Shown: piece by piece, positions 1-64,000 of the stretch
How positions within the stretch are numbered: position 1 is the first letter of the stretch
How the letters are laid out: each line of letters opens with the position of its first letter
NCBI GenBank assembly: GCA_019915015.1
Contig: JAHBBC010000014.1
Coordinates: 496,001-560,000 of the forward strand
DNA: 64,000 bases
Direction of reading: 5' to 3'
DNA from: Auriscalpium vulgare
Lineage: Eukaryota > Basidiomycota > Agaricomycetes > Russulales > Auriscalpiaceae
Made by a program: the position numbers and the translations under genes
Notes under the pieces: generated by a model
What the model saw: the letters and a program-made list of their open reading frames with translations, nothing else
Databases searched by the model: none
What the model was told of the DNA's origin: nothing

Positions 1-394
1 ACCACCAGGTGCCGTGGCTTCGCTCTTGACTCCGACGCTTACACATTGCCATTGCTTCCCACAACATGTGATGCGTTGTCGCTGTCGTGCTGTTGTGTCA
101 CGAGACATCAACAACACGTATCTAGCTTCTACTGCGCCTGTGGAGGTGGTTCTGAGCTCAATCGAGATCGTGATGTATACTATCATGACTGATTCACATA
201 TACATGCAATTCTATGGTGCTACTGTGGATAGAAATTACATACATGTGAAAATGAAATACAACTCTTTTGTCGTGAAATACAGCATCAGATAAAACTCTT
301 GGGCATCATAGAAATACATGACATCCAAGCCCTTGATTGAGCCCGGAACCGCCTCCATAGGCGTAGTGGAAGCCAAGATACACATTGTCGATGT

Positions 395-1030
395 CGTGTG
401 GCGCGTCAGCACAACGGTGACGGCGCTGATACGCCTCGCTCTATGCTGCGAGGCGATCATTACAGAATTTTTGCACTTTCATCAAGTCGACAGACACACA
501 ATTCTGAAGATCGCAGCATCGCACAGCAGTGCTCCAACCACCTGATTAGTTCTTCCAACCGCTCGCAAGATTGGAGTCTTGCAGAGCAGTCACGCAATTG
601 GAATCATACCTTGAACACCACACTCGCGCCAGCGACGCTGTCGCACGCAGCACACGCAGTCATCCAACCACTTGCTCGTTGTTCGGACTGCCACCACGCG
701 ACCTCGAGCACAGCACCTCCCACAGCTGTCACAACGCGTCAGAATGCCATCAGACATGTTTACTATTGAGATTATCATAAGAATGTGTGCACGATGCCAC
801 TCCAGTCACTGTGACATCTGTATTCCTCTGCAGTCGCACCATTGTCCTGTGACCATTGTTCACCTCAGTTCTTGTACTCACACTGCATCGTTCTGATCCC
901 AATTGTTTTGTATTTTCATCAGCGTCCCGATTATTGCCTCAGGATTCTGACCACCATTCCGGAGCATTCTTACCGGAAGAATGATCACAATGTCACAACA
1001 TTGCAACACTCACCTCCGACCACCTAGTGC
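395..1030 (+). repeat. Dispersed LTR-like repeat, CpG-decayed copy
   Basis: This stretch aligns by eye, gaps aside, with 35690-36134 plus 42999-43250 and with 10640-11330. Shared landmarks include GCTGCGAGG near the start and CGCTCGCAAGAT further in. Compared with the 35.7 kb copy, most differences are CG to TG or CG to CA, so this copy looks methylated and mutationally aged. I see no gag or pol coding. It is probably a solo-LTR piece, but its exact ends are not visible to me. Confidence 0.6.
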
Positions 1031-1124
1031 ATCGGAGCATGTAGGATGTCGAGCTACCACCCATTGATAGAGACAATCCCCAAGCCTAGACTGTCAGCAA
1101 TTTTGCTTGGGTATATTTAATGGC

Positions 1125-1207
1125 CAAGCCCCTCTCCCCCCTGCCCCTTAAATGATTAAGAGTAATTGTACTGCCATGCTTGCACTGGCCATTTCCCACC
1201 AAGTCAA
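1125..1207 (+). repeat. Hairpin module, copy 1
   Basis: The block runs from GGCCAAGCCCC through GATTAAGAGTAATTGTA to the hairpin GCCATGC-TT-GCACTGGC and ends CACCAAG before a T. Near-identical blocks lie at 11665-11737 (+) and 34266-34330 (-). The layout of hairpin, short spacer and a 3' T recalls a Helitron 3' end, but the last four bases are CAAG rather than CTRR. Its identity is uncertain. Confidence 0.45.
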
Positions 1208-1308
1208 GCAATGTGCCGGCCCAAAATATACAGTGCTTATCCTAATTGAGCTTATCTTGTGTTATCATTACGTTAGGCCAACTTATTCTTAATCTGTTTC
1301 TCTTATGT

Positions 1309-1316
1309 TGTACAGA
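1309..1316. repeat. Left 8 bp target-site copy of giant element
   Basis: TGTACAGA lies directly outside the left inverted repeat. The right-hand partner CGTACAGA at 49980-49987 matches 7 of 8 bases. Confidence 0.65.
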
Positions 1317-1776
1317 CACCTGGTAGTACCTAGAAACAATAGTAAGTAGCTTACCGATGCGAACACTATCTGTAAGCTAACAGGCTAGGTTTGTCTTGTT
1401 TACAGTGACCCGCTGGGTTCCCCAGCGAGGCCCTCCCGTTTAGGAAGGGCCCGCTTACATGATCCCTGGCCCCAGCGGGTACTGCCCCCTCCGCCCCGCG
1501 TCCCTTTCGGCATTGCGGCACAGGGTCCCGTCCCGAGCCCCGCGTCCCGCCCGCCGCCGGCACTTGCCGCCCGCCGTTCCCGCGCCTCGCCGCCGCCGCC
1601 CACAATGACGACGAGGCATTCCCGCGTCCCCCTTGCATGTATCCCCACAATGTATATATGTATGGAATCGTACGAACAATGGGAATACAATGGTGCTCTT
1701 TGTTTTGTATTTGACTGAGGTACTGCTGTTCTATTGCGTCAGCGGAGTACGTACGGTCACGTGCTGTACGACTTGG
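1317..1776 (+). repeat. Left terminal inverted repeat of giant element
   Basis: It pairs with 49522-49979 in inverse orientation. It contains a GC-rich block (about 1430-1620) and a TATA-like TATATATG near 1650 that could serve the KDZ gene. Open frames inside it (for example 1366-1690 on the minus strand) are compositional and have partners in the other arm. Confidence 0.75.
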
Positions 1777-1815
1777 CGATCAACGCAACGCGCGCCTGTC
1801 CCCTTGCACACAGTC

Positions 1816-4457
1816 ATGGCTCCAGCTACCAGCAACCCGCAGCCCAGGAAGCCCAAGCGTCCTAATCTGAAGGCCACCTCTCCCATGTCCGCGAGTTCTC
1901 GGCCGGTTCACTCTTCCAGGGACAAGTGCCCACCATCAAGACGAAGAAGAGGAACATGACCGCAATTAGGAAGGATCAGGACCTCCAGCGGGCAGCCAGG
2001 AAGGCTGACGAGAATCGTGCGTCAAGCTTGCTTGAATTGTTCCAGTACTAACTCATCTTTGACAGGACTCATGGGTGCCTTCCGACAACGTCTTGCAGAG
2101 GCGGAAATCGAGACGGGCCGCGCTGCAGATCTCAGCGCTCTGCCTTGGGAGGACAGCATACCATTCAATCGAGATGCGGACGACTTCTGGTTTAACGTCG
2201 ATGACGACGACGAGCCCGATTCGTGTGCTGTCGGCCCCGAGGATGCTGCGATACACAGAGCGCGGGTTCAGGCGGTAGTGAGGTGCGTCTTCGTCCACTG
2301 GCCTTTGCTCTTGGTCTAACAGATCCTTTCAGCTTATATGGTGGTCGCATGCGCGGGCCAGACACACGATCGAGGGCTCAGCGCCGTGCAATCACCTATC
2401 GCAAGTGGCAGTCCCTCGCCCCTCGACTGCTTGATGCCCTGCTTCTCTGGCGGCACGGAGATCGCAGCCCTTCGCCAGGGAATGTTACATATCATACATT
2501 CACCATCCAGGTGATTGGCCTTTCAGGTAAGCTCACTGTGCTGCCTTCTTAGCTATTGGCACGCTCATTGTTCATGCCAACAGAATATTCCCCTTGACGA
2601 GAAATCACACAAGCACTGGATGAAGAGGCGAACATTGCTTTGGTTCGACAGGGCCTCCTCGGTGCGTCTCCCTTTCTCCCAACCCTTGCGTTCTCCCTCG
2701 ACCTCCTCGAATTCTACTACTGCCTTCGTCGTCAACATCCCTCTGTCGGGACACAGGGCTTTGCGAAGGTAATATCAGCATTCCACAACGTAAGTTTCGT
2801 TAATCTGCCTGTAAGCCATAGTGTTTATTTGACATGCACAGGCTCTGTACTGCCCAAAACTGCAGGAGAAGCTCGCTGCCGCCTTCGACGTATATGTCGA
2901 CCTCAAGGAACGTCTCCAGAAGAAGACAGACGTCGCACTCAACCGGGTGGGCAAAAACTGGCGGGCGCTGAACGGCTGCCCTTGCTGCGGCTTCAAGGTG
3001 CGTTTCTTGGCCTCGAGTTCATGGGAGTATTGGTGAAGCTTGACCCACAGCAACACGACAAGCCCATGCTCGTACCTGCCCGACTGCATGCCATGGATGG
3101 CAACAACTTACAAAAGCGGCTACAAGGCGTCGGTCATACGGACGAGCGTGAGTTTTTCAGTGACTACTTCATCCCACCCGGGCAAGTCGACACGTTCGCG
3201 GACGAGGTCAAGGGCACGCGTCGCACAGCCCCGGCGACCGGCCCGCCAGTCCCGGACTCTGCCAACGAAGACTCAGACAGCCTGCCCACCTCAAACCAGC
3301 CAGCCACCAAGTGCACGGACAGCTGGCAGGCCGCGAATGCGTCCGCTATGGGCAAGAGCGTCACCCAGGTCTTTGAACAGACCGGTATCTTCCTAACGAC
3401 TTGCCGACATGGGATTGTCGAGTTCGTGGAGGAGATGATCAAGAGTGGGGAACTGTGAGCATTTGCTGTCCGTCACTTTCGCCCATGCTAACCTTCATGT
3501 AGGGCCAAGTATGCTCTGGCATCTTTGGATGCAATCATGAAGACATACGGCGCCGACCAAGGCGTTGGCTACGACATCGGCTGCTCCATGGACTCAACAG
3601 TCCGCTCGACGTCTCTGAGCGAGAGAGCTGCAGCACAGCGACTTCAGCTCCTTGTTAATGCATTACATGGCTATGCTCACAACCGCGCCTGTCAGCTCAA
3701 ATTCCACCCGCTGTATAGGTTCGGGATTGGCATCGAGGACCTGGAGACATGTGAGCGCATATTCTCATGGCTCAACATCGTCGCTCGTAACATCCGCCAC
3801 ACGTCTCTCTACCACTGGCGACTCTTCCTTCATATATGCCTCAAGCAATGGGACAAAGACCGATACGTAAACCTCAGTAAGTGCTGAACCATGCCTCCTC
3901 CTGTGCTATCTTAATCAGCTAGGCTGATTTAAAGGCAAATCCTTGCTCGACAACTACCGACAGTCCCTCGCCACGATTCAGGAGTACGAGTACGAGCTGA
4001 CCGCGTTCCAGAAGCTGACAGGCTTTGCCAAAGACGACTTCGAACGATGGCTTATCGAAGAGGCCGAGTACCTCGAGAAGGCGCAAGATGAGCCAGAGGA
4101 GGACCTGCAGCAAGTTGCGTATGTTGAGAACCTCCTTTCTCTACAGAAGGCCCAGTACGTTCTGCCATTTCTGCTCTCATCTCAGTTAGCCTAACCATAC
4201 CTTCAGGGAAAAGTACGGCAGCATCACCACTGTCGAGTTCCAGACCTACACACCAGCCGACTTTGCCAGCGGCGTCAACCTTCGGCCTGCTGCGCTAAGG
4301 GCGAGGGAGCTCGAACGGCGCGCTGCGCAACGCAAGCTGGAGATTGCAGAGAACGTCGTCAGCGACTTGGAGCGCCGCCTAGGCATTGAAGACCGCTGGA
4401 CCACGACCACGCCTGCGTTCATCGTTGCTCGAGAAGCCATGGACAACAGGCGTCCCT
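1816..4457 (+). pseudogene. KDZ transposase, 5' part (interrupted)
   Basis: This is the N-terminal and catalytic part of a Kyakuja-Dileera-Zisupton transposase, the cut-and-paste enzyme presumed to move the host element. The start at 1816 (MAPATSN) opens a basic, Lys/Arg-rich N-terminus. Further exons encode RMRGPDTRSRAQRR and ALVRQGLLGASPF (about 2350-2750), the cysteine pair CPCCGF (about 2978), ETGIFLTTCRHG-type sequence (about 3380), GYDIGC with the first catalytic Asp (3573), LHGYAHNRACQL (about 3660) and DLETCERIFS with the acidic residue (about 3738). Small GT-AG introns separate the exons. Coding runs to RRP at 4456, where a foldback element begins; the C-terminal part resumes at 19981. 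The gene is therefore split by 15.5 kb and presumably dead. Family assignment rests on recalled motifs and is strong. Confidence 0.85.
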
Positions 4458-5150
4458 GTAGGTTAATAAGTATTAGTACCGGTAATTACCGGTCCATCCA
4501 TTTTTATTACAGACCGGTAACAAATAGATTATGTAAGCGACTTACGAAACGAGTCGGGGGTAAAAAATGCTGCGATCCTATTGGTATTGGATACAGAAAA
4601 ATCGGATAAAATCGGCTAAAATAGTGAAAAAATTCAGCTCGCAGCGGTTCCCACGGGTACGGGATGTAAAAGAATCATTTTAAATGGTTACTGGTACTAC
4701 GATTAGCTGCCCGTAGGGCTTGGAAAAATAGGGACAAATAGAGACAAATTCGGAATATATATGGGAGCATCACGTGCAAGTCAATATCCGCTTCCACGCG
4801 TCAAAATATTCCCACGGTCCCAAAAAATGTAATTTTTAATCATTTGCGCTGGTATATAATTCTTTCTGTAGACCCTGGGAAACCCCTTTGACAACAATAC
4901 AGTACATGTATGATGTAGACTTACATATAGACATATATACAAGGTGTTCTAAGCCCAGTCTATTGGCCTGCGAGCTGGATGGAACCACAAACCAGAGAGT
5001 GTTGGATAAGGAATATCCTGCAGTCATGATCTTCTTTACCTAAGGTACCAAAGTTTGTACACAGATAGCTCTTAATACTTTAAGACTCTAAGTATTTTTT
5101 TCCTGACCCAAGCCCCCCTTCAATTCTTCTCAAACACAATTTCTTTGGTA
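4458..5150 (+). repeat. Foldback outer arm, left
   Basis: It is the inverse partner of 19294-19980 and almost identical to it. It ends GGTA, the base at which the inner arm starts and at which the Helitron junction falls on the other side. Confidence 0.85.
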
Positions 5151-5508
5151 TTTATGCTATTGAAATAGTACTGATACACACATTTTGACTACCTTTGTAT
5201 ACATTTGGCATGATATGACTGCTGTAGATGCCTAGTCAAAGTTAGCCTATTCTCTACAATTATATTCCATATTTAACATATTATTCTTTGAAGACATTGG
5301 TAGGCTGCATTCAACATATATATATTCATTATTTATATGTTTTGGCCCAAAAGAATGGAGTGTGCCTAATAGCTCTCCAGGATTTGATCACTAAAATCCC
5401 CAATTATTTCAGAGCACTCACAGACCATGCCCCACCAACTCCTATAAGTATTGAGATCATACAAAGACTTAGTAGATATCACTATACTTCCACTCTGATA
5501 CAGCCTCT
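5151..5508 (+). repeat. Foldback inner arm, left
   Basis: It pairs inversely with 5679-6036. The two arms encode mirror-image short frames (5288-5590 plus strand and 5606-5959 minus strand) with almost the same peptide, which is expected of a palindrome and not evidence of a gene. Confidence 0.85.
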
Positions 5509-5678
5509 ACCTGTACTAGTACTGTCCTTGTCCCAGATGCATGTGCAAAGCAAATGGTCCTTTCTTTTTCCACTAAACTGTGACTTGTGATATGAACTTG
5601 GTTGATCATAAGCCTATGCTAACTGAGAACCAAGCCATCCATATGTACTTGTACAAGCCTGGGACCATTCTATATCTT

Positions 5679-6036
5679 AGAGGCTGTGTCAGAGTGGAAG
5701 TACAGTAATATCTACTAAGTCTTTGTATGATCTCAATACTTATAGGAGTTGGTGGGGCATGGTCTGTGAGTGCTCTGAAATAATTGGGGATTTTAGTGAT
5801 CAAATCCTGGAGAGCTATTAGGCACACTCCATTCTCTTGGGCCAAAACATATAAATAATGAATATATATATGTTGAATGCAGCCTACCAATGTCTTCAAA
5901 GAATAATATGTTAAATATGGAATATAATTGTAGAGAATAGGCTCACTTTGACTAGGCATCTACAGCAGTCATATCATGCCAAATGTATACAAAGGTAGTC
6001 AAAATGTGTGTATCAGTACTATTTCAATAGCATAAA
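5679..6036 (-). repeat. Foldback inner arm, right
   Basis: It is the inverse partner of 5151-5508, ending CAATAGCATAAA. Symmetry predicts TACC next, but that sequence occurs only at 19294, after the Helitron. Confidence 0.85.
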
Positions 6037-7330
6037 TTACGATTCCCTGAGGTACGAAGTAGGATCGTTTACTAATGGGACCTTTTCAGCCGATCCGTGA
6101 AACGCTCAGAATGCTCGCACCCGGTCTGTTCCGGTATTTTGATTAGATCCGAGCTACACTTACTTATCTGATCTTATCTACCATCTAGCAACTTCAGCCT
6201 GGCAACCTGCCGTCGACGGTTGCTGCGAGTCGAGCGCAGCCCCTCGAAGCGGCGCCGGTGCTCTCAGAATATCCTACCGGTAAGCCCTACAGATTCCTAG
6301 CTATTCATTCGACGATGCCGATGGTGCAGGGTCCGCAGCTGTCCGCAGTGACTGTGACGGTTGTGTCACACGCGCGTCACAGTTGAACTCGACGCGCGTC
6401 GCCTGCGTCGGTCGCGCCCACCTCCTCCTACAGCCACATCCCTCGCCGACCGCCGCCTCGTCACGTCCCTCACACCCACTGCCAGCCTGCAACCGGCACC
6501 CGCAGCCTACGCCTACCGGCGCCCACAGCCTACGCGCAGCACCTAAGCACCCGCGCACCCGCTCAACAAGTGCCAGCGCATCAACATGCGCTCATTCGCG
6601 GGCCCCACGTCACTGCGCTCCGCGCGTGCGAGTTAGAGGTCGGAGAGGGGAGATGGCAGCACAGAGAATAGCCAGGAGTAGCCCTGGAGGCCTCTGGTGA
6701 GTAGTATCATTTTGCGGGGCGGCATCTTGCTCATGCATTCCATCAGCTATCACCATCGCTCCCTCCTGCCATCGGGCACCCGCCACCAACCTCGCCCATC
6801 GCCATCTGTTCTCGCGCGCAGCCGCCAGCTGTCCCCCGCCGACACAGCCCGTCCTTGCATGCCTGTCCCTCCCCACATCATCTCGCCGATCTCGCCGCTG
6901 TCCACTCGCATCCCCGTGTTCACCCCGCAAGCCGACGTCCTCGCCCTCGCCACGCAATCCCCGTTCTCACCACATGCTCGTCAACGCCACGCATGCCGAC
7001 GACACGACACCCCCTCCGCTGCGCATGCCGACTACACCCCCTCACTCCTGCCGCCGCCGCCGCCGCCGTCACCCTTACGCTACCACCGCCTCCCTCATCG
7101 ACTCGTCGTCCACGTCCACACGCCAATGCCGCCAGGAGCCTCGTTTACACGACGCCGCCGCCTGCGCCTTCGCACAGACGCTGTCACCGTGCGCTACCGA
7201 CCCCGTCGCTTACCTTACCCACGCGCCGCCGCCGATCTTCACTTTCGCGTAGCATCCTCCGGCCCTCGTTGCATATCAACAGCACATGTATAGCTAGTAC
7301 CATATAGAATAGTAATATAAACAATGCATG
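6037..7330. other. 5' part of Helitron, GC-rich tract, no gene
   Basis: After the AT-rich first 150 bases, about 6180-7290 is GC-rich with CG-rich low-complexity runs such as GCCGCCGCCGCC. It gives long overlapping frames on both strands rich in Arg, Pro, Ala and Ser. None has a domain, a consistent splice pattern or a preferred strand. It may be a captured promoter or CpG-rich genomic fragment. Confidence 0.4.
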
Positions 7331-7818
7331 AACTTTGCCAACACCAGGTGTACACTGTCTCCGAGCAAGGCGGATGCCAGCTCACCCAATCAGGCACCCG
7401 TGATTGCGTGAGTCAGAGTCGCTGGCGACTTTGTCGTCCCCAACTTGTGCACGCACACATCGCTTTCACCCTGCCACACGACACAACGTTCTTATTCCAC
7501 ATGGCTCTGTACCATGCCACGGTCTACAAGACTGTCACAACGGTATGTGATTCAACTTCTTATGTACAACGCGCGTCGTCACCAACAATTGCACACATGA
7601 AGATTTCCTTGCGAGCTATTATCCTTGTACGAGACGTAGCCCCTCTCCTGTCATTGCAGCCACTAACGGTATGGTGCTGCAACGGGGGGACAAAATGGCT
7701 TACACTTGTAAGCCTATTTGTTGGCCTACATCTGCGCCTCTACTAATGATCTTACAGATGTTCGTCGAGCTCGCCCGTATGAGTTCGTACTCTGCCATCA
7801 CATGCCAGATAATTACTG

Positions 7819-8200
7819 ATGGCACATCCAGCCCTCGCGTGCACCGCAGCCGTTCCGGTATACCGGCCGAGCGCGCACAGCACAATCGGGCTGGTCGGTC
7901 AGGCGCTCGACCTTGCAATCAACATCTCTGCGACGGCCGCGCGTACGAACGTCGAGTCCGGCACACTCTTTGCCGCACTGAGGTCTATCACCACGCTTGT
8001 GCTGCGCCTCCAGCACAGCGCTGTCACGCTTACAGGCATGGATGTCTGCACACAGCTCGAGGTACGTCTCAGCTTATTCTCATTAATTTCTATGCACGGC
8101 TGACTGATGACGACATGTCAGGTGCTTACGCCGCTGCTCATCATTGTGTGCGTCAGGCTCGGGCTCATCCCTAGCAGCTTGCCCAAGGCGTACAAGACGT
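7819..8200 (+). pseudogene. Captured membrane-protein gene fragment
   Basis: Two exons joined by a clean 60 bp intron (8062-8121, GTACGT...TCAG) encode RTNVESGTLFAALRS ... DVCTQLE and then VLTPLLIIVCVRLGLIP. This is the last-helices pattern of a large agaricomycete family of multi-pass membrane proteins of unknown function (VESGALY ... PTLIIVRVGLG in typical members, from recall). Upstream frames from about 7500 may be further decayed exons. There is no intact gene. The retained intron means the piece was picked up as DNA, which fits Helitron gene capture. Confidence 0.5.
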
Positions 8201-8221
8201 ATGTCGACATGGCTCTATGCC

Positions 8222-8445
8222 ATATGCCCAACGCGGCGTCCAAAGGGACAATATTGCCCAAAGTGGCGTCCAAAGGGACAATGTTGCCCAAAGTGGTGTC
8301 CAGAGGGACAATTCTGTCCAAAGTGACATTATCTGAAATGCTGCCCAAAGTGACAATACATAAAGTGATGTCCAAAGCGACGATACATAAAGTGATTTCC
8401 AAAGTGATGGTATATAAAGTGATCTTCAAATTGGCAGCCAATCGT
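8222..8445 (+). repeat. Minisatellite with ~30 bp unit
   Basis: Tandem units of the type GCGTCCAAAGGGACAATGTT plus GCCCAAAGT degrade rightward into AAAGTGAT and ATACATAAAGTG variants. The frames through it (repeated SKGTILPKV-like peptide) only reflect the repeat. It directly follows the membrane-gene fragment. Confidence 0.65.
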
Positions 8446-8654
8446 AAATTGTGCGCACTACATCCTTCGAGGCAGACATTTGCATATGTAATGCAAATTG
8501 CCATGACGCTTCCATTGACTCTCTTCTCCTTAGCTATGTGGTATATATGCGGACAAGCATCCAGTGATTGCGGCAGCTCTGAGCACCACGCAGTATGCCA
8601 GGTAGGCGGTGGTTATAAAGTCGTTACATGGACTGGAGCAGAATTGAATACTTT

Positions 8655-9250
8655 ACGATTACTCTTAATCGTTTTTTTCTCCAACCAGTCAGGCCAAAAA
8701 GTGCCCGTCAGGAAAGTCGCTTTAGGAAATGGTCTCACACGGTCAAGTCGCGTCGTTCCACCTGCCAAATTCAGTAATTCTTAGCTAAGCAGCTTCCGTC
8801 CAATGCTTTTCCACATCCTCGCTCCAAAAGACACTCGTGTCTGCGAGTATTTTGCGTTTTGCAAGCTAACTAACACTGATATGCTCATGATTCAAATTGT
8901 TCTGTGATCAGAAAAAGAGGCCTTAGAGTTTCCATTTTTGGTAGAAAGTTCCCACGGTTGATGCAGAGAAAGATGACGTAGTTTTAGAGGGCATTCTACC
9001 AATTGATCCGGTTTGCTACGTCATTTTTCTCTACTCCGGCTATTACAGTACCCGGGCCTAATATTTTTACTATTAAAAATGCGCACATAGAGGGAATTGA
9101 ACTCACAGCATGCAGTTTATGAGTTACATAACATAGTCTAAGAGCAGTAACCACTAGACTAGAAGGCTATACTCATTGAACAGCTGTGGATAGTCTGTAT
9201 CAACCTTCTATCCCCTCTTACCCTACAATACACTTTGCTCTTTTTATCAA
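8655..9250 (-). mobile_element. tRNA-derived SINE-like element, copy 1
   Basis: Read on the minus strand, the head has an A-box-like TAGTCTAGTGGTTA (about 9160) and a B-box-like GAGTTCAATTCCC (about 9097). These are followed by a body with an internal inverted repeat (GAGAAAAATGACGTAG ... CTACGTCATCTTTCTC) and a tail AACGATTAAGAGTAATCGTA. The body aligns with 47500-48030, and the tail region also with 49190-49372. The tRNA-like head does not fold into a convincing tRNA, so this is not annotated as a tRNA gene. SINE classification is inferred from the pol III boxes and the 5'-truncated third copy. Confidence 0.6.
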
Positions 9251-9439
9251 ATTCTTGCCTTTTCCCTGATACAATATACACATATTATATATTGTCAGAA
9301 AGCTACAATAAATGCACACACAATGGTTAGGGTACTGGAGTCTGCAGGACTTGTGATGTATTAGCCAGTGCATATTTCCCTGTGTGTAGACCAAGATCTA
9401 CCAAGTGCATTCACGCTGATGATATTCCTTGTTCCGCTG

Positions 9440-10240
9440 ATGGACACCACCAGGTAGGGCAGTAAACAGCAGAGTCGACCAGATCCCTAGAGCGCTACCG
9501 AGGTGTTGATGTGTGTGCGAGCGAGCGTCAGGAGTCCCGGAGTAAGCAACGACCATCTCCGATCAAACCTATGGCGTTCCGATTGAGGGCGCGACAGTGA
9601 CAAGATGAGCGACGCAGGAAGACTGCAACACGACTGCAATCAATGACTCGGGCAAAGGCAACAAGGATGGAACAAGATGGGAGCGATGAGACAGGAAGCG
9701 AGAACAAAGGCTAAGACGATGGCTGAGGCTAAGGCGCCAGAGCAGTCAACCGGTGTTGACCGCTATATGATACGAAGGCGACAAGAGTGCACAAGTGAAA
9801 TGTGCTGGGAGCGATGAGGGTATCCGACAACTATTTATATGTTGTGACAAATACAGTGCGTGTCCAATCAAGTAAGTACAGAGACATCAGAAAGACAAAG
9901 GGAAAGATAGCAGCATCATATCAAATGGTACGGACAATGGACAATGCGGGGGAGTCATGCGACAGTCAGACAACGAGGAACGAGGCAGGGGACGATGTCG
10001 AGCGAGTGATCTGCACTGTCAAAGGACAACGGAAACAGCACGGGAAATGATCCGCTCTGTTGTTGACTGTGGGAAACAGCCTCGGGGAGCATGGGAACAG
10101 ACAAGGCGTGCCATATTGAGCATGATAGCGGTGGTCCGATAATGGTGACACAAGGCTGCGTCTTCCGATTGTGAATGTTCGGGAGGCAATGCTTCCAACA
10201 TGTGGAGTGGCTGGGTTGCGAGTCAATCACAAGGCGCTCA
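9440..10240 (-). repeat. LTR-like repeat, promoter part, inverted copy
   Basis: On the minus strand this matches 34480-35345, including a TATA-box region (TATAAATAGT in both), GTTTCCCACAGTC and the end AGCGCTCTAGGGATCTGG. It resembles the U3-R-U5 end of an LTR. No protein is encoded. It lies inside the Helitron and in inverse orientation to the next repeat block. Confidence 0.55.
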
Positions 10241-10609
10241 TGAATATGAGATGGTAGCATGTGTCGATAGATGCTAGGATGTGTTGGAGGGGAGCGGGCA
10301 TGTCGGGAGCGCTGAGTCAGAGGGTGTTGGAGCGGTCGGGACAGTGGTGCGGACAATGGGCAACTGGGGCAGTACTCGGATGGTGTGGGAGCACCAGCAC
10401 TGTGTAGCGCCGGGCGTGGCTGTTGTGCGACCAGGCTGTGCAAGTCTAATGCAAATCTGATGCGCCGTGACAGGCATGGGAAATGTTGTGCTGGCTAGCG
10501 TATGGCGACTGGGCATGCGGTCGGGTGCTTAGTGCGAGTAGCATGGGAGTCGGCAGAGTGTTCTAATTGTGGCACGGGAAGGCCTAGGTAATGTGACCAA
10601 GGACTTGGT

Positions 10610-11560
10610 TGAAACTGCAAAAAGATAGTTTAGAATTCCTCTCAGCGCGCGGGACGAGGCTTGTCACCTCGCTGCGAGGCAATCGTTTTCCAATGTTCAC
10701 ACTTTTGACAAGCCGACAGTCACGCAATTCCGGAGGTCAGAAAGTTGCGCAGACAAGCTCCAACCACCCAATTAGTCTCTCAACGCTCGCAAGATTGGAG
10801 CCAGAGTTGTGACCGTTGGAGTCTTGCAGGGCATTCACGCAATAGGAATCATACCTTGGACACCACACTCAGACCATCGACTCAGTTGCATGCCCCACAC
10901 ACAGTCATCCAACCACTCGCACATTGTTTTGACTGCGACCACATGACCTTGAGCACAGACTGCTGTCACATCTTGGCAGGATTTCATATGACATTTTGAT
11001 CATCGAGATTGTTGTTAGAACATGTGCGCCACACTACTCCGATAACTCTGTGACTGCCAAGTACCTCCACAGTCACGCCTATCCTCCAACCATAGTACAG
11101 CTCAGCTCTCGAGCTCATGCTGCATTTCTCTGATCCCAATTGTTCTGTGATTGTGCCAGTGCTCTAATTATTGCTCCACCACTCCAACCATTGCACACAC
11201 CATTCCAGTGCATTCCTCTGAAAAATTGCAGTGTCACAACATCGCAGCAGTTGCCTACAACTCCCTCCTATATCAGAGTGCATTCTATTGCTCGCCACAT
11301 CTCCATTGTCTTCTATTCCGTTCATATTGTCTTGTTCCACATTGTAGGACACCTCTTCCACACTTCTTGACAGCACTGACCATTCCCCATGCGCTTGCAC
11401 TGCCCCTCACTTGTCTCTTTCACTTGCTCACACACATTACAATATCCCCTTTAGTGCTGTACTAGGGATCTGGTTTTGGACACATGTGACATTACCACCC
11501 TACTACATGTGGGTGCCCATCACCACAACTTTGCCCTGACATCTCAATACAGTCACAGAG
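10610..11560 (+). repeat. LTR-like repeat, copy inside Helitron
   Basis: It starts near CTGCGAGGCAATCG, follows the same order as 35690-36134/42999-43250 and continues into ACTAGGGATCTGG ... CCACCCTACTACATGTGGG. It is the most continuous copy and shows how the blocks at 35.7, 43.0 and 44.9 kb belong together. I see no gag or pol. Confidence 0.55.
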
Positions 11561-11664
11561 TCACTTTCCTGCACGCGGAGCCAGAGCCATTAACCCCGAG
11601 TATTATATCTCCAACATATTCAAAAAGGACATAACTACACCAGGCAGTCAGTTGTATGTTGGAT

Positions 11665-11737
11665 GGCCAAGCCCCCCTCCCCCCTAAATGATTAAGAGTA
11701 ATTGTACTGCCATGCGTGCATTGGCCCATTAACCCCA
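11665..11737 (+). repeat. Hairpin module, copy 2, upstream of Helitron genes
   Basis: It has the same order as at 1125-1207: GGCCAAGCCCC, ATGATTAAGAGTAATTGTA, hairpin GCCATGC-GT-GCATTGGC, CCCCAAG, then T. It ends 20 bp before the Rep start codon, so it may double as the promoter or 5' leader of the Helitron genes. Confidence 0.45.
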
Positions 11738-11757
11738 AGTATGTTATTGAAGCTCAA

Positions 11758-14478
11758 ATGATGCCTGCAAGTACAGAATTGTTCACGTTTGTCTCCCATA
11801 GACCTTCTACTGCCGCAGCCCCTGATGATCATGTATACACTAAAGCCCGTGTGCCCCTTGAGATGCTCCTGCAACTAACACGTGAAAAACTAGTTGAGCT
11901 CTGCAGATTGCATGACATACCTGGTGCAACATCCATCCCTGCGAGTACTCTTCGTGCACGATTGCAAGACCATGTACACACCAAGAAATGTGCAGATCAC
12001 ATTACTTTCTTTACCACTTATACACCACGTGAGAAGAGTACTAGCACTGGGCGGGTTCAAAAATATCGGCAGACAGTGAAAGACACTGTGGATACTCCAA
12101 TTTTTCCTCCCAAGCCACCATCTAGATCACTCATCCACCAGATTATATCTAACTATTGTGCCAGTTTGAATCCCGAACTGATATCTGAAAGTGCTTGCGC
12201 GGTGTGTGCCACTATTTATCAACAAATTGACTTGACCTCATTCACAGCAGATAGCTTCAATATGGATATTCTAAAAACAGAAAATATATATATAGCTCGC
12301 CAGGTGCGTTCATCGGTTGATGACTCCATCTTGCCTTTGGATGGTCCCCTTATACATGATTCTGGTCTCATATGTAAGGATTGTCTTCGTTGCTTGAAAA
12401 AGGGCACTGTTCCAGTGACCGCGCTAGCTAATGGCAATTGGTTGGGAGATATCCCGTCAGTACTGCAAGGACTCTCATGGGCAGAGAAAATGCTGATTTC
12501 TCGGGTCTGTCACAACCGATGCGTAGTTCACGTAATGTCATCTGGGATGCACAAGATGAGTGCTAATGCTGTTTTCTTTTCTACACCTACTCCTAAAGTA
12601 TATGCAGCTTTGCCACCCAAGCGCGAGGATGTTAATGAAATTATAGGCTTTGTATACATTGGTCAGATAAAACCAACAGACAAAGACCTTAGACGGACCC
12701 CTCTACTTGTGCGGAGAAATAAAGTTGCATCTGCTCTTGAGTGGCTCAAATGCAATCATATTGATTATCGAGACCTTGAAATATCCTATGCCAATCTTGC
12801 TGAGTATGAGGAAGAAGGTGTACCTATTGTGACAGAGTATAAGTTATCGGGTGATGGAGGAACTGGTGAAAATAAATCTGTTAATATAGATGATGATGTG
12901 GCTACTACAGATGGTGCTTGTCCGTTCACAGTACATGCCCTAACTGGAAAGGAAATTGAAAGGATGTCTACAGAGCAGCTGAAGACACAAGCTATGCAGC
13001 ATCTTATTAATGGAGGTAAGGCTCTTGGAATTGGGCAGTCCAATACCCCTATGTCTACCTATGACAATCCTCAGCTTTATCCACAGATCTTTCCTTGGTT
13101 GTTCCCATATGGCCTTGGTGGTGTCGGAAATGATAATGGTACCAAAGGTATGAGCGATAAAAGACGATTGCGCCACTTGCTGTTGTACCATGACAAACGT
13201 TTCCAATTAGAACCAATGTTTCCTCTAGTTGCTTTAAATCATCAGCAGGTCAAGAGCAGTGCATTGGGAGGATACCTTATGGCAAAACAAGCCAATTTTG
13301 GTCGCATCGCAGATCGACTTGCAAAGGTTGATGTTGGTGTTCTTACAGAGCTGATTGAGCGTCTGGCAAAAGGTGAACATGTAAAGGCATCCACTGATGC
13401 AGAGAGTGCGTGTTATCAAATATTAAATGATCTTGATTTTGTTGCCGCAGGTGTACCAGGGTCAAAGGCGAGCAAGAAGAATATGCGTAGTGAGATATGG
13501 TCATTGATTTCTTACCTTGGAGCCCCATCTTGGTTTATTACCTTTGCACCATCTGATGTCAATCACCCTATTGCACTTTACTATGCTGGCCAGCCATCTG
13601 CTATATTTCCTACATTTTATGAGCAGGATGAGAGGGTACGATTGATAGCAAATAACCCGGTTGCAGGTGCCAAGTTCTTCAAACTCATGGTTGACTTGTT
13701 CATCAAACATGTTTTGGGCATTGGATCAAAGCATTCAGGTCTTTATGGTGACACTGTGGGCTATTATGGCACTGTCGAGCAACAAGGGCGTCTAACATTA
13801 CATTTGCATATGTTACTATGGATCAAAGGTGTTCTTACTCCCCAAGAGATACGTGATAAACTTCTCGATCGGAATTCAGACTTTCAGCGGGAGATGATAG
13901 CATATCTTGAGAGTGCACATGCAGGTGAATTCTTGACAGGATCCATGGATCATGTTGAAGAAGCAATTAAGGAAGCTGAAAAGGAACATGATTATATTAA
14001 GCCATCTCTAGTGTTGCCTAAATGTCCACCCAAATTGTGCAAACGTCACAAAGACGAGAGTAATGACACTTGTATGAATTGCGAGCCATATATTCAGTGG
14101 CAAAGAGAATTTGAATCTACTGTTGATGACCTCCTCTTTCGTCTCAACAAGCACAAACATCACACTGGGTGCACTGATCCAAAACATGAAACATGTAAGT
14201 CCAGATTTCCGCGAGATACAAATCCTACAACCACAGTTGATTCTGAGACAGGCAGCATCAATATGCGTCAAAATGAAGCATGGCTCAATACATTTTCTTA
14301 TGTTCTCACTTATGTACTCCGGTGCAACTCAGATGTTACAAGCTTGTTATCAGGCACAGCAATAAAGTCAATTATTGCATATATTACTGACTACATCACA
14401 AAAACACCTCTGAAAACACATGTCATGTTTGATGCCGTTCGCACTGTATTCGAAAGAAATGCTACACTTGTCACTTGA
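11758..14478 (+). CDS. Helitron Rep protein (HUH endonuclease part)
   Basis: This is the N-terminal half of a Helitron RepHel, which nicks and joins DNA during rolling-circle transposition. I take the ATG at 11758 (MMPASTELF) because the frame upstream has no ATG. A SAP-like segment (LEMLLQLTREKLVELC) lies near residue 30-75, followed by a Cys-rich zinc-binding-like stretch (CAVCATIY ... CKDCLRCLKK). The Rep domain shows WFITFAPSDVNHP, then LTLHLHMLLWI with the HUH histidines (about residue 680), and AYITDYITK with the paired tyrosines (about residue 873). The frame stops right after the Y2 motif, but the conserved protein continues in the next frame at 14420. A net +1 shift therefore separates Rep from helicase. 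The gene has no introns. Confidence 0.85.
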   Translation: MMPASTELFTFVSHRPSTAAAPDDHVYTKARVPLEMLLQLTREKLVELCRLHDIPGATSIPASTLRARLQDHVHTKKCADHITFFTTYTPREKSTSTGRVQKYRQTVKDTVDTPIFPPKPPSRSLIHQIISNYCASLNPELISESACAVCATIYQQIDLTSFTADSFNMDILKTENIYIARQVRSSVDDSILPLDGPLIHDSGLICKDCLRCLKKGTVPVTALANGNWLGDIPSVLQGLSWAEKMLISRVCHNRCVVHVMSSGMHKMSANAVFFSTPTPKVYAALPPKREDVNEIIGFVYIGQIKPTDKDLRRTPLLVRRNKVASALEWLKCNHIDYRDLEISYANLAEYEEEGVPIVTEYKLSGDGGTGENKSVNIDDDVATTDGACPFTVHALTGKEIERMSTEQLKTQAMQHLINGGKALGIGQSNTPMSTYDNPQLYPQIFPWLFPYGLGGVGNDNGTKGMSDKRRLRHLLLYHDKRFQLEPMFPLVALNHQQVKSSALGGYLMAKQANFGRIADRLAKVDVGVLTELIERLAKGEHVKASTDAESACYQILNDLDFVAAGVPGSKASKKNMRSEIWSLISYLGAPSWFITFAPSDVNHPIALYYAGQPSAIFPTFYEQDERVRLIANNPVAGAKFFKLMVDLFIKHVLGIGSKHSGLYGDTVGYYGTVEQQGRLTLHLHMLLWIKGVLTPQEIRDKLLDRNSDFQREMIAYLESAHAGEFLTGSMDHVEEAIKEAEKEHDYIKPSLVLPKCPPKLCKRHKDESNDTCMNCEPYIQWQREFESTVDDLLFRLNKHKHHTGCTDPKHETCKSRFPRDTNPTTTVDSETGSINMRQNEAWLNTFSYVLTYVLRCNSDVTSLLSGTAIKSIIAYITDYITKTPLKTHVMFDAVRTVFERNATLVT

Positions 14479-17400
14479 AGATGAGAGCTTGACCAGTTTA
14501 CAGAAAGCAAAGAAAGTGATGGTGCAAATTGTCAACAATATGAATGTGCGTCTAGAGATTGGAGGGCCCATGGCATCCTTATATCTATTAGGACATCCTG
14601 ACCACTATACAATGCATTTGTTTGCCAAGCTCTATTGGAAGAACTATATCAATGAGGTCTTACGCTTTTGGTCCCCAAATGATGACTCTGACAATGCACC
14701 AGATGCTACAGTAGTTGTAAAGAATATCAAGGGCTTCATAGTTGGGCAAAGTGCTATTATGGACTATACATGTCGGCCAAAAGAGTTGACACATATGAAT
14801 GTCTATGACTGGATTCGAACATGTACTAAAATACTCAAACGTAAATCTAGAGCGAAGCCTGGTAAAGTCAAAGCAGACAAAAGGGATGCAGATACAGAAT
14901 CTGACTTAGAATTTGAAGATAATGATGATAAGGCATCTGTATACACCACAGACTCAGATGTGGAAGGACTTCATCTTGCAGAAGAAGACCCTGACTCAAA
15001 TTACACTCTAAATGGTTCCAAACAAAATAAGAAACCCCGTCAGACACAGTCTTATCAATTTATCCCTACTCATCCTCAACATGGCACACATGAAGTTAGG
15101 GTATGTAAAGAAGATAAATCAAAAGTGCCAAATTTCTTGGGTGGATCTCTTCCAAGACGCGATCAAGGCAACATTGAGGAGTACTGTTCAACTATGCTGA
15201 CTCTATTCAAACCTTGGCGTGTCCCACAAGACTTGAAAGATAGTGGAGATACATGGCAAAGCACATTTGAGAATCATGAATTTTCTGACAAGCAAAGGCG
15301 CATCATGGACTTTATGCAGATCAAATATGAATGCAATGATGCTCGAGACGATTATGCTGCTAAGCGCAAAGCAGGTAATGCAGAGGGAGATATGACAGGT
15401 AAGATATTTAATCAGATCTTTGAACATTTGGATCAGACTGTTGAAGATGACGGTGATACTAATGGAATAGATCTTACAGAATTAGCACAGGCCTTGGAAA
15501 GTCAGTGGCAGGTGATTGGGAAAAAGACTTTGAATCGATTGACCCAGATGACTCAGATTGAAAAGGTGATGCATGAGACTGGTTGGCTTCTACGCAAGGG
15601 CAACATTCCAATGGATATTGATACTGAGCCTCTGTTTGATGGGTCTGTAAAGTCAGCTGCACACTGGAAAACAGTACTAACTTTAGAGAAGCAAAAGGTA
15701 ATAGATGGACGCGCTGAACAGGCATCTGCAGCAATTGCCACCAACTCAGCACAAGGGCAAAAGGAGGACTTGGAAAACACTGTGAGATTGGTAGACCTTG
15801 CATATCTAACAGAGGCTCATATAGCAGGAACAGAAGAGCAGCGAGAAATTGTAACTAAGACTGCCCAACTTTTTACTTTGAATACTGAACAGAAGCGCGC
15901 ATTTCGTATTGTGTCAAACCATGTCCTTGACCCTGCTGCTGAGCAGCTTAAAATGTATTTGGGTGGTATGGGAGGCACAGGTAAGTCTCAAGTCATAAAG
16001 GCACTTATGCATTTTTTCAAGGAAATGAAGCAAGAATACAAGTTTCTAGTTCTTGCACCAACAGGTGCTGCAGCTGCTTTAGTTTCAGGCTCAACATATC
16101 ATTCAGTGCTAGGTATCAATGGTTTTGGAACACAACAAAGTTGGATGGCTTTGAATGAAGTCCATGAGCGTATTAAGCATGTTCAATATGTGTTCTTGGA
16201 TGAGATCTCAATGGTAGATTGTGAAAGCTTGTACAATATAAGTGCTCAGATGTGTCTTGCAATGCAGGTTCATGATACTGCATATGGAGGTAAAAACATG
16301 GTCTTTGCAGGTGATTTTGCTCAGCTACCCCCACCTTCTACAAGTCCTGCATTATACTCAAGGACTCCAGACGCTGTTTTACATACAACCAATAGTCACA
16401 AGGTGCAGAAAAGTATTATGGGCAAAGCTACCTGGCATCAGTCAACACATGTTGTTATACTTCGTCAAAATATGCGTCAGAAGACTCAGACTCCTGAAGA
16501 TGCCAAGTTTCGCACAGCTCTTGAAAATATGAGATATCGTGCATGCACTGATGCAGATATTGCATTGCTTCGCACACGGATTGCTGGACGTGGTGAAGAT
16601 CAACCTCATATCTGGGATCCTGAGTTTAGATATGTATCAGTCATTACAGGTCTGAATTCACATCGTGATCGTCTCAATGAAATGAATAGTCGTCAGTTTG
16701 CAGAAGATTATCACCAGCATCTCACACATTTCTATTCTATTGACAAATGGCGGACAAATACGGACTCAGAGAAAAAGCCAGGTCGCAAGCGGAAGAATGC
16801 AGACATTGTTGATCCTTTGCGCACATCAAATGCCATTGCTCTTGGCCCACAACAAATACTGTGGAATCTTCCTCATGCTGTAACAGATCACCATCCTGGA
16901 ATACTGTCTTTATGTAAAGGCATGCACATAATGATCAAGAAGAATGAAGCCACTGAGCTTGGTGTAACAAATGGTGCAGAAGGTACTGTTGTAGGGTGGT
17001 GTGCAAAAGACATTGCACATGACAAGCAAGCACTGGAGACTGTCTTTGTACATCTCAGTAATCCTGCCCAAGATATTCAGTTACCTGGCTTGAGCCAAAA
17101 TGTAGTACCTGTGTCTCAACAGAAACAAGATCTGGTCTGTGAGATGCCTGATGACACACCTTGGCGTATAAGTCGAGAGCAAGTCCCAGTCATTCCCAAT
17201 TTTGCAATGACAGACTTTGCTTCCCAAGGTAGAACTCGCAAATACAATGTAGTAGATTTGCACAACTGTCGCACTCATCAGTCATACTATACTGCACTGT
17301 CACGAGGATCATCTTTACAAGGAACACTAATTGTACAAGGCTTCTTCCCACACAAGATTCAGGGAGGATTATCTGGATGGGATCGGCAAAATTTTCGTGA

Positions 17401-18622
17401 ATTAGAGATTCTAGACCATATTACCACTCTGAGATATATAGGTAAACTTCCTGAAGGTATAAATGCTAAAACTTGCACTGCTCTCATAAGACAGTATCAG
17501 GAATATAGGAGCAACTCTGGCAAACTGCTCACACCTAAGCACATGCATAATGCCATATCCTGGTCTGCCAAAGAGCCCATGGACAAGGTGACAGTACTAC
17601 CAGACTTGGAATGGACTTTGCTGAAAAAGCCTCCTGCACATGCAAAGATAAAACTACCTCTTACTGACAGAGCAAACACTCTCTCTATTACTACCACACC
17701 AAAAGTGAGTACACATATTAAGCATATCCAAGAGGCAGTTGACACTGGAGTTGTCAAAGATACAACTGTTGCACCAGACAAGCCTTCAAAACGTAGGAAG
17801 ACTGCAACTGCCTCTGCAGCCACAGTACATAAAGTAAAAATCAAAGGATTAAGATGGGATAAAAAGACTCTTAGCTGTGCTTATGATAGTACTTTCACAA
17901 TTCTTAGAAATGTTTTTGCAGTAGAAAGCAGTACCTGGAATACACACATACTGGGAAAGAATCAACATTTAAATCTTATGAATGATTTGTGGGCACATCC
18001 TGTGAAAGGTAGGACAGCAGAGGCAGAACGTGACCTTGTGCGCACAAGTATACGGAACGTGGACCCTCGTGAATTTCCCAACAATGCTGTAGATGGCACA
18101 GATATTAGGAGTATGTGTATGGAGTTATTTAAAAATGACAAAGGCTCAGTGGTCAATGAAACTAGTTGTCTAAGATGTCATCGTCTTGTCAAACAGCATG
18201 TTCAACCTGCTGCCTTATGGGATCCCTGTTACTCTGGTGCCACCAATACCAATGAATTTATGAATACACATCATAGACAATCAGATGACCTGTGTTCTAT
18301 TTGCAGAGATCATTTGACAATAGTCACTAAGTTTATTGGTGAGCTACCTCCTGTATTGATGTTGTCAATTTCGAAGCACAATGTTGTACTTAGTAAAAGC
18401 ATACATATTGTTGAAGACCATGCAACACGTGTCTACCGTTTGGCAGGTATTATATATCATGGTGGGTTCCATTTTACTGCACGTGTATTTGACCTTCAAG
18501 ATCAAACTTGGTATCATGATGGTATGACAACAAAAACCAAGTTCAACCATGAGGGACCAAGGGAAAGCATCAATGTATATGAAGCAGAAGGCCGCACAGC
18601 AGCACTTGCATTGTACATATAA
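14420..18622 (+). CDS. Helitron PIF1-type helicase with C-terminal protease-like domain
   Basis: The frame starts with the end of the Rep region (EIGGPMASLYLLGHPDHY) and then an acidic linker. The SF1B PIF1-like helicase follows: Walker A GGMGGTGKSQ (about residue 515), LVLAPTGAAA, Walker B FLDEISMVD (about 593), GDFAQLPP, ILRQNMRQ, and the late motifs DFASQGRT and YTALSRG. The last ~250 residues carry a Cys box LSCAYDSTF (about 1152), two CxxC pairs (CLRCH and CSICRDHL) and a His box GGFHFTARVFD (about 1350). That is the arrangement of a ubiquitin-specific-protease-like cysteine peptidase with a zinc finger. The helicase assignment is firm; the peptidase is inferred. The first ATG is probably not a genuine start, because the real protein should be fused to the preceding Rep frame. 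Confidence 0.85.
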   Translation: MSCLMPFALYSKEMLHLSLEDESLTSLQKAKKVMVQIVNNMNVRLEIGGPMASLYLLGHPDHYTMHLFAKLYWKNYINEVLRFWSPNDDSDNAPDATVVVKNIKGFIVGQSAIMDYTCRPKELTHMNVYDWIRTCTKILKRKSRAKPGKVKADKRDADTESDLEFEDNDDKASVYTTDSDVEGLHLAEEDPDSNYTLNGSKQNKKPRQTQSYQFIPTHPQHGTHEVRVCKEDKSKVPNFLGGSLPRRDQGNIEEYCSTMLTLFKPWRVPQDLKDSGDTWQSTFENHEFSDKQRRIMDFMQIKYECNDARDDYAAKRKAGNAEGDMTGKIFNQIFEHLDQTVEDDGDTNGIDLTELAQALESQWQVIGKKTLNRLTQMTQIEKVMHETGWLLRKGNIPMDIDTEPLFDGSVKSAAHWKTVLTLEKQKVIDGRAEQASAAIATNSAQGQKEDLENTVRLVDLAYLTEAHIAGTEEQREIVTKTAQLFTLNTEQKRAFRIVSNHVLDPAAEQLKMYLGGMGGTGKSQVIKALMHFFKEMKQEYKFLVLAPTGAAAALVSGSTYHSVLGINGFGTQQSWMALNEVHERIKHVQYVFLDEISMVDCESLYNISAQMCLAMQVHDTAYGGKNMVFAGDFAQLPPPSTSPALYSRTPDAVLHTTNSHKVQKSIMGKATWHQSTHVVILRQNMRQKTQTPEDAKFRTALENMRYRACTDADIALLRTRIAGRGEDQPHIWDPEFRYVSVITGLNSHRDRLNEMNSRQFAEDYHQHLTHFYSIDKWRTNTDSEKKPGRKRKNADIVDPLRTSNAIALGPQQILWNLPHAVTDHHPGILSLCKGMHIMIKKNEATELGVTNGAEGTVVGWCAKDIAHDKQALETVFVHLSNPAQDIQLPGLSQNVVPVSQQKQDLVCEMPDDTPWRISREQVPVIPNFAMTDFASQGRTRKYNVVDLHNCRTHQSYYTALSRGSSLQGTLIVQGFFPHKIQGGLSGWDRQNFRELEILDHITTLRYIGKLPEGINAKTCTALIRQYQEYRSNSGKLLTPKHMHNAISWSAKEPMDKVTVLPDLEWTLLKKPPAHAKIKLPLTDRANTLSITTTPKVSTHIKHIQEAVDTGVVKDTTVAPDKPSKRRKTATASAATVHKVKIKGLRWDKKTLSCAYDSTFTILRNVFAVESSTWNTHILGKNQHLNLMNDLWAHPVKGRTAEAERDLVRTSIRNVDPREFPNNAVDGTDIRSMCMELFKNDKGSVVNETSCLRCHRLVKQHVQPAALWDPCYSGATNTNEFMNTHHRQSDDLCSICRDHLTIVTKFIGELPPVLMLSISKHNVVLSKSIHIVEDHATRVYRLAGIIYHGGFHFTARVFDLQDQTWYHDGMTTKTKFNHEGPRESINVYEAEGRTAALALYI

Positions 18623-18714
18623 AGCAAAAGAATTAATCTGTTATGTCTCTGACACTATTCTAAGAGCAGGTAGATTGCCAATCAATCTGTGTCCAGATGC
18701 CTTTGGCTTTCCCA

Positions 18715-18890
18715 TTAATTTACCATGATTATACCCCTGATTATCTTTTGAATTTCCCCTGAATATCCCCCTGAATATCTTTTGAATTTCCCCTGATTAT
18801 CCCCCGGATTATCTTTTGAATTTCCCCTGATTATCTTTTGAATTACCCCTGATTATCCCTCTAATTATCTCATGATTTCCCCTCAATGTT
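18715..18890 (+). repeat. Short tandem repeats downstream of helicase, block 1
   Basis: The unit GATTATCTTTTGAATTTCCCCT and close variants recur six to seven times. The block is non-coding and lies in the Helitron 3' region. Confidence 0.65.
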
Positions 18891-19034
18891 ACCCTGGGGT
18901 TTCCTTTCAATTTCTCTGCTGCTTATTTCCAGCTGGAAGGTTTGTGAGAGAAGGTGAGAGCTGTTTGGAAAGTTGTCCAATCCTATGGAAGTGTGATATT
19001 GAGGCAGAGTGGGTGTACCCAGGTGTCAGAATGA

Positions 19035-19200
19035 CTTGGTTTGAATATCACCTTTGAATTACATATGAATTACAGTGATTTAATCGAATTTCACCCTGGA
19101 ATTACATATGAATTACAGTGATTAATTGAATTTCACCCTGGAATTATATATGAATTACAGTGATTAATTGAATTTCACCCTGGAATTACATATGAATTGC
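19035..19200 (+). repeat. Short tandem repeats downstream of helicase, block 2
   Basis: Three to four copies of a ~47 bp unit contain CATATGAATTACAGTGATT and GAATTTCACCCTGG. The block is non-coding and ends about 60 bp before the terminal hairpin. Confidence 0.65.
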
Positions 19201-19261
19201 ACACAAGATAGATGCACTAAGGCCGGGAGATATTCTGAAATGTACCGAAGGAAATCGTCCT

Positions 19262-19293
19262 GCCATGCTCTGCAATGGCCTTTTAAAGACTAG
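19262..19293 (+). other. Helitron 3' terminus: hairpin plus CTAG
   Basis: GCCATGC-TCT-GCAATGGC forms a stem with one bulged base. After TTTTAAAGA comes CTAG, then the flanking T at 19294. Hairpin, ~10 base spacer and CTRR before a T is the textbook Helitron end. Confidence 0.85.
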
Positions 19294-19980
19294 TACCAAA
19301 GAAATTGTGTTTGAGAAGAATTGAAGGGGGGCTTGGGTCAGGAAAAAAATACTTAGAGTCTTAAAGTATTAAGAGCTATCTGTGTACAAACTTTGGTACC
19401 TTAGGTAAAGAAGATCATGACTGCAGGATATTCCTTATCCAACACTCTCTGGTTTGTGGTTCCATCCAGCTCGCAGGCCAATAGACTGGGCTTAGAACAC
19501 CTTGTATATATGTCTATATGTAAGTCTACATCATACATGTACTGTATTGTTGTCAAAGGGGTTTCCCAGGGTCTACAGAAAGAATTATATACCAGCGCAA
19601 ATGATTAAAAATAACATTTTTTGGGACCGTGGGAATATTTTGACGTGTGGAAGCGGATATTGACTTGCACGTGATGCTCCCATATATATTCCGAATTTGT
19701 CCCTATGTTTCCCTATTTTTCCAAGCCCTACGGGCAGCTAATCGTAGTACCAGTAACCATTTAAAATGATTCTTTTACATCCCGTACCCGTGGGAACCGC
19801 TGCGAGCTGAATTTTTTCACTATTTTAGCCGATTTTATCCGATTTTTCTGTATCCAATAGGATCGCAGCACTTTTTATCCCCGACTTGTTTCGTACGTTG
19901 CTTACATAATCTATTTGTTACCGGTCTGTAATAAAAATGTATGGACCGGTAATTACCAGTACTAAGACTTATTAACCTAC
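19294..19980 (-). repeat. Foldback outer arm, right
   Basis: It is the inverse partner of 4458-5150. It starts TACCAAAG directly after the Helitron CTAG and ends ATTAACCTAC, after which KDZ coding resumes. Confidence 0.85.
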
Positions 19981-20773
19981 ATGGACTGGTGTGGACAAGA
20001 CAGAGTTCGTGCGCGCCGTCGAGCAGCTGGAGGGTCTCGTCGTGCAGCGACTGTTTGAGCTTGCGAAAGCGAACATCTCTGGCACCGGTGCGTTCTTATT
20101 TTTGTATGGACTCGACTAGCTAATGATTTATCAACAGGTTATAAAATGCGCAAGCACATTTCCCATGCGATCACTCGGCGCTCAGCCGCTGTGCGAAAGG
20201 CAATCGATAAATATAACGAGCTCGCCCTCCTGCAGTCCCCACCTCGCCCCACCTTCAAGTACGAGGATGTTGCCAACCTCAGCTGGCTGGCCGACTTCGA
20301 GCTCCTCAAGGAGTCCCGCTCCGATATTCTTGACCGCCCATGGTCGAGCCTCGCAAATCGAGAAGCCGCAACAAAGCACTTTAAGGTGCTTCGCGCACGC
20401 GAGGAGCTCGTGCGCCTCAACGTCGAGATCGCGCGACTGCAAGCCTGGGTCAATCACGAAGACGCGGAGCTCAGCAACTCCGCACGCATCCTACGAGCCA
20501 GCGATCCGCTGCTGGCCGCTCACCTTGACAGGCTTCCGTGCATTCGAAGGCAGGTCAATGATAATCATCGGAAGCAACTGCAGCAAATTTTCGTGCTCCC
20601 GGGATACACAGGCGACGTGTTTATCTCGGTGGATGGAGTCCTCAACATCAGTCGATAGCAGTCTACATGACGACGTTGGCGATGGGGATGATGTGGAGAT
20701 TGACGGCGACGACGAGGTGAATGAGGAAGTAGTTCGTATAGGGGATTTGATAGAGTCTCTGTCTGTACAGTAG
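19981..20773 (+). pseudogene. KDZ transposase, 3' part
   Basis: Coding resumes right after the foldback with TGVDKTEF and AVEQLEGLVVQRLFEL, then an intron (about 20091-20140), then GYKMRKHISHAITRRSAA, PRPTFKYEDVANL, LSWLADFELLKESR and LHSDR-type helical sequence to LPGYTGD (about 20615). This is the C-terminal region of the KDZ gene whose first part ends at 4457. The acidic tail (DDVEIDGDDEVNEEV) ending at 20773 is in another frame and needs one more intron after GYTGD. An alternative stop is at 20658. Reading-frame agreement across the 15.5 kb gap supports a single interrupted gene. Confidence 0.8.
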
Positions 20774-20967
20774 CGACTGATAATACTGATAATTTTGTAT
20801 CCTATGCCTATGTCACCTACTAGCGAGCCGCCCTGCGGGACAATGTTGGTGAGATCTTGAGAGTTCAGATATCGTTGATTATGTCACATGATCTTACAGG
20901 CCGCCGCGCACAGCCAACCCTCTCCTCACACCGACAGCGCCTTACGCCGATTCTCTCCTCACACCTC

Positions 20968-22212
20968 ATGGCATCCTCCACGACGAACAATAACACCACG
21001 GATGCGGCAATTGGCACATATTACGAGCCCACGCACGACGAGCCCACGCACAACAAGCGCACGGACGATGAGCGCACGGACGAGGAGGAGGAGGAGGAGG
21101 AGACCGACGCGGCGGACGGCATCTTCATGATGAGCTTGCGGTATGTAGATGGCATGGGATGGGTGAGGATCCCAGGTGCGTGGCAGTCCATGGTGTTCTG
21201 CATAACCGTCTAACTCTTCTCTAGAGAGATCGTCGGACGACGAGCGCACAGACGACGAGCACAACGGCAGCACGTACAACGACCGCACGCACGACGACCG
21301 TACGCACAAAGACCGCACGCACGAAGACCGCACGCACGAAGACCGCACGCACGAAGAGCACGACACGATCAGCGTAGAGGATGCGAGCAGCGAAGACGGT
21401 GATGATGGCTTGTGAGCCCTACAACTAAGTATTTGGAGCGCACTGAAATCACACAGGCTATGGGACAACGTCGAGGTTAGCGCAAGCTCGAAGCATGGCA
21501 GAGGGTGCCCGGCCCAACTGCGTCCCATCCCATCTTCCCTCCGAACGTCTAGCTCTGCGACGTTCGGCACCACCACAGTCAACCACGAATATCCCAAGAA
21601 GTACCCGGAACCCTGGGTCAAATATGACCTCCAGCTCACGCACATGGTCATCAAGGGCTTTCTTCCCAGCGTGTTCAACGAGCTGTAAGCTTTCAACTGC
21701 GCCTTCTCTTCATTTGAAACTCACAGGTAAGTAGCCTTCACGCGCAGGCCCAGGCGGCAGGGTTCGCGGACGCCCAGAGGGTTGTCATCAACGGCTACCA
21801 CATCATCGACGAGTATCGGCTCTATGTGAACGACTTCAAGCTGGTCCCTCTGGGCACAGCATCCGCGCTCGAGGTGTGTAGCAGCTGATTTTGCTGCAGC
21901 TTTGGCTGACCTTGCTCTAGCGTCATGGACTGCTGCAGTTCATGCTCATGAAGGTGGTGGAAGACGATCAGTGGTGGGCCGTGCTCCATGGCTACATGCC
22001 GGGCGTGTACAATCTGTACGTCACCTTTGCCCTCACCTACCGCGCACTCTGACCCTTCAAACAGGCAAGGCTGCCTGGACCAAATCATGTACCTTCCGCA
22101 TACCAAGGTCAGATACATGCCGACGGCGCTGGAGGCCGCAGATGAGTTCCGGCGTGCCCTCACCATGAAGGAAGTCCGCGCTGATGGGTACCAGCCGGTA
22201 GTAGGGCGGTAA
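20968..22212 (+). CDS. Unknown multi-exon gene with acidic/His repeat N-terminus
   Basis: I do not recognise this protein. A plausible start is MASSTTNNNTTD (20968). It is followed by an acidic stretch with 15 bp DNA repeats encoding THKDR/THEDR units (21280-21360). Later exons, separated by short GT-AG introns, give YPEPWVKYDLQLTHMVIKG (about 21590), AAGFADAQRVVINGYHII (about 21755), LLQFMLMKVVEDDQWWAVL (about 21925) and LEAADEFRRALTMKEVRADG (about 22130). The exon ends at 22212 with a GTAAGG donor-like site, so the gene may continue. The conserved-looking C-terminal exons suggest a real gene, probably cargo of the giant element, since it lies between the KDZ and TET/JBP genes on the same strand. 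Confidence 0.5.
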
Positions 22213-23650
22213 GGTCTTGTATACCTATCCCTAGAGCACAGTGCACGGTACCGTTGTGTGAGGGGCGAGTCGTCAGTGGTCCCGAAGTCTCCGGGAGCGT
22301 CTCCGAAGTGGGAATGGGGTGGTCGTAGCGTGATAGCAGTGAGTTCGGGAGTGATCCAAACTAGGAAGGACGAGGAAGTGTGGGGATGTTACGATCTGCG
22401 GGGCGTCGAGTGGTCGTGCAACGTAGGCAAAGTCGAAGTTGAATGCCGTGGTTCCGAAGTGCCGAGGTGATGGAGTCGAAGTGCCGAAGTGATGGAGCCG
22501 AAGTGCCGAAGTGATGGAGCCGAAGTGCCGAAGTGATTGGGTCGAGGATGGAGTCGAAGTCGAAGTTGAATGACAAAGGAGGGTACGAAAGGCGAATACG
22601 ATACGTGCGTCAAAGGCAAAGTCGAAGTCGGAGTCGAGATCCGAAGTCGAAGTCAAATACTATACGTGCGGTGTGCGGCGAAGGCAAAGCTGAAGTTGAA
22701 GTCGAAAGGTGCAAAGTCAGAAACGCTTTGACAATGCGAGAGGTCGAGGAGAGTCTCTAGCGTGAGTCTCACTATGAGGGGGAAGAAGGGGGCATATGAT
22801 ATGATGCAGAATATTGTACTGACAAGTCCTATATATACTATGAGTGAGTCCGAAGTAATATACAACCGTGCGAACAAACAAGAGCATAAGTAGAACGAAA
22901 CACGAAGCAAGTGGGTCAAGATCACAAGAAATGAGTAAGTCGCAAGCAAACGGTAAGTCGAACGCCATTGCTAGGAAGCCTGAGAAGAGTAGTCATGAAC
23001 CCTAAGACAATGAAACATAAGGGACTCCACAGTGGGATTGTGCGCCTAACTTCGGAACGCGTTCCGAAGTCGCTGCGGCTATCGTCCGAAGTTCCGAAGT
23101 ATTGCGTTGCGTAGCGGTTCGACGCAGCTAGAAACGCAGCGAACCACATCTGGAGGGCTCGAGGTAGGGTCGGAATGGAGGGGACAATACTGGGAACGAG
23201 GGGGCAATGTTCTGGAGTGGATATGGCCTAGATGTGGCATAGCCCAACAATCTGTGAGTGTTTCGACTCTGGATCACGTTTGGGGCGTGTCTGATGATGA
23301 TGGTCTTGTAAAGTCTGGACCGAATCACGTGCGGGCGCTTCGGAAAGATCCGTGGAGGCTGTGCTAGCGGGCCGAGACCGGTGCGAGTTCGGAATCCGAA
23401 GTCACGTGACTTCGGAAAGTTCGGAAGTGACTGGGTTGAAACCTCGGAAACTGCTGGCCAAGTTCCGAAGTCAGGTGACTCCGAAGCGAAACTCTCGACT
23501 TGACGAAAGTTCGAAAATTGAAGTGAGATCTCCGCACACCGCAGAACCAGGCGTATCAGCGCGATCGGAGACTATGATGGGCAAAAGGTGCGTGCGCAGT
23601 TGCTTGCCTTTGCGACAAATCTAACTTAGCATCCAGCGAGCCATGGTGCT
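22213..23650. other. CCGAAGT-rich repetitive stretch, no clear gene
   Basis: Between the two unknown genes, the motif CCGAAGT (and ACTTCGG) recurs dozens of times. It includes a ~24 bp tandem array GTGCCGAAGTGATGGAGTC (about 22455-22545). The frames reaching 127 codons on the minus strand (FGSITSALRLHHFGT-type peptide) simply reflect the repeat. It could be a long intron or a spacer. Confidence 0.55.
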
Positions 23651-23651
23651 C

Positions 23652-24280
23652 TCCAGCGGCCGCGCGTCAAAGGACCCCCAGACCATCAACGACATCGCGG
23701 CCAACGAAGTCGGATGCCTGCTCCCGCTCGTCGACATGAAAGCTTTTATTAATCAAGACTACTACTATGTTGTTTTCGTTGGGAAAAGGCCCGGCCTCTA
23801 CAATACATGGTAAGCCCTTTCGAACACGCTCTGAGCTGTCAAGCTTACCTGCACGCATAGGCGCGACGCCTACGCACAAGTATGGGGGGTTCCTGGGTCT
23901 TTCGCAGTGCCCTTCAAGTCGCACGAAGACGCACGGAAGTCGTACGGTCGCGCGAACGCATACAACAGGTTGAGGCGGACACCGAATCTTTGAGTAGTAG
24001 TGTACTGTACTGGTCCCATTGCAATACAAGTGCTTTGCATGACTTCTTGAACTTGTGTGATGAAAAACGGCCAGTCTGGTGAGAAGGTTGAGAGTGCTGA
24101 AGAACCGAGGAACAGGTGACTGGAAACAAATAACAGGCGACCTTGTACTACACCATGGCTTCACTATGCATACCAGAGCGCCGCAGCTGCGGACTCTTTG
24201 AGGCACTTCAATACAAACACCGGTGCCAGATCGCCCGCAACCGCAGCACTGGGGCACACCTGGTGAGTTCACATCTGTTC
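23652..24280 (+). CDS. RNase H1 N-terminal (hybrid-binding) domain protein
   Basis: The first exon from the ATG at 23652 (MVLSSGRASKDPQ) ends in YYVVFVGKRPGLYNTW. After a 51 bp intron (23812-23862, ending CATAG) the next exon reads RDAYAQVWGVPGSF, then PFKSHEDARKSYGRANA. This is the RNase H1 N-terminal / Cauli_VI-type fold, which binds RNA:DNA hybrids (YxVxxGxxPGIYxxWxxAxxQVxGxxGxxxKxFxTxxEA). No RNase H catalytic domain follows. One frame stops soon after at LRRTPNL; an alternative splice leads into 24137-24265 (RPCTTPWLHYAYQSAA). Such domains occur in fungal mobile-element proteins; a role with the element is inference. Confidence 0.55.
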
Positions 24281-24448
24281 AATATAATCTTATCGACTCA
24301 TATAGCGGCCCTCTGACGGCTGAACGGTATTGTTCAGACCGTTCTCAAACCTGACTAAGCATGCGCGACTTGTCGTCTCACGCGTCTTGTTGTGAGTCCT
24401 GTCCTCGACTCGGCCCGCACACCAACCGCACGCACCAGCCTTCACGTT

Positions 24449-25259
24449 ATGGCACCACAGAAGGCCAGCTCGGCGAAGTCGAAAGCCAACAGCAGGCATT
24501 ATGTCCGGTATGGCCTCCTAACATACATGCTTGATGTCGTCGCTGACAGCGATACTTTGAAGGCACAAAGAAGCCCACCTTGCTAGGAGGCAGTTTTGCT
24601 ACTACCTGGAGAAAGGACACCGTAAGCTGTCACATAAAGACCGGGCGCAGCTGAGGGAGCTGAGGGAAGACGAGATGGCTGGTTTTCGCGCGTGCGTCCT
24701 CACTTTCTTACTTTGTTTTCTGGCCTGTCTGCTGACCGCGTTTTTTAGACCGTGTACCACCGACATTGCCTGGGTGAGGTGGAGTGGGCCAGATCCCGAG
24801 CTCACCACCTCAATGCTCGCAGATGAGCGCTTCAAGTACAATTATGTCCTCGAAAGGCTCACCGACCTCTGCCAGACGCGTAGCATAGGCCACAGCTTGG
24901 ATGGGGGGTTCCGCATCAACCTGGAGGAGCAGCTCGCGCAGGAAGTACGCGAGAAGCTGCACCAGGCCGAGCTGCGCGTTGACGAAATCCGCTGCGACGT
25001 CGAGCGTGGCAGCTTGGCCGCTTGCCAGTCAACCCTGCACAGCCATCGAAGACGCGTCACTGGGTTCTATCAAGTTGGCCAGCTGATTGCACGAGGAGAA
25101 ACTGCCTTGCGAACCGCGATTGACGATGGGCTGCTGATCTTCCAGGGGCACCGGTACGTTCTTGACCGCAGCCTCTCCATTGTCTGTATCTTATCAGACT
25201 CACAGTGTCAACTGTGCTCAATTTCGGCGGATCTATGGGTGGTAGCGTGGAGTATGTAA
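24449..25259 (+). CDS. Unknown gene, helical protein
   Basis: A start at 24449 (MAPQKASSAKSKANSRHYV) is followed by a short exon RQFCYYLEKGHRKLSHKDRAQL (24583-24690). A main exon (about 24749-25154) contains DIAWVRWSGPDPELTTSML, INLEEQLAQEVREKLHQAEL and RRVTGFYQVGQLIARGE. The protein looks mostly alpha-helical and charged. I recognise no domain. It sits immediately upstream of the TET/JBP gene on the same strand and could be cargo of the giant element. The exact 3' end is unclear because the frame passes a likely donor site at 25154. Confidence 0.4.
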
Positions 25260-25465
25260 AATACAAAGTAGATTTATATATCTATATCATTATTTGATAG
25301 CCTGGTAGCTGAAGCAGCGACGAAGCTACGACTTTGCACGAAGGGCGACTCTGCTACACGAAGTCGCGTCGGCAACGGCCGAGTTCAGCCACAGGTGCGT
25401 CGTCGTTGGTTGAGTTGTCGTCCGCACTCGCCCACGCTGGCCTCCAACCTCGCTCTGAGCTCAAG

Positions 25466-27691
25466 ATGACCAAGGTGAGTGTTGCTGTATGTTTGTACCT
25501 TCACTTGTACAATATTCTTCTTGCTTGGCCGCCACGGAGGTTTCTCGCCCAGGAGCTGGCGAGCGGCCAAGCTCTTTTTTTCCTGTTCGTACGGTTCTGT
25601 TGCCTTCTTGACCGCCACGGAGGTTTCTCGCCCAGGAGCTGGTGAGCGGTTGAGTTGGCTTTGAGCTTGCTCTGTGCTGTTCTTCCTTCCTATTTGGTTT
25701 CCCTTGCGCTCACCTTTTACGTTGTTTCTAACCAATTGTTTCTCCATGCAGGTCTTTTTCATGGGCTCGAACCGTGCGGTAAGCCTGCTTTGCTTTCAGC
25801 TGCTAGACGCTTTGCTGACTGCCCTGAAGACTCGATCAGGTCGAGGGTTCGGCGTGTTTGCGCTCGGCGTCCCTGTCTACACGCCCCTCAACTATGTCGC
25901 TCTGCTTCAGAAGGCGTCGCGCGCTGACGACGCGCTGGCAGTACGCTCCAACGCCGACCTGGACGACGCCCCAACGCCTGCCTTCTGGTCACCCACCGCA
26001 CTCTCCCCCATCGACCTCTCCCCATTGACAACGCCGCCGCCTTCCAGCCCAGGCAGCCCATCGATCGACAGCCCTGCGCATGCGGACGTCGCGCCGTCGC
26101 TGGATCTGCATGCGGTCAACGCTGCGCTGAGCAAGGCTGCTCCGACCTCTGCAGCTCTCGACTCTGCTGGGAGCGCGTGCGAGACAGGGCCGGGTCTCGA
26201 CGCGCGTGCTAGCGCGGTGCATGCAGCGCAACCTCCTTTGACTGCGGCGCCGTTGCGAAAGCGAAAGCGGGTGAGGAAGGCCAAGACGGACGAGCAGAAG
26301 GCTGCTAAGAAGCAGAAGACCAAGGGCAAGAGGGTTGCTCGTCGCAAGGAGCAGCAAGCGCAGGCTGGGCTGATCTCCAGGAGCCTGGTGAGCCTGGGGC
26401 GCCTGTCAGACCCGGCGGCGTTCAGACGGTACGCAGAGCCGGAGGCCGTCACTGTGGGGGAAGTCGTGGACGCCGCAGACTATCCCGCTGCAAGCGGCGG
26501 CGGGTACAGCGTGAGGCGGCTGGACAGCCTAGAGTTGGTTGCGTGGGCGTCAGAGGAGCTGGACGAGCAAGGGTTCCATTCGTTCGAGTGGGATGGAAGG
26601 TGCGTTGCTGTCTGTCTTCCTTCCCAACTGTGCTGAACTCGATGCTAGGACTCCCTACGTGATATTGGACTGCGACGAGCGAATCATCGCAGTGCTCGTT
26701 GGCATGCCGGTTGAAGGCGTGTCACGCGCCCCTGAGGACCGCTGGGAGTCTTGCATCGAGCGCATTGCGCAGCGACCCGAGGACCTCTGAACCAAGAATG
26801 AGAAGGAGTCCAAGAGCGAGCACCTCAAACATCGCCGTGGCAACTATGCGCTCCTTAGCGCGGGGATATCCTATGGAGGCGGGCCAAAGGTTTGCCTACC
26901 CTCTGAGCTCCATCACTCGTGCTTACTCTGCAGCAAAACCTCACAGAGGCCTTATAACCTAAGCCGAGGGTCGAAACGCCGCGCATCAATGATCGACAGC
27001 CTTCTTGGTGACCAGGACGTCCAGCGAGTCATTGGGTTCAAAAACGGTGCGTCACACTACTGCTGGATGCTGGTTCAAAAGCTCACGACTCTTAGGCACG
27101 CTGGCTGCATACTACCCAAAGGCCTACCCTAAAATGTGCAAGCGTCTCACGACGTTGTACGAGTCCCAGCCGGAGCTCAAGCGAAACTTCAGCAACAGCG
27201 CTTACCCAACGGTGTCTTTCAACATGGGCCCCAAGACGGTGACGGATCTACACAATGACTGCACAAACTACCCTGGCCTTCCGTGCGCCCTCACCGCTCT
27301 CGGCTCTTTCAACGCGGACCTTGGTGGCCGACTCATCCTCAGCGACCTGAAGCTGAAGATCAGGTTCCCTTCCGGGGCCACCATCCTCCTGCCATCGGCT
27401 GGCCTTCGTCATGGCAACACCGCTATTCAGCCTGGTGAGAAGAGGTACTCAATCACTCAGTACTGTATTGGCGCACCCATGCGATGGGTTCACCATGGCC
27501 TTCGGCCCGCCTCCGGGATCTCTGCCTCGGAGCGAGCCAAGCTTGATGCCGACCAATGGGAGGCGCAGCTGTCCCGACTCTCCAAGCATGGTGAGTTGGC
27601 TGCTGACCGCAAGTGGCTAGCCCAACAATTAGCACATGTTGAAGAGAGCCGTTGCTACGCACGGCAGGCGATTCCATCCAAGCATAGTTAA
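25466..27691 (+). pseudogene. TET/JBP-type 2OG-Fe(II) dioxygenase with in-frame stop
   Basis: This belongs to the fungal TET/JBP family, Fe(II)/2-oxoglutarate enzymes that oxidise 5-methylcytosine or thymine in DNA. The start is uncertain (MTK at 25466 or MGSNRA at about 25761). A Pro/Ser-rich N-terminus is followed by a basic, nuclear-localisation-like block KRKRVRKAKTDEQKAAKKQK (about 26260-26320). The family region then reads YVILDCDERIIAVLVGMP, LKHRRGNYALLSAGISYGGG and, after introns at 26600-26648, 26890-26946 and about 27047-27097, the catalytic core: DLHND with the HxD Fe ligands (27251-27259), ALGSFNADLGGRLILSDL, LRHGN with the distal His (27410-27412) and GEKRYSITQY with the 2OG-binding Arg (27443-27445). 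An in-frame TGA at 26788-26790 breaks the coding region before the core. The catalytic residues are intact. Confidence 0.8.
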
Positions 27692-28174
27692 TAATGTTAT
27701 GGTGAGTATATGATGTATTTGAAAATGTGACTATAAATACCAGCAACAAAGTAAAGATGCCTTGGGAATGCAAAATTCTCAGTCTTCCCTCAATTATTTG
27801 TTCAGTTGTACATGAGGAAACAAAGAGGGAGCTATGGTTTATATATACTTACAAGTGATCTCTATTCATTTGGAGTTCAACAATTTTAGAGTTTGTTAAT
27901 TGCAGAAGGAGTGGTGAAGGAAAGCATTTGTAGCAAACATGTGGCTTATAAGGATGGATGATATACTGACCTAAATCTACATGAACAATGATCTGAGGTC
28001 AAATTTACTACATATGGCGTTAGTTCAGAAGCCAATAGAGCAGTCAATATTGAATTGTTAATGTATATGGCACCCAGGCCATGAACAAACACAAGCAACA
28101 ATATTGAATCTTTAATCTATGCTACACTCGAAAGTAATCAAACCCTAAGCCTACTGAGGCGAGCCACTTCTTGA
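27692..28174. other. AT-rich spacer, no gene
   Basis: This AT-rich stretch after the dioxygenase stop has no significant frame. It passes into the satellite array. The composition differs sharply from the GC-rich genes on either side. Confidence 0.6.
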
Positions 28175-31100
28175 ATTCACATAATACCACCAGGACAGAT
28201 TTTTAATTCAAAGCACAGCGAAATGCACTCAGCCCCATTTAAATTTACATCAAACCACCAGGCTAGAATTTCAGTTCAGATCACACCGGAATGCACTCAG
28301 CCCCTGTTTAAATTCACATCGCACCACCGGGCTGGATTTTTAATTCAGATCACACCAAAATGCACTCAGCCCCTGTTTTAATTCACATCATGCCACCGGG
28401 CTGAATATTTAATTCAAAGCACAACAAAATGCACTCAGCCATGTTGATATTCATATCAGACGAGTAGGGTGGATTTTTAATTCAGATCATACCAAAATGC
28501 ACTCAGCCCCTGTTTTAATTCACATCATGCCACCGGGCTGAATATTTAATTCAAAGCACAACAAAATGCACTCAGCCATGTTGATATTCATATCAGACGA
28601 CCAGGGTGGATTTTGATTCAGATCACACCAAAATGCACTCAGCCCCTGTTTTAATTCACATAATCCCACTGGGCTGAATATTTAATTCAAAGCACAACAA
28701 AATGCACTCAGCCATGTTGATATTCATATCAGACGAGTAGGGTGGATTTTTAATTCAGATGATACCAAAATACGCTCAGCCCCTGTTTTAATTCACATCA
28801 TGCCAATGGGCTGAATATTTAATTCAAAGCACAACAAAATGCACAAAGCCCCTATTTTCATTCACATCATGCCACTGGGCTGAATATTTCATTCAAAGCA
28901 CATCAAAATGCACTCAGCCCCATTTTAATTTACATCAAACCACCAGGCTGGATTCGGATCACACCGGAATACACCCAGCCCCTGTTTAATTCACATCACA
29001 CCACCGGGCTGGATTTTTAATTCAGATCACACCAAAATGCACTCAGCCCCTGTTTTAATTCACATCATGCCACCAGGCTGAATATTTAATTCAGATCACA
29101 CCAAAATGCACTCAGCCCCTGTTTTAATTCACATCATGCCACCGGGCTGAATATTTAATTCAAAGCACAACAAAATGCACTCAGCCATGTTGATATTCAT
29201 ATCAGACGACCAGGGTGGATTTTTAATTCAGATCATACCAAAATGCACTCAGCCATGTTGATATTCATATCAGACGACCAGGGTGGATTTTGATTCAGAT
29301 CACACCAAAATGCACTCAGCCCCTGTTTTAATTCACATAATCCCACTGGGCTGAATATTTAATTCAAAGCACAACAAAATGCACTCAGCCATGTTGATAT
29401 TCATATCAGACAAGTAGGGTGGATTTTTAATTCAGATCATACCAAAATGCACTCAGCCCCTGTTTTAATTCACATCATGCCACCGGGCTAGATATTTAAT
29501 TCAAAGCACAACAAAATGCACTCAGCCATGTTGATATTCATATCAGACGACCAGGGTGGATTTTTGATTCAGATCACACCAAAATGCACTCAGCCCCTTT
29601 TTTAATTCACATCATGCCACCAGGCTGAATATTGAATTCAGATCATACCAAAATGCACTCAGCCCCTGTTTTAATTCACATCATGCCACCGGGCTAGATA
29701 TTTAATTCAAAGCACAACAAAATGCACTCAGCCATGTTGATATTCATATCAGACGACCAGGGTGGATTTTTGATTCAGATCACACCAAAATGCACTCAGC
29801 CCCTTTTTTAATTCACATCATGCCACCAGGCTGAATATTTAATTCAAAGCATAACAAAATGCACAAAGCCCCTGTTTTCATTCACATCATGCCACTGGGC
29901 TGATCAAAGCACACCAAAATGCACTCAGCCCCATTGAAATTTACATCAAACCACCAGGCTGGATTTTCAGTTCAGATCCCACCAGAATGCACCCAGCCCC
30001 TGTTTAAATTCACATCAAACCACCGGGCTGGATTTTTAATTCAGATCACACCAAAATACGCTCAGCCCCTGTTTTAATTCACATCATGCCAATGGGCTGA
30101 ATATTTAATTCAAAGCACAACAAAATGCACAAAGCCCCTATTTTCATTCACATCATGCCACTGGGCTGAATATTTCATTCAAAGCACATCAAAATGCACT
30201 CAGCCCCATTTTAATTTACATCAAACCACCAGGCTGGATTCGGATCACACCGGAATACACCCAGCCCCTGTTTAATTCACATCACACCACCGGGCTGGAT
30301 TTTTAATTCAGATCACACCAAAATGCACTCAGCCCCTGTTTTAATTCACATCATGCCACCAGGCTGAATATTTAATTCAGATCACACCAAAATGCACTCA
30401 GCCCCTGTTTTAATTCACATCATGCCACCGGGCTGAATATTTAATTCAAAGCACAACAAAATGCACTCAGCCATGTTGATATTCATATCAGACGACCAGG
30501 GTGGATTTTGATTCAGATCACACCAAAATGCACTCAGCCCCTGTTTTAATTCACATAATCCCACTGGGCTGAATATTTAATTCAAAGCACAACAAAATGC
30601 ACTCAGCCATGTTGATATTCATATCAGACGAGTAGGGTGGATTTTTAATTCAGATCACACCAAAATGCACTCAGCCCCTTTTTTAATTCACATCATGCCA
30701 CCAGGCTGAATATTGAATTCAGATCACACCAAAATGCACTCAGCCATGTTGATATTCATATCAGACGAGTAGGGTGGATTTTTAATTCAGATCATACCAA
30801 AATGCACTCAGCCCCTGTTTTAATTCACATCATGCCACCGGGCTAGATATTTAATTCAAAGCACAACAAAATGCACTCAGCCATGTTGATATTCATATCA
30901 GACGACCAGGGTGGATTTTTGATTCAGATCACACCAAAATGCACTCAGCCCCTTTTTTAATTCACATCATGCCACCAGGCTGAATATTGAATTCAGATCA
31001 CACCAAAATGCACTCAGCCCCTGTTTTAATTCACATCATGCCACCGGGCTAGATATTTAATTCAAAGCACAACAAATGCACTCAGCCCTCTTGATATTCA

Positions 31101-31690
31101 TATCACACCAAACCAGAATGCACTCAGCCCCTGTTTTAATTAATATCACACCACCGGGCTGAATATTTCATTCAGATCACACTGAAATGCACTCAGCCCT
31201 GTTTAAATTCACATCAGATGACCAGGGTGGATTTTTAATTCAGCTCACATAGAAATGCACTCAGCCCTGTTGAAATCTGCATCACACCACTTGGATGGAT
31301 TTTTATTTGAGATCACAAAAAAATGCACTCAGCCTTGTATAAATTCACATCATGCCACACCAGAATGCTCTCAGCCCCTGTATTAATTCACATTATGCCA
31401 CCAGGCTGGATATTTAATTTGGATCACACCTAAATGCACTGAGCTCCTGTTTTAATCTATATCACACCACCAGGCTGGATTCTTAATCCATATCACCAAA
31501 ATGCTCCCAGCTCCTATTTTGTGTTATATCATACCACATTGCTGATTTTTAATTTTGGTTATACCAAAATGCACTCAGCCTCTGTTTGGATTTATATTAA
31601 TTTATATCACACCGCAAGGTTGAATATTTGTTTCAGATCACCCTTCAGCCCCTGTTTGGATTCATATCATACAACAAGGTTCAATGTTTG
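28175..31690 (+). repeat. Satellite array, ~68 bp monomers, about 50 copies
   Basis: The core word AAAATGCACTCAGCC recurs every 68-70 bp. There are at least two monomer types. One has CCCTGTTTTAATTCACATCA and a GCCACCGGGCTG block. The other has CATGTTGATATTCATATCAG and GACCAGGGTGGATTTTT. They often alternate. A segment of about 450 bp at 28771-29218 recurs at 30057-30504, showing higher-order duplication. Units at the edges (before 28400 and after 31060) are more diverged than the centre, the usual sign of homogenisation by unequal exchange. There is no coding capacity, and the spacing and unit structure exclude CRISPR. Confidence 0.9.
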
Positions 31691-32601
31691 ATTCATATGC
31701 CACTAAAATGTTCTCAGTCTCAGCGCCTTCCTAGATTTATATTGACTATCTATGTTGACTATTCAATCAAATTCAAACCGGACTACACTTGGCCCCTGTT
31801 TCAATATATATTGCACCAGAGCCTCATTTTTAATTTATATTGTCAGCCCCGCAGAGAGCAGAGGTGACAATACTGAATTCTTAATTCAAAAGCATAGTCT
31901 CAATTTCATAAAGCAACACCTCACAGTGTGCTCATCCAAATATCATGAAAGCAAGAGATTATGTGACAAGGAATGCACAATCTTGCAACTAATGTTGATA
32001 TGTTCACAATGTCATCACAATAATTTCAATGATTAAAACAGCAAGCGATCTTTTTAGTATTTAAAAAACATGAAGATAACAGCCTGAACATCATAAACTA
32101 ACTCCTCACGATCTGCTCATTCAAATTTCATGAAACAACCACCATTCGAAAGCTGTTCCTCGTACCTTCCCAACGGTACAAAGCAATCGCAAATCCAACT
32201 CGTTTCCACGAAGATATAAGAGTAAAACTGTCGACCGGAAAAACTCGGGTGTGTGCCCGGGTGAAACCGTAAACTGTACTTTACTTCGGACTCCGACGGC
32301 ATATTTTTCTGCTCGAAAGAACTGATTCCAAATATGGAATCAGAACAGGTCAAATAGGTGTACAACAAAGTATATATCTTTATTTAGTAGACCTAATAAA
32401 CTGCAGCGGAGCTTGTCGGCTGCAATTCCATCCTCCGACCCGGCGCCCGCTCGATCACCTCCGACGCTCGATCACTTTGAATCTCGATGGTGTTGAGCGG
32501 AACAAACACACCACGCACTTTCAAGGTACGCTCTCCAAGTCCCTGAGTCGCCTCACCTTTCCTCCCCTAGTCATCGAGGAGGTTCTCCCTTTATTTCGTC
32601 C
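31691..32601. other. AT-rich spacer with decayed satellite, no gene
   Basis: The first few hundred bases still carry faint satellite words (CACTTGGCCCC, TTTAATTTATAT). The rest is AT-rich with only short frames. From about 32400 the GC content rises and the 5' region of the next gene begins. Confidence 0.5.
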
Positions 32602-34262
32602 ATGGTCAAGACTCGCCCCAAACTCACCAAGGCCCAGAAGGAGGCACGCGCGAAGAAGTCGCTGTCCCTCTTGCGAGCCATAACCAAGGCCCAGAGTTCC
32701 CAGCTGGAAACTGCGAAGCAAATTGCCAAAGAGCATGGACGGTGAGCGAGACAGTCATGACGCTCGAAAAGCCTCACTGAAAGCAAGCTCCTCAGGACGT
32801 TCAAATGGGTTTTAGGCCGTTTGCTTATGGGTGGTCGGCAGCTTCGACAGCGACGCACCACAAGCGCGTGGACGACCCACCTGGCACAGTCCCTGAGGGA
32901 CATCAACTCAGGTATGTTCGCTACCCGCTTGAACTGTGGCAAGCACTCAACGCATTCCCACAGGTCGACCTGTCGGCCAAAAGCTCAAGATTTCCAGCCT
33001 GTTGACCGAGCAGATGGAGGGCATCAAGGACGAGTACAAAGCCTTGGACGAAGAAGAGCTGCAGGAGCTCAGAGAGGAGGGTTTGAAGTCCAAGAAGGAG
33101 AAGGAAACAGCGGCGAGGCAGACCGAGCTCAGCAGGCAGAAGGATTTCAATTCGACGTTCACTTCCTTGGTCGGCGAGGTGAGCTCGTCACGCGCCCAGT
33201 CATACAGCGTCTTGCTAATTAATCCTCCAGGTCGTCGCAGTGCAAGAGCGAACAGACTGCCAGGTTTTGCTGATCGCAGTGCGAGGAGACTCCGTTCACC
33301 AGGCGCAGCCTGTCGTCTATGGCAGCGCAAAGGCCAAGTCGTGGGTGCTGCACGCACTCAACAGCAGCATCAGCGACGCTGCTATCAAGTTCGAAGCTTG
33401 GAGTGTTGGGGACTTTGGCAACGGTACGCCTTCGAGACTCATCGTTGGCCATCTATCAAGCTCACTACATTGAACAGAAAGCCTGCAGTTTGGAAAGGTG
33501 AAGGGCCGGCAGGAGATCGTGTTCTGTTGCGACAGGATTGCGACTGGCTTAGGTGCGTCTCGGGCTCGGCTTGTCGATGCTTCATTGCTAACGTACATTC
33601 TACATACAGATTCTATCCTCCATGAGCTGCGCAAAATTCCTACGAATGTGAAGGGCAAAATGCAGTACAAGAATTACGAAGAGGCCATCGTGCTGCGGTT
33701 CGAAGTCAAGCTCCGAGGCTGGCCAATTGCTGGCACGATCATAGACCCTGGAGTCCTCAAGCGCAAGGAGCTCTCTGCTGTCGCGGTGGCGCTGAAGAAC
33801 GGGAACTGTCGGTGGGAGAAGCTGTCCGCAGAAGAGGCTCGCGTCCGACTCGCTGAGCACGAAGAACGCATCGCATTGCAGCCGGCAGGCATTGCTCAAG
33901 GCAGCGACAAGTCGACAACAACATCCTCGTCGACAGCGCCTTCCACATCGCCCACATCGCCTGCAGCATTCTACACGCCCCCCACCGTTGTGGCTCCCTT
34001 GGCCCTCTCCACTCCAGCAGACGGCCTCGATTTGGTGTTTACCGACGCGGAGTTTGCAGCCATGGAGGCGCTGGCGAACGCCTTCCCTGACTTCCCCGCT
34101 GTGGGCGACCACGGCCTAGAGACACCCGGTGCGACAGCGCTATTGTCGGCGTCGCTCCCCGACGCGCCTCTGCAGTGGGCAGCAGTGCAGACGCCGGGCG
34201 CATCGTCTTCTTCACTCACACAGGAGAATTCCGCTAACAGTACTACTTTAACATGGGTGTAA
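32602..34262 (+). CDS. Uncharacterised agaricomycete protein, KDZ/TET-element type
   Basis: This is a complete six-exon gene: exons 32602-32741, 32796-32911, 32964-33178, 33231-33423, 33478-33552 and 33610-34262, all with GT-AG introns of 51-57 bp and consistent phase. The N-terminus is basic and helical (MVKTRPKLTKAQKEARAKKS, then GGRQLRQRRTTSAW). A coiled-coil-prone middle follows (LDEEELQELREEGLKSKKEK), then LLIAVRGDSVHQAQPVVYGS and KMQYKNYEEAIVL ... LRGWPIAGTIIDPG. These middle and C-terminal motifs match a large family of Agaricomycete proteins of unknown function that I recall as frequent companions of such elements. The tail is Ser/Thr/Pro-rich. Possible DNA-associated role is inference. 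No disabling mutation is seen, so this may be the best preserved cargo gene. Confidence 0.65.
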
Positions 34263-34265
34263 ATA

Positions 34266-34330
34266 CTTGGTGTGAAATGGCCAGTGCACGCATGGCAGTA
34301 CAATTACTCTTAATCGTTGGGAGGGAGGAG
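34266..34330 (-). repeat. Hairpin module, copy 3
   Basis: It overlaps the 3' flank of the preceding gene. On the minus strand it reads CGATTAAGAGTAATTGTA, hairpin GCCATGC-GT-GCACTGGC and CATTTCACACCAAG, followed by T, like copies 1 and 2. Confidence 0.45.
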
Positions 34331-34479
34331 GGCAGGTATCTTCTTGATTTGAAGTAGACTGAATTACAGATTATCTGATTACAGATTGTCAGCCATAAGG
34401 TAGTGTTGTTTCCCCACACGTGTCTTGTCCGGAAGAACAAGTTTGTTACCTTCTACCCCGATCTTCTTCCCCTTTGTGG

Positions 34480-35345
34480 AATCGTGAGGATATTCGCTAC
34501 GCCCCCGCAGTCACGACGCGACTTGCGATCGACACGTGACCCAGTCGCGACGCGCGTCGGAAACATTGCTTTCCGAACGTTCGCAATTGGAAGGCGCATC
34601 CTCGTGTCCTTGTCATCGGAACGCCGCTATCGTGCTCGATATGGTGCTCCTTGTCTATTCCCGCGCTCCCCGACGCTGTTTCCCACAGTCGACGACAGAG
34701 CGGATCGTTTCCCGCGCCGTTTCCTTTGTCCTTTGACAGCGCTGATCGTTCGCTCGACATCGTCCCCCGCCTCGTTCCTCGTCGTCTGACCGTCGCATGA
34801 CTCTCGCACATTGTCCGCACCATTTGATACGACGCCGCTATCTTTTCTTTTGTCTTTCCGATGTTTCCGTACTTACTCGATCGGACACGCACTGTACTCG
34901 TCGCAACGTATAAATAGTCGTCAGATACTCTGCGAAATGCAAGTTACGTTCCCCCCTCATCGCTCCGAGCACAAGTCGTGCACTCTCGCCCTCGTCGTAT
35001 CGTATAGCAGTCAACATCGGTTGACTGCTCTCGCGCCTCAGTCTCAGCCATCGCCTTAGCCTTTGTTCTCGCTTCCCGTCTTATCGCCCTCATCTTGTTC
35101 CATCGTTGTTGCCCCTTTGCCCGAGTCCTCGATCGCAGTCGCGTCGCAGCCTTCCGACGTCGTACGTCGAAGCCTCGCTTTCCGATCGGTCGGAGAGTCG
35201 ATCGATCGCCTCGTCGCTGCTGCGCTCTCGATCGGATCGCAGTACGATTGATCGGAGACGGTCGTCGCTTACTCCGGGACTCCTGACGCTCGCTCGCACA
35301 CACACCGACATCTCTGCAGCGCTCTAGGGATTGGTGCTACGTTAC
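34480..35345 (+). repeat. LTR-like repeat, promoter part
   Basis: This is the forward counterpart of 9440-10240 (minus). It has a TATA box (CGTATAAATAGTCG, about 34908), pyrimidine-rich tracts and ends AGCGCTCTAGGGATTGGT. That could be an LTR end followed by a primer-binding-like TGGT. It is rich in intact CG dinucleotides, so it is younger or less methylated than the copy at 395-1030. Confidence 0.55.
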
Positions 35346-35689
35346 GCATTCCGCCCTACTACCTGGTTGTGTCCATCACCGCTCGAGTGCCCGCCGCTGC
35401 TGTCACCGCTGTCGTTGGCACCCCGCGCACGTCCCTCAAAGTGCGCCCCTACTTGTTGCCCTTGCCGCGCCTCCGTGGCCCTTGTAGCGCGCCGTGACCC
35501 CGTCATTGTGTGCCCCACCTGGCCTATCAACGGGCCCGCCTGGTCCACGTCCGTGCCCCTTATTGCCATCATTGTGCGCCAGGACTGGGCGGATATCGCC
35601 CGGTCTGCGCGCCGCTCGGGTGCTGCGGTACACCCCGCCACGGCATTGGCGGCCGCCGTTGGTGCTCTGCCTGGTCGACGCTAATACGC
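35346..35689 (+). other. GC-rich internal remnant of LTR-like element
   Basis: It follows the LTR-like end and starts with CCCTACTACCTGG, as the other copies do at 11500 and 45835. It is GC-rich with overlapping frames on both strands and no gag or pol motif. It is probably what is left of the internal region. Confidence 0.4.
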
Positions 35690-36134
35690 CTCGCTCCACG
35701 CTGCGAGGCAATCGTTACGGAATTTTTGCACTTTCGTCAAGTCAACAGATACGCAATTCCGGAGATCGCAGCATCACGCAGCAGTGCTCCGGCCGTCCGA
35801 TTGGTTCCTCCGACTGCTCGCAAGATCGGAGCCAGAGTTCCGACCGTTGGAGTCTCGCAGAGCTGTCGAGCAATCGGAATCATGCCTTGGACACCACGCT
35901 CGGACCAGAAACTCCGTCGCACACATCACACGCAGTCATCCGACCCCTCACTCATTGTTCCGACTGCCGCCACGCGACCTCGAGCACAGCGTCTCCCACA
36001 GTTGTCACAACGCGTCGGAATTCCATCAGACATTTTGATCATCGAGATCGTTGTTTCAGCACGTGCAACACGCCTCTCCGACGTCTCTGCGACTTCCGAG
36101 TACCCCCGTGGTTGCGCCATTGTCCTCCGACCAT
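35690..36134 (+). repeat. LTR-like repeat, upstream part (left of P-like insertion)
   Basis: It begins CGCTCCACGCTGCGAGG and aligns with 395-1030 and 10640-11100. It is interrupted at TGTCTAGC (36135-36142) by the P-like transposon and resumes at 42999. Confidence 0.65.
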
Positions 36135-36142
36135 TGTCTAGC
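36135..36142. repeat. Target-site duplication of P-like transposon, left
   Basis: TGTCTAGC is identical to 42991-42998. The uninterrupted repeat at about 11100 supports a single copy at this place in the empty site. Confidence 0.85.
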
Positions 36143-36494
36143 AGGACCCCCGTAACTCACGCCAGGGGTATGATTTTCGCACGGTAGCTAGACGGCGCTT
36201 TGCGCCGGAAGCTCTGAGGGGTCTGAGGTAGCTGGGGGCTAGAATTTGGGGCAAAAGTATGATCCTGATGGTGGTAGTTAGGGGCGCGGTGAACCGATGT
36301 CTGATCACAGAGGTAGTTGGACTAAGTACTGGCGGCAGAAGATTTTGACCCCATAATTACCGGTATAATTCGTACAAGTTGAGACATTAGGTAGAAATTT
36401 ACGTGGCCTGCTGCGTACGACATTCTACGACAACGCCTCGGACCGAACCTGCTTCTTCTGTGCAGCGCATCACCCTCGCAGCCATCCCGGCATC

Positions 36495-38425
36495 GTGCCA
36501 ATGGATGAGTCCATCACAATCTACAACGACGATGAAATACCTATGTTCCGTCCCGAATTATGGATCTCGCAAGGCAAAAGCTATCCCCAGAACCCACCGC
36601 CGGAGCTGCTGGCCTACATCGAGCAGCTCCTCAGGATTCCAACGCTCCCGAGACTTCTTTGCTCCCCAGCGGCACCGAGGATGTTCATTCCTTCGTATCT
36701 ACACCACTCCCTCGTCGCGATCAGCAGCTCATACACCCCTCAACCAAAGCTGTTTTTAGCCATGACGTGGCAGTCTTCCCCATAACCACACTTACAAATC
36801 ACGAAGCCTCCTACGGATGCCTTCGTGGACAAGCTTGCTGCACTCGCACCGCAGCCATCCTGGATGGCGCACAATCAATCATGGACCCACGATATGCAAG
36901 TGGTGCATCCCCGCTGTGGATGATCACTTACTGGCAACGGATGCGTACGGTCCTCCTGGCACAGGAGACGTGGACGGCGAGCGTGCGGTGGCTGCTACAA
37001 GTCGCTGACGGTTCTATGGAAAGCGAACGCACTGTTGCTCTTATCCACTCGCTTCCCTGGCGCCAGCAACTCATGATACCCGGTGCCGCCACATTTACGA
37101 CAACATCAGCCCTTGCTCCGCTGTTATCAGACGGCCTTCTCACCGACACCATCGTTGACATGATGCTCATGTGGTGTGAGAAGCCGCGTTCGGAGCACGC
37201 CAGGAATTGCCAACAACTTCGAGATCGCCGGACACGAGTTCTGGAATGCAATTTCAAAGATCACAGTAATAGAAGACCTGTTCCCCGACTCACCTCGTTA
37301 CCTCAAGAGAATTGAAGACGATCTGCGCACCCATAGAAGGTACTCCTCTTCCCTGTTTTCCTCGCCAAATACAAGCATTTTGTTGTCGTGAAGATCGACG
37401 GTCAAGCGGAAACAATATCCTATGGTGAGTACGTTACTATGTCGCCAATGGGAATGCAATCTTACCATTCCTGTGAAACAAGGCGACGGCTTTACCATCA
37501 GGGACTGCGCCTGCCTAAAGACATCGAGAAGAAATTGCTCTGGTGGACGCGTGTCAAATTCGGCATTGAGTACAAGTGGGAGGGACAGTCGCTTACGACA
37601 GCGAGACAGACAGATCACGTATCGTGTGGCGTGATCGCCGTGAATGCGGTCGCACACGAAACACTGGGCTGGCAGCTTTGGGATGATTCAAGGCGCCACG
37701 TCGAACGGTTGGCGTGGTTCGAGAGGCTCGCTGCCGACCATATTCAATCGGTACGCTATATTTTGCTCATTAGCGACATGAGGACGACGATACTCAGGTG
37801 CTCTGCGCAGGTATCAAGTCATCAGCGACGGTCTGATGCTGTGACAGGCGGCGCCGGACGCGATGAGCCTGTTGCGCATCATATCCCTCGCGGGATGGCC
37901 CACCTTCTAAATCCTCAAGCTTCCGAACCCGGCGAGTCGACCAGAGATGCTGAATGTCTACTTGAAGGATTCAGTCCAGAGGTGGAAGAAAAGCAGATGG
38001 GGCGACGCGGAGACATGGACGAAGGCAGCAAATACGATCCGTCAATTCCACCTCTGTCAATGCCACCTTCTCCTACATCATCATATTCAGTACTTGCATC
38101 TGCTAGTGGCTATGACAGCGACTGCGACGACATACCTATGCCCGATACCACCGATACCAGCTGCGCATACGGCGGTCGTTGCTCTCTCCATCCACTGTCG
38201 ACGATGATCTCCCACCAGTTCCGCGTGGTGGAATGCTGGACCAGGATGGGCCTGGCAGTATCACAGAATGGAGAAGCCATTTGGAAAATGGGACTTCTGA
38301 TGCTGCGTCAATGTCGTCAAGAAGGGTGTCGTCGGTGGGAAGTGAGGCGGAGGATTGCGCATCCGATGGAAGTCGACTGTCAAGGGCATCTAAGAAGATC
38401 ATCAGTTCCATTGGGACGACACTGA
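36495..38425 (+). pseudogene. Ulp1-like (C48) cysteine protease region, probably frameshifted
   Basis: Ulp1-type proteases cleave SUMO-like modifiers. After an N-terminal part beginning MDESITIYNDDE (36501) come LPWRQQLMIPGAATF and LSDGLLTDTIVDMMLMW (about 37060-37170), the usual substrate-side region. Next is KYKHFVVVKIDG with the likely catalytic His (37375-37377), then ARQTDHVSCGVIAVNA with the Gln (37607-37609) and Cys (37625-37627). The expected Asp is not obvious; ISYGE occurs where YGD is usual. Between 37170 and 37390 the family sequence jumps between frames twice without good splice sites, so the copy is probably broken. A Pro/Ser-rich acidic linker follows. In related proteins, from recall, this region may be joined to the downstream transposase-like part. 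Confidence 0.6.
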
Positions 38426-38591
38426 AGGCTGCGCGGGGCTTACTGAAAAGGCGGAGGAAAGGGAGCTCGAGCGCAGACGACAAGACGGCTGCGAGCGCGA
38501 GTGAAGCAACAAGCGCTCAATCTGACCACGACTCAGAGGCTCAGGCGCCTATCCATCCTGCAAAACGCACACGCACTGTCCCTGGGCCCAT

Positions 38592-41500
38592 TCATCCGTT
38601 CTTCGCGCCAAGGGAAAGAATAAGGATGTCATTGCTACCGTGTCTGCAAGCACCGCAAGCGCTGATGTTGGGCCATCGTCTGGAGCAATCAGCACGCGCC
38701 TGGCCAATTCCTTCGTCAAACGCGGTAGGGACGACAACTCAAAGGCGTATACCAAATTCAAGGAGAAAATCCTTGCGCTTGACGACATGGCCGAGTTCTG
38801 TCTAGACGATGTTCGGAAGGTCCGATGCTCTCGATGCAACAAGTACATGCTTATGACTGGGGCGTATCACACCAAGGCATTCAAACAGCACCAGAAAGTT
38901 TGCAAGGGCACAATGCGATCACATACACTGGGCCACATCTGGGCATCAACCTCATCGACGCAGGCCCCGCGCTCCGAGAATGATAGATCGTCCTTGTTTC
39001 GGACTTCGCGCAGCAAAATACGCTCGTGTGCGTCAATATTTTGAGCGCACACCATACGGCGGGGGCGGCGGGCCTTCCCTCGCCGATTTGGCGTTAGAGT
39101 TGTATTCGGCACCAGATTATCGTTCGTTGGATAAGGCCAGAAAGCAAGTAGTCGACACGGAGCAAGAGCATCGGTGGCAGTGGAAGAACTATCGGTCGCC
39201 TCCCCTTCATGTCCTTGCGACAGATTGTCTTCGCACTGTAAGGGTGCCGGAAGAGTCAACTGAGGATGTTACTTGTGTCAACTGCCTCGCTCTGCTGCAT
39301 GTCCACGTATTCCAGAATGCGACTCGCAAGCCAGTCCCCGAGCCTAAGAATCGCCGCTTCACCCCAATCATGCTCAGAAAGACGACATACAGGCCCTCCA
39401 TCGATATGCTCTTACTCATCCCGACCTTGCACCTCTTCTGGAGGCATACGAAGATGTCAGTAGCTTCAAGTTCATAGTATCCCCACGTTACAGCTTCTGA
39501 TCATTGTCTGCACAGAACCCTCATAGTGCATGCCTAGTCTTCGCAAGAGGCGTTATCGAGGGCAAGCATGGCAATTCCTTGTTTGTCGCCTTGATGAACG
39601 ATCTCGTCAAGAAGAAAGATTAGAAGAACGAGGTGTCCCTTTGAACGGCATGCGATATTCAGCCATGACATTGGAGTGGGCGCAAATTATCCACGTCTTA
39701 AGCCCGCGAGCATATGAATCCATGATGAATGTGCTACCCGTACCCGCAGAACGGACACTCCAGTCAGTGTTTACAAGATTGCATTGATACAATTGACTGA
39801 TAAATGACCCGAAGGAAACGTCGTGCGCACGAAGTGCAGTTTCCCATCGGCATCACAGAGGCAACATTTGAATTTATCTACGAACGGCTGAAATCATTGG
39901 ACTACCTTGTGGGTCCCGTTGGCCTCGCATGTGATGATACGAAGCTGCTAGAGTCTTTGAGGCCTCACTGGGACCCAATACGAAAGTGCTACGTGCTTCT
40001 AGGGAGTCCTGGGCGATCCCGTCGTCGTGAGCGACATCAACACACTCGATGCCCTCATCCGCACCAGGAAGATCGAGAAGGCTAAGAAGGTATGAGTTCT
40101 ACGAATACTTCGGAGGCATGCAGCTCACCGACACATGCCAGATACGCGTATGGACCCTCCAGATCCCTCTTCCCGGCGTTCCGACTATCGTCGTTGCGGC
40201 GCTCCCTATCTCAGAGTCAAACTCGGCGGAGCAACTGTTCGTCCACCTGGAATTAATATTGAATGGCCTTCTCTCCCGCAAGATCAACGTTGTATCCTAC
40301 GCCGCAGACGGCACGGCTGTCGAGCGCTCCCTTCAACGTCTCCTGGTCGCTCACGCCGTTGCGTACATTGACTACACCCTCAGGCACCCTATTCGCTCAC
40401 ATCGTGACATCAACCTCCACATTCCTCTCATCGGCGCAGGGCGACAGCCTGTCGCACTCATTCAAGATTCGAACCATGGGCGCAAGACGTACCGGAACAA
40501 CGCATTCTCAGGTGCCCGGATACTTACTTTGGGCAGCTATACGACGTCGTACAGCCACTTCCGCCTTGCAGCAATTGAAGCAACAGGGACATTGTTTCGG
40601 AGGGATGTCGAGAAACTTGATCGACAAGACGACAATGCTGCGACCCGTCTCTTCTCCGGTCATACGCTAGCATGGTTCACCAACGAGCATCGTGAAATGG
40701 TCGGCTCGATTATCTACCTCTTTGTGTTTGGAGAGCTCGTGGATGCATACCAGAATCGATCGATCCCAATTATCGAACGTGTTCGCATGGTGCTGCGTGC
40801 GCACTTCTTCATGGAAATGTGGACCGACTTCATGGACATCGCGGGCTACCGAAAAGCTCAACACTTCATATCTCCCGAGGCACGCGACATCACAAACTTC
40901 CTAGTCGTTGGTTTCCTTCAGTTGGTGATCATCTATCGGGACCACCTCGACGGCAGATACCCATTGCTGCCCTGGCTTCTATCAACCGAAGTCTGTGAGC
41001 ATGTCTTCGGCATTTGTCGACAGCTTGTGAAGGACTTCACCTTGCAAGACTTCTATCATATGATTCCGAAGCTCTCAGTCCGCTTGCGCGAGCATCTCTT
41101 CCTTGCAAAGACATCTGAGGGCAAGGAAAGAGCGAATGGATACAATCATACCTATACCGACAATCGACATCTCGACCTCCATGCCCTCTCCACATTCCTT
41201 CTGATCACGACATTGAGCAAGCAACACAACAGGCCCATTCGGAGGCAGCGAATCTGTGGGACGCTCTCGTACTAGACCCGGATTTTCTGGACAAATTGCA
41301 GAATCAAGCTCACCGTGTTCGCGCATCCCATCGTTGTCGAGTTGGTATTCGCAGGAGGCTTGGGATGCAATCTATGGCCAGTCCGATTCCGAAGACGAGG
41401 GTCCTGAGATGGACGAAGACGAGCCCGAGATGCTCCAGATTGAAAATGGGTTGAAGAAGGCAGAGAATGCAGACGGAGTTGGTGCGGTCTTCGACCAGCA

Positions 41501-42751
41501 GTTGAACGATTTGACTTGCGCAGCAGCTGCCTTATGCGTCCAGAGCACTGTCGACATGTTCGTGTTTTGTCCTCCTCTCACCGCCGATAGATCTTACAGA
41601 GTCTAACCCTCACATTACTAGACTGCAATTGCCTGAAGACACAGCGGATGCAACACGCAAAGACGCTGCACATATAGGGAAGATCCTCGCCCAGTCGCTC
41701 CCTGCTGTGTCCGACCCCGACGAGCGCAGGACCTTCCAGGACACAGTGATCTCTGCTGAATTCGATCTCGAACAGCTCGCAGTCATCCGCCGGTCGCATC
41801 ATACCAGACAGGCTGAGAAAGGTGTCCGAACAAAGGCCTTCAAGTCCTCGGAAGATCTACCACCTTCCTCTGATAACGGTCCACCGCCCAGTCAACGCTC
41901 TCCGAGAAAAAACGCCTTCTGCAGTTGGTCAAGGATGTTCTCAAGCGTCAAGAAGAGCGCGGTGTTACAGAGCGCGGTGTTACCACGGCGCGGGTCGGTC
42001 GATGCGCTGGCGGCAGCCAGCTGCGGGCGGTCGAGACGGAGCAATCAACGGCGAAGAAGCTGTTGCTCCTGCACCAGGGACGGCTGCAAACGCGGCTGAG
42101 GTCGCTGCAAATGCATCGTATCAGGTGCGTCTGCTAGTGTTGTATGAGTGCACATACATGGTATTGACGTCCGCCAGGCTGAACGGAGGCGAGCAGCGAT
42201 CTTCGCAAAGCATCACGTCCCCAAGGTCGCACACTCGGCCAATGTCACGCCGCTCAAACACCTCTACGCTGCTCACACTGGCATGCCGCCTCTTATGGCT
42301 TGGTTCTTGTTGATGAGGCAATCTGCCTTGCAGAAGGTGCGTCGTAATCTTCAACATGACCGGCATGCGCTGATGGCTGGTTAGTCCTGACCATGTACGA
42401 GAAGTCGGCCGGTAAGAACGGCAAACATGGTTGGGCTTCGGACACGTCTCGCATCACCGCTCTTTCTTACATCGCTGTGAGACTGTTCAAGCCGGTCCGA
42501 CACAACCAATTCTCCCTCGCCGATCCTAGCAAGATCCCTCGGTTCGCCTTCCTGAAACCGTCCTACTTCCTGTATGCCCTCGACCATCCCTCCAAACCTC
42601 GGGCTCAACACTAGCTTTGGTAAAATCTGATGGCGCGTGCTATGTCGCCCTCAAGCAGAACGTCGCGAATATCGCTCGTGCTATCAAGGAGCTTAGTGGG
42701 AGGGTCAAGGCGGGTCTTGAACAGGCGGGTGACGATGAACCAGATGAATAG
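38592..42751 (+). CDS. Transposase-like protein with P/THAP9-style motifs
   Basis: The multi-exon region opens with a zinc-finger-like segment [19 protein letters not shown] (38832; Cys2-His-Cys). [19 protein letters not shown] and [16 protein letters not shown] (39170-39320) follow. Then come [12 protein letters not shown] (39920), a 40 bp intron near 40090-40129, [14 protein letters not shown] (Asp at 40307), [20 protein letters not shown] (Asp at 40466), [16 protein letters not shown] (40617) and [16 protein letters not shown] (40979, acidic). DxxHxxKxxRN is the second-Asp motif of P/THAP9 transposases. The C-terminus is [13 protein letters not shown] (42392) and ends at 42751. I recall this as a common, unnamed Agaricomycete family. 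Exon joins outside the 40049-41275 core are not all resolved and frameshifts are possible. Confidence 0.6.
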
Positions 42752-42990
42752 GTCAGTTTGACAGGCCTCTGCGCATCCGTAGTACATCCCCTCCTGCCTG
42801 CACGCAAAGCGGAGCTTTTTACAATAAACTACGATTTTTTTGAAGCTATGATCCTATCCGTGGTAGCTACGGACCCCAAACGGAGGTCTGAGGGGCGAAT
42901 GGTAGCTGGAAGGGGTCGCGAGCCGCAAAAAAAAATGGTAGTTGACCCCGTTTGGCGGATCATACCCCTGGCATGAGTTACGGGGGTCCT

Positions 42991-42998
42991 TGTCTAGC
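42991..42998. repeat. Target-site duplication of P-like transposon, right
   Basis: TGTCTAGC is identical to 36135-36142; the interrupted repeat continues with CCAGCTCTCGAG as in the copy near 11106. Confidence 0.85.
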
Positions 42999-43250
42999 CC
43001 AGCTCTCGAGTTTGCGCCACATTCCTTCGATCCCGATCGTTCTGCGGTCGGACCAGCGCTCCGATTATCCCTCCACAGTTCCAACCATTGCACACGCAGT
43101 ACCGGAGCATTCTTCCGACTGTTCGACGAGTCGCAAGATTGCAACACTCACCTGCGACTCCCTTGCAAGTCGGAGTGCATTCCATCACTCGCCACACCTC
43201 CATTGTCTCCTTTTCTGGTCGTATTGTCTTGTTCAACGTACTTCTTCAGT
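42999..43250 (+). repeat. LTR-like repeat, continuation right of P-like insertion
   Basis: It is the direct continuation of 35690-36134, aligning with about 11106-11340 (AGCTCTCGAG ... GTCTTGTTC). It passes into GC-rich sequence at about 43245. Confidence 0.65.
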
Positions 43251-44885
43251 CCCGTGCCAGATCGGTCGGGGCTCGTATGTGCACCCCGCCCGGTCCTGGC
43301 GGGATCCCGCCCGTACCGCGCGGGCTCAGCGCGCCCAGCGATGCTGGAGCAGCCGGAGCCCGTGCGCAGCGAGGGAGACCGCCAGGACCGGGCGGGTGCC
43401 GCCCGGTCTGTGCGCCGCTCAGGAACCCCGCTACCATCGCCGCCGCCGTCGGTGCGCCTGGTCTGTGCGGGCTCGTTGCCCGCACCGCGCGCACCTCATT
43501 GCCCGCACCGCGCGCCCCTCGCCGCCCGCACCGCGCGCCCCTTCGTTGCCCACAGCGCGCGCCCCTGCTCGCCGCCTTCCCTGCGCGCCCTCGTCGCCCG
43601 CACCGTGCACCCCTCGTCGCCCGCACCGTGCACCCCTCGTCGCCCACACCGCGCGCCCCAGCTCGTCACCCTCGCTGCGCGCCTCGCGTTGCGAACGTTG
43701 TCGCCCTTGCCACACGCCCTCGTCGCCGTCGTCGTGCACCCCGCTCCTCGCCTGCGTCGCGTCGCCTGCTGCATGCGCGGCGTCCTGGTTGCACGTCTAT
43801 GTGCGCTACCCTCGCTGCGCACCATGCGCGTTGCCCTCGTTGTGAGCTCACGCGCGGCGTCCTTGCTGCGTGTCGTCCTCGCTGTGTGTTAGCCTAGCTG
43901 CGCGTCGTTCTCGTCGTCCTCGCCGCGCGCCCTGCATGTCGTCCTCGCTGCGCAGCCAGGAGGCACCTGGTGTGGCGCCATACAAGACTGCGCAAGCCGG
44001 TCTTGCAGTTGTCGGGGGCCGGACGGCCGGGCGTGCGGGTAGCGGAAGGCGAGTGAAGCAGTGAAAGGCGTCAGCGACGAGCGTCCCAAGGCAGATTCCC
44101 ACGAGTGCAATCAACAGAACCACGGGACCACGTGATTCTCCGGCAGCCTCAACGCAGCAAAGTCCACTTTCTTCCGACTACCACCTGTCCCTCCTGCCCT
44201 CAACCCCAGTACCTTCCCCACACCCTTGCACCCTCAACATCATCTCACCAGTACCCGGGTCAGCTGCGCGACAAGTTGCCGATGACAAGGACCGCCAAGG
44301 CACACGACCAGACGCACGACAAAGACGACTGCCAGTTGTGTACGAGGAGGGTGGCGACGAGGGGCGGTGCGCGGCGAGTCGGAGAGCAGGAGCGTGCGGC
44401 GAGGGCGGCGTGCAGGGACGCGCAGGGAGGGCGACGAAGATGACACGCAGCAAAAACGACGGGCGGGCGCGCGCAGCGAGGGCAACGCGCATGGGCGCAC
44501 AGCGAGGACAGGGAGCAGGGGTGTGCATGGACGGCAACGCGCAGGGCCGCGCACTGATTGCGAGGAGGAGGGCTAGGCATAGAGTCCGACACGCAAGGCG
44601 CGTGTGGCGAGTGCGACGAGCAGAACGCGTCCGCGTGGACCAGGCGGGCCCGCACAGGCAGGGCGCCGACGGCGGCGGCCCATGCCAGCGGTAGGGTACC
44701 AGGCGGCGGCGCTCAGACCGGGCGGCATGCGCCCGGTCCTGGCGGGGTCCCTCCGAGTCGATGCGCGCGCTCCAGCTGCTCCAGCATCGCTGGGCGCGCT
44801 GAGCCCGCATGGTACGGGCGGGATCCCGCCAGGACCGGGCGGAGTGCACATACGAGCCCCGCCCGGTCTGGCACGGGACTGAAGT
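43245..44885. repeat. GC-rich block with ~195 bp inverted repeat ends
   Basis: 43245-43440 and 44690-44885 are inverse copies (both contain GTGCCAGA/CGGGGCTCGTATGTGCA and GCGCCCAGCGATGCTGGAGC). Between them are GC-rich direct and inverted repeats. Frames of up to 316 codons on either strand read as Arg/Ala/Pro/Ser-rich low complexity and contradict one another, so I call no gene. The segment around 43950-44110 recurs inversely at 46300-46500. It is probably a rearranged internal region of the LTR-like element. Confidence 0.5.
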
Positions 44886-45870
44886 CCCTCGTTCAACATT
44901 GTAGGATGTCTCTCCCACACTTCTTGACAGCGCAGATCGTTTTCCATGCGCTTGCACTGCCCTTCTGACAGCGCTGATCACTTGCTCTACATTGTCCTCT
45001 ACAGCCTCGCAGACCTTCTGATATGTCCTATTGACTCTCCTCCATTGTCTGTACCATGTGCGACTTGCGCACCATTGTTTGCTTTTGTTCCGACTGTTTA
45101 CTTTGTTCCGACTTTATTCTCGATCGTACTCGTACTGTAGCGGTCGCATCCATACTGCAATACAGATTCGGTTCCCCCCGCACGGTTCAGATCTCATTCG
45201 ACGCCATAAAGCCTCGTCTCTATCGTATAGTTAGCTCGAGGCTAGCTCTGTCGCCTTTGCCTTTGCCTTTGCCTTTGTCGTCATCGTCCCGCACTCAGCT
45301 TATCGTTCTCCTCGCTCTCATCTTGTTCCATCGTCGTCCCATTAGCCGTTGCCCTCGCACTTCGTCGCTCCAACCTTCTTGCGACATCGGAGATTGCAGT
45401 CGCGTTCCGCTCGTCCCGCAGCGATCGCAACATCGATTGGCGTGCTCGCACCACTCATTCCTATCTTCCGACCACCGCCCCCGCTCCTCCGACCATCCCC
45501 ACGCCTCTGCGTTGTTGCCTGCACGACTCATCGTCGCTCCAACCGTCTTGCGACCTCGGAGATCGCAGTCTTGACTCTGCCGTCTCGCAGCGGTCGCAGC
45601 CTTGATCGCACCACTCGCACCACTTGTCCACACATTCCGACCATCGCATCTGCGCCTCCGACCCCTCATCGACGACTCTCCAACCGATCACGCATTCCGA
45701 CCGGCGCATCCGATTGCACACCTCCCCACACTCGTCGGAGACGCACTCCGATTGTCTTCGGGACCCTGACACTCACTCGCACACATCACGGTACCCTCAC
45801 CAGCGCTCTAGGGATCTGGTATCTGACACATTACCACCCTACTACCTGTGGGTGCCCATCAACGCGCACG
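44886..45870 (+). repeat. LTR-like repeat, promoter and end part
   Basis: It matches the 3' half of 10610-11560, starting TTCAACATTGTAGGATGTCT, and ends GCTCTAGGGATCTGGTATC followed by CCACCCTACTACCTGTGGG. It contains the pentuple TTTGCC tract at about 45250. No protein is encoded. Confidence 0.55.
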
Positions 45871-46530
45871 CCCCTCGTCGCCCGCAGCGCGCGCACCCTA
45901 TCGCTGCCGCCATGCGCCCGTCGGCGCCGTTGTCGTCCACCCCTCGTTGCAGTCGTCGCCCGTGCCCCTCGCCGCCGCACGACCCTGTCGCCGTCGTGGT
46001 CTGCCCCTGCTCCTTGCCTGTGTTGCGTGCCATTCTGCGCCCCTGCACGTCGCCCTTGCTGTGTGCTGCTCCTCGTTGTTGCTCTCATTGTACGCCCCTG
46101 GCGGTTGTCTTGGTCGTGCACCCTGTCGTCGCGCGCCTTTAACATCCTCGTTGTTGGCGATTTGTTGCATAGCTGAGCTGGGCACTGGTAGTGTGAGGGG
46201 GAGGCGCGAGGGTGGGGGAAGGCGCAGGGGTTGGCAGCAGGTGGAGGCATGTGGTACAAGTCCGCTGCGTTGAACAGAGCCGCACAGTCACACGGTCATG
46301 CGTGTTTGTTGATTGCCCGTCATGGGAATCAGCCTTTGGCTACAGGAGGCTACAGCTCCAGTTTGTCAGATTCTCTCCCTCCGTCACTTGCCCTCCTGCG
46401 TCGCTTCCGCATCCTCATGCCCCCCTGACAATCGTGATTTTTGCGCAGTCTTGTATGGCGCCACACCAGGTGCCTCCTGGCTGTGCAGCGAGGATGACAC
46501 ACATGGGCGTGCAGTGTGACAAGGGTGACA
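45871..46530 (+). other. GC-rich LTR-element debris
   Basis: This repeats the pattern after an LTR-like end: GC-rich, low-complexity frames, then a segment (about 46300-46500) that is an inverse copy of about 43950-44110 (CAGTCTTGTATGGCGCCACA in both). No gene is supported. Confidence 0.45.
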
Positions 46531-46689
46531 CACAGTGAACACAACAAAGACGATGAGCACGACATGTAGGAACACTCAGCGAATACGACGAGGGCGAGGG
46601 CGAGGAGGGCGAGGGCGATGTGCAGGGGCGCACATTGGGACAACGAGCAGAGATTTGCGTGGAGGGTGACTGCACCCGTCTCTCGAGGC

Positions 46690-47125
46690 GAAAACCAGGT
46701 ACGCCGCCTCCCATCCCACCCCACACCCTCTACTGACCCCTGGCAGACTCCTCGCCAACACGCAGCTTCTTGACGTTCAAGTTCTCCGCGCTCAAGTCTG
46801 ACAGTGTTCCCACCGCGATGCTCGAGACTTTCGTCTCTGACAAGCGCATCCCGGGCACTGCTTCGCGCCCGAGCTCACCGCTGCCAACGCCCATGCCGGA
46901 CATTCCGCTCGCGTCGCCGTGCCCCGCTCTGCCGCCAAAGCGCGGCTCGTTGTTCGCTCAACGCATGGCACGCAGGGTTCTTGCGGGTGCGCAGGGTCCC
47001 TGCGGGGCGCAGGCGGCGGCGGCGTGGATGGTGTTTGGCCTGTCAGCTCCCGCGAGGACCTTGCGACATCTCGTGCGCTGCGCGCGAGCTCCAGCCGCTC
47101 CAGCAATGGCTGGGTGCACCTGAGC
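46690..47125 (+). pseudogene. Possible gene fragment, unknown
   Basis: After a splice-like CAG at 46745 the frame reads FLTFKFSALKSDSVPTAMLE, TFVSDKRIPGTASRPSSPLP and PALPPKRGSLFAQRMARR, then turns into GC-rich low complexity. It looks like a piece of a real, Ser/Pro-rich protein, but I cannot name it and there is no complete gene. Confidence 0.25.
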
Positions 47126-47499
47126 CCGCGGGGTGCATGGCGTGCGGGACTCCGCAGGGTCCCCGCAGAGTACACCGAGTGGGCTCGGAGGGTCCCTCAC
47201 GGAATTGAAGTAGTATGTGGATCAGAATTGTGTAAATGGTAGCCACCCACGTAGGAGGCATATCACTATGTTCGAAGCATATCAGCGGAGCAAGGTGTAT
47301 CAACATACCACTTTGCATATTGCTCACATAATCAAATGATCTGAACACAGGTGAGCAATATAAAAATGTCTCGTACTTTGCAAATGATCCAGACTCTGGG
47401 ATCCAGGCCATTGTGTTTACATTAATTTTACCTTTCTACAGATATATAATATGTATATATTGTATTGGGGAAAGGAAAAGAAAGTGATGAGAAGAGCAA
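47126..47499. other. AT-rich spacer, nothing recognised
   Basis: GC content drops at about 47210. The stretch has no credible frame, repeat or RNA gene that I can see. Confidence 0.5.
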
Positions 47500-48030
47500 A
47501 ATGTATTGTAGAGCAAGAGTCAAGATAAGGTTGTTATAGACTATACACAGCCTAACTATACCCACTGCACTGTAGTCTAATGGTTAATGCTCTTATATTG
47601 TATTGTGTAAGCAATGGGTTGTAGGTTCAATTCCCCCCCTTTGTACATTTTTAATAATATAGATATTCAGCCCGGGTATTGTAGTAGCCGGGTTAGAGAA
47701 GCATGACGTAGTAAACCGGCTCAACCACTCGAAAACTACGTCATGCTTCTCTACACCAGCCGTAGGAACTTTTTACCAAAAATAGAAATCCAGGAGCTTC
47801 TTTTTCTGATCATAGAACAATTGGAATTATATGCATACCTGCGCTAGTTAGCCTGGAAAACATAAAATACTCGCAGACACGAGCGTCTTTTGAAGCGCAA
47901 AGATGTGGAAAGACATTAGGCAGAAGCTACTTACCTAAGAATTATTGAGTTAGACAGGTGGGACAACGCAACTATCTATTTCCTTTTGTGACTTTCCTGA
48001 TGTGCACTTTTTGACCTGACTGGTTACCTT
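47500..48030 (+). mobile_element. tRNA-derived SINE-like element, copy 2
   Basis: The head has an A-box-like TAGTCTAATGGTTA (47574) and a B-box-like GGTTCAATTCC (47623). The internal inverted repeat GAGAAGCATGACGTAGT ... ACTACGTCATGCTTCTC (47695-47754) and the body ATACTCGCAGACACGAG are shared with copy 1. Similarity ends near CTGACTGGTTA, before the ATTAAGAGTAATCG tail, so the 3' end is missing or replaced. Confidence 0.6.
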
Positions 48031-48129
48031 GCTCGCCAAGGTCTCTCCCGCTCGAAATTGAATCAGGCACATTACATATTTGCGCGTGTTTGCCTCCCTC
48101 TCTCTGCCTGCCGCGCTGTATTTACTTCC

Positions 48130-48795
48130 CAGGCTCGTCCCCTCTACGTATCGTACCTAAGCTGCATACCACCATCCTTCGTCTCCTCACTGAAGCGCGA
48201 CAGCCTCTCATCCTTCTAATGTCAAATGCTGGTCCTGTGGCCTGAAAAAAGCTGCTCATTGAAATCCCGCAAGAGCTGTATCGTGTCACGACCGAAGCTT
48301 CGGGATAGCGCAACATAGATGTTGAAAAGGCTGAGGTCTGACCCTATCGGTGGAGAGGCGATGTCAACAATCACATATGGGATGGTCTGACCTTGAGATG
48401 GTAAGTCTGTAAATGCATATGCGGCCGTCAGAGGTAGTTGCCTGCGCTGCATGGTCGACGTCTTCTTCTTTTCTGACCGCCTGTCCTGCAGTGCGATTTG
48501 GGATGTCTTGCGGGCAGAAACAATCGGGACCACATATTCACTCAGGCCTTGCAGCTGGGGCAGCCGTGTTCGGTCCAGTGTTCGGTCCAGTTTGACGAGG
48601 ATGTAAGTATGCCAGTACGTGCCGCAAAGTGACGCGACTGTCAGCGCCGACATGCTCATCTTCCTCCTCATCTAGGAAAATGACATGGGTCGTTCCCCGC
48701 ACCCCATTTGCAATGCCAAGGTTTGCCTGTACATTGAGGGTCACCATCACCTTCATGCCGACCGCAATATCGACTCGATTGGGTAGCCTCGAGAC
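48130..48795 (-). pseudogene. Fragment of a second Helitron helicase
   Basis: Minus-strand frames read KVMVTLNVQANLGIANGVRG, then VVPIVSARKTSQIAL, LPLTAAYAFTDLPSQGQTI and SLFNIYVALSRSFGRDTI. These are the C-terminal motifs of PIF1-like helicases in Agaricomycete Helitrons. The two overlapping frames (48538-48756 and 48222-48671) show a frameshift, and nothing upstream is left. The sequence differs from the helicase at 14420-18622, so it comes from another Helitron family. Confidence 0.65.
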
Positions 48796-49189
48796 CTCTC
48801 GACGCCCTTACTTCCGCTCTTTACGACTCGCCACTGCTGGTCTTTCGCGCAGCTTCTCTCCCCTAAAGCTACGAGTCGTACAATGTTCCTCTCTCTAGTC
48901 ACACTTTTGTTTGTTTAGTGGCTCAGAAGCTGTGAAATCGAAGCCGAGACAATAGTTGCCTGCGCTTCTGCTTGCAGAACTCGATCCAGAGCACCAAGCG
49001 GCGTACTTAGTCTACATCAGATCGCTCGAGTGCTGCACTCATCCGTGCATATGCATCTGAGCAAGGTGACGGCCCCCGGGGTGCGTTTCGAGTTAGAGAA
49101 AGAAACGATTGAAAGTAGTTGTAACACAGGAAGCTTCTTTCATTCGACTGATTGAAGAAGTTAGAGCCAACAGCAAAACTACATGCAGT

Positions 49190-49372
49190 ACTAGTATTAT
49201 TTGAAGTGCAAAGAGCCTGCAACGCTTAGGGCAGGACCTGCTTAGCTAAGAATTACTGAAAAAGGCAGTTAGGACGGCGCGACTTGACCGTGGGATCTAT
49301 TTCCTAAAGCGACTTATAATGTGTTCGCATTTTGGCCTGACCTGTTGGAGAAAGAAACGATTAAGAGTAATC
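49190..49372 (+). mobile_element. SINE-like element, copy 3, 5'-truncated
   Basis: It contains CTTAGCTAAGAATTACTGAA, CGCGACTTGACCGTG and the tail GAAACGATTAAGAGTAATCG, as in copy 1. Only the 3' third is present, which fits target-primed reverse transcription of a truncated copy. Confidence 0.6.
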
Positions 49373-49480
49373 GTAACATGATATTATACTCATAGCACCA
49401 TACAGTACTTAGTTATCCAATGTGAGTGAGTATAAAAACGTCTGAGGGCGCTATAAGTACAGGGAATCCGCTTCAAAGTT

Positions 49481-49557
49481 CAAGTCGAACAACACGTGAC
49501 CGTACTTACTCCCTCGTGTTTCCAAGTTGAACAGCACGTGACCGTATTTACTCGCTG
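49481..49557 (+). repeat. ~42 bp tandem duplication inside right terminal repeat
   Basis: AAGTCGAACAACACGTGACC and AAGTTGAACAGCACGTGACC each precede GTA(C/T)TTACTC. The second copy pairs with the left terminal repeat; the first is extra. The shared CACGTGACC is an E-box-like word. Confidence 0.6.
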
Positions 49558-49979
49558 ACCCAATAGAACAGCAGTACCTCGGTGAAATACAAAAAAAGTA
49601 GCACCATTGTATTCTTCTCATCCACACGATTCCGTAGGTATATAAATTATGTGAATACGAGCAAGGGGGGCGCGGAAATGCCTCGTCGTCGTCGTGGGTG
49701 GCGGCAGCGAGGCGCGGGAACGGCAGGCGGCAAGTGCCGGCAGCGGGCGGGACGCGGGGCTCGGGACGGGACCCTGTGCCGCAATGCCGAACGGGACGAG
49801 GGACGGAGGGGCAGTACCCGCCGGGGCCAGGGATCATGTAAGCAGGCCCTTCCTAAACGGGAGGGCCTCGCTGGGGAACCCGGCGGGTCACTATAAACAA
49901 GACAAACCTAGCCTGTTAGCTTACAGATAGCGTTCGCATTGGTAAGCTACTTACTATTGTTTCTAGGTACTACCAGGTG
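49522..49979 (-). repeat. Right terminal inverted repeat of giant element
   Basis: It is the inverse partner of 1317-1776, ending GGTACTACCAGGTG. It contains a TATATAAATTA box near 49640. The 104-codon frame here is the GC-rich arm read through and is not a gene. Confidence 0.75.
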
Positions 49980-49987
49980 CGTACAGA
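49980..49987. repeat. Right 8 bp target-site copy of giant element
   Basis: CGTACAGA matches TGTACAGA at 1309-1316 except for the first base. Confidence 0.65.
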
Positions 49988-50293
49988 CATATGCTGAATC
50001 ACAATTTGTATAAGCCAGGGCAACATAACTCGAGGAATATCTTTTGTTCATACAGTATGTTCCGGTGCAGAATATCTGCAGAATATCCAATTCCTATATT
50101 AAATCACATACTAGATGTGTTTACGATGTCTCGGTCACTCGAAAGGAATTCATATATAAGTTATGAATTACGATAAATCTACACTTCCTCGCCCATCATA
50201 TTGGTTCATGCCCCCAGTGCCTCCCCGGTTCCACATCAGTCTACAGGTGCCGTGGGAACTACACTGTCGCTCGCACCCCAATCGACGGCGTTT

Positions 50294-53009
50294 TCACTGG
50301 GCTTTAACATTCCCATCACCGCCCAGATGACTCGCAGCACTCGCGTTGCGGATCGAGAGGAGCACCTCCTTGCAGTATTTGAGCTTGTCCACGAGGCGCT
50401 GGTGGAACTTGGCCTGATCCGAGTCCTCTGACGGCGGGAGCAGCGCCTGTGCCATAATCTGGCTCAGCGTCCAACGTGTGATGCCATAGTTCTTGTCTAT
50501 ATGCGTGACGACGAGGCCGTGGGATGAAAGAACAACCTTTGAGTGGTCGTAGAAATTGAACTGTGCAAAGACGTCAGACTTTGAGCATGATGCTCAAACA
50601 AATCAAGAACACGCACCTGGAGAACATCGTGACACATCTTGAATACGATAACGTGCTTCATGCGGAGGTACTTCTGCACGAACTCCATGCCTTTCACGCG
50701 TTCCGTGTCGTTGAAGGTGTACCCGTAATCACCGTAAAGGCGAGCCATGATGTATTTCTCGAAATACTTCAAGATATATACCTTACGGTTGAGTTCTTCT
50801 GGGTATGAGGCGACTGTGTGACTCTTCCGCACGTACACAGCACCTTGGCGATGAGAGGAGATATAGTCGAAGTGCCTGAAATGATAATTTGAGTCAGAGC
50901 TGTGTGCCAAAGAATACAAGGCGCAACTTACTGCTTGTCCGCGGAGAGGACCATTGACGTGCTGTCATTGAAGTGCACACCCACGGAGCCGTCGGTCAAC
51001 GCATAGCCCATGCCGTACTTGGTACAATAGTCAACCCAGGAGACGATGAACACCTTCTCTTCGGGCAGATGTTCGTCGCCAAGTGGTCGGCGGAACAGCC
51101 TTCCGGCGGTGAAGGCATCGAATGCATCAGTCAGGGTCCTCCCTGCGGCCTCGAAACTGTTAAGTTTCGGAGCGGATGGCACAGCCAAAGGACCTGTCAA
51201 ACATCATGAGTGCGCGTACGAGGCACGCTCATAAGCTACCTCACCTGTAGCAATGACCTCCTTGGCGCGAGCCTTCACCCGCGCGACTCTGCGATCCACG
51301 GGCGCGACATTCTCCATGTCCTCCCGCACTGCGTGCTCGGAGCCTGAAGGAACCATTTGCGCGACAATCCTCGTCTTCTGGCTCTGGAGCTCCTTCTGCC
51401 GCACTGCCTCCTCCCGGTCCACGTCTTCCTCCTCAATGTTCTGCATTGGCGCGAGCCGCGTGTGCGCCGGAGACTTGGCATCCTTCGATGCCGCCTGCAA
51501 CTTGCGCAGTAATGACGGCTCACGCGGACCATTGCCCGGCGCGACGAGGAGCGGTTGGCGGGCAGAGCTCAGCAAAGCCGAGATCGGGCTGCCTGGCTGC
51601 ACGGCCTTCCGGAACTCCTTCTCCTGCTGGGCAAGGGTCGATGTCGCGCTGCGCGGCAGGCTGCCCATAGGTGCTGTTGCGGGTGGCGCGGACGGCACAG
51701 CAATCTGCATTTCCTGGTCCTCGTCGAGAAGGGCAGAGTGGCGGAGGCGTGCCAAGTTCTGCTGTGAGGCGAGTCGGGTGACGTGACGGAAGTCAGGGGA
51801 TCCGTGGAGTGCGCCGACAGGTATAGACCTGGGCACGATGCCCTGCGTGAAGAAGGCGTGGTCGATGATTTCGTGGAGAGAAGGACGCTGTTGTGGGTCG
51901 GGAGTGAGAATTTGCGTGACAAGCTCCCTAGCCTCCGAGGATATCTCGCGGTCTGATGGGAATTCGTACTGGTTGTCACGAATGCGCCTGTTTCACTTGA
52001 GCGACATGTTGCATAAAAGTAACCGACACTCACTGGTAAATCTCCTTCACATCCTTTGTCTGAAATGGCGGGCGCCCTACGACGAGGGTATACAGAATGA
52101 CGCCGATGGACCAGGTGTCCACTTCGAAGCTATGCCCATTGGCCGTGTCGAACAGCACTTCCGGTGCAATGTAGTTCGGCGTGCCACAGATGGTCTTCTT
52201 ACGCTCACCCGGGTTCTCGATGAGGGCCGCCAAGCCGAAGTCGCCAACCTGGACGTTCATGTCTGCGTCGAGGAAGATGTTGCCGAGCTTGAGGTCGCGG
52301 TGGATGACCTGGTGCGTGTGCATGTAGTGGCACGCGCCGATGAGCTGCACAGTGAAGAAGCGGGCCTCGGGCTCGGTGAACCGCCGGCGACGTCGCAGCA
52401 TGTCCATCAAGGAGCCGTTCGTGCAAAGTGTGAGGGTCATGTAGACATTCTCATCGTCCTCGAAACAGTCGCCGAAGCCTACGATGTTCGGATGGGTCAG
52501 GGAGCTATGTATCTTAATTTCTGCGTACAGCTAGCTTCCAAGTGATCAGTCTTCCGCACATAGATGTCAGCAGGACGCAAGTCGTACGCACTTTCGTCTT
52601 TGCCTTCTTCGTCTTGAGGGAGCTTTTCGTGACGACTTTGCAAGCGAGGCGGTGGTTGTGGGTGTCGCGAACTTCGTACACTCGCGCGAAACCGCCCTGT
52701 CAATGCATCAGCGAGTGCGCTTTGCGGAGCGACCGCAAGACGCACCTCTCCTAGGAAATTCAAGCGCTGGAAGTGCACCGAGCGCAGCCTGTCCGTGATG
52801 ATCGCAGGTGGGGAGGGCGGTTGAACTTTCGCGTTCTGCCGCTGGAGCGGTGGGGAAGCGGGGGCATTCTTGACGTAGTCTGCTGGCTTCGGGGGTACCG
52901 GCGGGCCCGCCTGGTACGGGTTGTTGATGGCGCTGGCGAGCGGGTTGCGGCGAGCGGCTGACGAGGAAGCGGGAGGCGGGATACGAGCGTGGAAATGTGC
53001 GTGCTGCAT
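50294..53009 (-). CDS. PLK1: Polo-like kinase (Plk1/Cdc5 type)
   Basis: This is a mitotic serine/threonine kinase controlling mitotic entry, spindle and cytokinesis. Seven exons: 52746-53009, 52592-52696, 52034-52530, 51245-51987, 50932-51193, 50617-50875 and 50294-50560. The start is the ATG at 53009 ([13 protein letters not shown]). The kinase domain shows [11 protein letters not shown] (glycine loop), [11 protein letters not shown] (catalytic loop), DFGLA and [11 protein letters not shown] (T-loop). A Ser/Pro-rich linker follows. Two polo boxes follow: the first with [14 protein letters not shown], carrying the conserved Trp; the second with [10 protein letters not shown], carrying the His-x-Lys phosphopeptide pincer. 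The length is usual and no damage is seen. The giant element ends 315 bp past the stop, so it may alter the 3' untranslated region but not the coding sequence. Confidence 0.95.
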
Positions 53010-53401
53010 GGTCACTGTGGCCTAACACCTGTGCCGGACGAGAATCGCGCTCTTCCTGTGAAGAGGTGGAGGGAGACTTGAGGGAGACAGAGAGCGAACG
53101 GTGGCCGCTGCAACATGCACAAGCAGCGTGTCTCTGATGCAATGCGTGTCCGAACCAGTCACGGGACCGCGCGCCTCATGGCATGACATTGAGTGGGGAT
53201 TGCATTCGTGTTAGTAGGTAACTATCGAGCATATTAAGATACTTTATCGTGATGTATGAGTGTGGTGCGGGTGAGCAGGGAATGGGGATATGTGCCATGA
53301 CAGAAAATGCATCAGTCCAACTATACTATGCGAGCCCAACCAGACGCAGAATATACTTTTCGCCCTCGAGCATCAAAGCGAACCATCTATCAGCGGAAGA
53401 A

Positions 53402-55408
53402 TTAGAACCCGCCCATGCCACCCATGCCACCCATGCCAGGCATACCACCTGCAGGCTTCTCCTCCTCGCCGTCCACGATGCAAGCCTCGCTCGTCGTCAG
53501 CAAGCTGGCCACACCAGCCGCGTCCACGAGCGCCGTGCGGACCACCTTCAACGGATCGACGATACCGGCCTTGATCATGTCGACATACTCGCCCTTGCTG
53601 GCATCGTAGCCCCACGCAAACTGGTCTGGCGTGCCGTACTGCGCCGCGAGCGTCCCGACGATGACGCTCGCCTCCTCGCCGGCGTTGGTGAGGATCGTCC
53701 GCGTCGGACGAGTCAGCGCGCGACGGATGATGGACACGCCAAGGTCCTGATCGAAGTTCGCTGTCTGGATAGGCTTGACATCGGGGTTTGTCGGTGCGGA
53801 GGAGCTGGCCTGAGTACCGGGTGCTGCCGACGACAACGCCAGGGACGCCTTCAGCAGCGCGACGCCACCGCCCGGAAGGATGCCCTCCTCCACAGCAGCG
53901 CGGGTGGCGTTCAGGGCATCGTCGTAGCGATCCTTCTTCTCGCCAACCTCCACCTCGGAGCTACCGCCGACCTTGATGACGGCGACGCCTCCGCTAAGCT
54001 TCGCCAGACGCTCTTGCAGCTTGGTACGATCGAAGTCGCTAGTTGTGGAGTCGGCGACGAGGGAGCGGATTTGCTCGCAACGCGCCTGGATGGCATCCTT
54101 CGAGCCCTCGCCATTCAGGATGATGGTATCCTCTTTGGTGATCGTGACGGAGCCAGTCGAGCCCAGCAGGTCAGGCGTGGCACGTTCGAGCTTGATGTCG
54201 AGTTCGTCCGTGAAGACCGTGCCACCGGTGAGGATGGCAAGATCGCCGAGGACGCTCTTGCGGTTGTCACCGAATCCAGGGGCCTTGACGGCGGCCACCT
54301 GGAGCTGACCACGGAGCTTGTTCAGGATGAGGGCAGCCAGCGCCTCGCCGTCGACATCCTCAGCAATGATGAGTAGGGGGCGGCGGGCCTGAGCAGCCGT
54401 CTCCAGAGAAGGCAAGATGTCCTGGAGCAAGGAGATCTTCTTCTCGGACAACAGGATGTACGGCTTTTCGAACTCGACCTTCTGCGACTTGATGTCCGTG
54501 ACGAAGTAGGGAGAGATGAAGCCGCGGTCGAAGCGCATACCCTCGGTGATCTCGATCTCGTCCTCGATTGTACGGCCCTCCTTGACAGTGATGACGCCCT
54601 CCTTGCCAACCTTCTCCATTGCTTGCGCAATGAGGTTGCCGACGTGAGTGTCGCCGTTCGCGGAGATGGTCGCGACCTGAGCGATCTCGGCGGTTGTGGT
54701 AATGGTCTTAGTGTTCTTGGCCAGGAACTCGACCACACGCTCAACAGCGGCCTGAGAACCGCGGCGAAGATCCATGGGATTGCATCCAGCCGCAACGTTT
54801 TTGACACCCTCCGCGTAGATGGCACGAGCCAATACGGTAGCGGTGGTGGTTCCGTCACCAGCAATCTCGTTCGTCTTTTGCGCAACGTCCTGCACAAGTC
54901 TGCAACGCGATTAGATGAGGATGACGGCACAAGTCGAGCGTGACTAACCGCGCGCCGAGGTTCTCGAACTTGTCCTTGAGCGTGATAGACTTGGCTACGG
55001 TGACGCCATCTAAGATGCAGGCTATCAGCGAGGTCCGGAACGCGACAGCACATGCAAGAAGGTCGTAGTATCCACAAGCTCGCGGTCGGACCGAGTGCCA
55101 AGATGAACGGAACTTACCCTTGGTGATTTTCGGCCCGCCGAACGACTGCTCGATGATGACGTTGCGACCTGTGGGCATACCACGTCAGCAGCCGACGCGC
55201 GAAACGTAGCGCAGATAGAACGTGTACCTTTGGGGCCAAGAGTGACGCTGACCGCGTTGGCAAGTACGTCGACACCTTTGAGGATGCTCGCGCGGCCCTC
55301 GTTGGAGAACTTGATCTCCTTGTGAGCACCGCGAGCGAGGGTGGGACGCGCCGCCTTGGCAGCAGCGCGGCGGAGGGCGCGGGAGGACTGGTTGGAGACG
55401 TGATGCAT
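53402..55408 (-). CDS. HSP60: Mitochondrial chaperonin HSP60
   Basis: This is a group I chaperonin that folds imported proteins in the mitochondrial matrix with HSP10. Four exons: 55228-55408, 55118-55168, 54949-55009 and 53402-54899. The N-terminus [19 protein letters not shown] is rich in Arg and Ala like a mitochondrial presequence. The family core follows: [41 protein letters not shown] (ATP site), [12 protein letters not shown] and the C-terminal tail [15 protein letters not shown]. It is full length (about 590 residues with the presequence). A GAATTTCC heat-shock-element-like word lies about 150 bp upstream at 55557, within a block also found at the cofilin promoter. Confidence 0.96.
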
Positions 55409-55522
55409 GGCGAGAATGAAGAGGGAAGAGACGGAGAGGAGAAAGTCGAGAGAAAGGAAGTGAGGAAGAGGAGCGCAAAGAGCTGAGAAATGGTGACGGA
55501 CGCGCCTCTGCCGAAATATGTG

Positions 55523-55585
55523 CCTGTTGACGTCTGTTTGCCAGCGAAGCGTCTAGAATTTCCGCGTGGACGTCACACCGTCACA
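55523..55585. promoter_or_regulatory. HSP60 promoter block shared with cofilin
   Basis: The sequence TGACGTCTGTTTGCCA (within a 21 bp identical block, 55523-55543) and GTCACACCGTCACA (55572-55585) recur in the same order and orientation at 56574-56594 and 56602-56615. Both lie roughly 100-180 bp upstream of a minus-strand start codon. TGACGTC is a CRE-like core. This copy also contains GAATTTCC between the two words. Function is inferred. Confidence 0.5.
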
Positions 55586-55847
55586 CTCGACCTGTCGGCC
55601 CTGCATACAGTACCTCTGCAAGCCGTCGGCGTTGTCACAGACGTGTCCACCACCGCTTTGGAGCCTCGCCACAAAGACACGCGACGTGATATAACAAAGT
55701 TCGATTCCAACACTATTTCTACAAACTTCTTCTGCATGCACCGACAACCAATACGAGTATGGATGGCAAATAAGACAAGGGGCGTAACACTAACACAAAG
55801 TATATACGTCAAAGCAGCGCAGAAGAGCGGGTGGACGGGTGCGGCGA

Positions 55848-56483
55848 TTAGTTGCCGCGGGAGACCTTGTCTAGCACTGGGGGACGCGAAGGGACGTTCA
55901 ATCGAGGTGGACGACAGCGAGCAGGCGCGGACATACCGCTTTCATAGGCGACCTCGCTGTAATCAGTGCCCTGGATCTCAGCCGCGATGCCCACGAGAGC
56001 GCGTCGCAGCGCGTCTTTGGACGAGGCGAACAGCATCTTCGCCTTGATCTTCGCGTCGTCGGGGGCCCTGCTCAGCGGCACGCGATCAGCGCTGGACAAC
56101 GCAGCTGACGTAAAGGGGATCCGACAGGCAGGAATGGAGAACGCGACGGGAGATGCAAGAACGGAGTGGCACATACCACGAGTAGAAGCAGATCTTGTTC
56201 CGCTTGCCGCCGCCCTCCTTCTCGAACTCAAAGTCGTACACGGCCCAGCGGCAGTCGTCCTCAGGGAGGTCGGCGATGAACTCGTCGTAGTCCGCAGACT
56301 TTGAAGTCTTGACCACGACGATCTCCGTCTTGTCCTTGCTGACCGCGTAGATGATGTATTTGAGCTTCTTGCCGAGTTTGAGCTCCTGGAAGGTATCGAG
56401 GCACTCTGAGTTCACGGCGACGCCGGACGACTCTGGGGAGGTCAGCGGGGCAGAGCTGGTGCAGCGACGTGCCCACTGACCAT
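55848..56483 (-). CDS. COF1: Cofilin (actin-depolymerising factor)
   Basis: It severs and depolymerises actin filaments. The start codon ATG (56481-56483) is an exon of its own, followed by GTCAGT. Coding resumes after an AG at 56431-56432 as [14 protein letters not shown]. Other exons: 56177-56430, 55937-56067 and 55848-55876. The ADF homology fold is clear: [66 protein letters not shown] and the end DKVSRGN. The N-terminal Ser after Met is the usual phosphorylation site of cofilins. Length (about 138 residues) is typical. It is divergently arranged with the wall-protein gene starting 453 bp away. Confidence 0.94.
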
Positions 56484-56573
56484 GGTGGCTTGGGTAGATG
56501 AGGGGGAGAAAGAAACGCGGGTTGCAGAGGGCTATGGGTTGTTTGGCCTGATCAGAGTCCGATCGTAGCCAGA

Positions 56574-56615
56574 CCTGTTGACGTCTGTTTGCCACCGCGC
56601 GGTCACACCGTCACA
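56574..56615. promoter_or_regulatory. Cofilin promoter block shared with HSP60
   Basis: It is identical to 55523-55543 over 21 bases and repeats GTCACACCGTCACA after an 8 bp shorter-to-longer spacer change. It is located about 90-130 bp upstream of the cofilin ATG. Confidence 0.5.
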
Positions 56616-56935
56616 GTACTTGTCTTCATCCCTGGCATAGCTGCCCTTCCGCTCGTGGTCCGTAAGTACGCCTAACAATAATCACCCGCCTGCTGCACAA
56701 CACGAGGCTAGAGCATCGCAGCGCGTGTCCCTCGCGCCATCCGTTGGCAGAGCTTCCAGGCAAGATGAATTTCCGAGGACCTGACGGGAATGGCCTTGCG
56801 GTTCTCACATAAAAGGGCGTGGGTACGCCTGTTGGAGTACAAAATCTTGGCCCGTCCAACGTCCTCTTCAACTCCCCCAACTCCCCCCACCGCCCTCGTC
56901 CTCGTCCTCGTCCTCGTTCTCCCCGCCCGCCCGCC

Positions 56936-57774
56936 ATGCGCTCCGCCCTTGCACTCGCGTTCCTTCCAGCGCTCGCCGCCGGCAAGTGTCCCCATTTGGA
57001 CCACGCGTCTTAGCCGCCTGCTCACCTCACTTGCACAGCTACCATCTCCATCAACGGCCCGTCGTCCAGTGCCTACTGGTAAGCCACCCCGCGTCAGCCC
57101 CCGCACCCCGCTCATCCGTTCCCCAGGGTCCAAAACACCAGCAACACCATCAGCTGGTCCTTTGCCCAGGGCGACCCGAATCCCGTCTCCATGATCATCA
57201 CAAACGCCGAAAATACGACCCTCAACGGCGCCTTTTACATCGCTGAATTCGTCAACGTCTCGCAGGAGGTGAACTACACGTGCACGACAACTTTGCCACG
57301 CGACTTACCCCCAAAATACAGTCGTTCACCGTCACCAATGTGACCCTGCTTCCGGCCTCCAACTACCAGGTTGTCTTCGTCAATCCGTTGAATGCGTCGC
57401 AGGTGTACGCCAACAGCTCTGACTTCGACGTACGGGACCCCGGGAGTAAGCCACTCACCGCCCGCCTGCAGTGACTTCCTCTCATGATTTTTTTCTTCTC
57501 AGCGCCGCCCGCCCAGACACCCAGCTCGAGCTCGACTTCGGGCAGCGCGTCGTCCTCGTCGTCCCCGTCGTCTTCGGCATCCGCGGGCCGTTCCGCGGGC
57601 AGCTCTACCGGTCGTGCCACGGGCAGTTCCAGTGGTTCTTCGCCTAGCTCCAGCTCCACCGCTCCCGCCTCGAGCGGGACAAACGGTGCTGCGGCCGCCT
57701 TTGGCGACGTGACTGGCATACTCTACACGCTCGGCGCGTGCGGCCTGGCCTCCCTCACCGCCCTCCTTCTTTAA
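56936..57774 (+). CDS. Kre9/Knh1-like Ser/Thr-rich GPI-anchored wall protein
   Basis: Five exons: 56936-56981, 57039-57078, 57127-57268, 57322-57445 and 57503-57774. The first intron uses a GC donor (GCAAGT); the others are GT-AG. The protein starts with a signal peptide (MRSALALAFLPALAA). A beta-rich Kre9/Knh1-type N-terminal domain follows (ATISINGPSSSAYW, NTISWSFAQGDPNPVSMII, FTVTNVTLLPASNYQVVFVN). A long Ser/Thr/Gly tract comes next. The last is a hydrophobic tail GILYTLGACGLASLTALLL, expected of a GPI-anchor signal. Such proteins are attached to the membrane or wall and the family is linked to beta-1,6-glucan; this member's exact role is unknown. Confidence 0.85.
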
Positions 57775-58556
57775 GACACTCAGCGACCTTGTATAGCCAT
57801 CATATCCTTTTCTTGTGAGCCTCGGCCCTTTACCCGCGCTGTTATACCATACATCGCCCAGACCCTCGTTTCCTCGTCCCTCGTTTGATCGTGTCTCAGT
57901 TTGATACCTCATGTTTTCATTGTCGCTCATCTCGCTCATACTGTATCCTCGTGTCTGTCCACCGCTCGCTACTCGCCCTCGTGTCTATAATTGGGCCACT
58001 ACGCAGCGATTATATTTGTCTGGACGTATTTGTACGCCTCTACGCAATGTGTGTATATTGTGTTGTTCTCCATTCCTTGCGATTATGTAGCGCCGCCTCA
58101 ATCAATCGCCAAGACATGAACACGACAAACTGATGGCTGAACAAACTGTCTGCTTGACAACGCCACGCGGATTGACCGCGCGCTCATGCCATAATCCCTT
58201 TCCTGTCCTCTTTTCTCTTCAACCCCAAAGCCAACATTGAGTCATTGCGCCCAGCTGGAAGACATGAAGACACACCATGCGCGATCCATGGCTCAGACCG
58301 AGATACAACGCGAACAGGCGTTGACAGTCCTCGTCACCCCTGAACGGGTAATCCGCGCCCAGCTGGTACGCCGCGGCGAATCCGGACGTAACCGCCAGCT
58401 CGTGCATGTTGAGGACTGAGGACACACATATGCCCGGTCAGCCACCGCCATCAGTCGAAACTTGACACAAGTGAAACACACCCGTCCACGCGCCGGCGTA
58501 ACTGCAATCACACGCATTCAGCCGCCGCGGTCAGCCCAAAGACGAGTAGGCACGCA
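57775..58556. other. Convergent 3' intergenic region
   Basis: It lies between the wall-protein stop and the oxidoreductase stop on the opposite strand. Short frames only; no repeat or RNA gene seen. It presumably holds both 3' untranslated regions. Confidence 0.6.
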
Positions 58557-60281
58557 CTAGGTATTGGACTTTCCGTTGATCATCCACATCCACGGAACCA
58601 CGCGCGCATAGTGCTGCCAGCGGTGGCTCTGCTGCTTCCACCACTTCTCATAGATCCTATCCTCCTTCTTGATATCGCCGATCGTCCAGAGCTTGCTGCT
58701 GCCCTCCTCGTCGAGAAAGATTGTCTGAAAGACGTGCCGCTCGAACGGGGGCTCTTTATCCTTCGCGTCGTCCCCGGATTCCGAGCCCGACGACCCTGCG
58801 GTGTCGCCTTGCGCATCGGACTGCTTGTCCTCGGCGACAGGCCCACGCGGACCGACGCCGCGGAACTGCGGCTGGTAGTGCGTGAGATCAAAGGACATCT
58901 CCAACTTGGCGCGGTTCTCCGGGTATTGCATAGTGTAGTAGAGTGGCCGGAAGTTGTCCCGAGCGAAAGCAAGAGCGTCTTGCTTGGAGGAGCTGCCGTC
59001 CTCCGCGTTGCCACCCTCATTCTCGGGCTTGGCAGCAAGATCCGGATTAAAAGCCGTCTCGTAGTACTACAGCGTGTGGTCAGTTCGTCGTGGTCCACTT
59101 TTGGAAAACTGGCGGAGATAGCAAATACCTTGCGCATATAGTCTGCATCCGAATGCGTGATAGTCACGTCGCGCAGGTACTTCACGGCTCCGAGGATCTT
59201 CTTCTCCAGCCAGCTCGGGCCCTTCCCGGCAGACAGCAGCTTCAACGCGGCATCTGCGTCGACGGCCAGTATAATTGCATCAAAAACTGTCGTAGTGAGG
59301 TCGGCGCCATTCGAGCTCGACTGCGAGCTCGAGGCAGATTCGATCCCGGGCGGAGGGCGGTACTCGACGACCACATGTCCTTTGGTTCGCTCGGCGACTG
59401 CAGTGACTTCATGGGCGTAGCGAAATGTAACATTGCCCGAAGCAGCTGTCGCGTCTCGCCATGCACTATACACATCGTGCAGCTAACCGAAAGACGTTAA
59501 TGCAAGCCTTCCTACTGTCATGGAAAAAACCGACCTTAGGGAACGCATACATCTTGGGTATACTTGCGAGCAAACTCTTGTCATTGTACTCGAAGAGCTT
59601 CATGCTGGGATCCTTGAACACACGCTCCTACCGTGGGAGGGACATCACCGGTACGTCCAGATATACAAACAAGCAACGCACCAGTATGGCTGACGAGATG
59701 TACGGCGTCTGATTTCCCGTCCCGAAGAACAGCGCAACAAGCGGATAGACCATCTTCTCTCCGAAATCTTTTGAGAAGCCAAACATACGCAACATGACGT
59801 GCACAGGCACCAGCGCGAATGGGCCCTCCAGAGCCTTGATGACCTTCAGCGCACGACCGAACTTCTTGATATCGCCCGCGAAGTGGGCGGTCAACTCAGA
59901 CGGGAAGACGTTTGACCAGAAGTCACCGCCTTTCCCGAAGCTGATCCTACACAACCCGCAGGCCGTCAGCCGCCGGCACCCAGTAGTTCGGAGGAGCACC
60001 TACTGCATGTCGACCTCCGTCGCCTCGTAGCCCAGCTCTCTGAAAAGCCGCATGGTGTTCGCGAAGGCGGGCGAGCACCCCTGCACGCCGTCGTTGATGT
60101 ACGAAGCCCCGAACTTGTCCGCGTCGATGTCGATCGACGTGGCCATGCCGCCGGGGACATCCTGTTTCTCAAACACCGTCACACTGAACTTGTCTGGATG
60201 CTTGCTGAGGGCGTAGGCAGCGGACATGCCCGAGGCACCTGAGCCCACGATGGCAACGCGTCTGGGCGGTGTGGTGGACAT
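58557..60281 (-). CDS. FAD-dependent amine-oxidase-like oxidoreductase
   Basis: Five exons: 60004-60281, 59682-59946, 59535-59612, 59129-59482 and 58557-59066. The N-terminus has the dinucleotide-binding fingerprint RRVAIVGSGASGMSAAYAL with the acidic FEKQD end and a PGGMATS segment. Then come DKFGASYINDGVQG, FDAIILAVDADAALKLL and, at the C-terminus, QTIFLDEEGSSKLW and QHYARVVPWMWMINGKS. This matches the flavin-containing amine oxidoreductase group related to bacterial COG2907 proteins; the substrate is unknown. A low-complexity acidic insert (SGSESGDDAKDKE) lies in the last exon. The gene is complete. Confidence 0.85.
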
Positions 60282-60610
60282 GGGTGGAAGGAGACAAGAG
60301 CGATGGAATACATGGCGGGCGAGGCTGACGTCTGCTGAGGCTGGCAGGACGATCTTGAATACAGCACCTGCCATATCGAGCCAGTGACCGCACGTCATCG
60401 ATCTCCCTACGAGGAAGGCATCCTCTTAATTGAAATCATAGAAATGTCCAGTCGGAACCAACATGGCAACCAGCTGAGAACGCACTCGGCGTGCGCAGGG
60501 CGTATAATCATCCTCATTTTCGAGACATAAAAGCACACACCACAAATAATGTCAACAGAGTACAGCACATCGGCGACGGAGGAGGTACAGGCGTTATGGT
60601 GAGTATGGAA

Positions 60611-61919
60611 CTAGGCAAGTGTCCGGGGAGCAGTGGATTCATGACAAGGGGACCTCAGTGGTCGCGAGACTTCCTGGTGCGCAGCAGCGTCAGACACGCG
60701 GCCTTGAATGACCGGCAGCGGCGGGAAAGCGCACCTATACTCGCCCTCGGCAGCGACACTGAGCTCTTCAATCTCGCCCTGGACGGTGCTCAGCGCTTCC
60801 GCAGCCGTCGAGTAGAAGATGAGCTAACGTCGTGGCATCAGAGTGAGTAACACTATATGATCTCGATAAACGCATACCTGGGCCTTGACAAGCTCGTTCA
60901 AGTTCTTGATGGGTTCGGGCTGTAGGGGTTTCATGAGGCATGTGCGAAACGTGAAACAACCCAACATACGTTATCCAAAACAGCCTTCATCAGGGTGATG
61001 GCGACCTCGGTCTTCTGCACGAGGTCGTCCTCAGCATTCTCAACCTCCAGTCTTGCGTGCTCCTGCTTCGCAGGTCCCGCATTCTTCAATCTATACAACG
61101 GAAATATGTTTCAATCCTGCATTTCACCATGGGATGACTTACGTTTGCTTGGCGGCGTCGAGCTCGAGCCGGCTCGCGCGCACAGCCTGGCGCGCTTTCA
61201 TCGCCACATTGATTGAAGTGTGGAGCGTCTGCTGCCAAGGCAACAAAAAACCGGCGACGATGCTGTCGTCCTGTACGACGCGCGCGTCGGCGATCTTCTG
61301 CCACGCGCCCGAGTACTCCTGGAAGCCGCGACCGAGGCGGTCGTCGGGACCCCCTGGAGCGGAGTGCAGGGTAGCAGCAGCGGTGGTTGCGGCACGCCCG
61401 AGGGCGTGCGGGAGGGTCTTGTGCTGTTGGACGGGGGTAGCAGTTGGCTGCGGAGCGGGGAGGTTGGTGCCCTTGAGGTTGGTCGCGGCGAAGTTGGTGA
61501 CCCCGCGGCCGATGGTACCACCGAGCTCAGTAATGGACTCTTGGATCTGTGTCGGGTAATCATATGACTCGTTCTCGTAGACTTTGGAGATCCTATACCG
61601 AAGTAAGAGCTCGTCAGACGCGCGTGGGAGAACGAGGAAGCAAACCTACTTGAGCAGCCCGAGGTGTGCAGCACGCAGGGCATCAACGCGGGCCTCGAGA
61701 TCCTTGTACTCTGGAGGGGAGTCAGCAAGCACGATCTCAAAGGCCATGAGGAGGGCAAGACAGACCTTGAGGCAACTCTGTTATCTCGTCGGCGGAAACC
61801 TGACCCAGACGCTCCTTGGTCGCCTGCACGGTCGAGTTGAAGCCCTTTGTGAACTTGTTGGCACTCTGGCCGAGGTTGAGACCCGAGAAACTCGACTGCA
61901 GCTTGTTCCAGCCTTCCAT
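60611..61919 (-). CDS. BAR-domain protein (Gvp36-like)
   Basis: BAR proteins sense or make curved membranes in trafficking and endocytosis. The start chosen is MEGWNKLQSSFSGLNLGQ (61919); an in-frame upstream ATG at 61994 would add 25 residues not typical of the family. Exons include FNSTVQATKERLGQVSADEI, EYKDLEARVDALRAAHLGLL, YPTQIQESITELGGTIGRG, then AWQKIADARVVQDDSIVAGF, LEVENAEDDLVQKTEVAI, PEPIKNLNELVKAQ and AEALSTVQGEIEELS. It is highly helical with many heptad-like positions. The last conserved residues GEYR are at about 60736, followed by a donor site, so the read-through end at 60611 is uncertain. It is divergent from the proteasome gene, 160 bp away. Confidence 0.82.
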
Positions 61920-62079
61920 GGTGTGGTAGATGTCGAAGTGTTGAAGGTTGAAGGAGCAGGAATAGGACGGCAATAACATGATGCCCTTTGCCACTCGCTT
62001 AGTCAGCGTCTAGACCGGTGCGCGTGCGGCGACGCGTACGCTCAGACTCTGCAAGCTACCGTTCCTTGTCGCTTCCACC

Positions 62080-63113
62080 ATGTCTGCCGGTTTCGACTTC
62101 TCAAATCAGTCCAGGTATGCTGCTTGCAGTCTACTCACGTAGTCACGCTCATAGCCATTGCTAGGAACACGTTTCTCTCAGAGAAGGGGCTCAAAGTGCC
62201 CAAGGCGACGAGCACCGGTACCACCATCGTCGGCTGTCTCTTCAAGGATGGCATTGTACTCGGCGCCGACACACGCGCAACTGAGGGTCCCATCGTTGCA
62301 GACAAGAACTGCGAAAAGGTGCGCCTTTTCGGTGCTGCACACCCGCGTCTTTATGACTTACGCGTCCCGTTTCCCGCAGATTCACTTCATCTCAGACTCC
62401 ATTCGGTGCTGCGGCGCCGGTACGGCTGCCGATACTGAGTTTATAACCGCCCTTATCTCATCCAATATCGAGCTCCACGCTCTCTCGACGGGACGTAAAC
62501 CGCGCGTCGTGACCGCCATGACCATGCTCAAGCAGCGGCTCTTCCAGTACGTGTCATCTGCTTGTTGGCATATCTACTATATTGACCCATATCGTCCGTG
62601 ATCCAGATATCAAGGCCACATTGGGGCCGCACTTGTTCTCGGCGGTGTTGACCCATCCGGTGCCCATCTCTTCACCATTCATCCACACGGCTCTACCGAC
62701 AAACTGCCGTACGTGACCATGGGCTCTGGCTCTCTCGCTGCCATGGCCGTGTTCGAATCTAGCTGGAAGCCAGACCTTTCCGTAAGTCCGATTTGGCCAC
62801 AACTGGTCGCTTGTGCGGATCTCATTAACACGCGCTCCGCCAGCGTGAGGATGCACTCAAGCTCGTGACGGCAGCAGTTTCCGCCGGTATCTTCAACGAT
62901 CTCGGTTCGGGATCCAATGTCGATGCCTGCGTGATCACCGCAACGGAAACAGAAATGTTGCGCGGCTATGTGAAACCGAATGAGCGTACGCAAAAAGAGC
63001 GGACGTACGGCTTCCGGCGGGGAACCACGGCTTGGACGGCGGAGAAAATCCGTAATCTGGTGGTGAGCGAGGAGATCACCCCCATCGGCGGTGAGGAGAT
63101 GGATACTAGCTAG
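62080..63113 (+). CDS. PUP1: 20S proteasome subunit beta-2 (beta type-7)
   Basis: This is the catalytic subunit with trypsin-like activity. Five exons: 62080-62114, 62165-62318, 62380-62546, 62607-62781 and 62844-63113. A propeptide [20 protein letters not shown] leads to [20 protein letters not shown]; cleavage before TTIVG exposes the catalytic Thr. [34 protein letters not shown] and the C-terminal arm ([14 protein letters not shown]) are typical. The length (about 267 residues) is normal. On the minus strand, AGTGGCAAAG at about 61985 is close to the yeast proteasome element GGTGGCAAA; whether it works here is unknown. Confidence 0.94.
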
Positions 63114-63336
63114 AGGCTACTTGTTGTCTACAGTAATGACAGGAGAGGATTGTGTATGATCAGGTCGCCGCATTGATGCCCTGTCTGCCATGCAAGTCGA
63201 TCATGCACCAGTGCAATGACTTCCACCGACAGAGGTCCGTTCGTTTTCGAGAGTGGGACGGTACTGGTGCAAGTAAGGGAGATATACTTGGGGGCAGGTC
63301 AATGATAGCTCGCGTATGCAGGTCGAGATGTCAATA

Positions 63337-63603
63337 CACTGCCTGCGCAGTCGAGTGGCACACCAAGAAATACTGTGGAAATAACTGTAAAAAGACTGTA
63401 CGTATTTGACGAGAAAAACCTTGGAAATACTGTAAAGTATTCATAAAGAAATACTTAACCCCGCGGCTGTGGGCCTTTGTCTACCTTAGTGTTTCTTATG
63501 CAATACTTAAAATACCTCTCACAGTATCTCTGGTAATATACGTAGAATCCTTTTACCATAATTTCCACGGTATTTCTGATGAAATACCCGGCTGTGCAGG
63601 CAG
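63337..63603. mobile_element. MITE-like palindromic element, 267 bp
   Basis: The ends CACTGCCTGCGCAGTCG and CGGCTGTGCAGGCAG are inverse. The rest is an imperfect palindrome rich in GAAATAC/GTATTTC words and centred near CCCGCGGCTGTGGGC. TA is present on both sides (63335-63336 and 63604-63605), which would fit a TA target duplication. No coding. Confidence 0.5.
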
Positions 63604-64000
63604 TACTTGATAACTTGAAAAAGGTGGTGCCCAAGAGAGGCACGTGCAGGAGCGTGAAGCGCTCGATCTCCATCAGCAAAATCGAAATATTTTTATGTAG
63701 CATTATAATCGATTATAATGGCCATAATCCGACCTTTCGCTGTAATGCGCTGGAATCCGGTAGGGGGCATTATAGCCGATAAGCATAATGCTCTTTTGGT
63801 TGTGATTCGGCCGCCCTGGTTATGAAACAACGCCCTGTTCATAATTCTGCGCTCATATTATAGGGATCCAGCCCACTTTATAATCAATTATCATACAGTG
63901 AGGTAGATCATAATCATATCATATTGAGGGCGCCGTCCACGAGCAGTACAATTATCACAGCTGATTACAATGAACGGGCGGACAAGCATGAGAGCATAGA
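63604..64000. other. AT-rich 3' end with small palindromes
   Basis: ATAATCGATTATAATGGCC and similar ATTATA/TATAAT words recur (63697-63790 and 63870-63925). They suggest another small inverted-repeat element cut by the window edge. No gene is seen. Confidence 0.35.

What the first reader, a model, noticed from the sequence alone, without database searches (positions are those of the whole stretch)
1317..49979. A 48.7 kb KDZ-type giant transposon that accumulated other elements like a nest
Seen: inverted repeats of about 460 bp with identical termini (CACCTGGTAGTACC), an 8 bp flanking duplication matching 7 of 8 bases, and a KDZ transposase gene 40 bp inside the left end. Known: KDZ transposons can carry TET/JBP genes. 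Inferred: all cargo between the repeats once moved as a unit of about 14 kb and later grew to 48.7 kb by insertions. Elements of this size in basidiomycetes, with several unrelated cargo genes, are poorly described.
Basis: partly seen in the sequence, partly recalled or inferred. Interest (0 to 1): 0.9.

Follow-up and report, generated by a model that had tools for sequence, protein, structure and literature searches.

The report
Fungal transposon nest carrying hidden TET
A 48.7-kilobase stretch of a mushroom genome is one old DNA transposon, about 13 kilobases long, swollen by other transposons that landed in it, and its family carries a well-conserved gene for a TET-like DNA-modifying enzyme that standard domain searches miss.

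The parts
1309..1316 (.). left 8-bp target site duplication TGTACAGA
   Evidence: 7 of 8 match to the right copy; siblings 8 of 8 in six of seven
1317..1776 (+). left terminal inverted repeat, starts CACCTGGTAGTACCTA
1816..4460 (+). KDZ transposase gene, 5' part (CxC1 and KDZ domains, several introns), cut by insert A
4459..4460 (.). left TA target duplication of insert A
4461..19977 (.). nested insert A, 15,517 bp, terminal inverted repeats about 690 bp at 97% (GGTTAATAAG...CTTATTAACC); composite
   Evidence: KDZ reading frame is continuous without it
5150..6037 (.). fold-back element inside insert A (arms 360 bp, 99%)
11692..18622 (+). Helitron-type genes inside insert A (DUF6570, Helitron_like_N, PIF1 helicase)
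19978..19979 (.). right TA target duplication of insert A
19980..20658 (+). KDZ transposase gene, 3' part
21774..23810 (+). decayed remnant of cargo gene 2 (RNase H1 N-terminal / Cauli_VI repeats in siblings)
   Evidence: only short matches remain
24561..25256 (+). cargo gene 3, short protein of unassigned fold (conserved part 24765-25160)
25830..27635 (+). cargo gene 4, divergent TET/JBP-fold dioxygenase; exons 25830-26599, 26649-26889, 26947-27046, 27096-27635 (a short first exon upstream not placed); one in-frame stop at codon 304 of this model; last codons displaced by insert B
27636..32346 (+). nested insert B, 4,711 bp, about 43 copies of a 69-bp tandem unit, 3' hairpin, no target duplication beyond one ambiguous base
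32587..34262 (+). cargo gene 5, protein of unassigned fold (HMG-like only by eye)
34264..49376 (.). nested insert C, about 15.1 kb, composite with at least one further insertion; starts just after the stop codon of cargo gene 5
   Evidence: boundaries approximate, no target duplication seen by eye
48024..49093 (.). 1.07-kb element nested in insert C; the flanking pieces are contiguous at about 20 other places
49522..49979 (-). right terminal inverted repeat
49980..49987 (.). right 8-bp target site duplication CGTACAGA

Best explanation
1317-49979 is a single old copy of a cut-and-paste KDZ transposon family that makes 8-bp target duplications. Its unit was about 12-13 kb: KDZ transposase, RNase H1 N-terminal-domain protein, two proteins of unassigned fold, and a divergent TET/JBP-type dioxygenase, between inverted repeats that begin CACCT(G/A)GTAGT. 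Three mobile elements later inserted into it, and others into them, so it grew fourfold. It can no longer make its own transposase. In the live family the transposase binds the long inverted repeats and moves the unit (inferred from domain and ends). The dioxygenase most likely oxidises methylated bases on the element or its host so that silencing is relieved (inferred; active-site motif and selection shown, fold predicted, activity not shown).
For: Eight elements have paired convergent CACCT ends (16 of 18 pattern matches; reversed-pattern control 3 matches). Six have perfect 8-bp duplications and the window 7 of 8. KDZ and TET-core matches fall inside the ends of all eight. The sibling at C2:1673190 sits in a sequence whose uninterrupted form is window 27631-30136 (99% and 87% identical on its two sides), overlapping by exactly its 8-bp duplication, so an empty site is directly seen. 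Insert A: KDZ frame continuous without it, TA duplication. Insert B: without it the cargo gene ends ...LAQQLAQVK, exactly as in the A. vulgare homologue P0001; relatives of B interrupt sibling C15 at two places where sibling C28 is uninterrupted. Fold. Selection. KDZ linkage of the near TET group: 12 of 26 within 15 kb against 1.6 expected. The host has C5-methyltransferase matches at three places.
Confidence: 0.87

Rival explanations
1. The two end repeats belong to two different KDZ copies, and the space between is a chance accumulation of repeats, not one element.
For: The genome holds at least 168 KDZ matches, so two ends near each other are not impossible; one base of the duplication differs.
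Against: The two repeats are 90% identical to each other and at most 60% to any other family repeat over the whole length; the flanks match 7 of 8; the genes between run in the siblings' order from transposase to cargo gene 5.
Confidence: 0.05
2. The whole 48.7 kb is a functional giant cargo transposon that moves as one, with help from a sibling transposase.
For: Both ends are kept, and the outer 16 bases equal those of the sibling on C44.
Against: Its own transposase gene is cut by insert A; no second copy of the long form was found in this one genome; the inserted pieces exist elsewhere as separate repeats.
Confidence: 0.06
3. The dioxygenase gene is another kind of 2-oxoglutarate enzyme (prolyl hydroxylase or AlkB-like) and not TET-like in function.
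For: Some relatives give weak 2OG-FeII_Oxy_3 matches (best E 5.8e-4, below cut-off); sequence similarity to TET is very low.
Confidence: 0.1

Closest known systems
TET+ Kyakuja elements (KDZ), Kojima 2025, PMC12730594
   Same: KDZ transposase plus TET-like gene in one mobile unit in Agaricomycetes; ends CA..TG
   Different: Kyakuja are reported with 7-bp duplications and no inverted repeats and carry AG-type TET; here 8-bp duplications, inverted repeats of about 350 bp or more in most copies and a TET without the AG residues. The AG-type-linked KDZ of this genome has a CxC2 N-terminus, this one CxC1
TET+ Zisupton and Dileera elements (KDZ), Kojima 2025
   Same: 8-bp duplications are reported for both; Zisupton also with inverted repeats
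   Different: TET+ Zisupton is reported within Agaricomycotina from Auriculariales and Agaricales, TET+ Dileera from Pucciniales, not from Russulales; the transposase phylogeny could not be tested here
CcTet of Coprinopsis cinerea (PDB 8jkk, 7w5p, 7vpn)
   Same: closest solved fold; HxD...H...R active site
   Different: about 16% identity over 255 residues; positions of Gly331 and Asp337 hold Asn and Cys in all eight elements (placement by the hhalign alignment)
KDZ/TET/HMG elements of Iyer et al. 2014 (recalled, paper not held)
   Same: the general idea of KDZ transposons with a TET/JBP gene and helper proteins
   Different: whether this dioxygenase subfamily was in that study could not be checked; the HMG assignment of cargo gene 5 was not supported here
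Starship giant transposons (Pezizomycotina; search listings only)
   Same: size range and the first impression of a giant element with cargo
   Different: here the size comes from nested insertions and the transposase is KDZ; a tyrosine-recombinase captain was not searched for

Membership tests
KDZ transposons | KDZ transposase domain (PF18758) above the curated cut-off | tested here: met
   79.2 bits against 26.6 for one exon; whole domain 205 bits in the genome search
KDZ transposons | ends and target duplications of a mobile unit, with an empty site | tested here: met
   six perfect 8-bp duplications among seven siblings, window 7 of 8; empty site for the C2:1673190 sibling, not for the window copy itself
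Kyakuja (as described by Kojima 2025) | 7-bp duplications, CA..TG ends, no inverted repeats | tested here: not met
   ends are CA..TG, but duplications are 8 bp and inverted repeats of about 350 bp or more are present in most copies
Zisupton | 8-bp duplications with inverted repeats | tested here: met
   reference description in PMC12730594. 8 bp is also reported for Dileera, so this does not tell the two apart
Zisupton | transposase groups with Zisupton in a tree | not testable with these tools
   no named Zisupton reference sequence was at hand; only 22-28% identity to the CxC2-type KDZ of the same genome was measured
TET/JBP dioxygenases | double-stranded beta-helix of TET type | tested here: met
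TET/JBP dioxygenases | HxD...H metal triad and 2OG-binding Arg | tested here: met
   8 of 8 elements; H238 and R249 invariant in the 23-row alignment, H185 and D187 in 90% or more
TET/JBP dioxygenases | Pfam Tet_JBP (PF12851) above the curated cut-off | tested here: not met
   no hit at E<=1; relatives reach at most 28.7 bits against 34.9
AG-type transposon TET | Gly/Ser at CcTet 331 and Asp at 337 | tested here: not met
   Asn and Cys in 8 of 8 elements; Gly and Asp in 3 of 3 AG-type proteins of this genome
PE-type transposon TET | HxE in place of HxD | tested here: not met
   HxD in 8 of 8
PU-type transposon TET | residues of the Pucciniomycete type | not testable with these tools
   the residues are only in a figure that is not held
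Helitron (insert B) | 3' hairpin, no target duplication | tested here: inconclusive
   hairpin, and no duplication beyond one ambiguous base, in three insertions, but target A|C and ends differ from the classical TC...CTRR at A|T (recalled); no autonomous partner identified

The most novel reading that the evidence does not exclude
The cargo enzyme is a fourth type of transposon-borne TET/JBP dioxygenase, with its own active-site signature (HxD, Asn at +5, Cys at +11), invisible to the standard domain model and expanded to at least 68 catalytic-core loci in one mushroom genome. One branch is tied to an 8-bp-duplication KDZ lineage with long inverted repeats; the larger branch is not tied to KDZ. 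It may oxidise a different base or make a different product from CcTet, as part of a transposon's escape from silencing.
Probability: 0.45. Interest if true: 0.72.

Novelty: new variant of a known kind. Interest (0 to 1): 0.52.

Why it matters
It gives a clear worked case of how a seemingly giant fungal element can be a small transposon swollen by nested insertions, with sequence evidence for several of the steps. More important, it suggests that counts of transposon TET genes based on the Pfam model miss a large group in Russulales: 17 Tet_JBP matches (11 above the cut-off) against at least 68 core loci of the divergent group in this genome. If these enzymes act on DNA, the survey statement that Russulales carry only Kyakuja-type TET elements needs revision, and intact copies are at hand to test whether transposons use base oxidation to evade silencing.

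Tried and rejected
Searches for a Tet_JBP domain in the window by Pfam found none, which first suggested no TET cargo; the sibling comparison and fold overturned that. Pfam on cargo open frames and spliced proteins gave nothing useful apart from Cauli_VI in gene 2. Profile comparison with the AG group was too weak to count, and the profile found no TET chain in the PDB. The HMG reading of cargo gene 5 was not supported: model pLDDT 43.4 and no Foldseek match at E<=0.001. Ends of the AG-type elements were not reached, because the fetched 14-16 kb stretches are 99.9% identical almost throughout. No target duplication was seen for insert C. The Starship idea was dropped for lack of any positive sign, not by a test. 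Papers: PMC12730594 abstract, sections 4, 18, 23, 26, 34 and found passages; other papers only as search listings; Iyer 2014 not held and used from recall. That this TET group on an 8-bp KDZ element in Russulales is not in print rests only and the read parts of that paper.
Full report
WHAT WAS CHECKED. The ends are real. The left repeat (1317-1776) and right repeat (49522-49979) are 90% identical over 458-460 aligned bases, identical over the outer 39, and flanked by TGTACAGA and CGTACAGA, 7 of 8. The KDZ domain is unmistakable (PF18758, E 4.9e-22 on one exon; E 1.7e-59 for the whole domain).

HOST. The window is C14:496001-560000 of a 51.6-Mb genome. A flanking exon, 53405-54910 on the minus strand, encodes a chaperonin (GroL) that is 100% identical to that of Auriscalpium vulgare; the next species is 94%. 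The genome is therefore most likely A. vulgare, Russulales (for the lineage). This rests on one gene.

THE FAMILY. Searching the left repeat found three relatives, and the pattern CACCTGGTAGTNCCTA with one mismatch allowed found 18 matches, 16 of which pair into eight elements; the reversed pattern gave 3 matches. Lengths: 11,545 (C28), 11,588 (C2, 1.67 Mb), 11,752 (C2, 0.36 Mb), 11,752 (C23), 11,994 (C44), 19,700 (C24), 27,326 (C15) and 48,663 (the window). Duplications are 8 of 8 in six, 7 of 8 in the window and 2 of 8 in C24. Two pairs of copies are nearly identical yet have different duplications: the two 11,752-bp copies (end repeats identical to two decimals) and C28 with C15 (99.3-99.8%), so the family moved recently. 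All eight hold a KDZ match and a core of the same cargo enzyme, and the seven others align to C28 in one order. For the C2:1673190 sibling the unoccupied target is visible in the window itself: window 27631-27986 and 27979-30136 flank it (99% and 87% identical; the second stretch runs into a tandem array) and overlap by exactly 8 bases.

THE NEST. Against the siblings, three insertions account for nearly all the extra length. Insert A, 4461-19977, lies in the transposase gene with a TA duplication; read without it, the transposase frame continues. Its end repeat has 40 further matches outside the window, two of them short, including eleven plus/minus pairs about 2 kb long, and it holds a Helitron-type replication and helicase gene pair. 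Insert B, 27636-32346, carries about 43 copies of a 69-bp unit and displaces the last codons of the dioxygenase gene; read without it, the protein ends LAQQLAQVK, exactly as in the A. vulgare homologue P0001, an independent pre-insertion witness at the protein level. Two relatives of B interrupt the C15 sibling where C28 is uninterrupted, which also explains C15's length. Insert C, about 34264-49376, begins just after the stop codon of cargo gene 5. Its right part, 47390-48026 plus 49092-49380, is contiguous at about 20 other places at 96-99%, and the 1.07 kb between is a further element found elsewhere at 94-99%. Part of its left side, from 34495 on, matches 39 other listed places at 90-98% (40 of 253 candidates were scored), several in same-strand pairs about 10.7 kb apart, as long terminal repeats would be. 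Together A, B and C make about 35.3 kb, leaving a core of about 13.3 kb, 1.3-1.8 kb more than the short siblings; that excess lies mostly between 20658 and 24765 and was not explained. Ages are only hinted at: parts of C are 98-99% identical to other copies, A's two ends are 97% identical to each other but at most 85% to other copies, and the KDZ copy's own ends differ by 10%.

NUMBERS IN THE GENOME. The protein search gave 95 matches, with 79 of 201 candidates scored, so counts are lower bounds. Rows for the N-terminal part were dropped; 68 core loci remained, 26 in the near group (53% identity or more) and 42 in the far group (41-49%). Against 108 KDZ loci collapsed by hand from the listed rows (not all of its 168 matches were listed), 12 of 26 near loci lie within 15 kb of a KDZ (1.6 expected), 4 of 42 far loci (2.6 expected) and 8 of 16 Tet_JBP loci (1.0 expected) (one of the 17 Tet_JBP rows was counted in the far group; near-identical copies are not independent). 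The other cargo: gene 2 carries RNase H1 N-terminal (Cauli_VI) repeats, 21.1 bits against a cut-off of 21 for a hand-joined peptide and 19.1 and 20.7 for two single exons; genes 3 and 5 have no assigned fold, and gene 5 has homologues only in A. vulgare among those found (4). DNA methyltransferase matches at three places make methylated DNA in this host plausible.

MECHANISM. Shown: target duplications and an empty site for the family, common cargo, the nest, active-site conservation and purifying selection. Predicted: the TET-type fold. Inferred: the transposase acts on the CACCT ends; the dioxygenase oxidises a methylated base and protects the element from silencing, as proposed in print for other transposon TETs; the window copy is beyond autonomous movement.

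VERDICT. The observation and the nest reading are right. As a giant transposon it is ordinary: a decayed 13-kb element inflated by others. The new part is the hidden TET type and its carrier, a variant of a known kind.

Noticed in passing
window 27636-32346; sibling C15 (loci L013-L016): Elements with a 3' hairpin (GATTCC..GGAATC AGAA), no target duplication beyond one ambiguous base and large tandem arrays (69-bp units here; units spaced 469 bp in the 11.3-kb copy in C15) insert between A and C in three of three cases with a known empty site; they look like non-autonomous rolling-circle elements that carry satellites.
   Followed up: partly
L017-L026 (C9, C13, C8, C14): AG-type Tet_JBP and KDZ genes lie in 14-16 kb stretches that are 99.9% identical among five places; the ends of this repeat were not reached.
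   Followed up: partly
42 loci at 41-49% identity, e.g. L027, L029, L030, L034, L035: A second, larger branch of the divergent TET group is not enriched near KDZ genes (4 of 42 within 15 kb, 2.6 expected); its carrier is unknown.
   Followed up: partly
window 37337-38422 and 40031-41272: Long open frames in insert C without Pfam match; the first looks by eye like a Ulp1-type protease, the second might be a transposase.
   Followed up: no
window 421-1204, 8653-11742, 34264-36137: The left flank of the element and parts of inserts A and C share a repeat family with ends around ATTACTCTTAATC.
   Followed up: no
C17:407788 and C18:975126 (L047-L050): Two single CACCTGGTAGTCCCTA ends without a partner, possibly broken or partly deleted copies of the family.
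   Followed up: no
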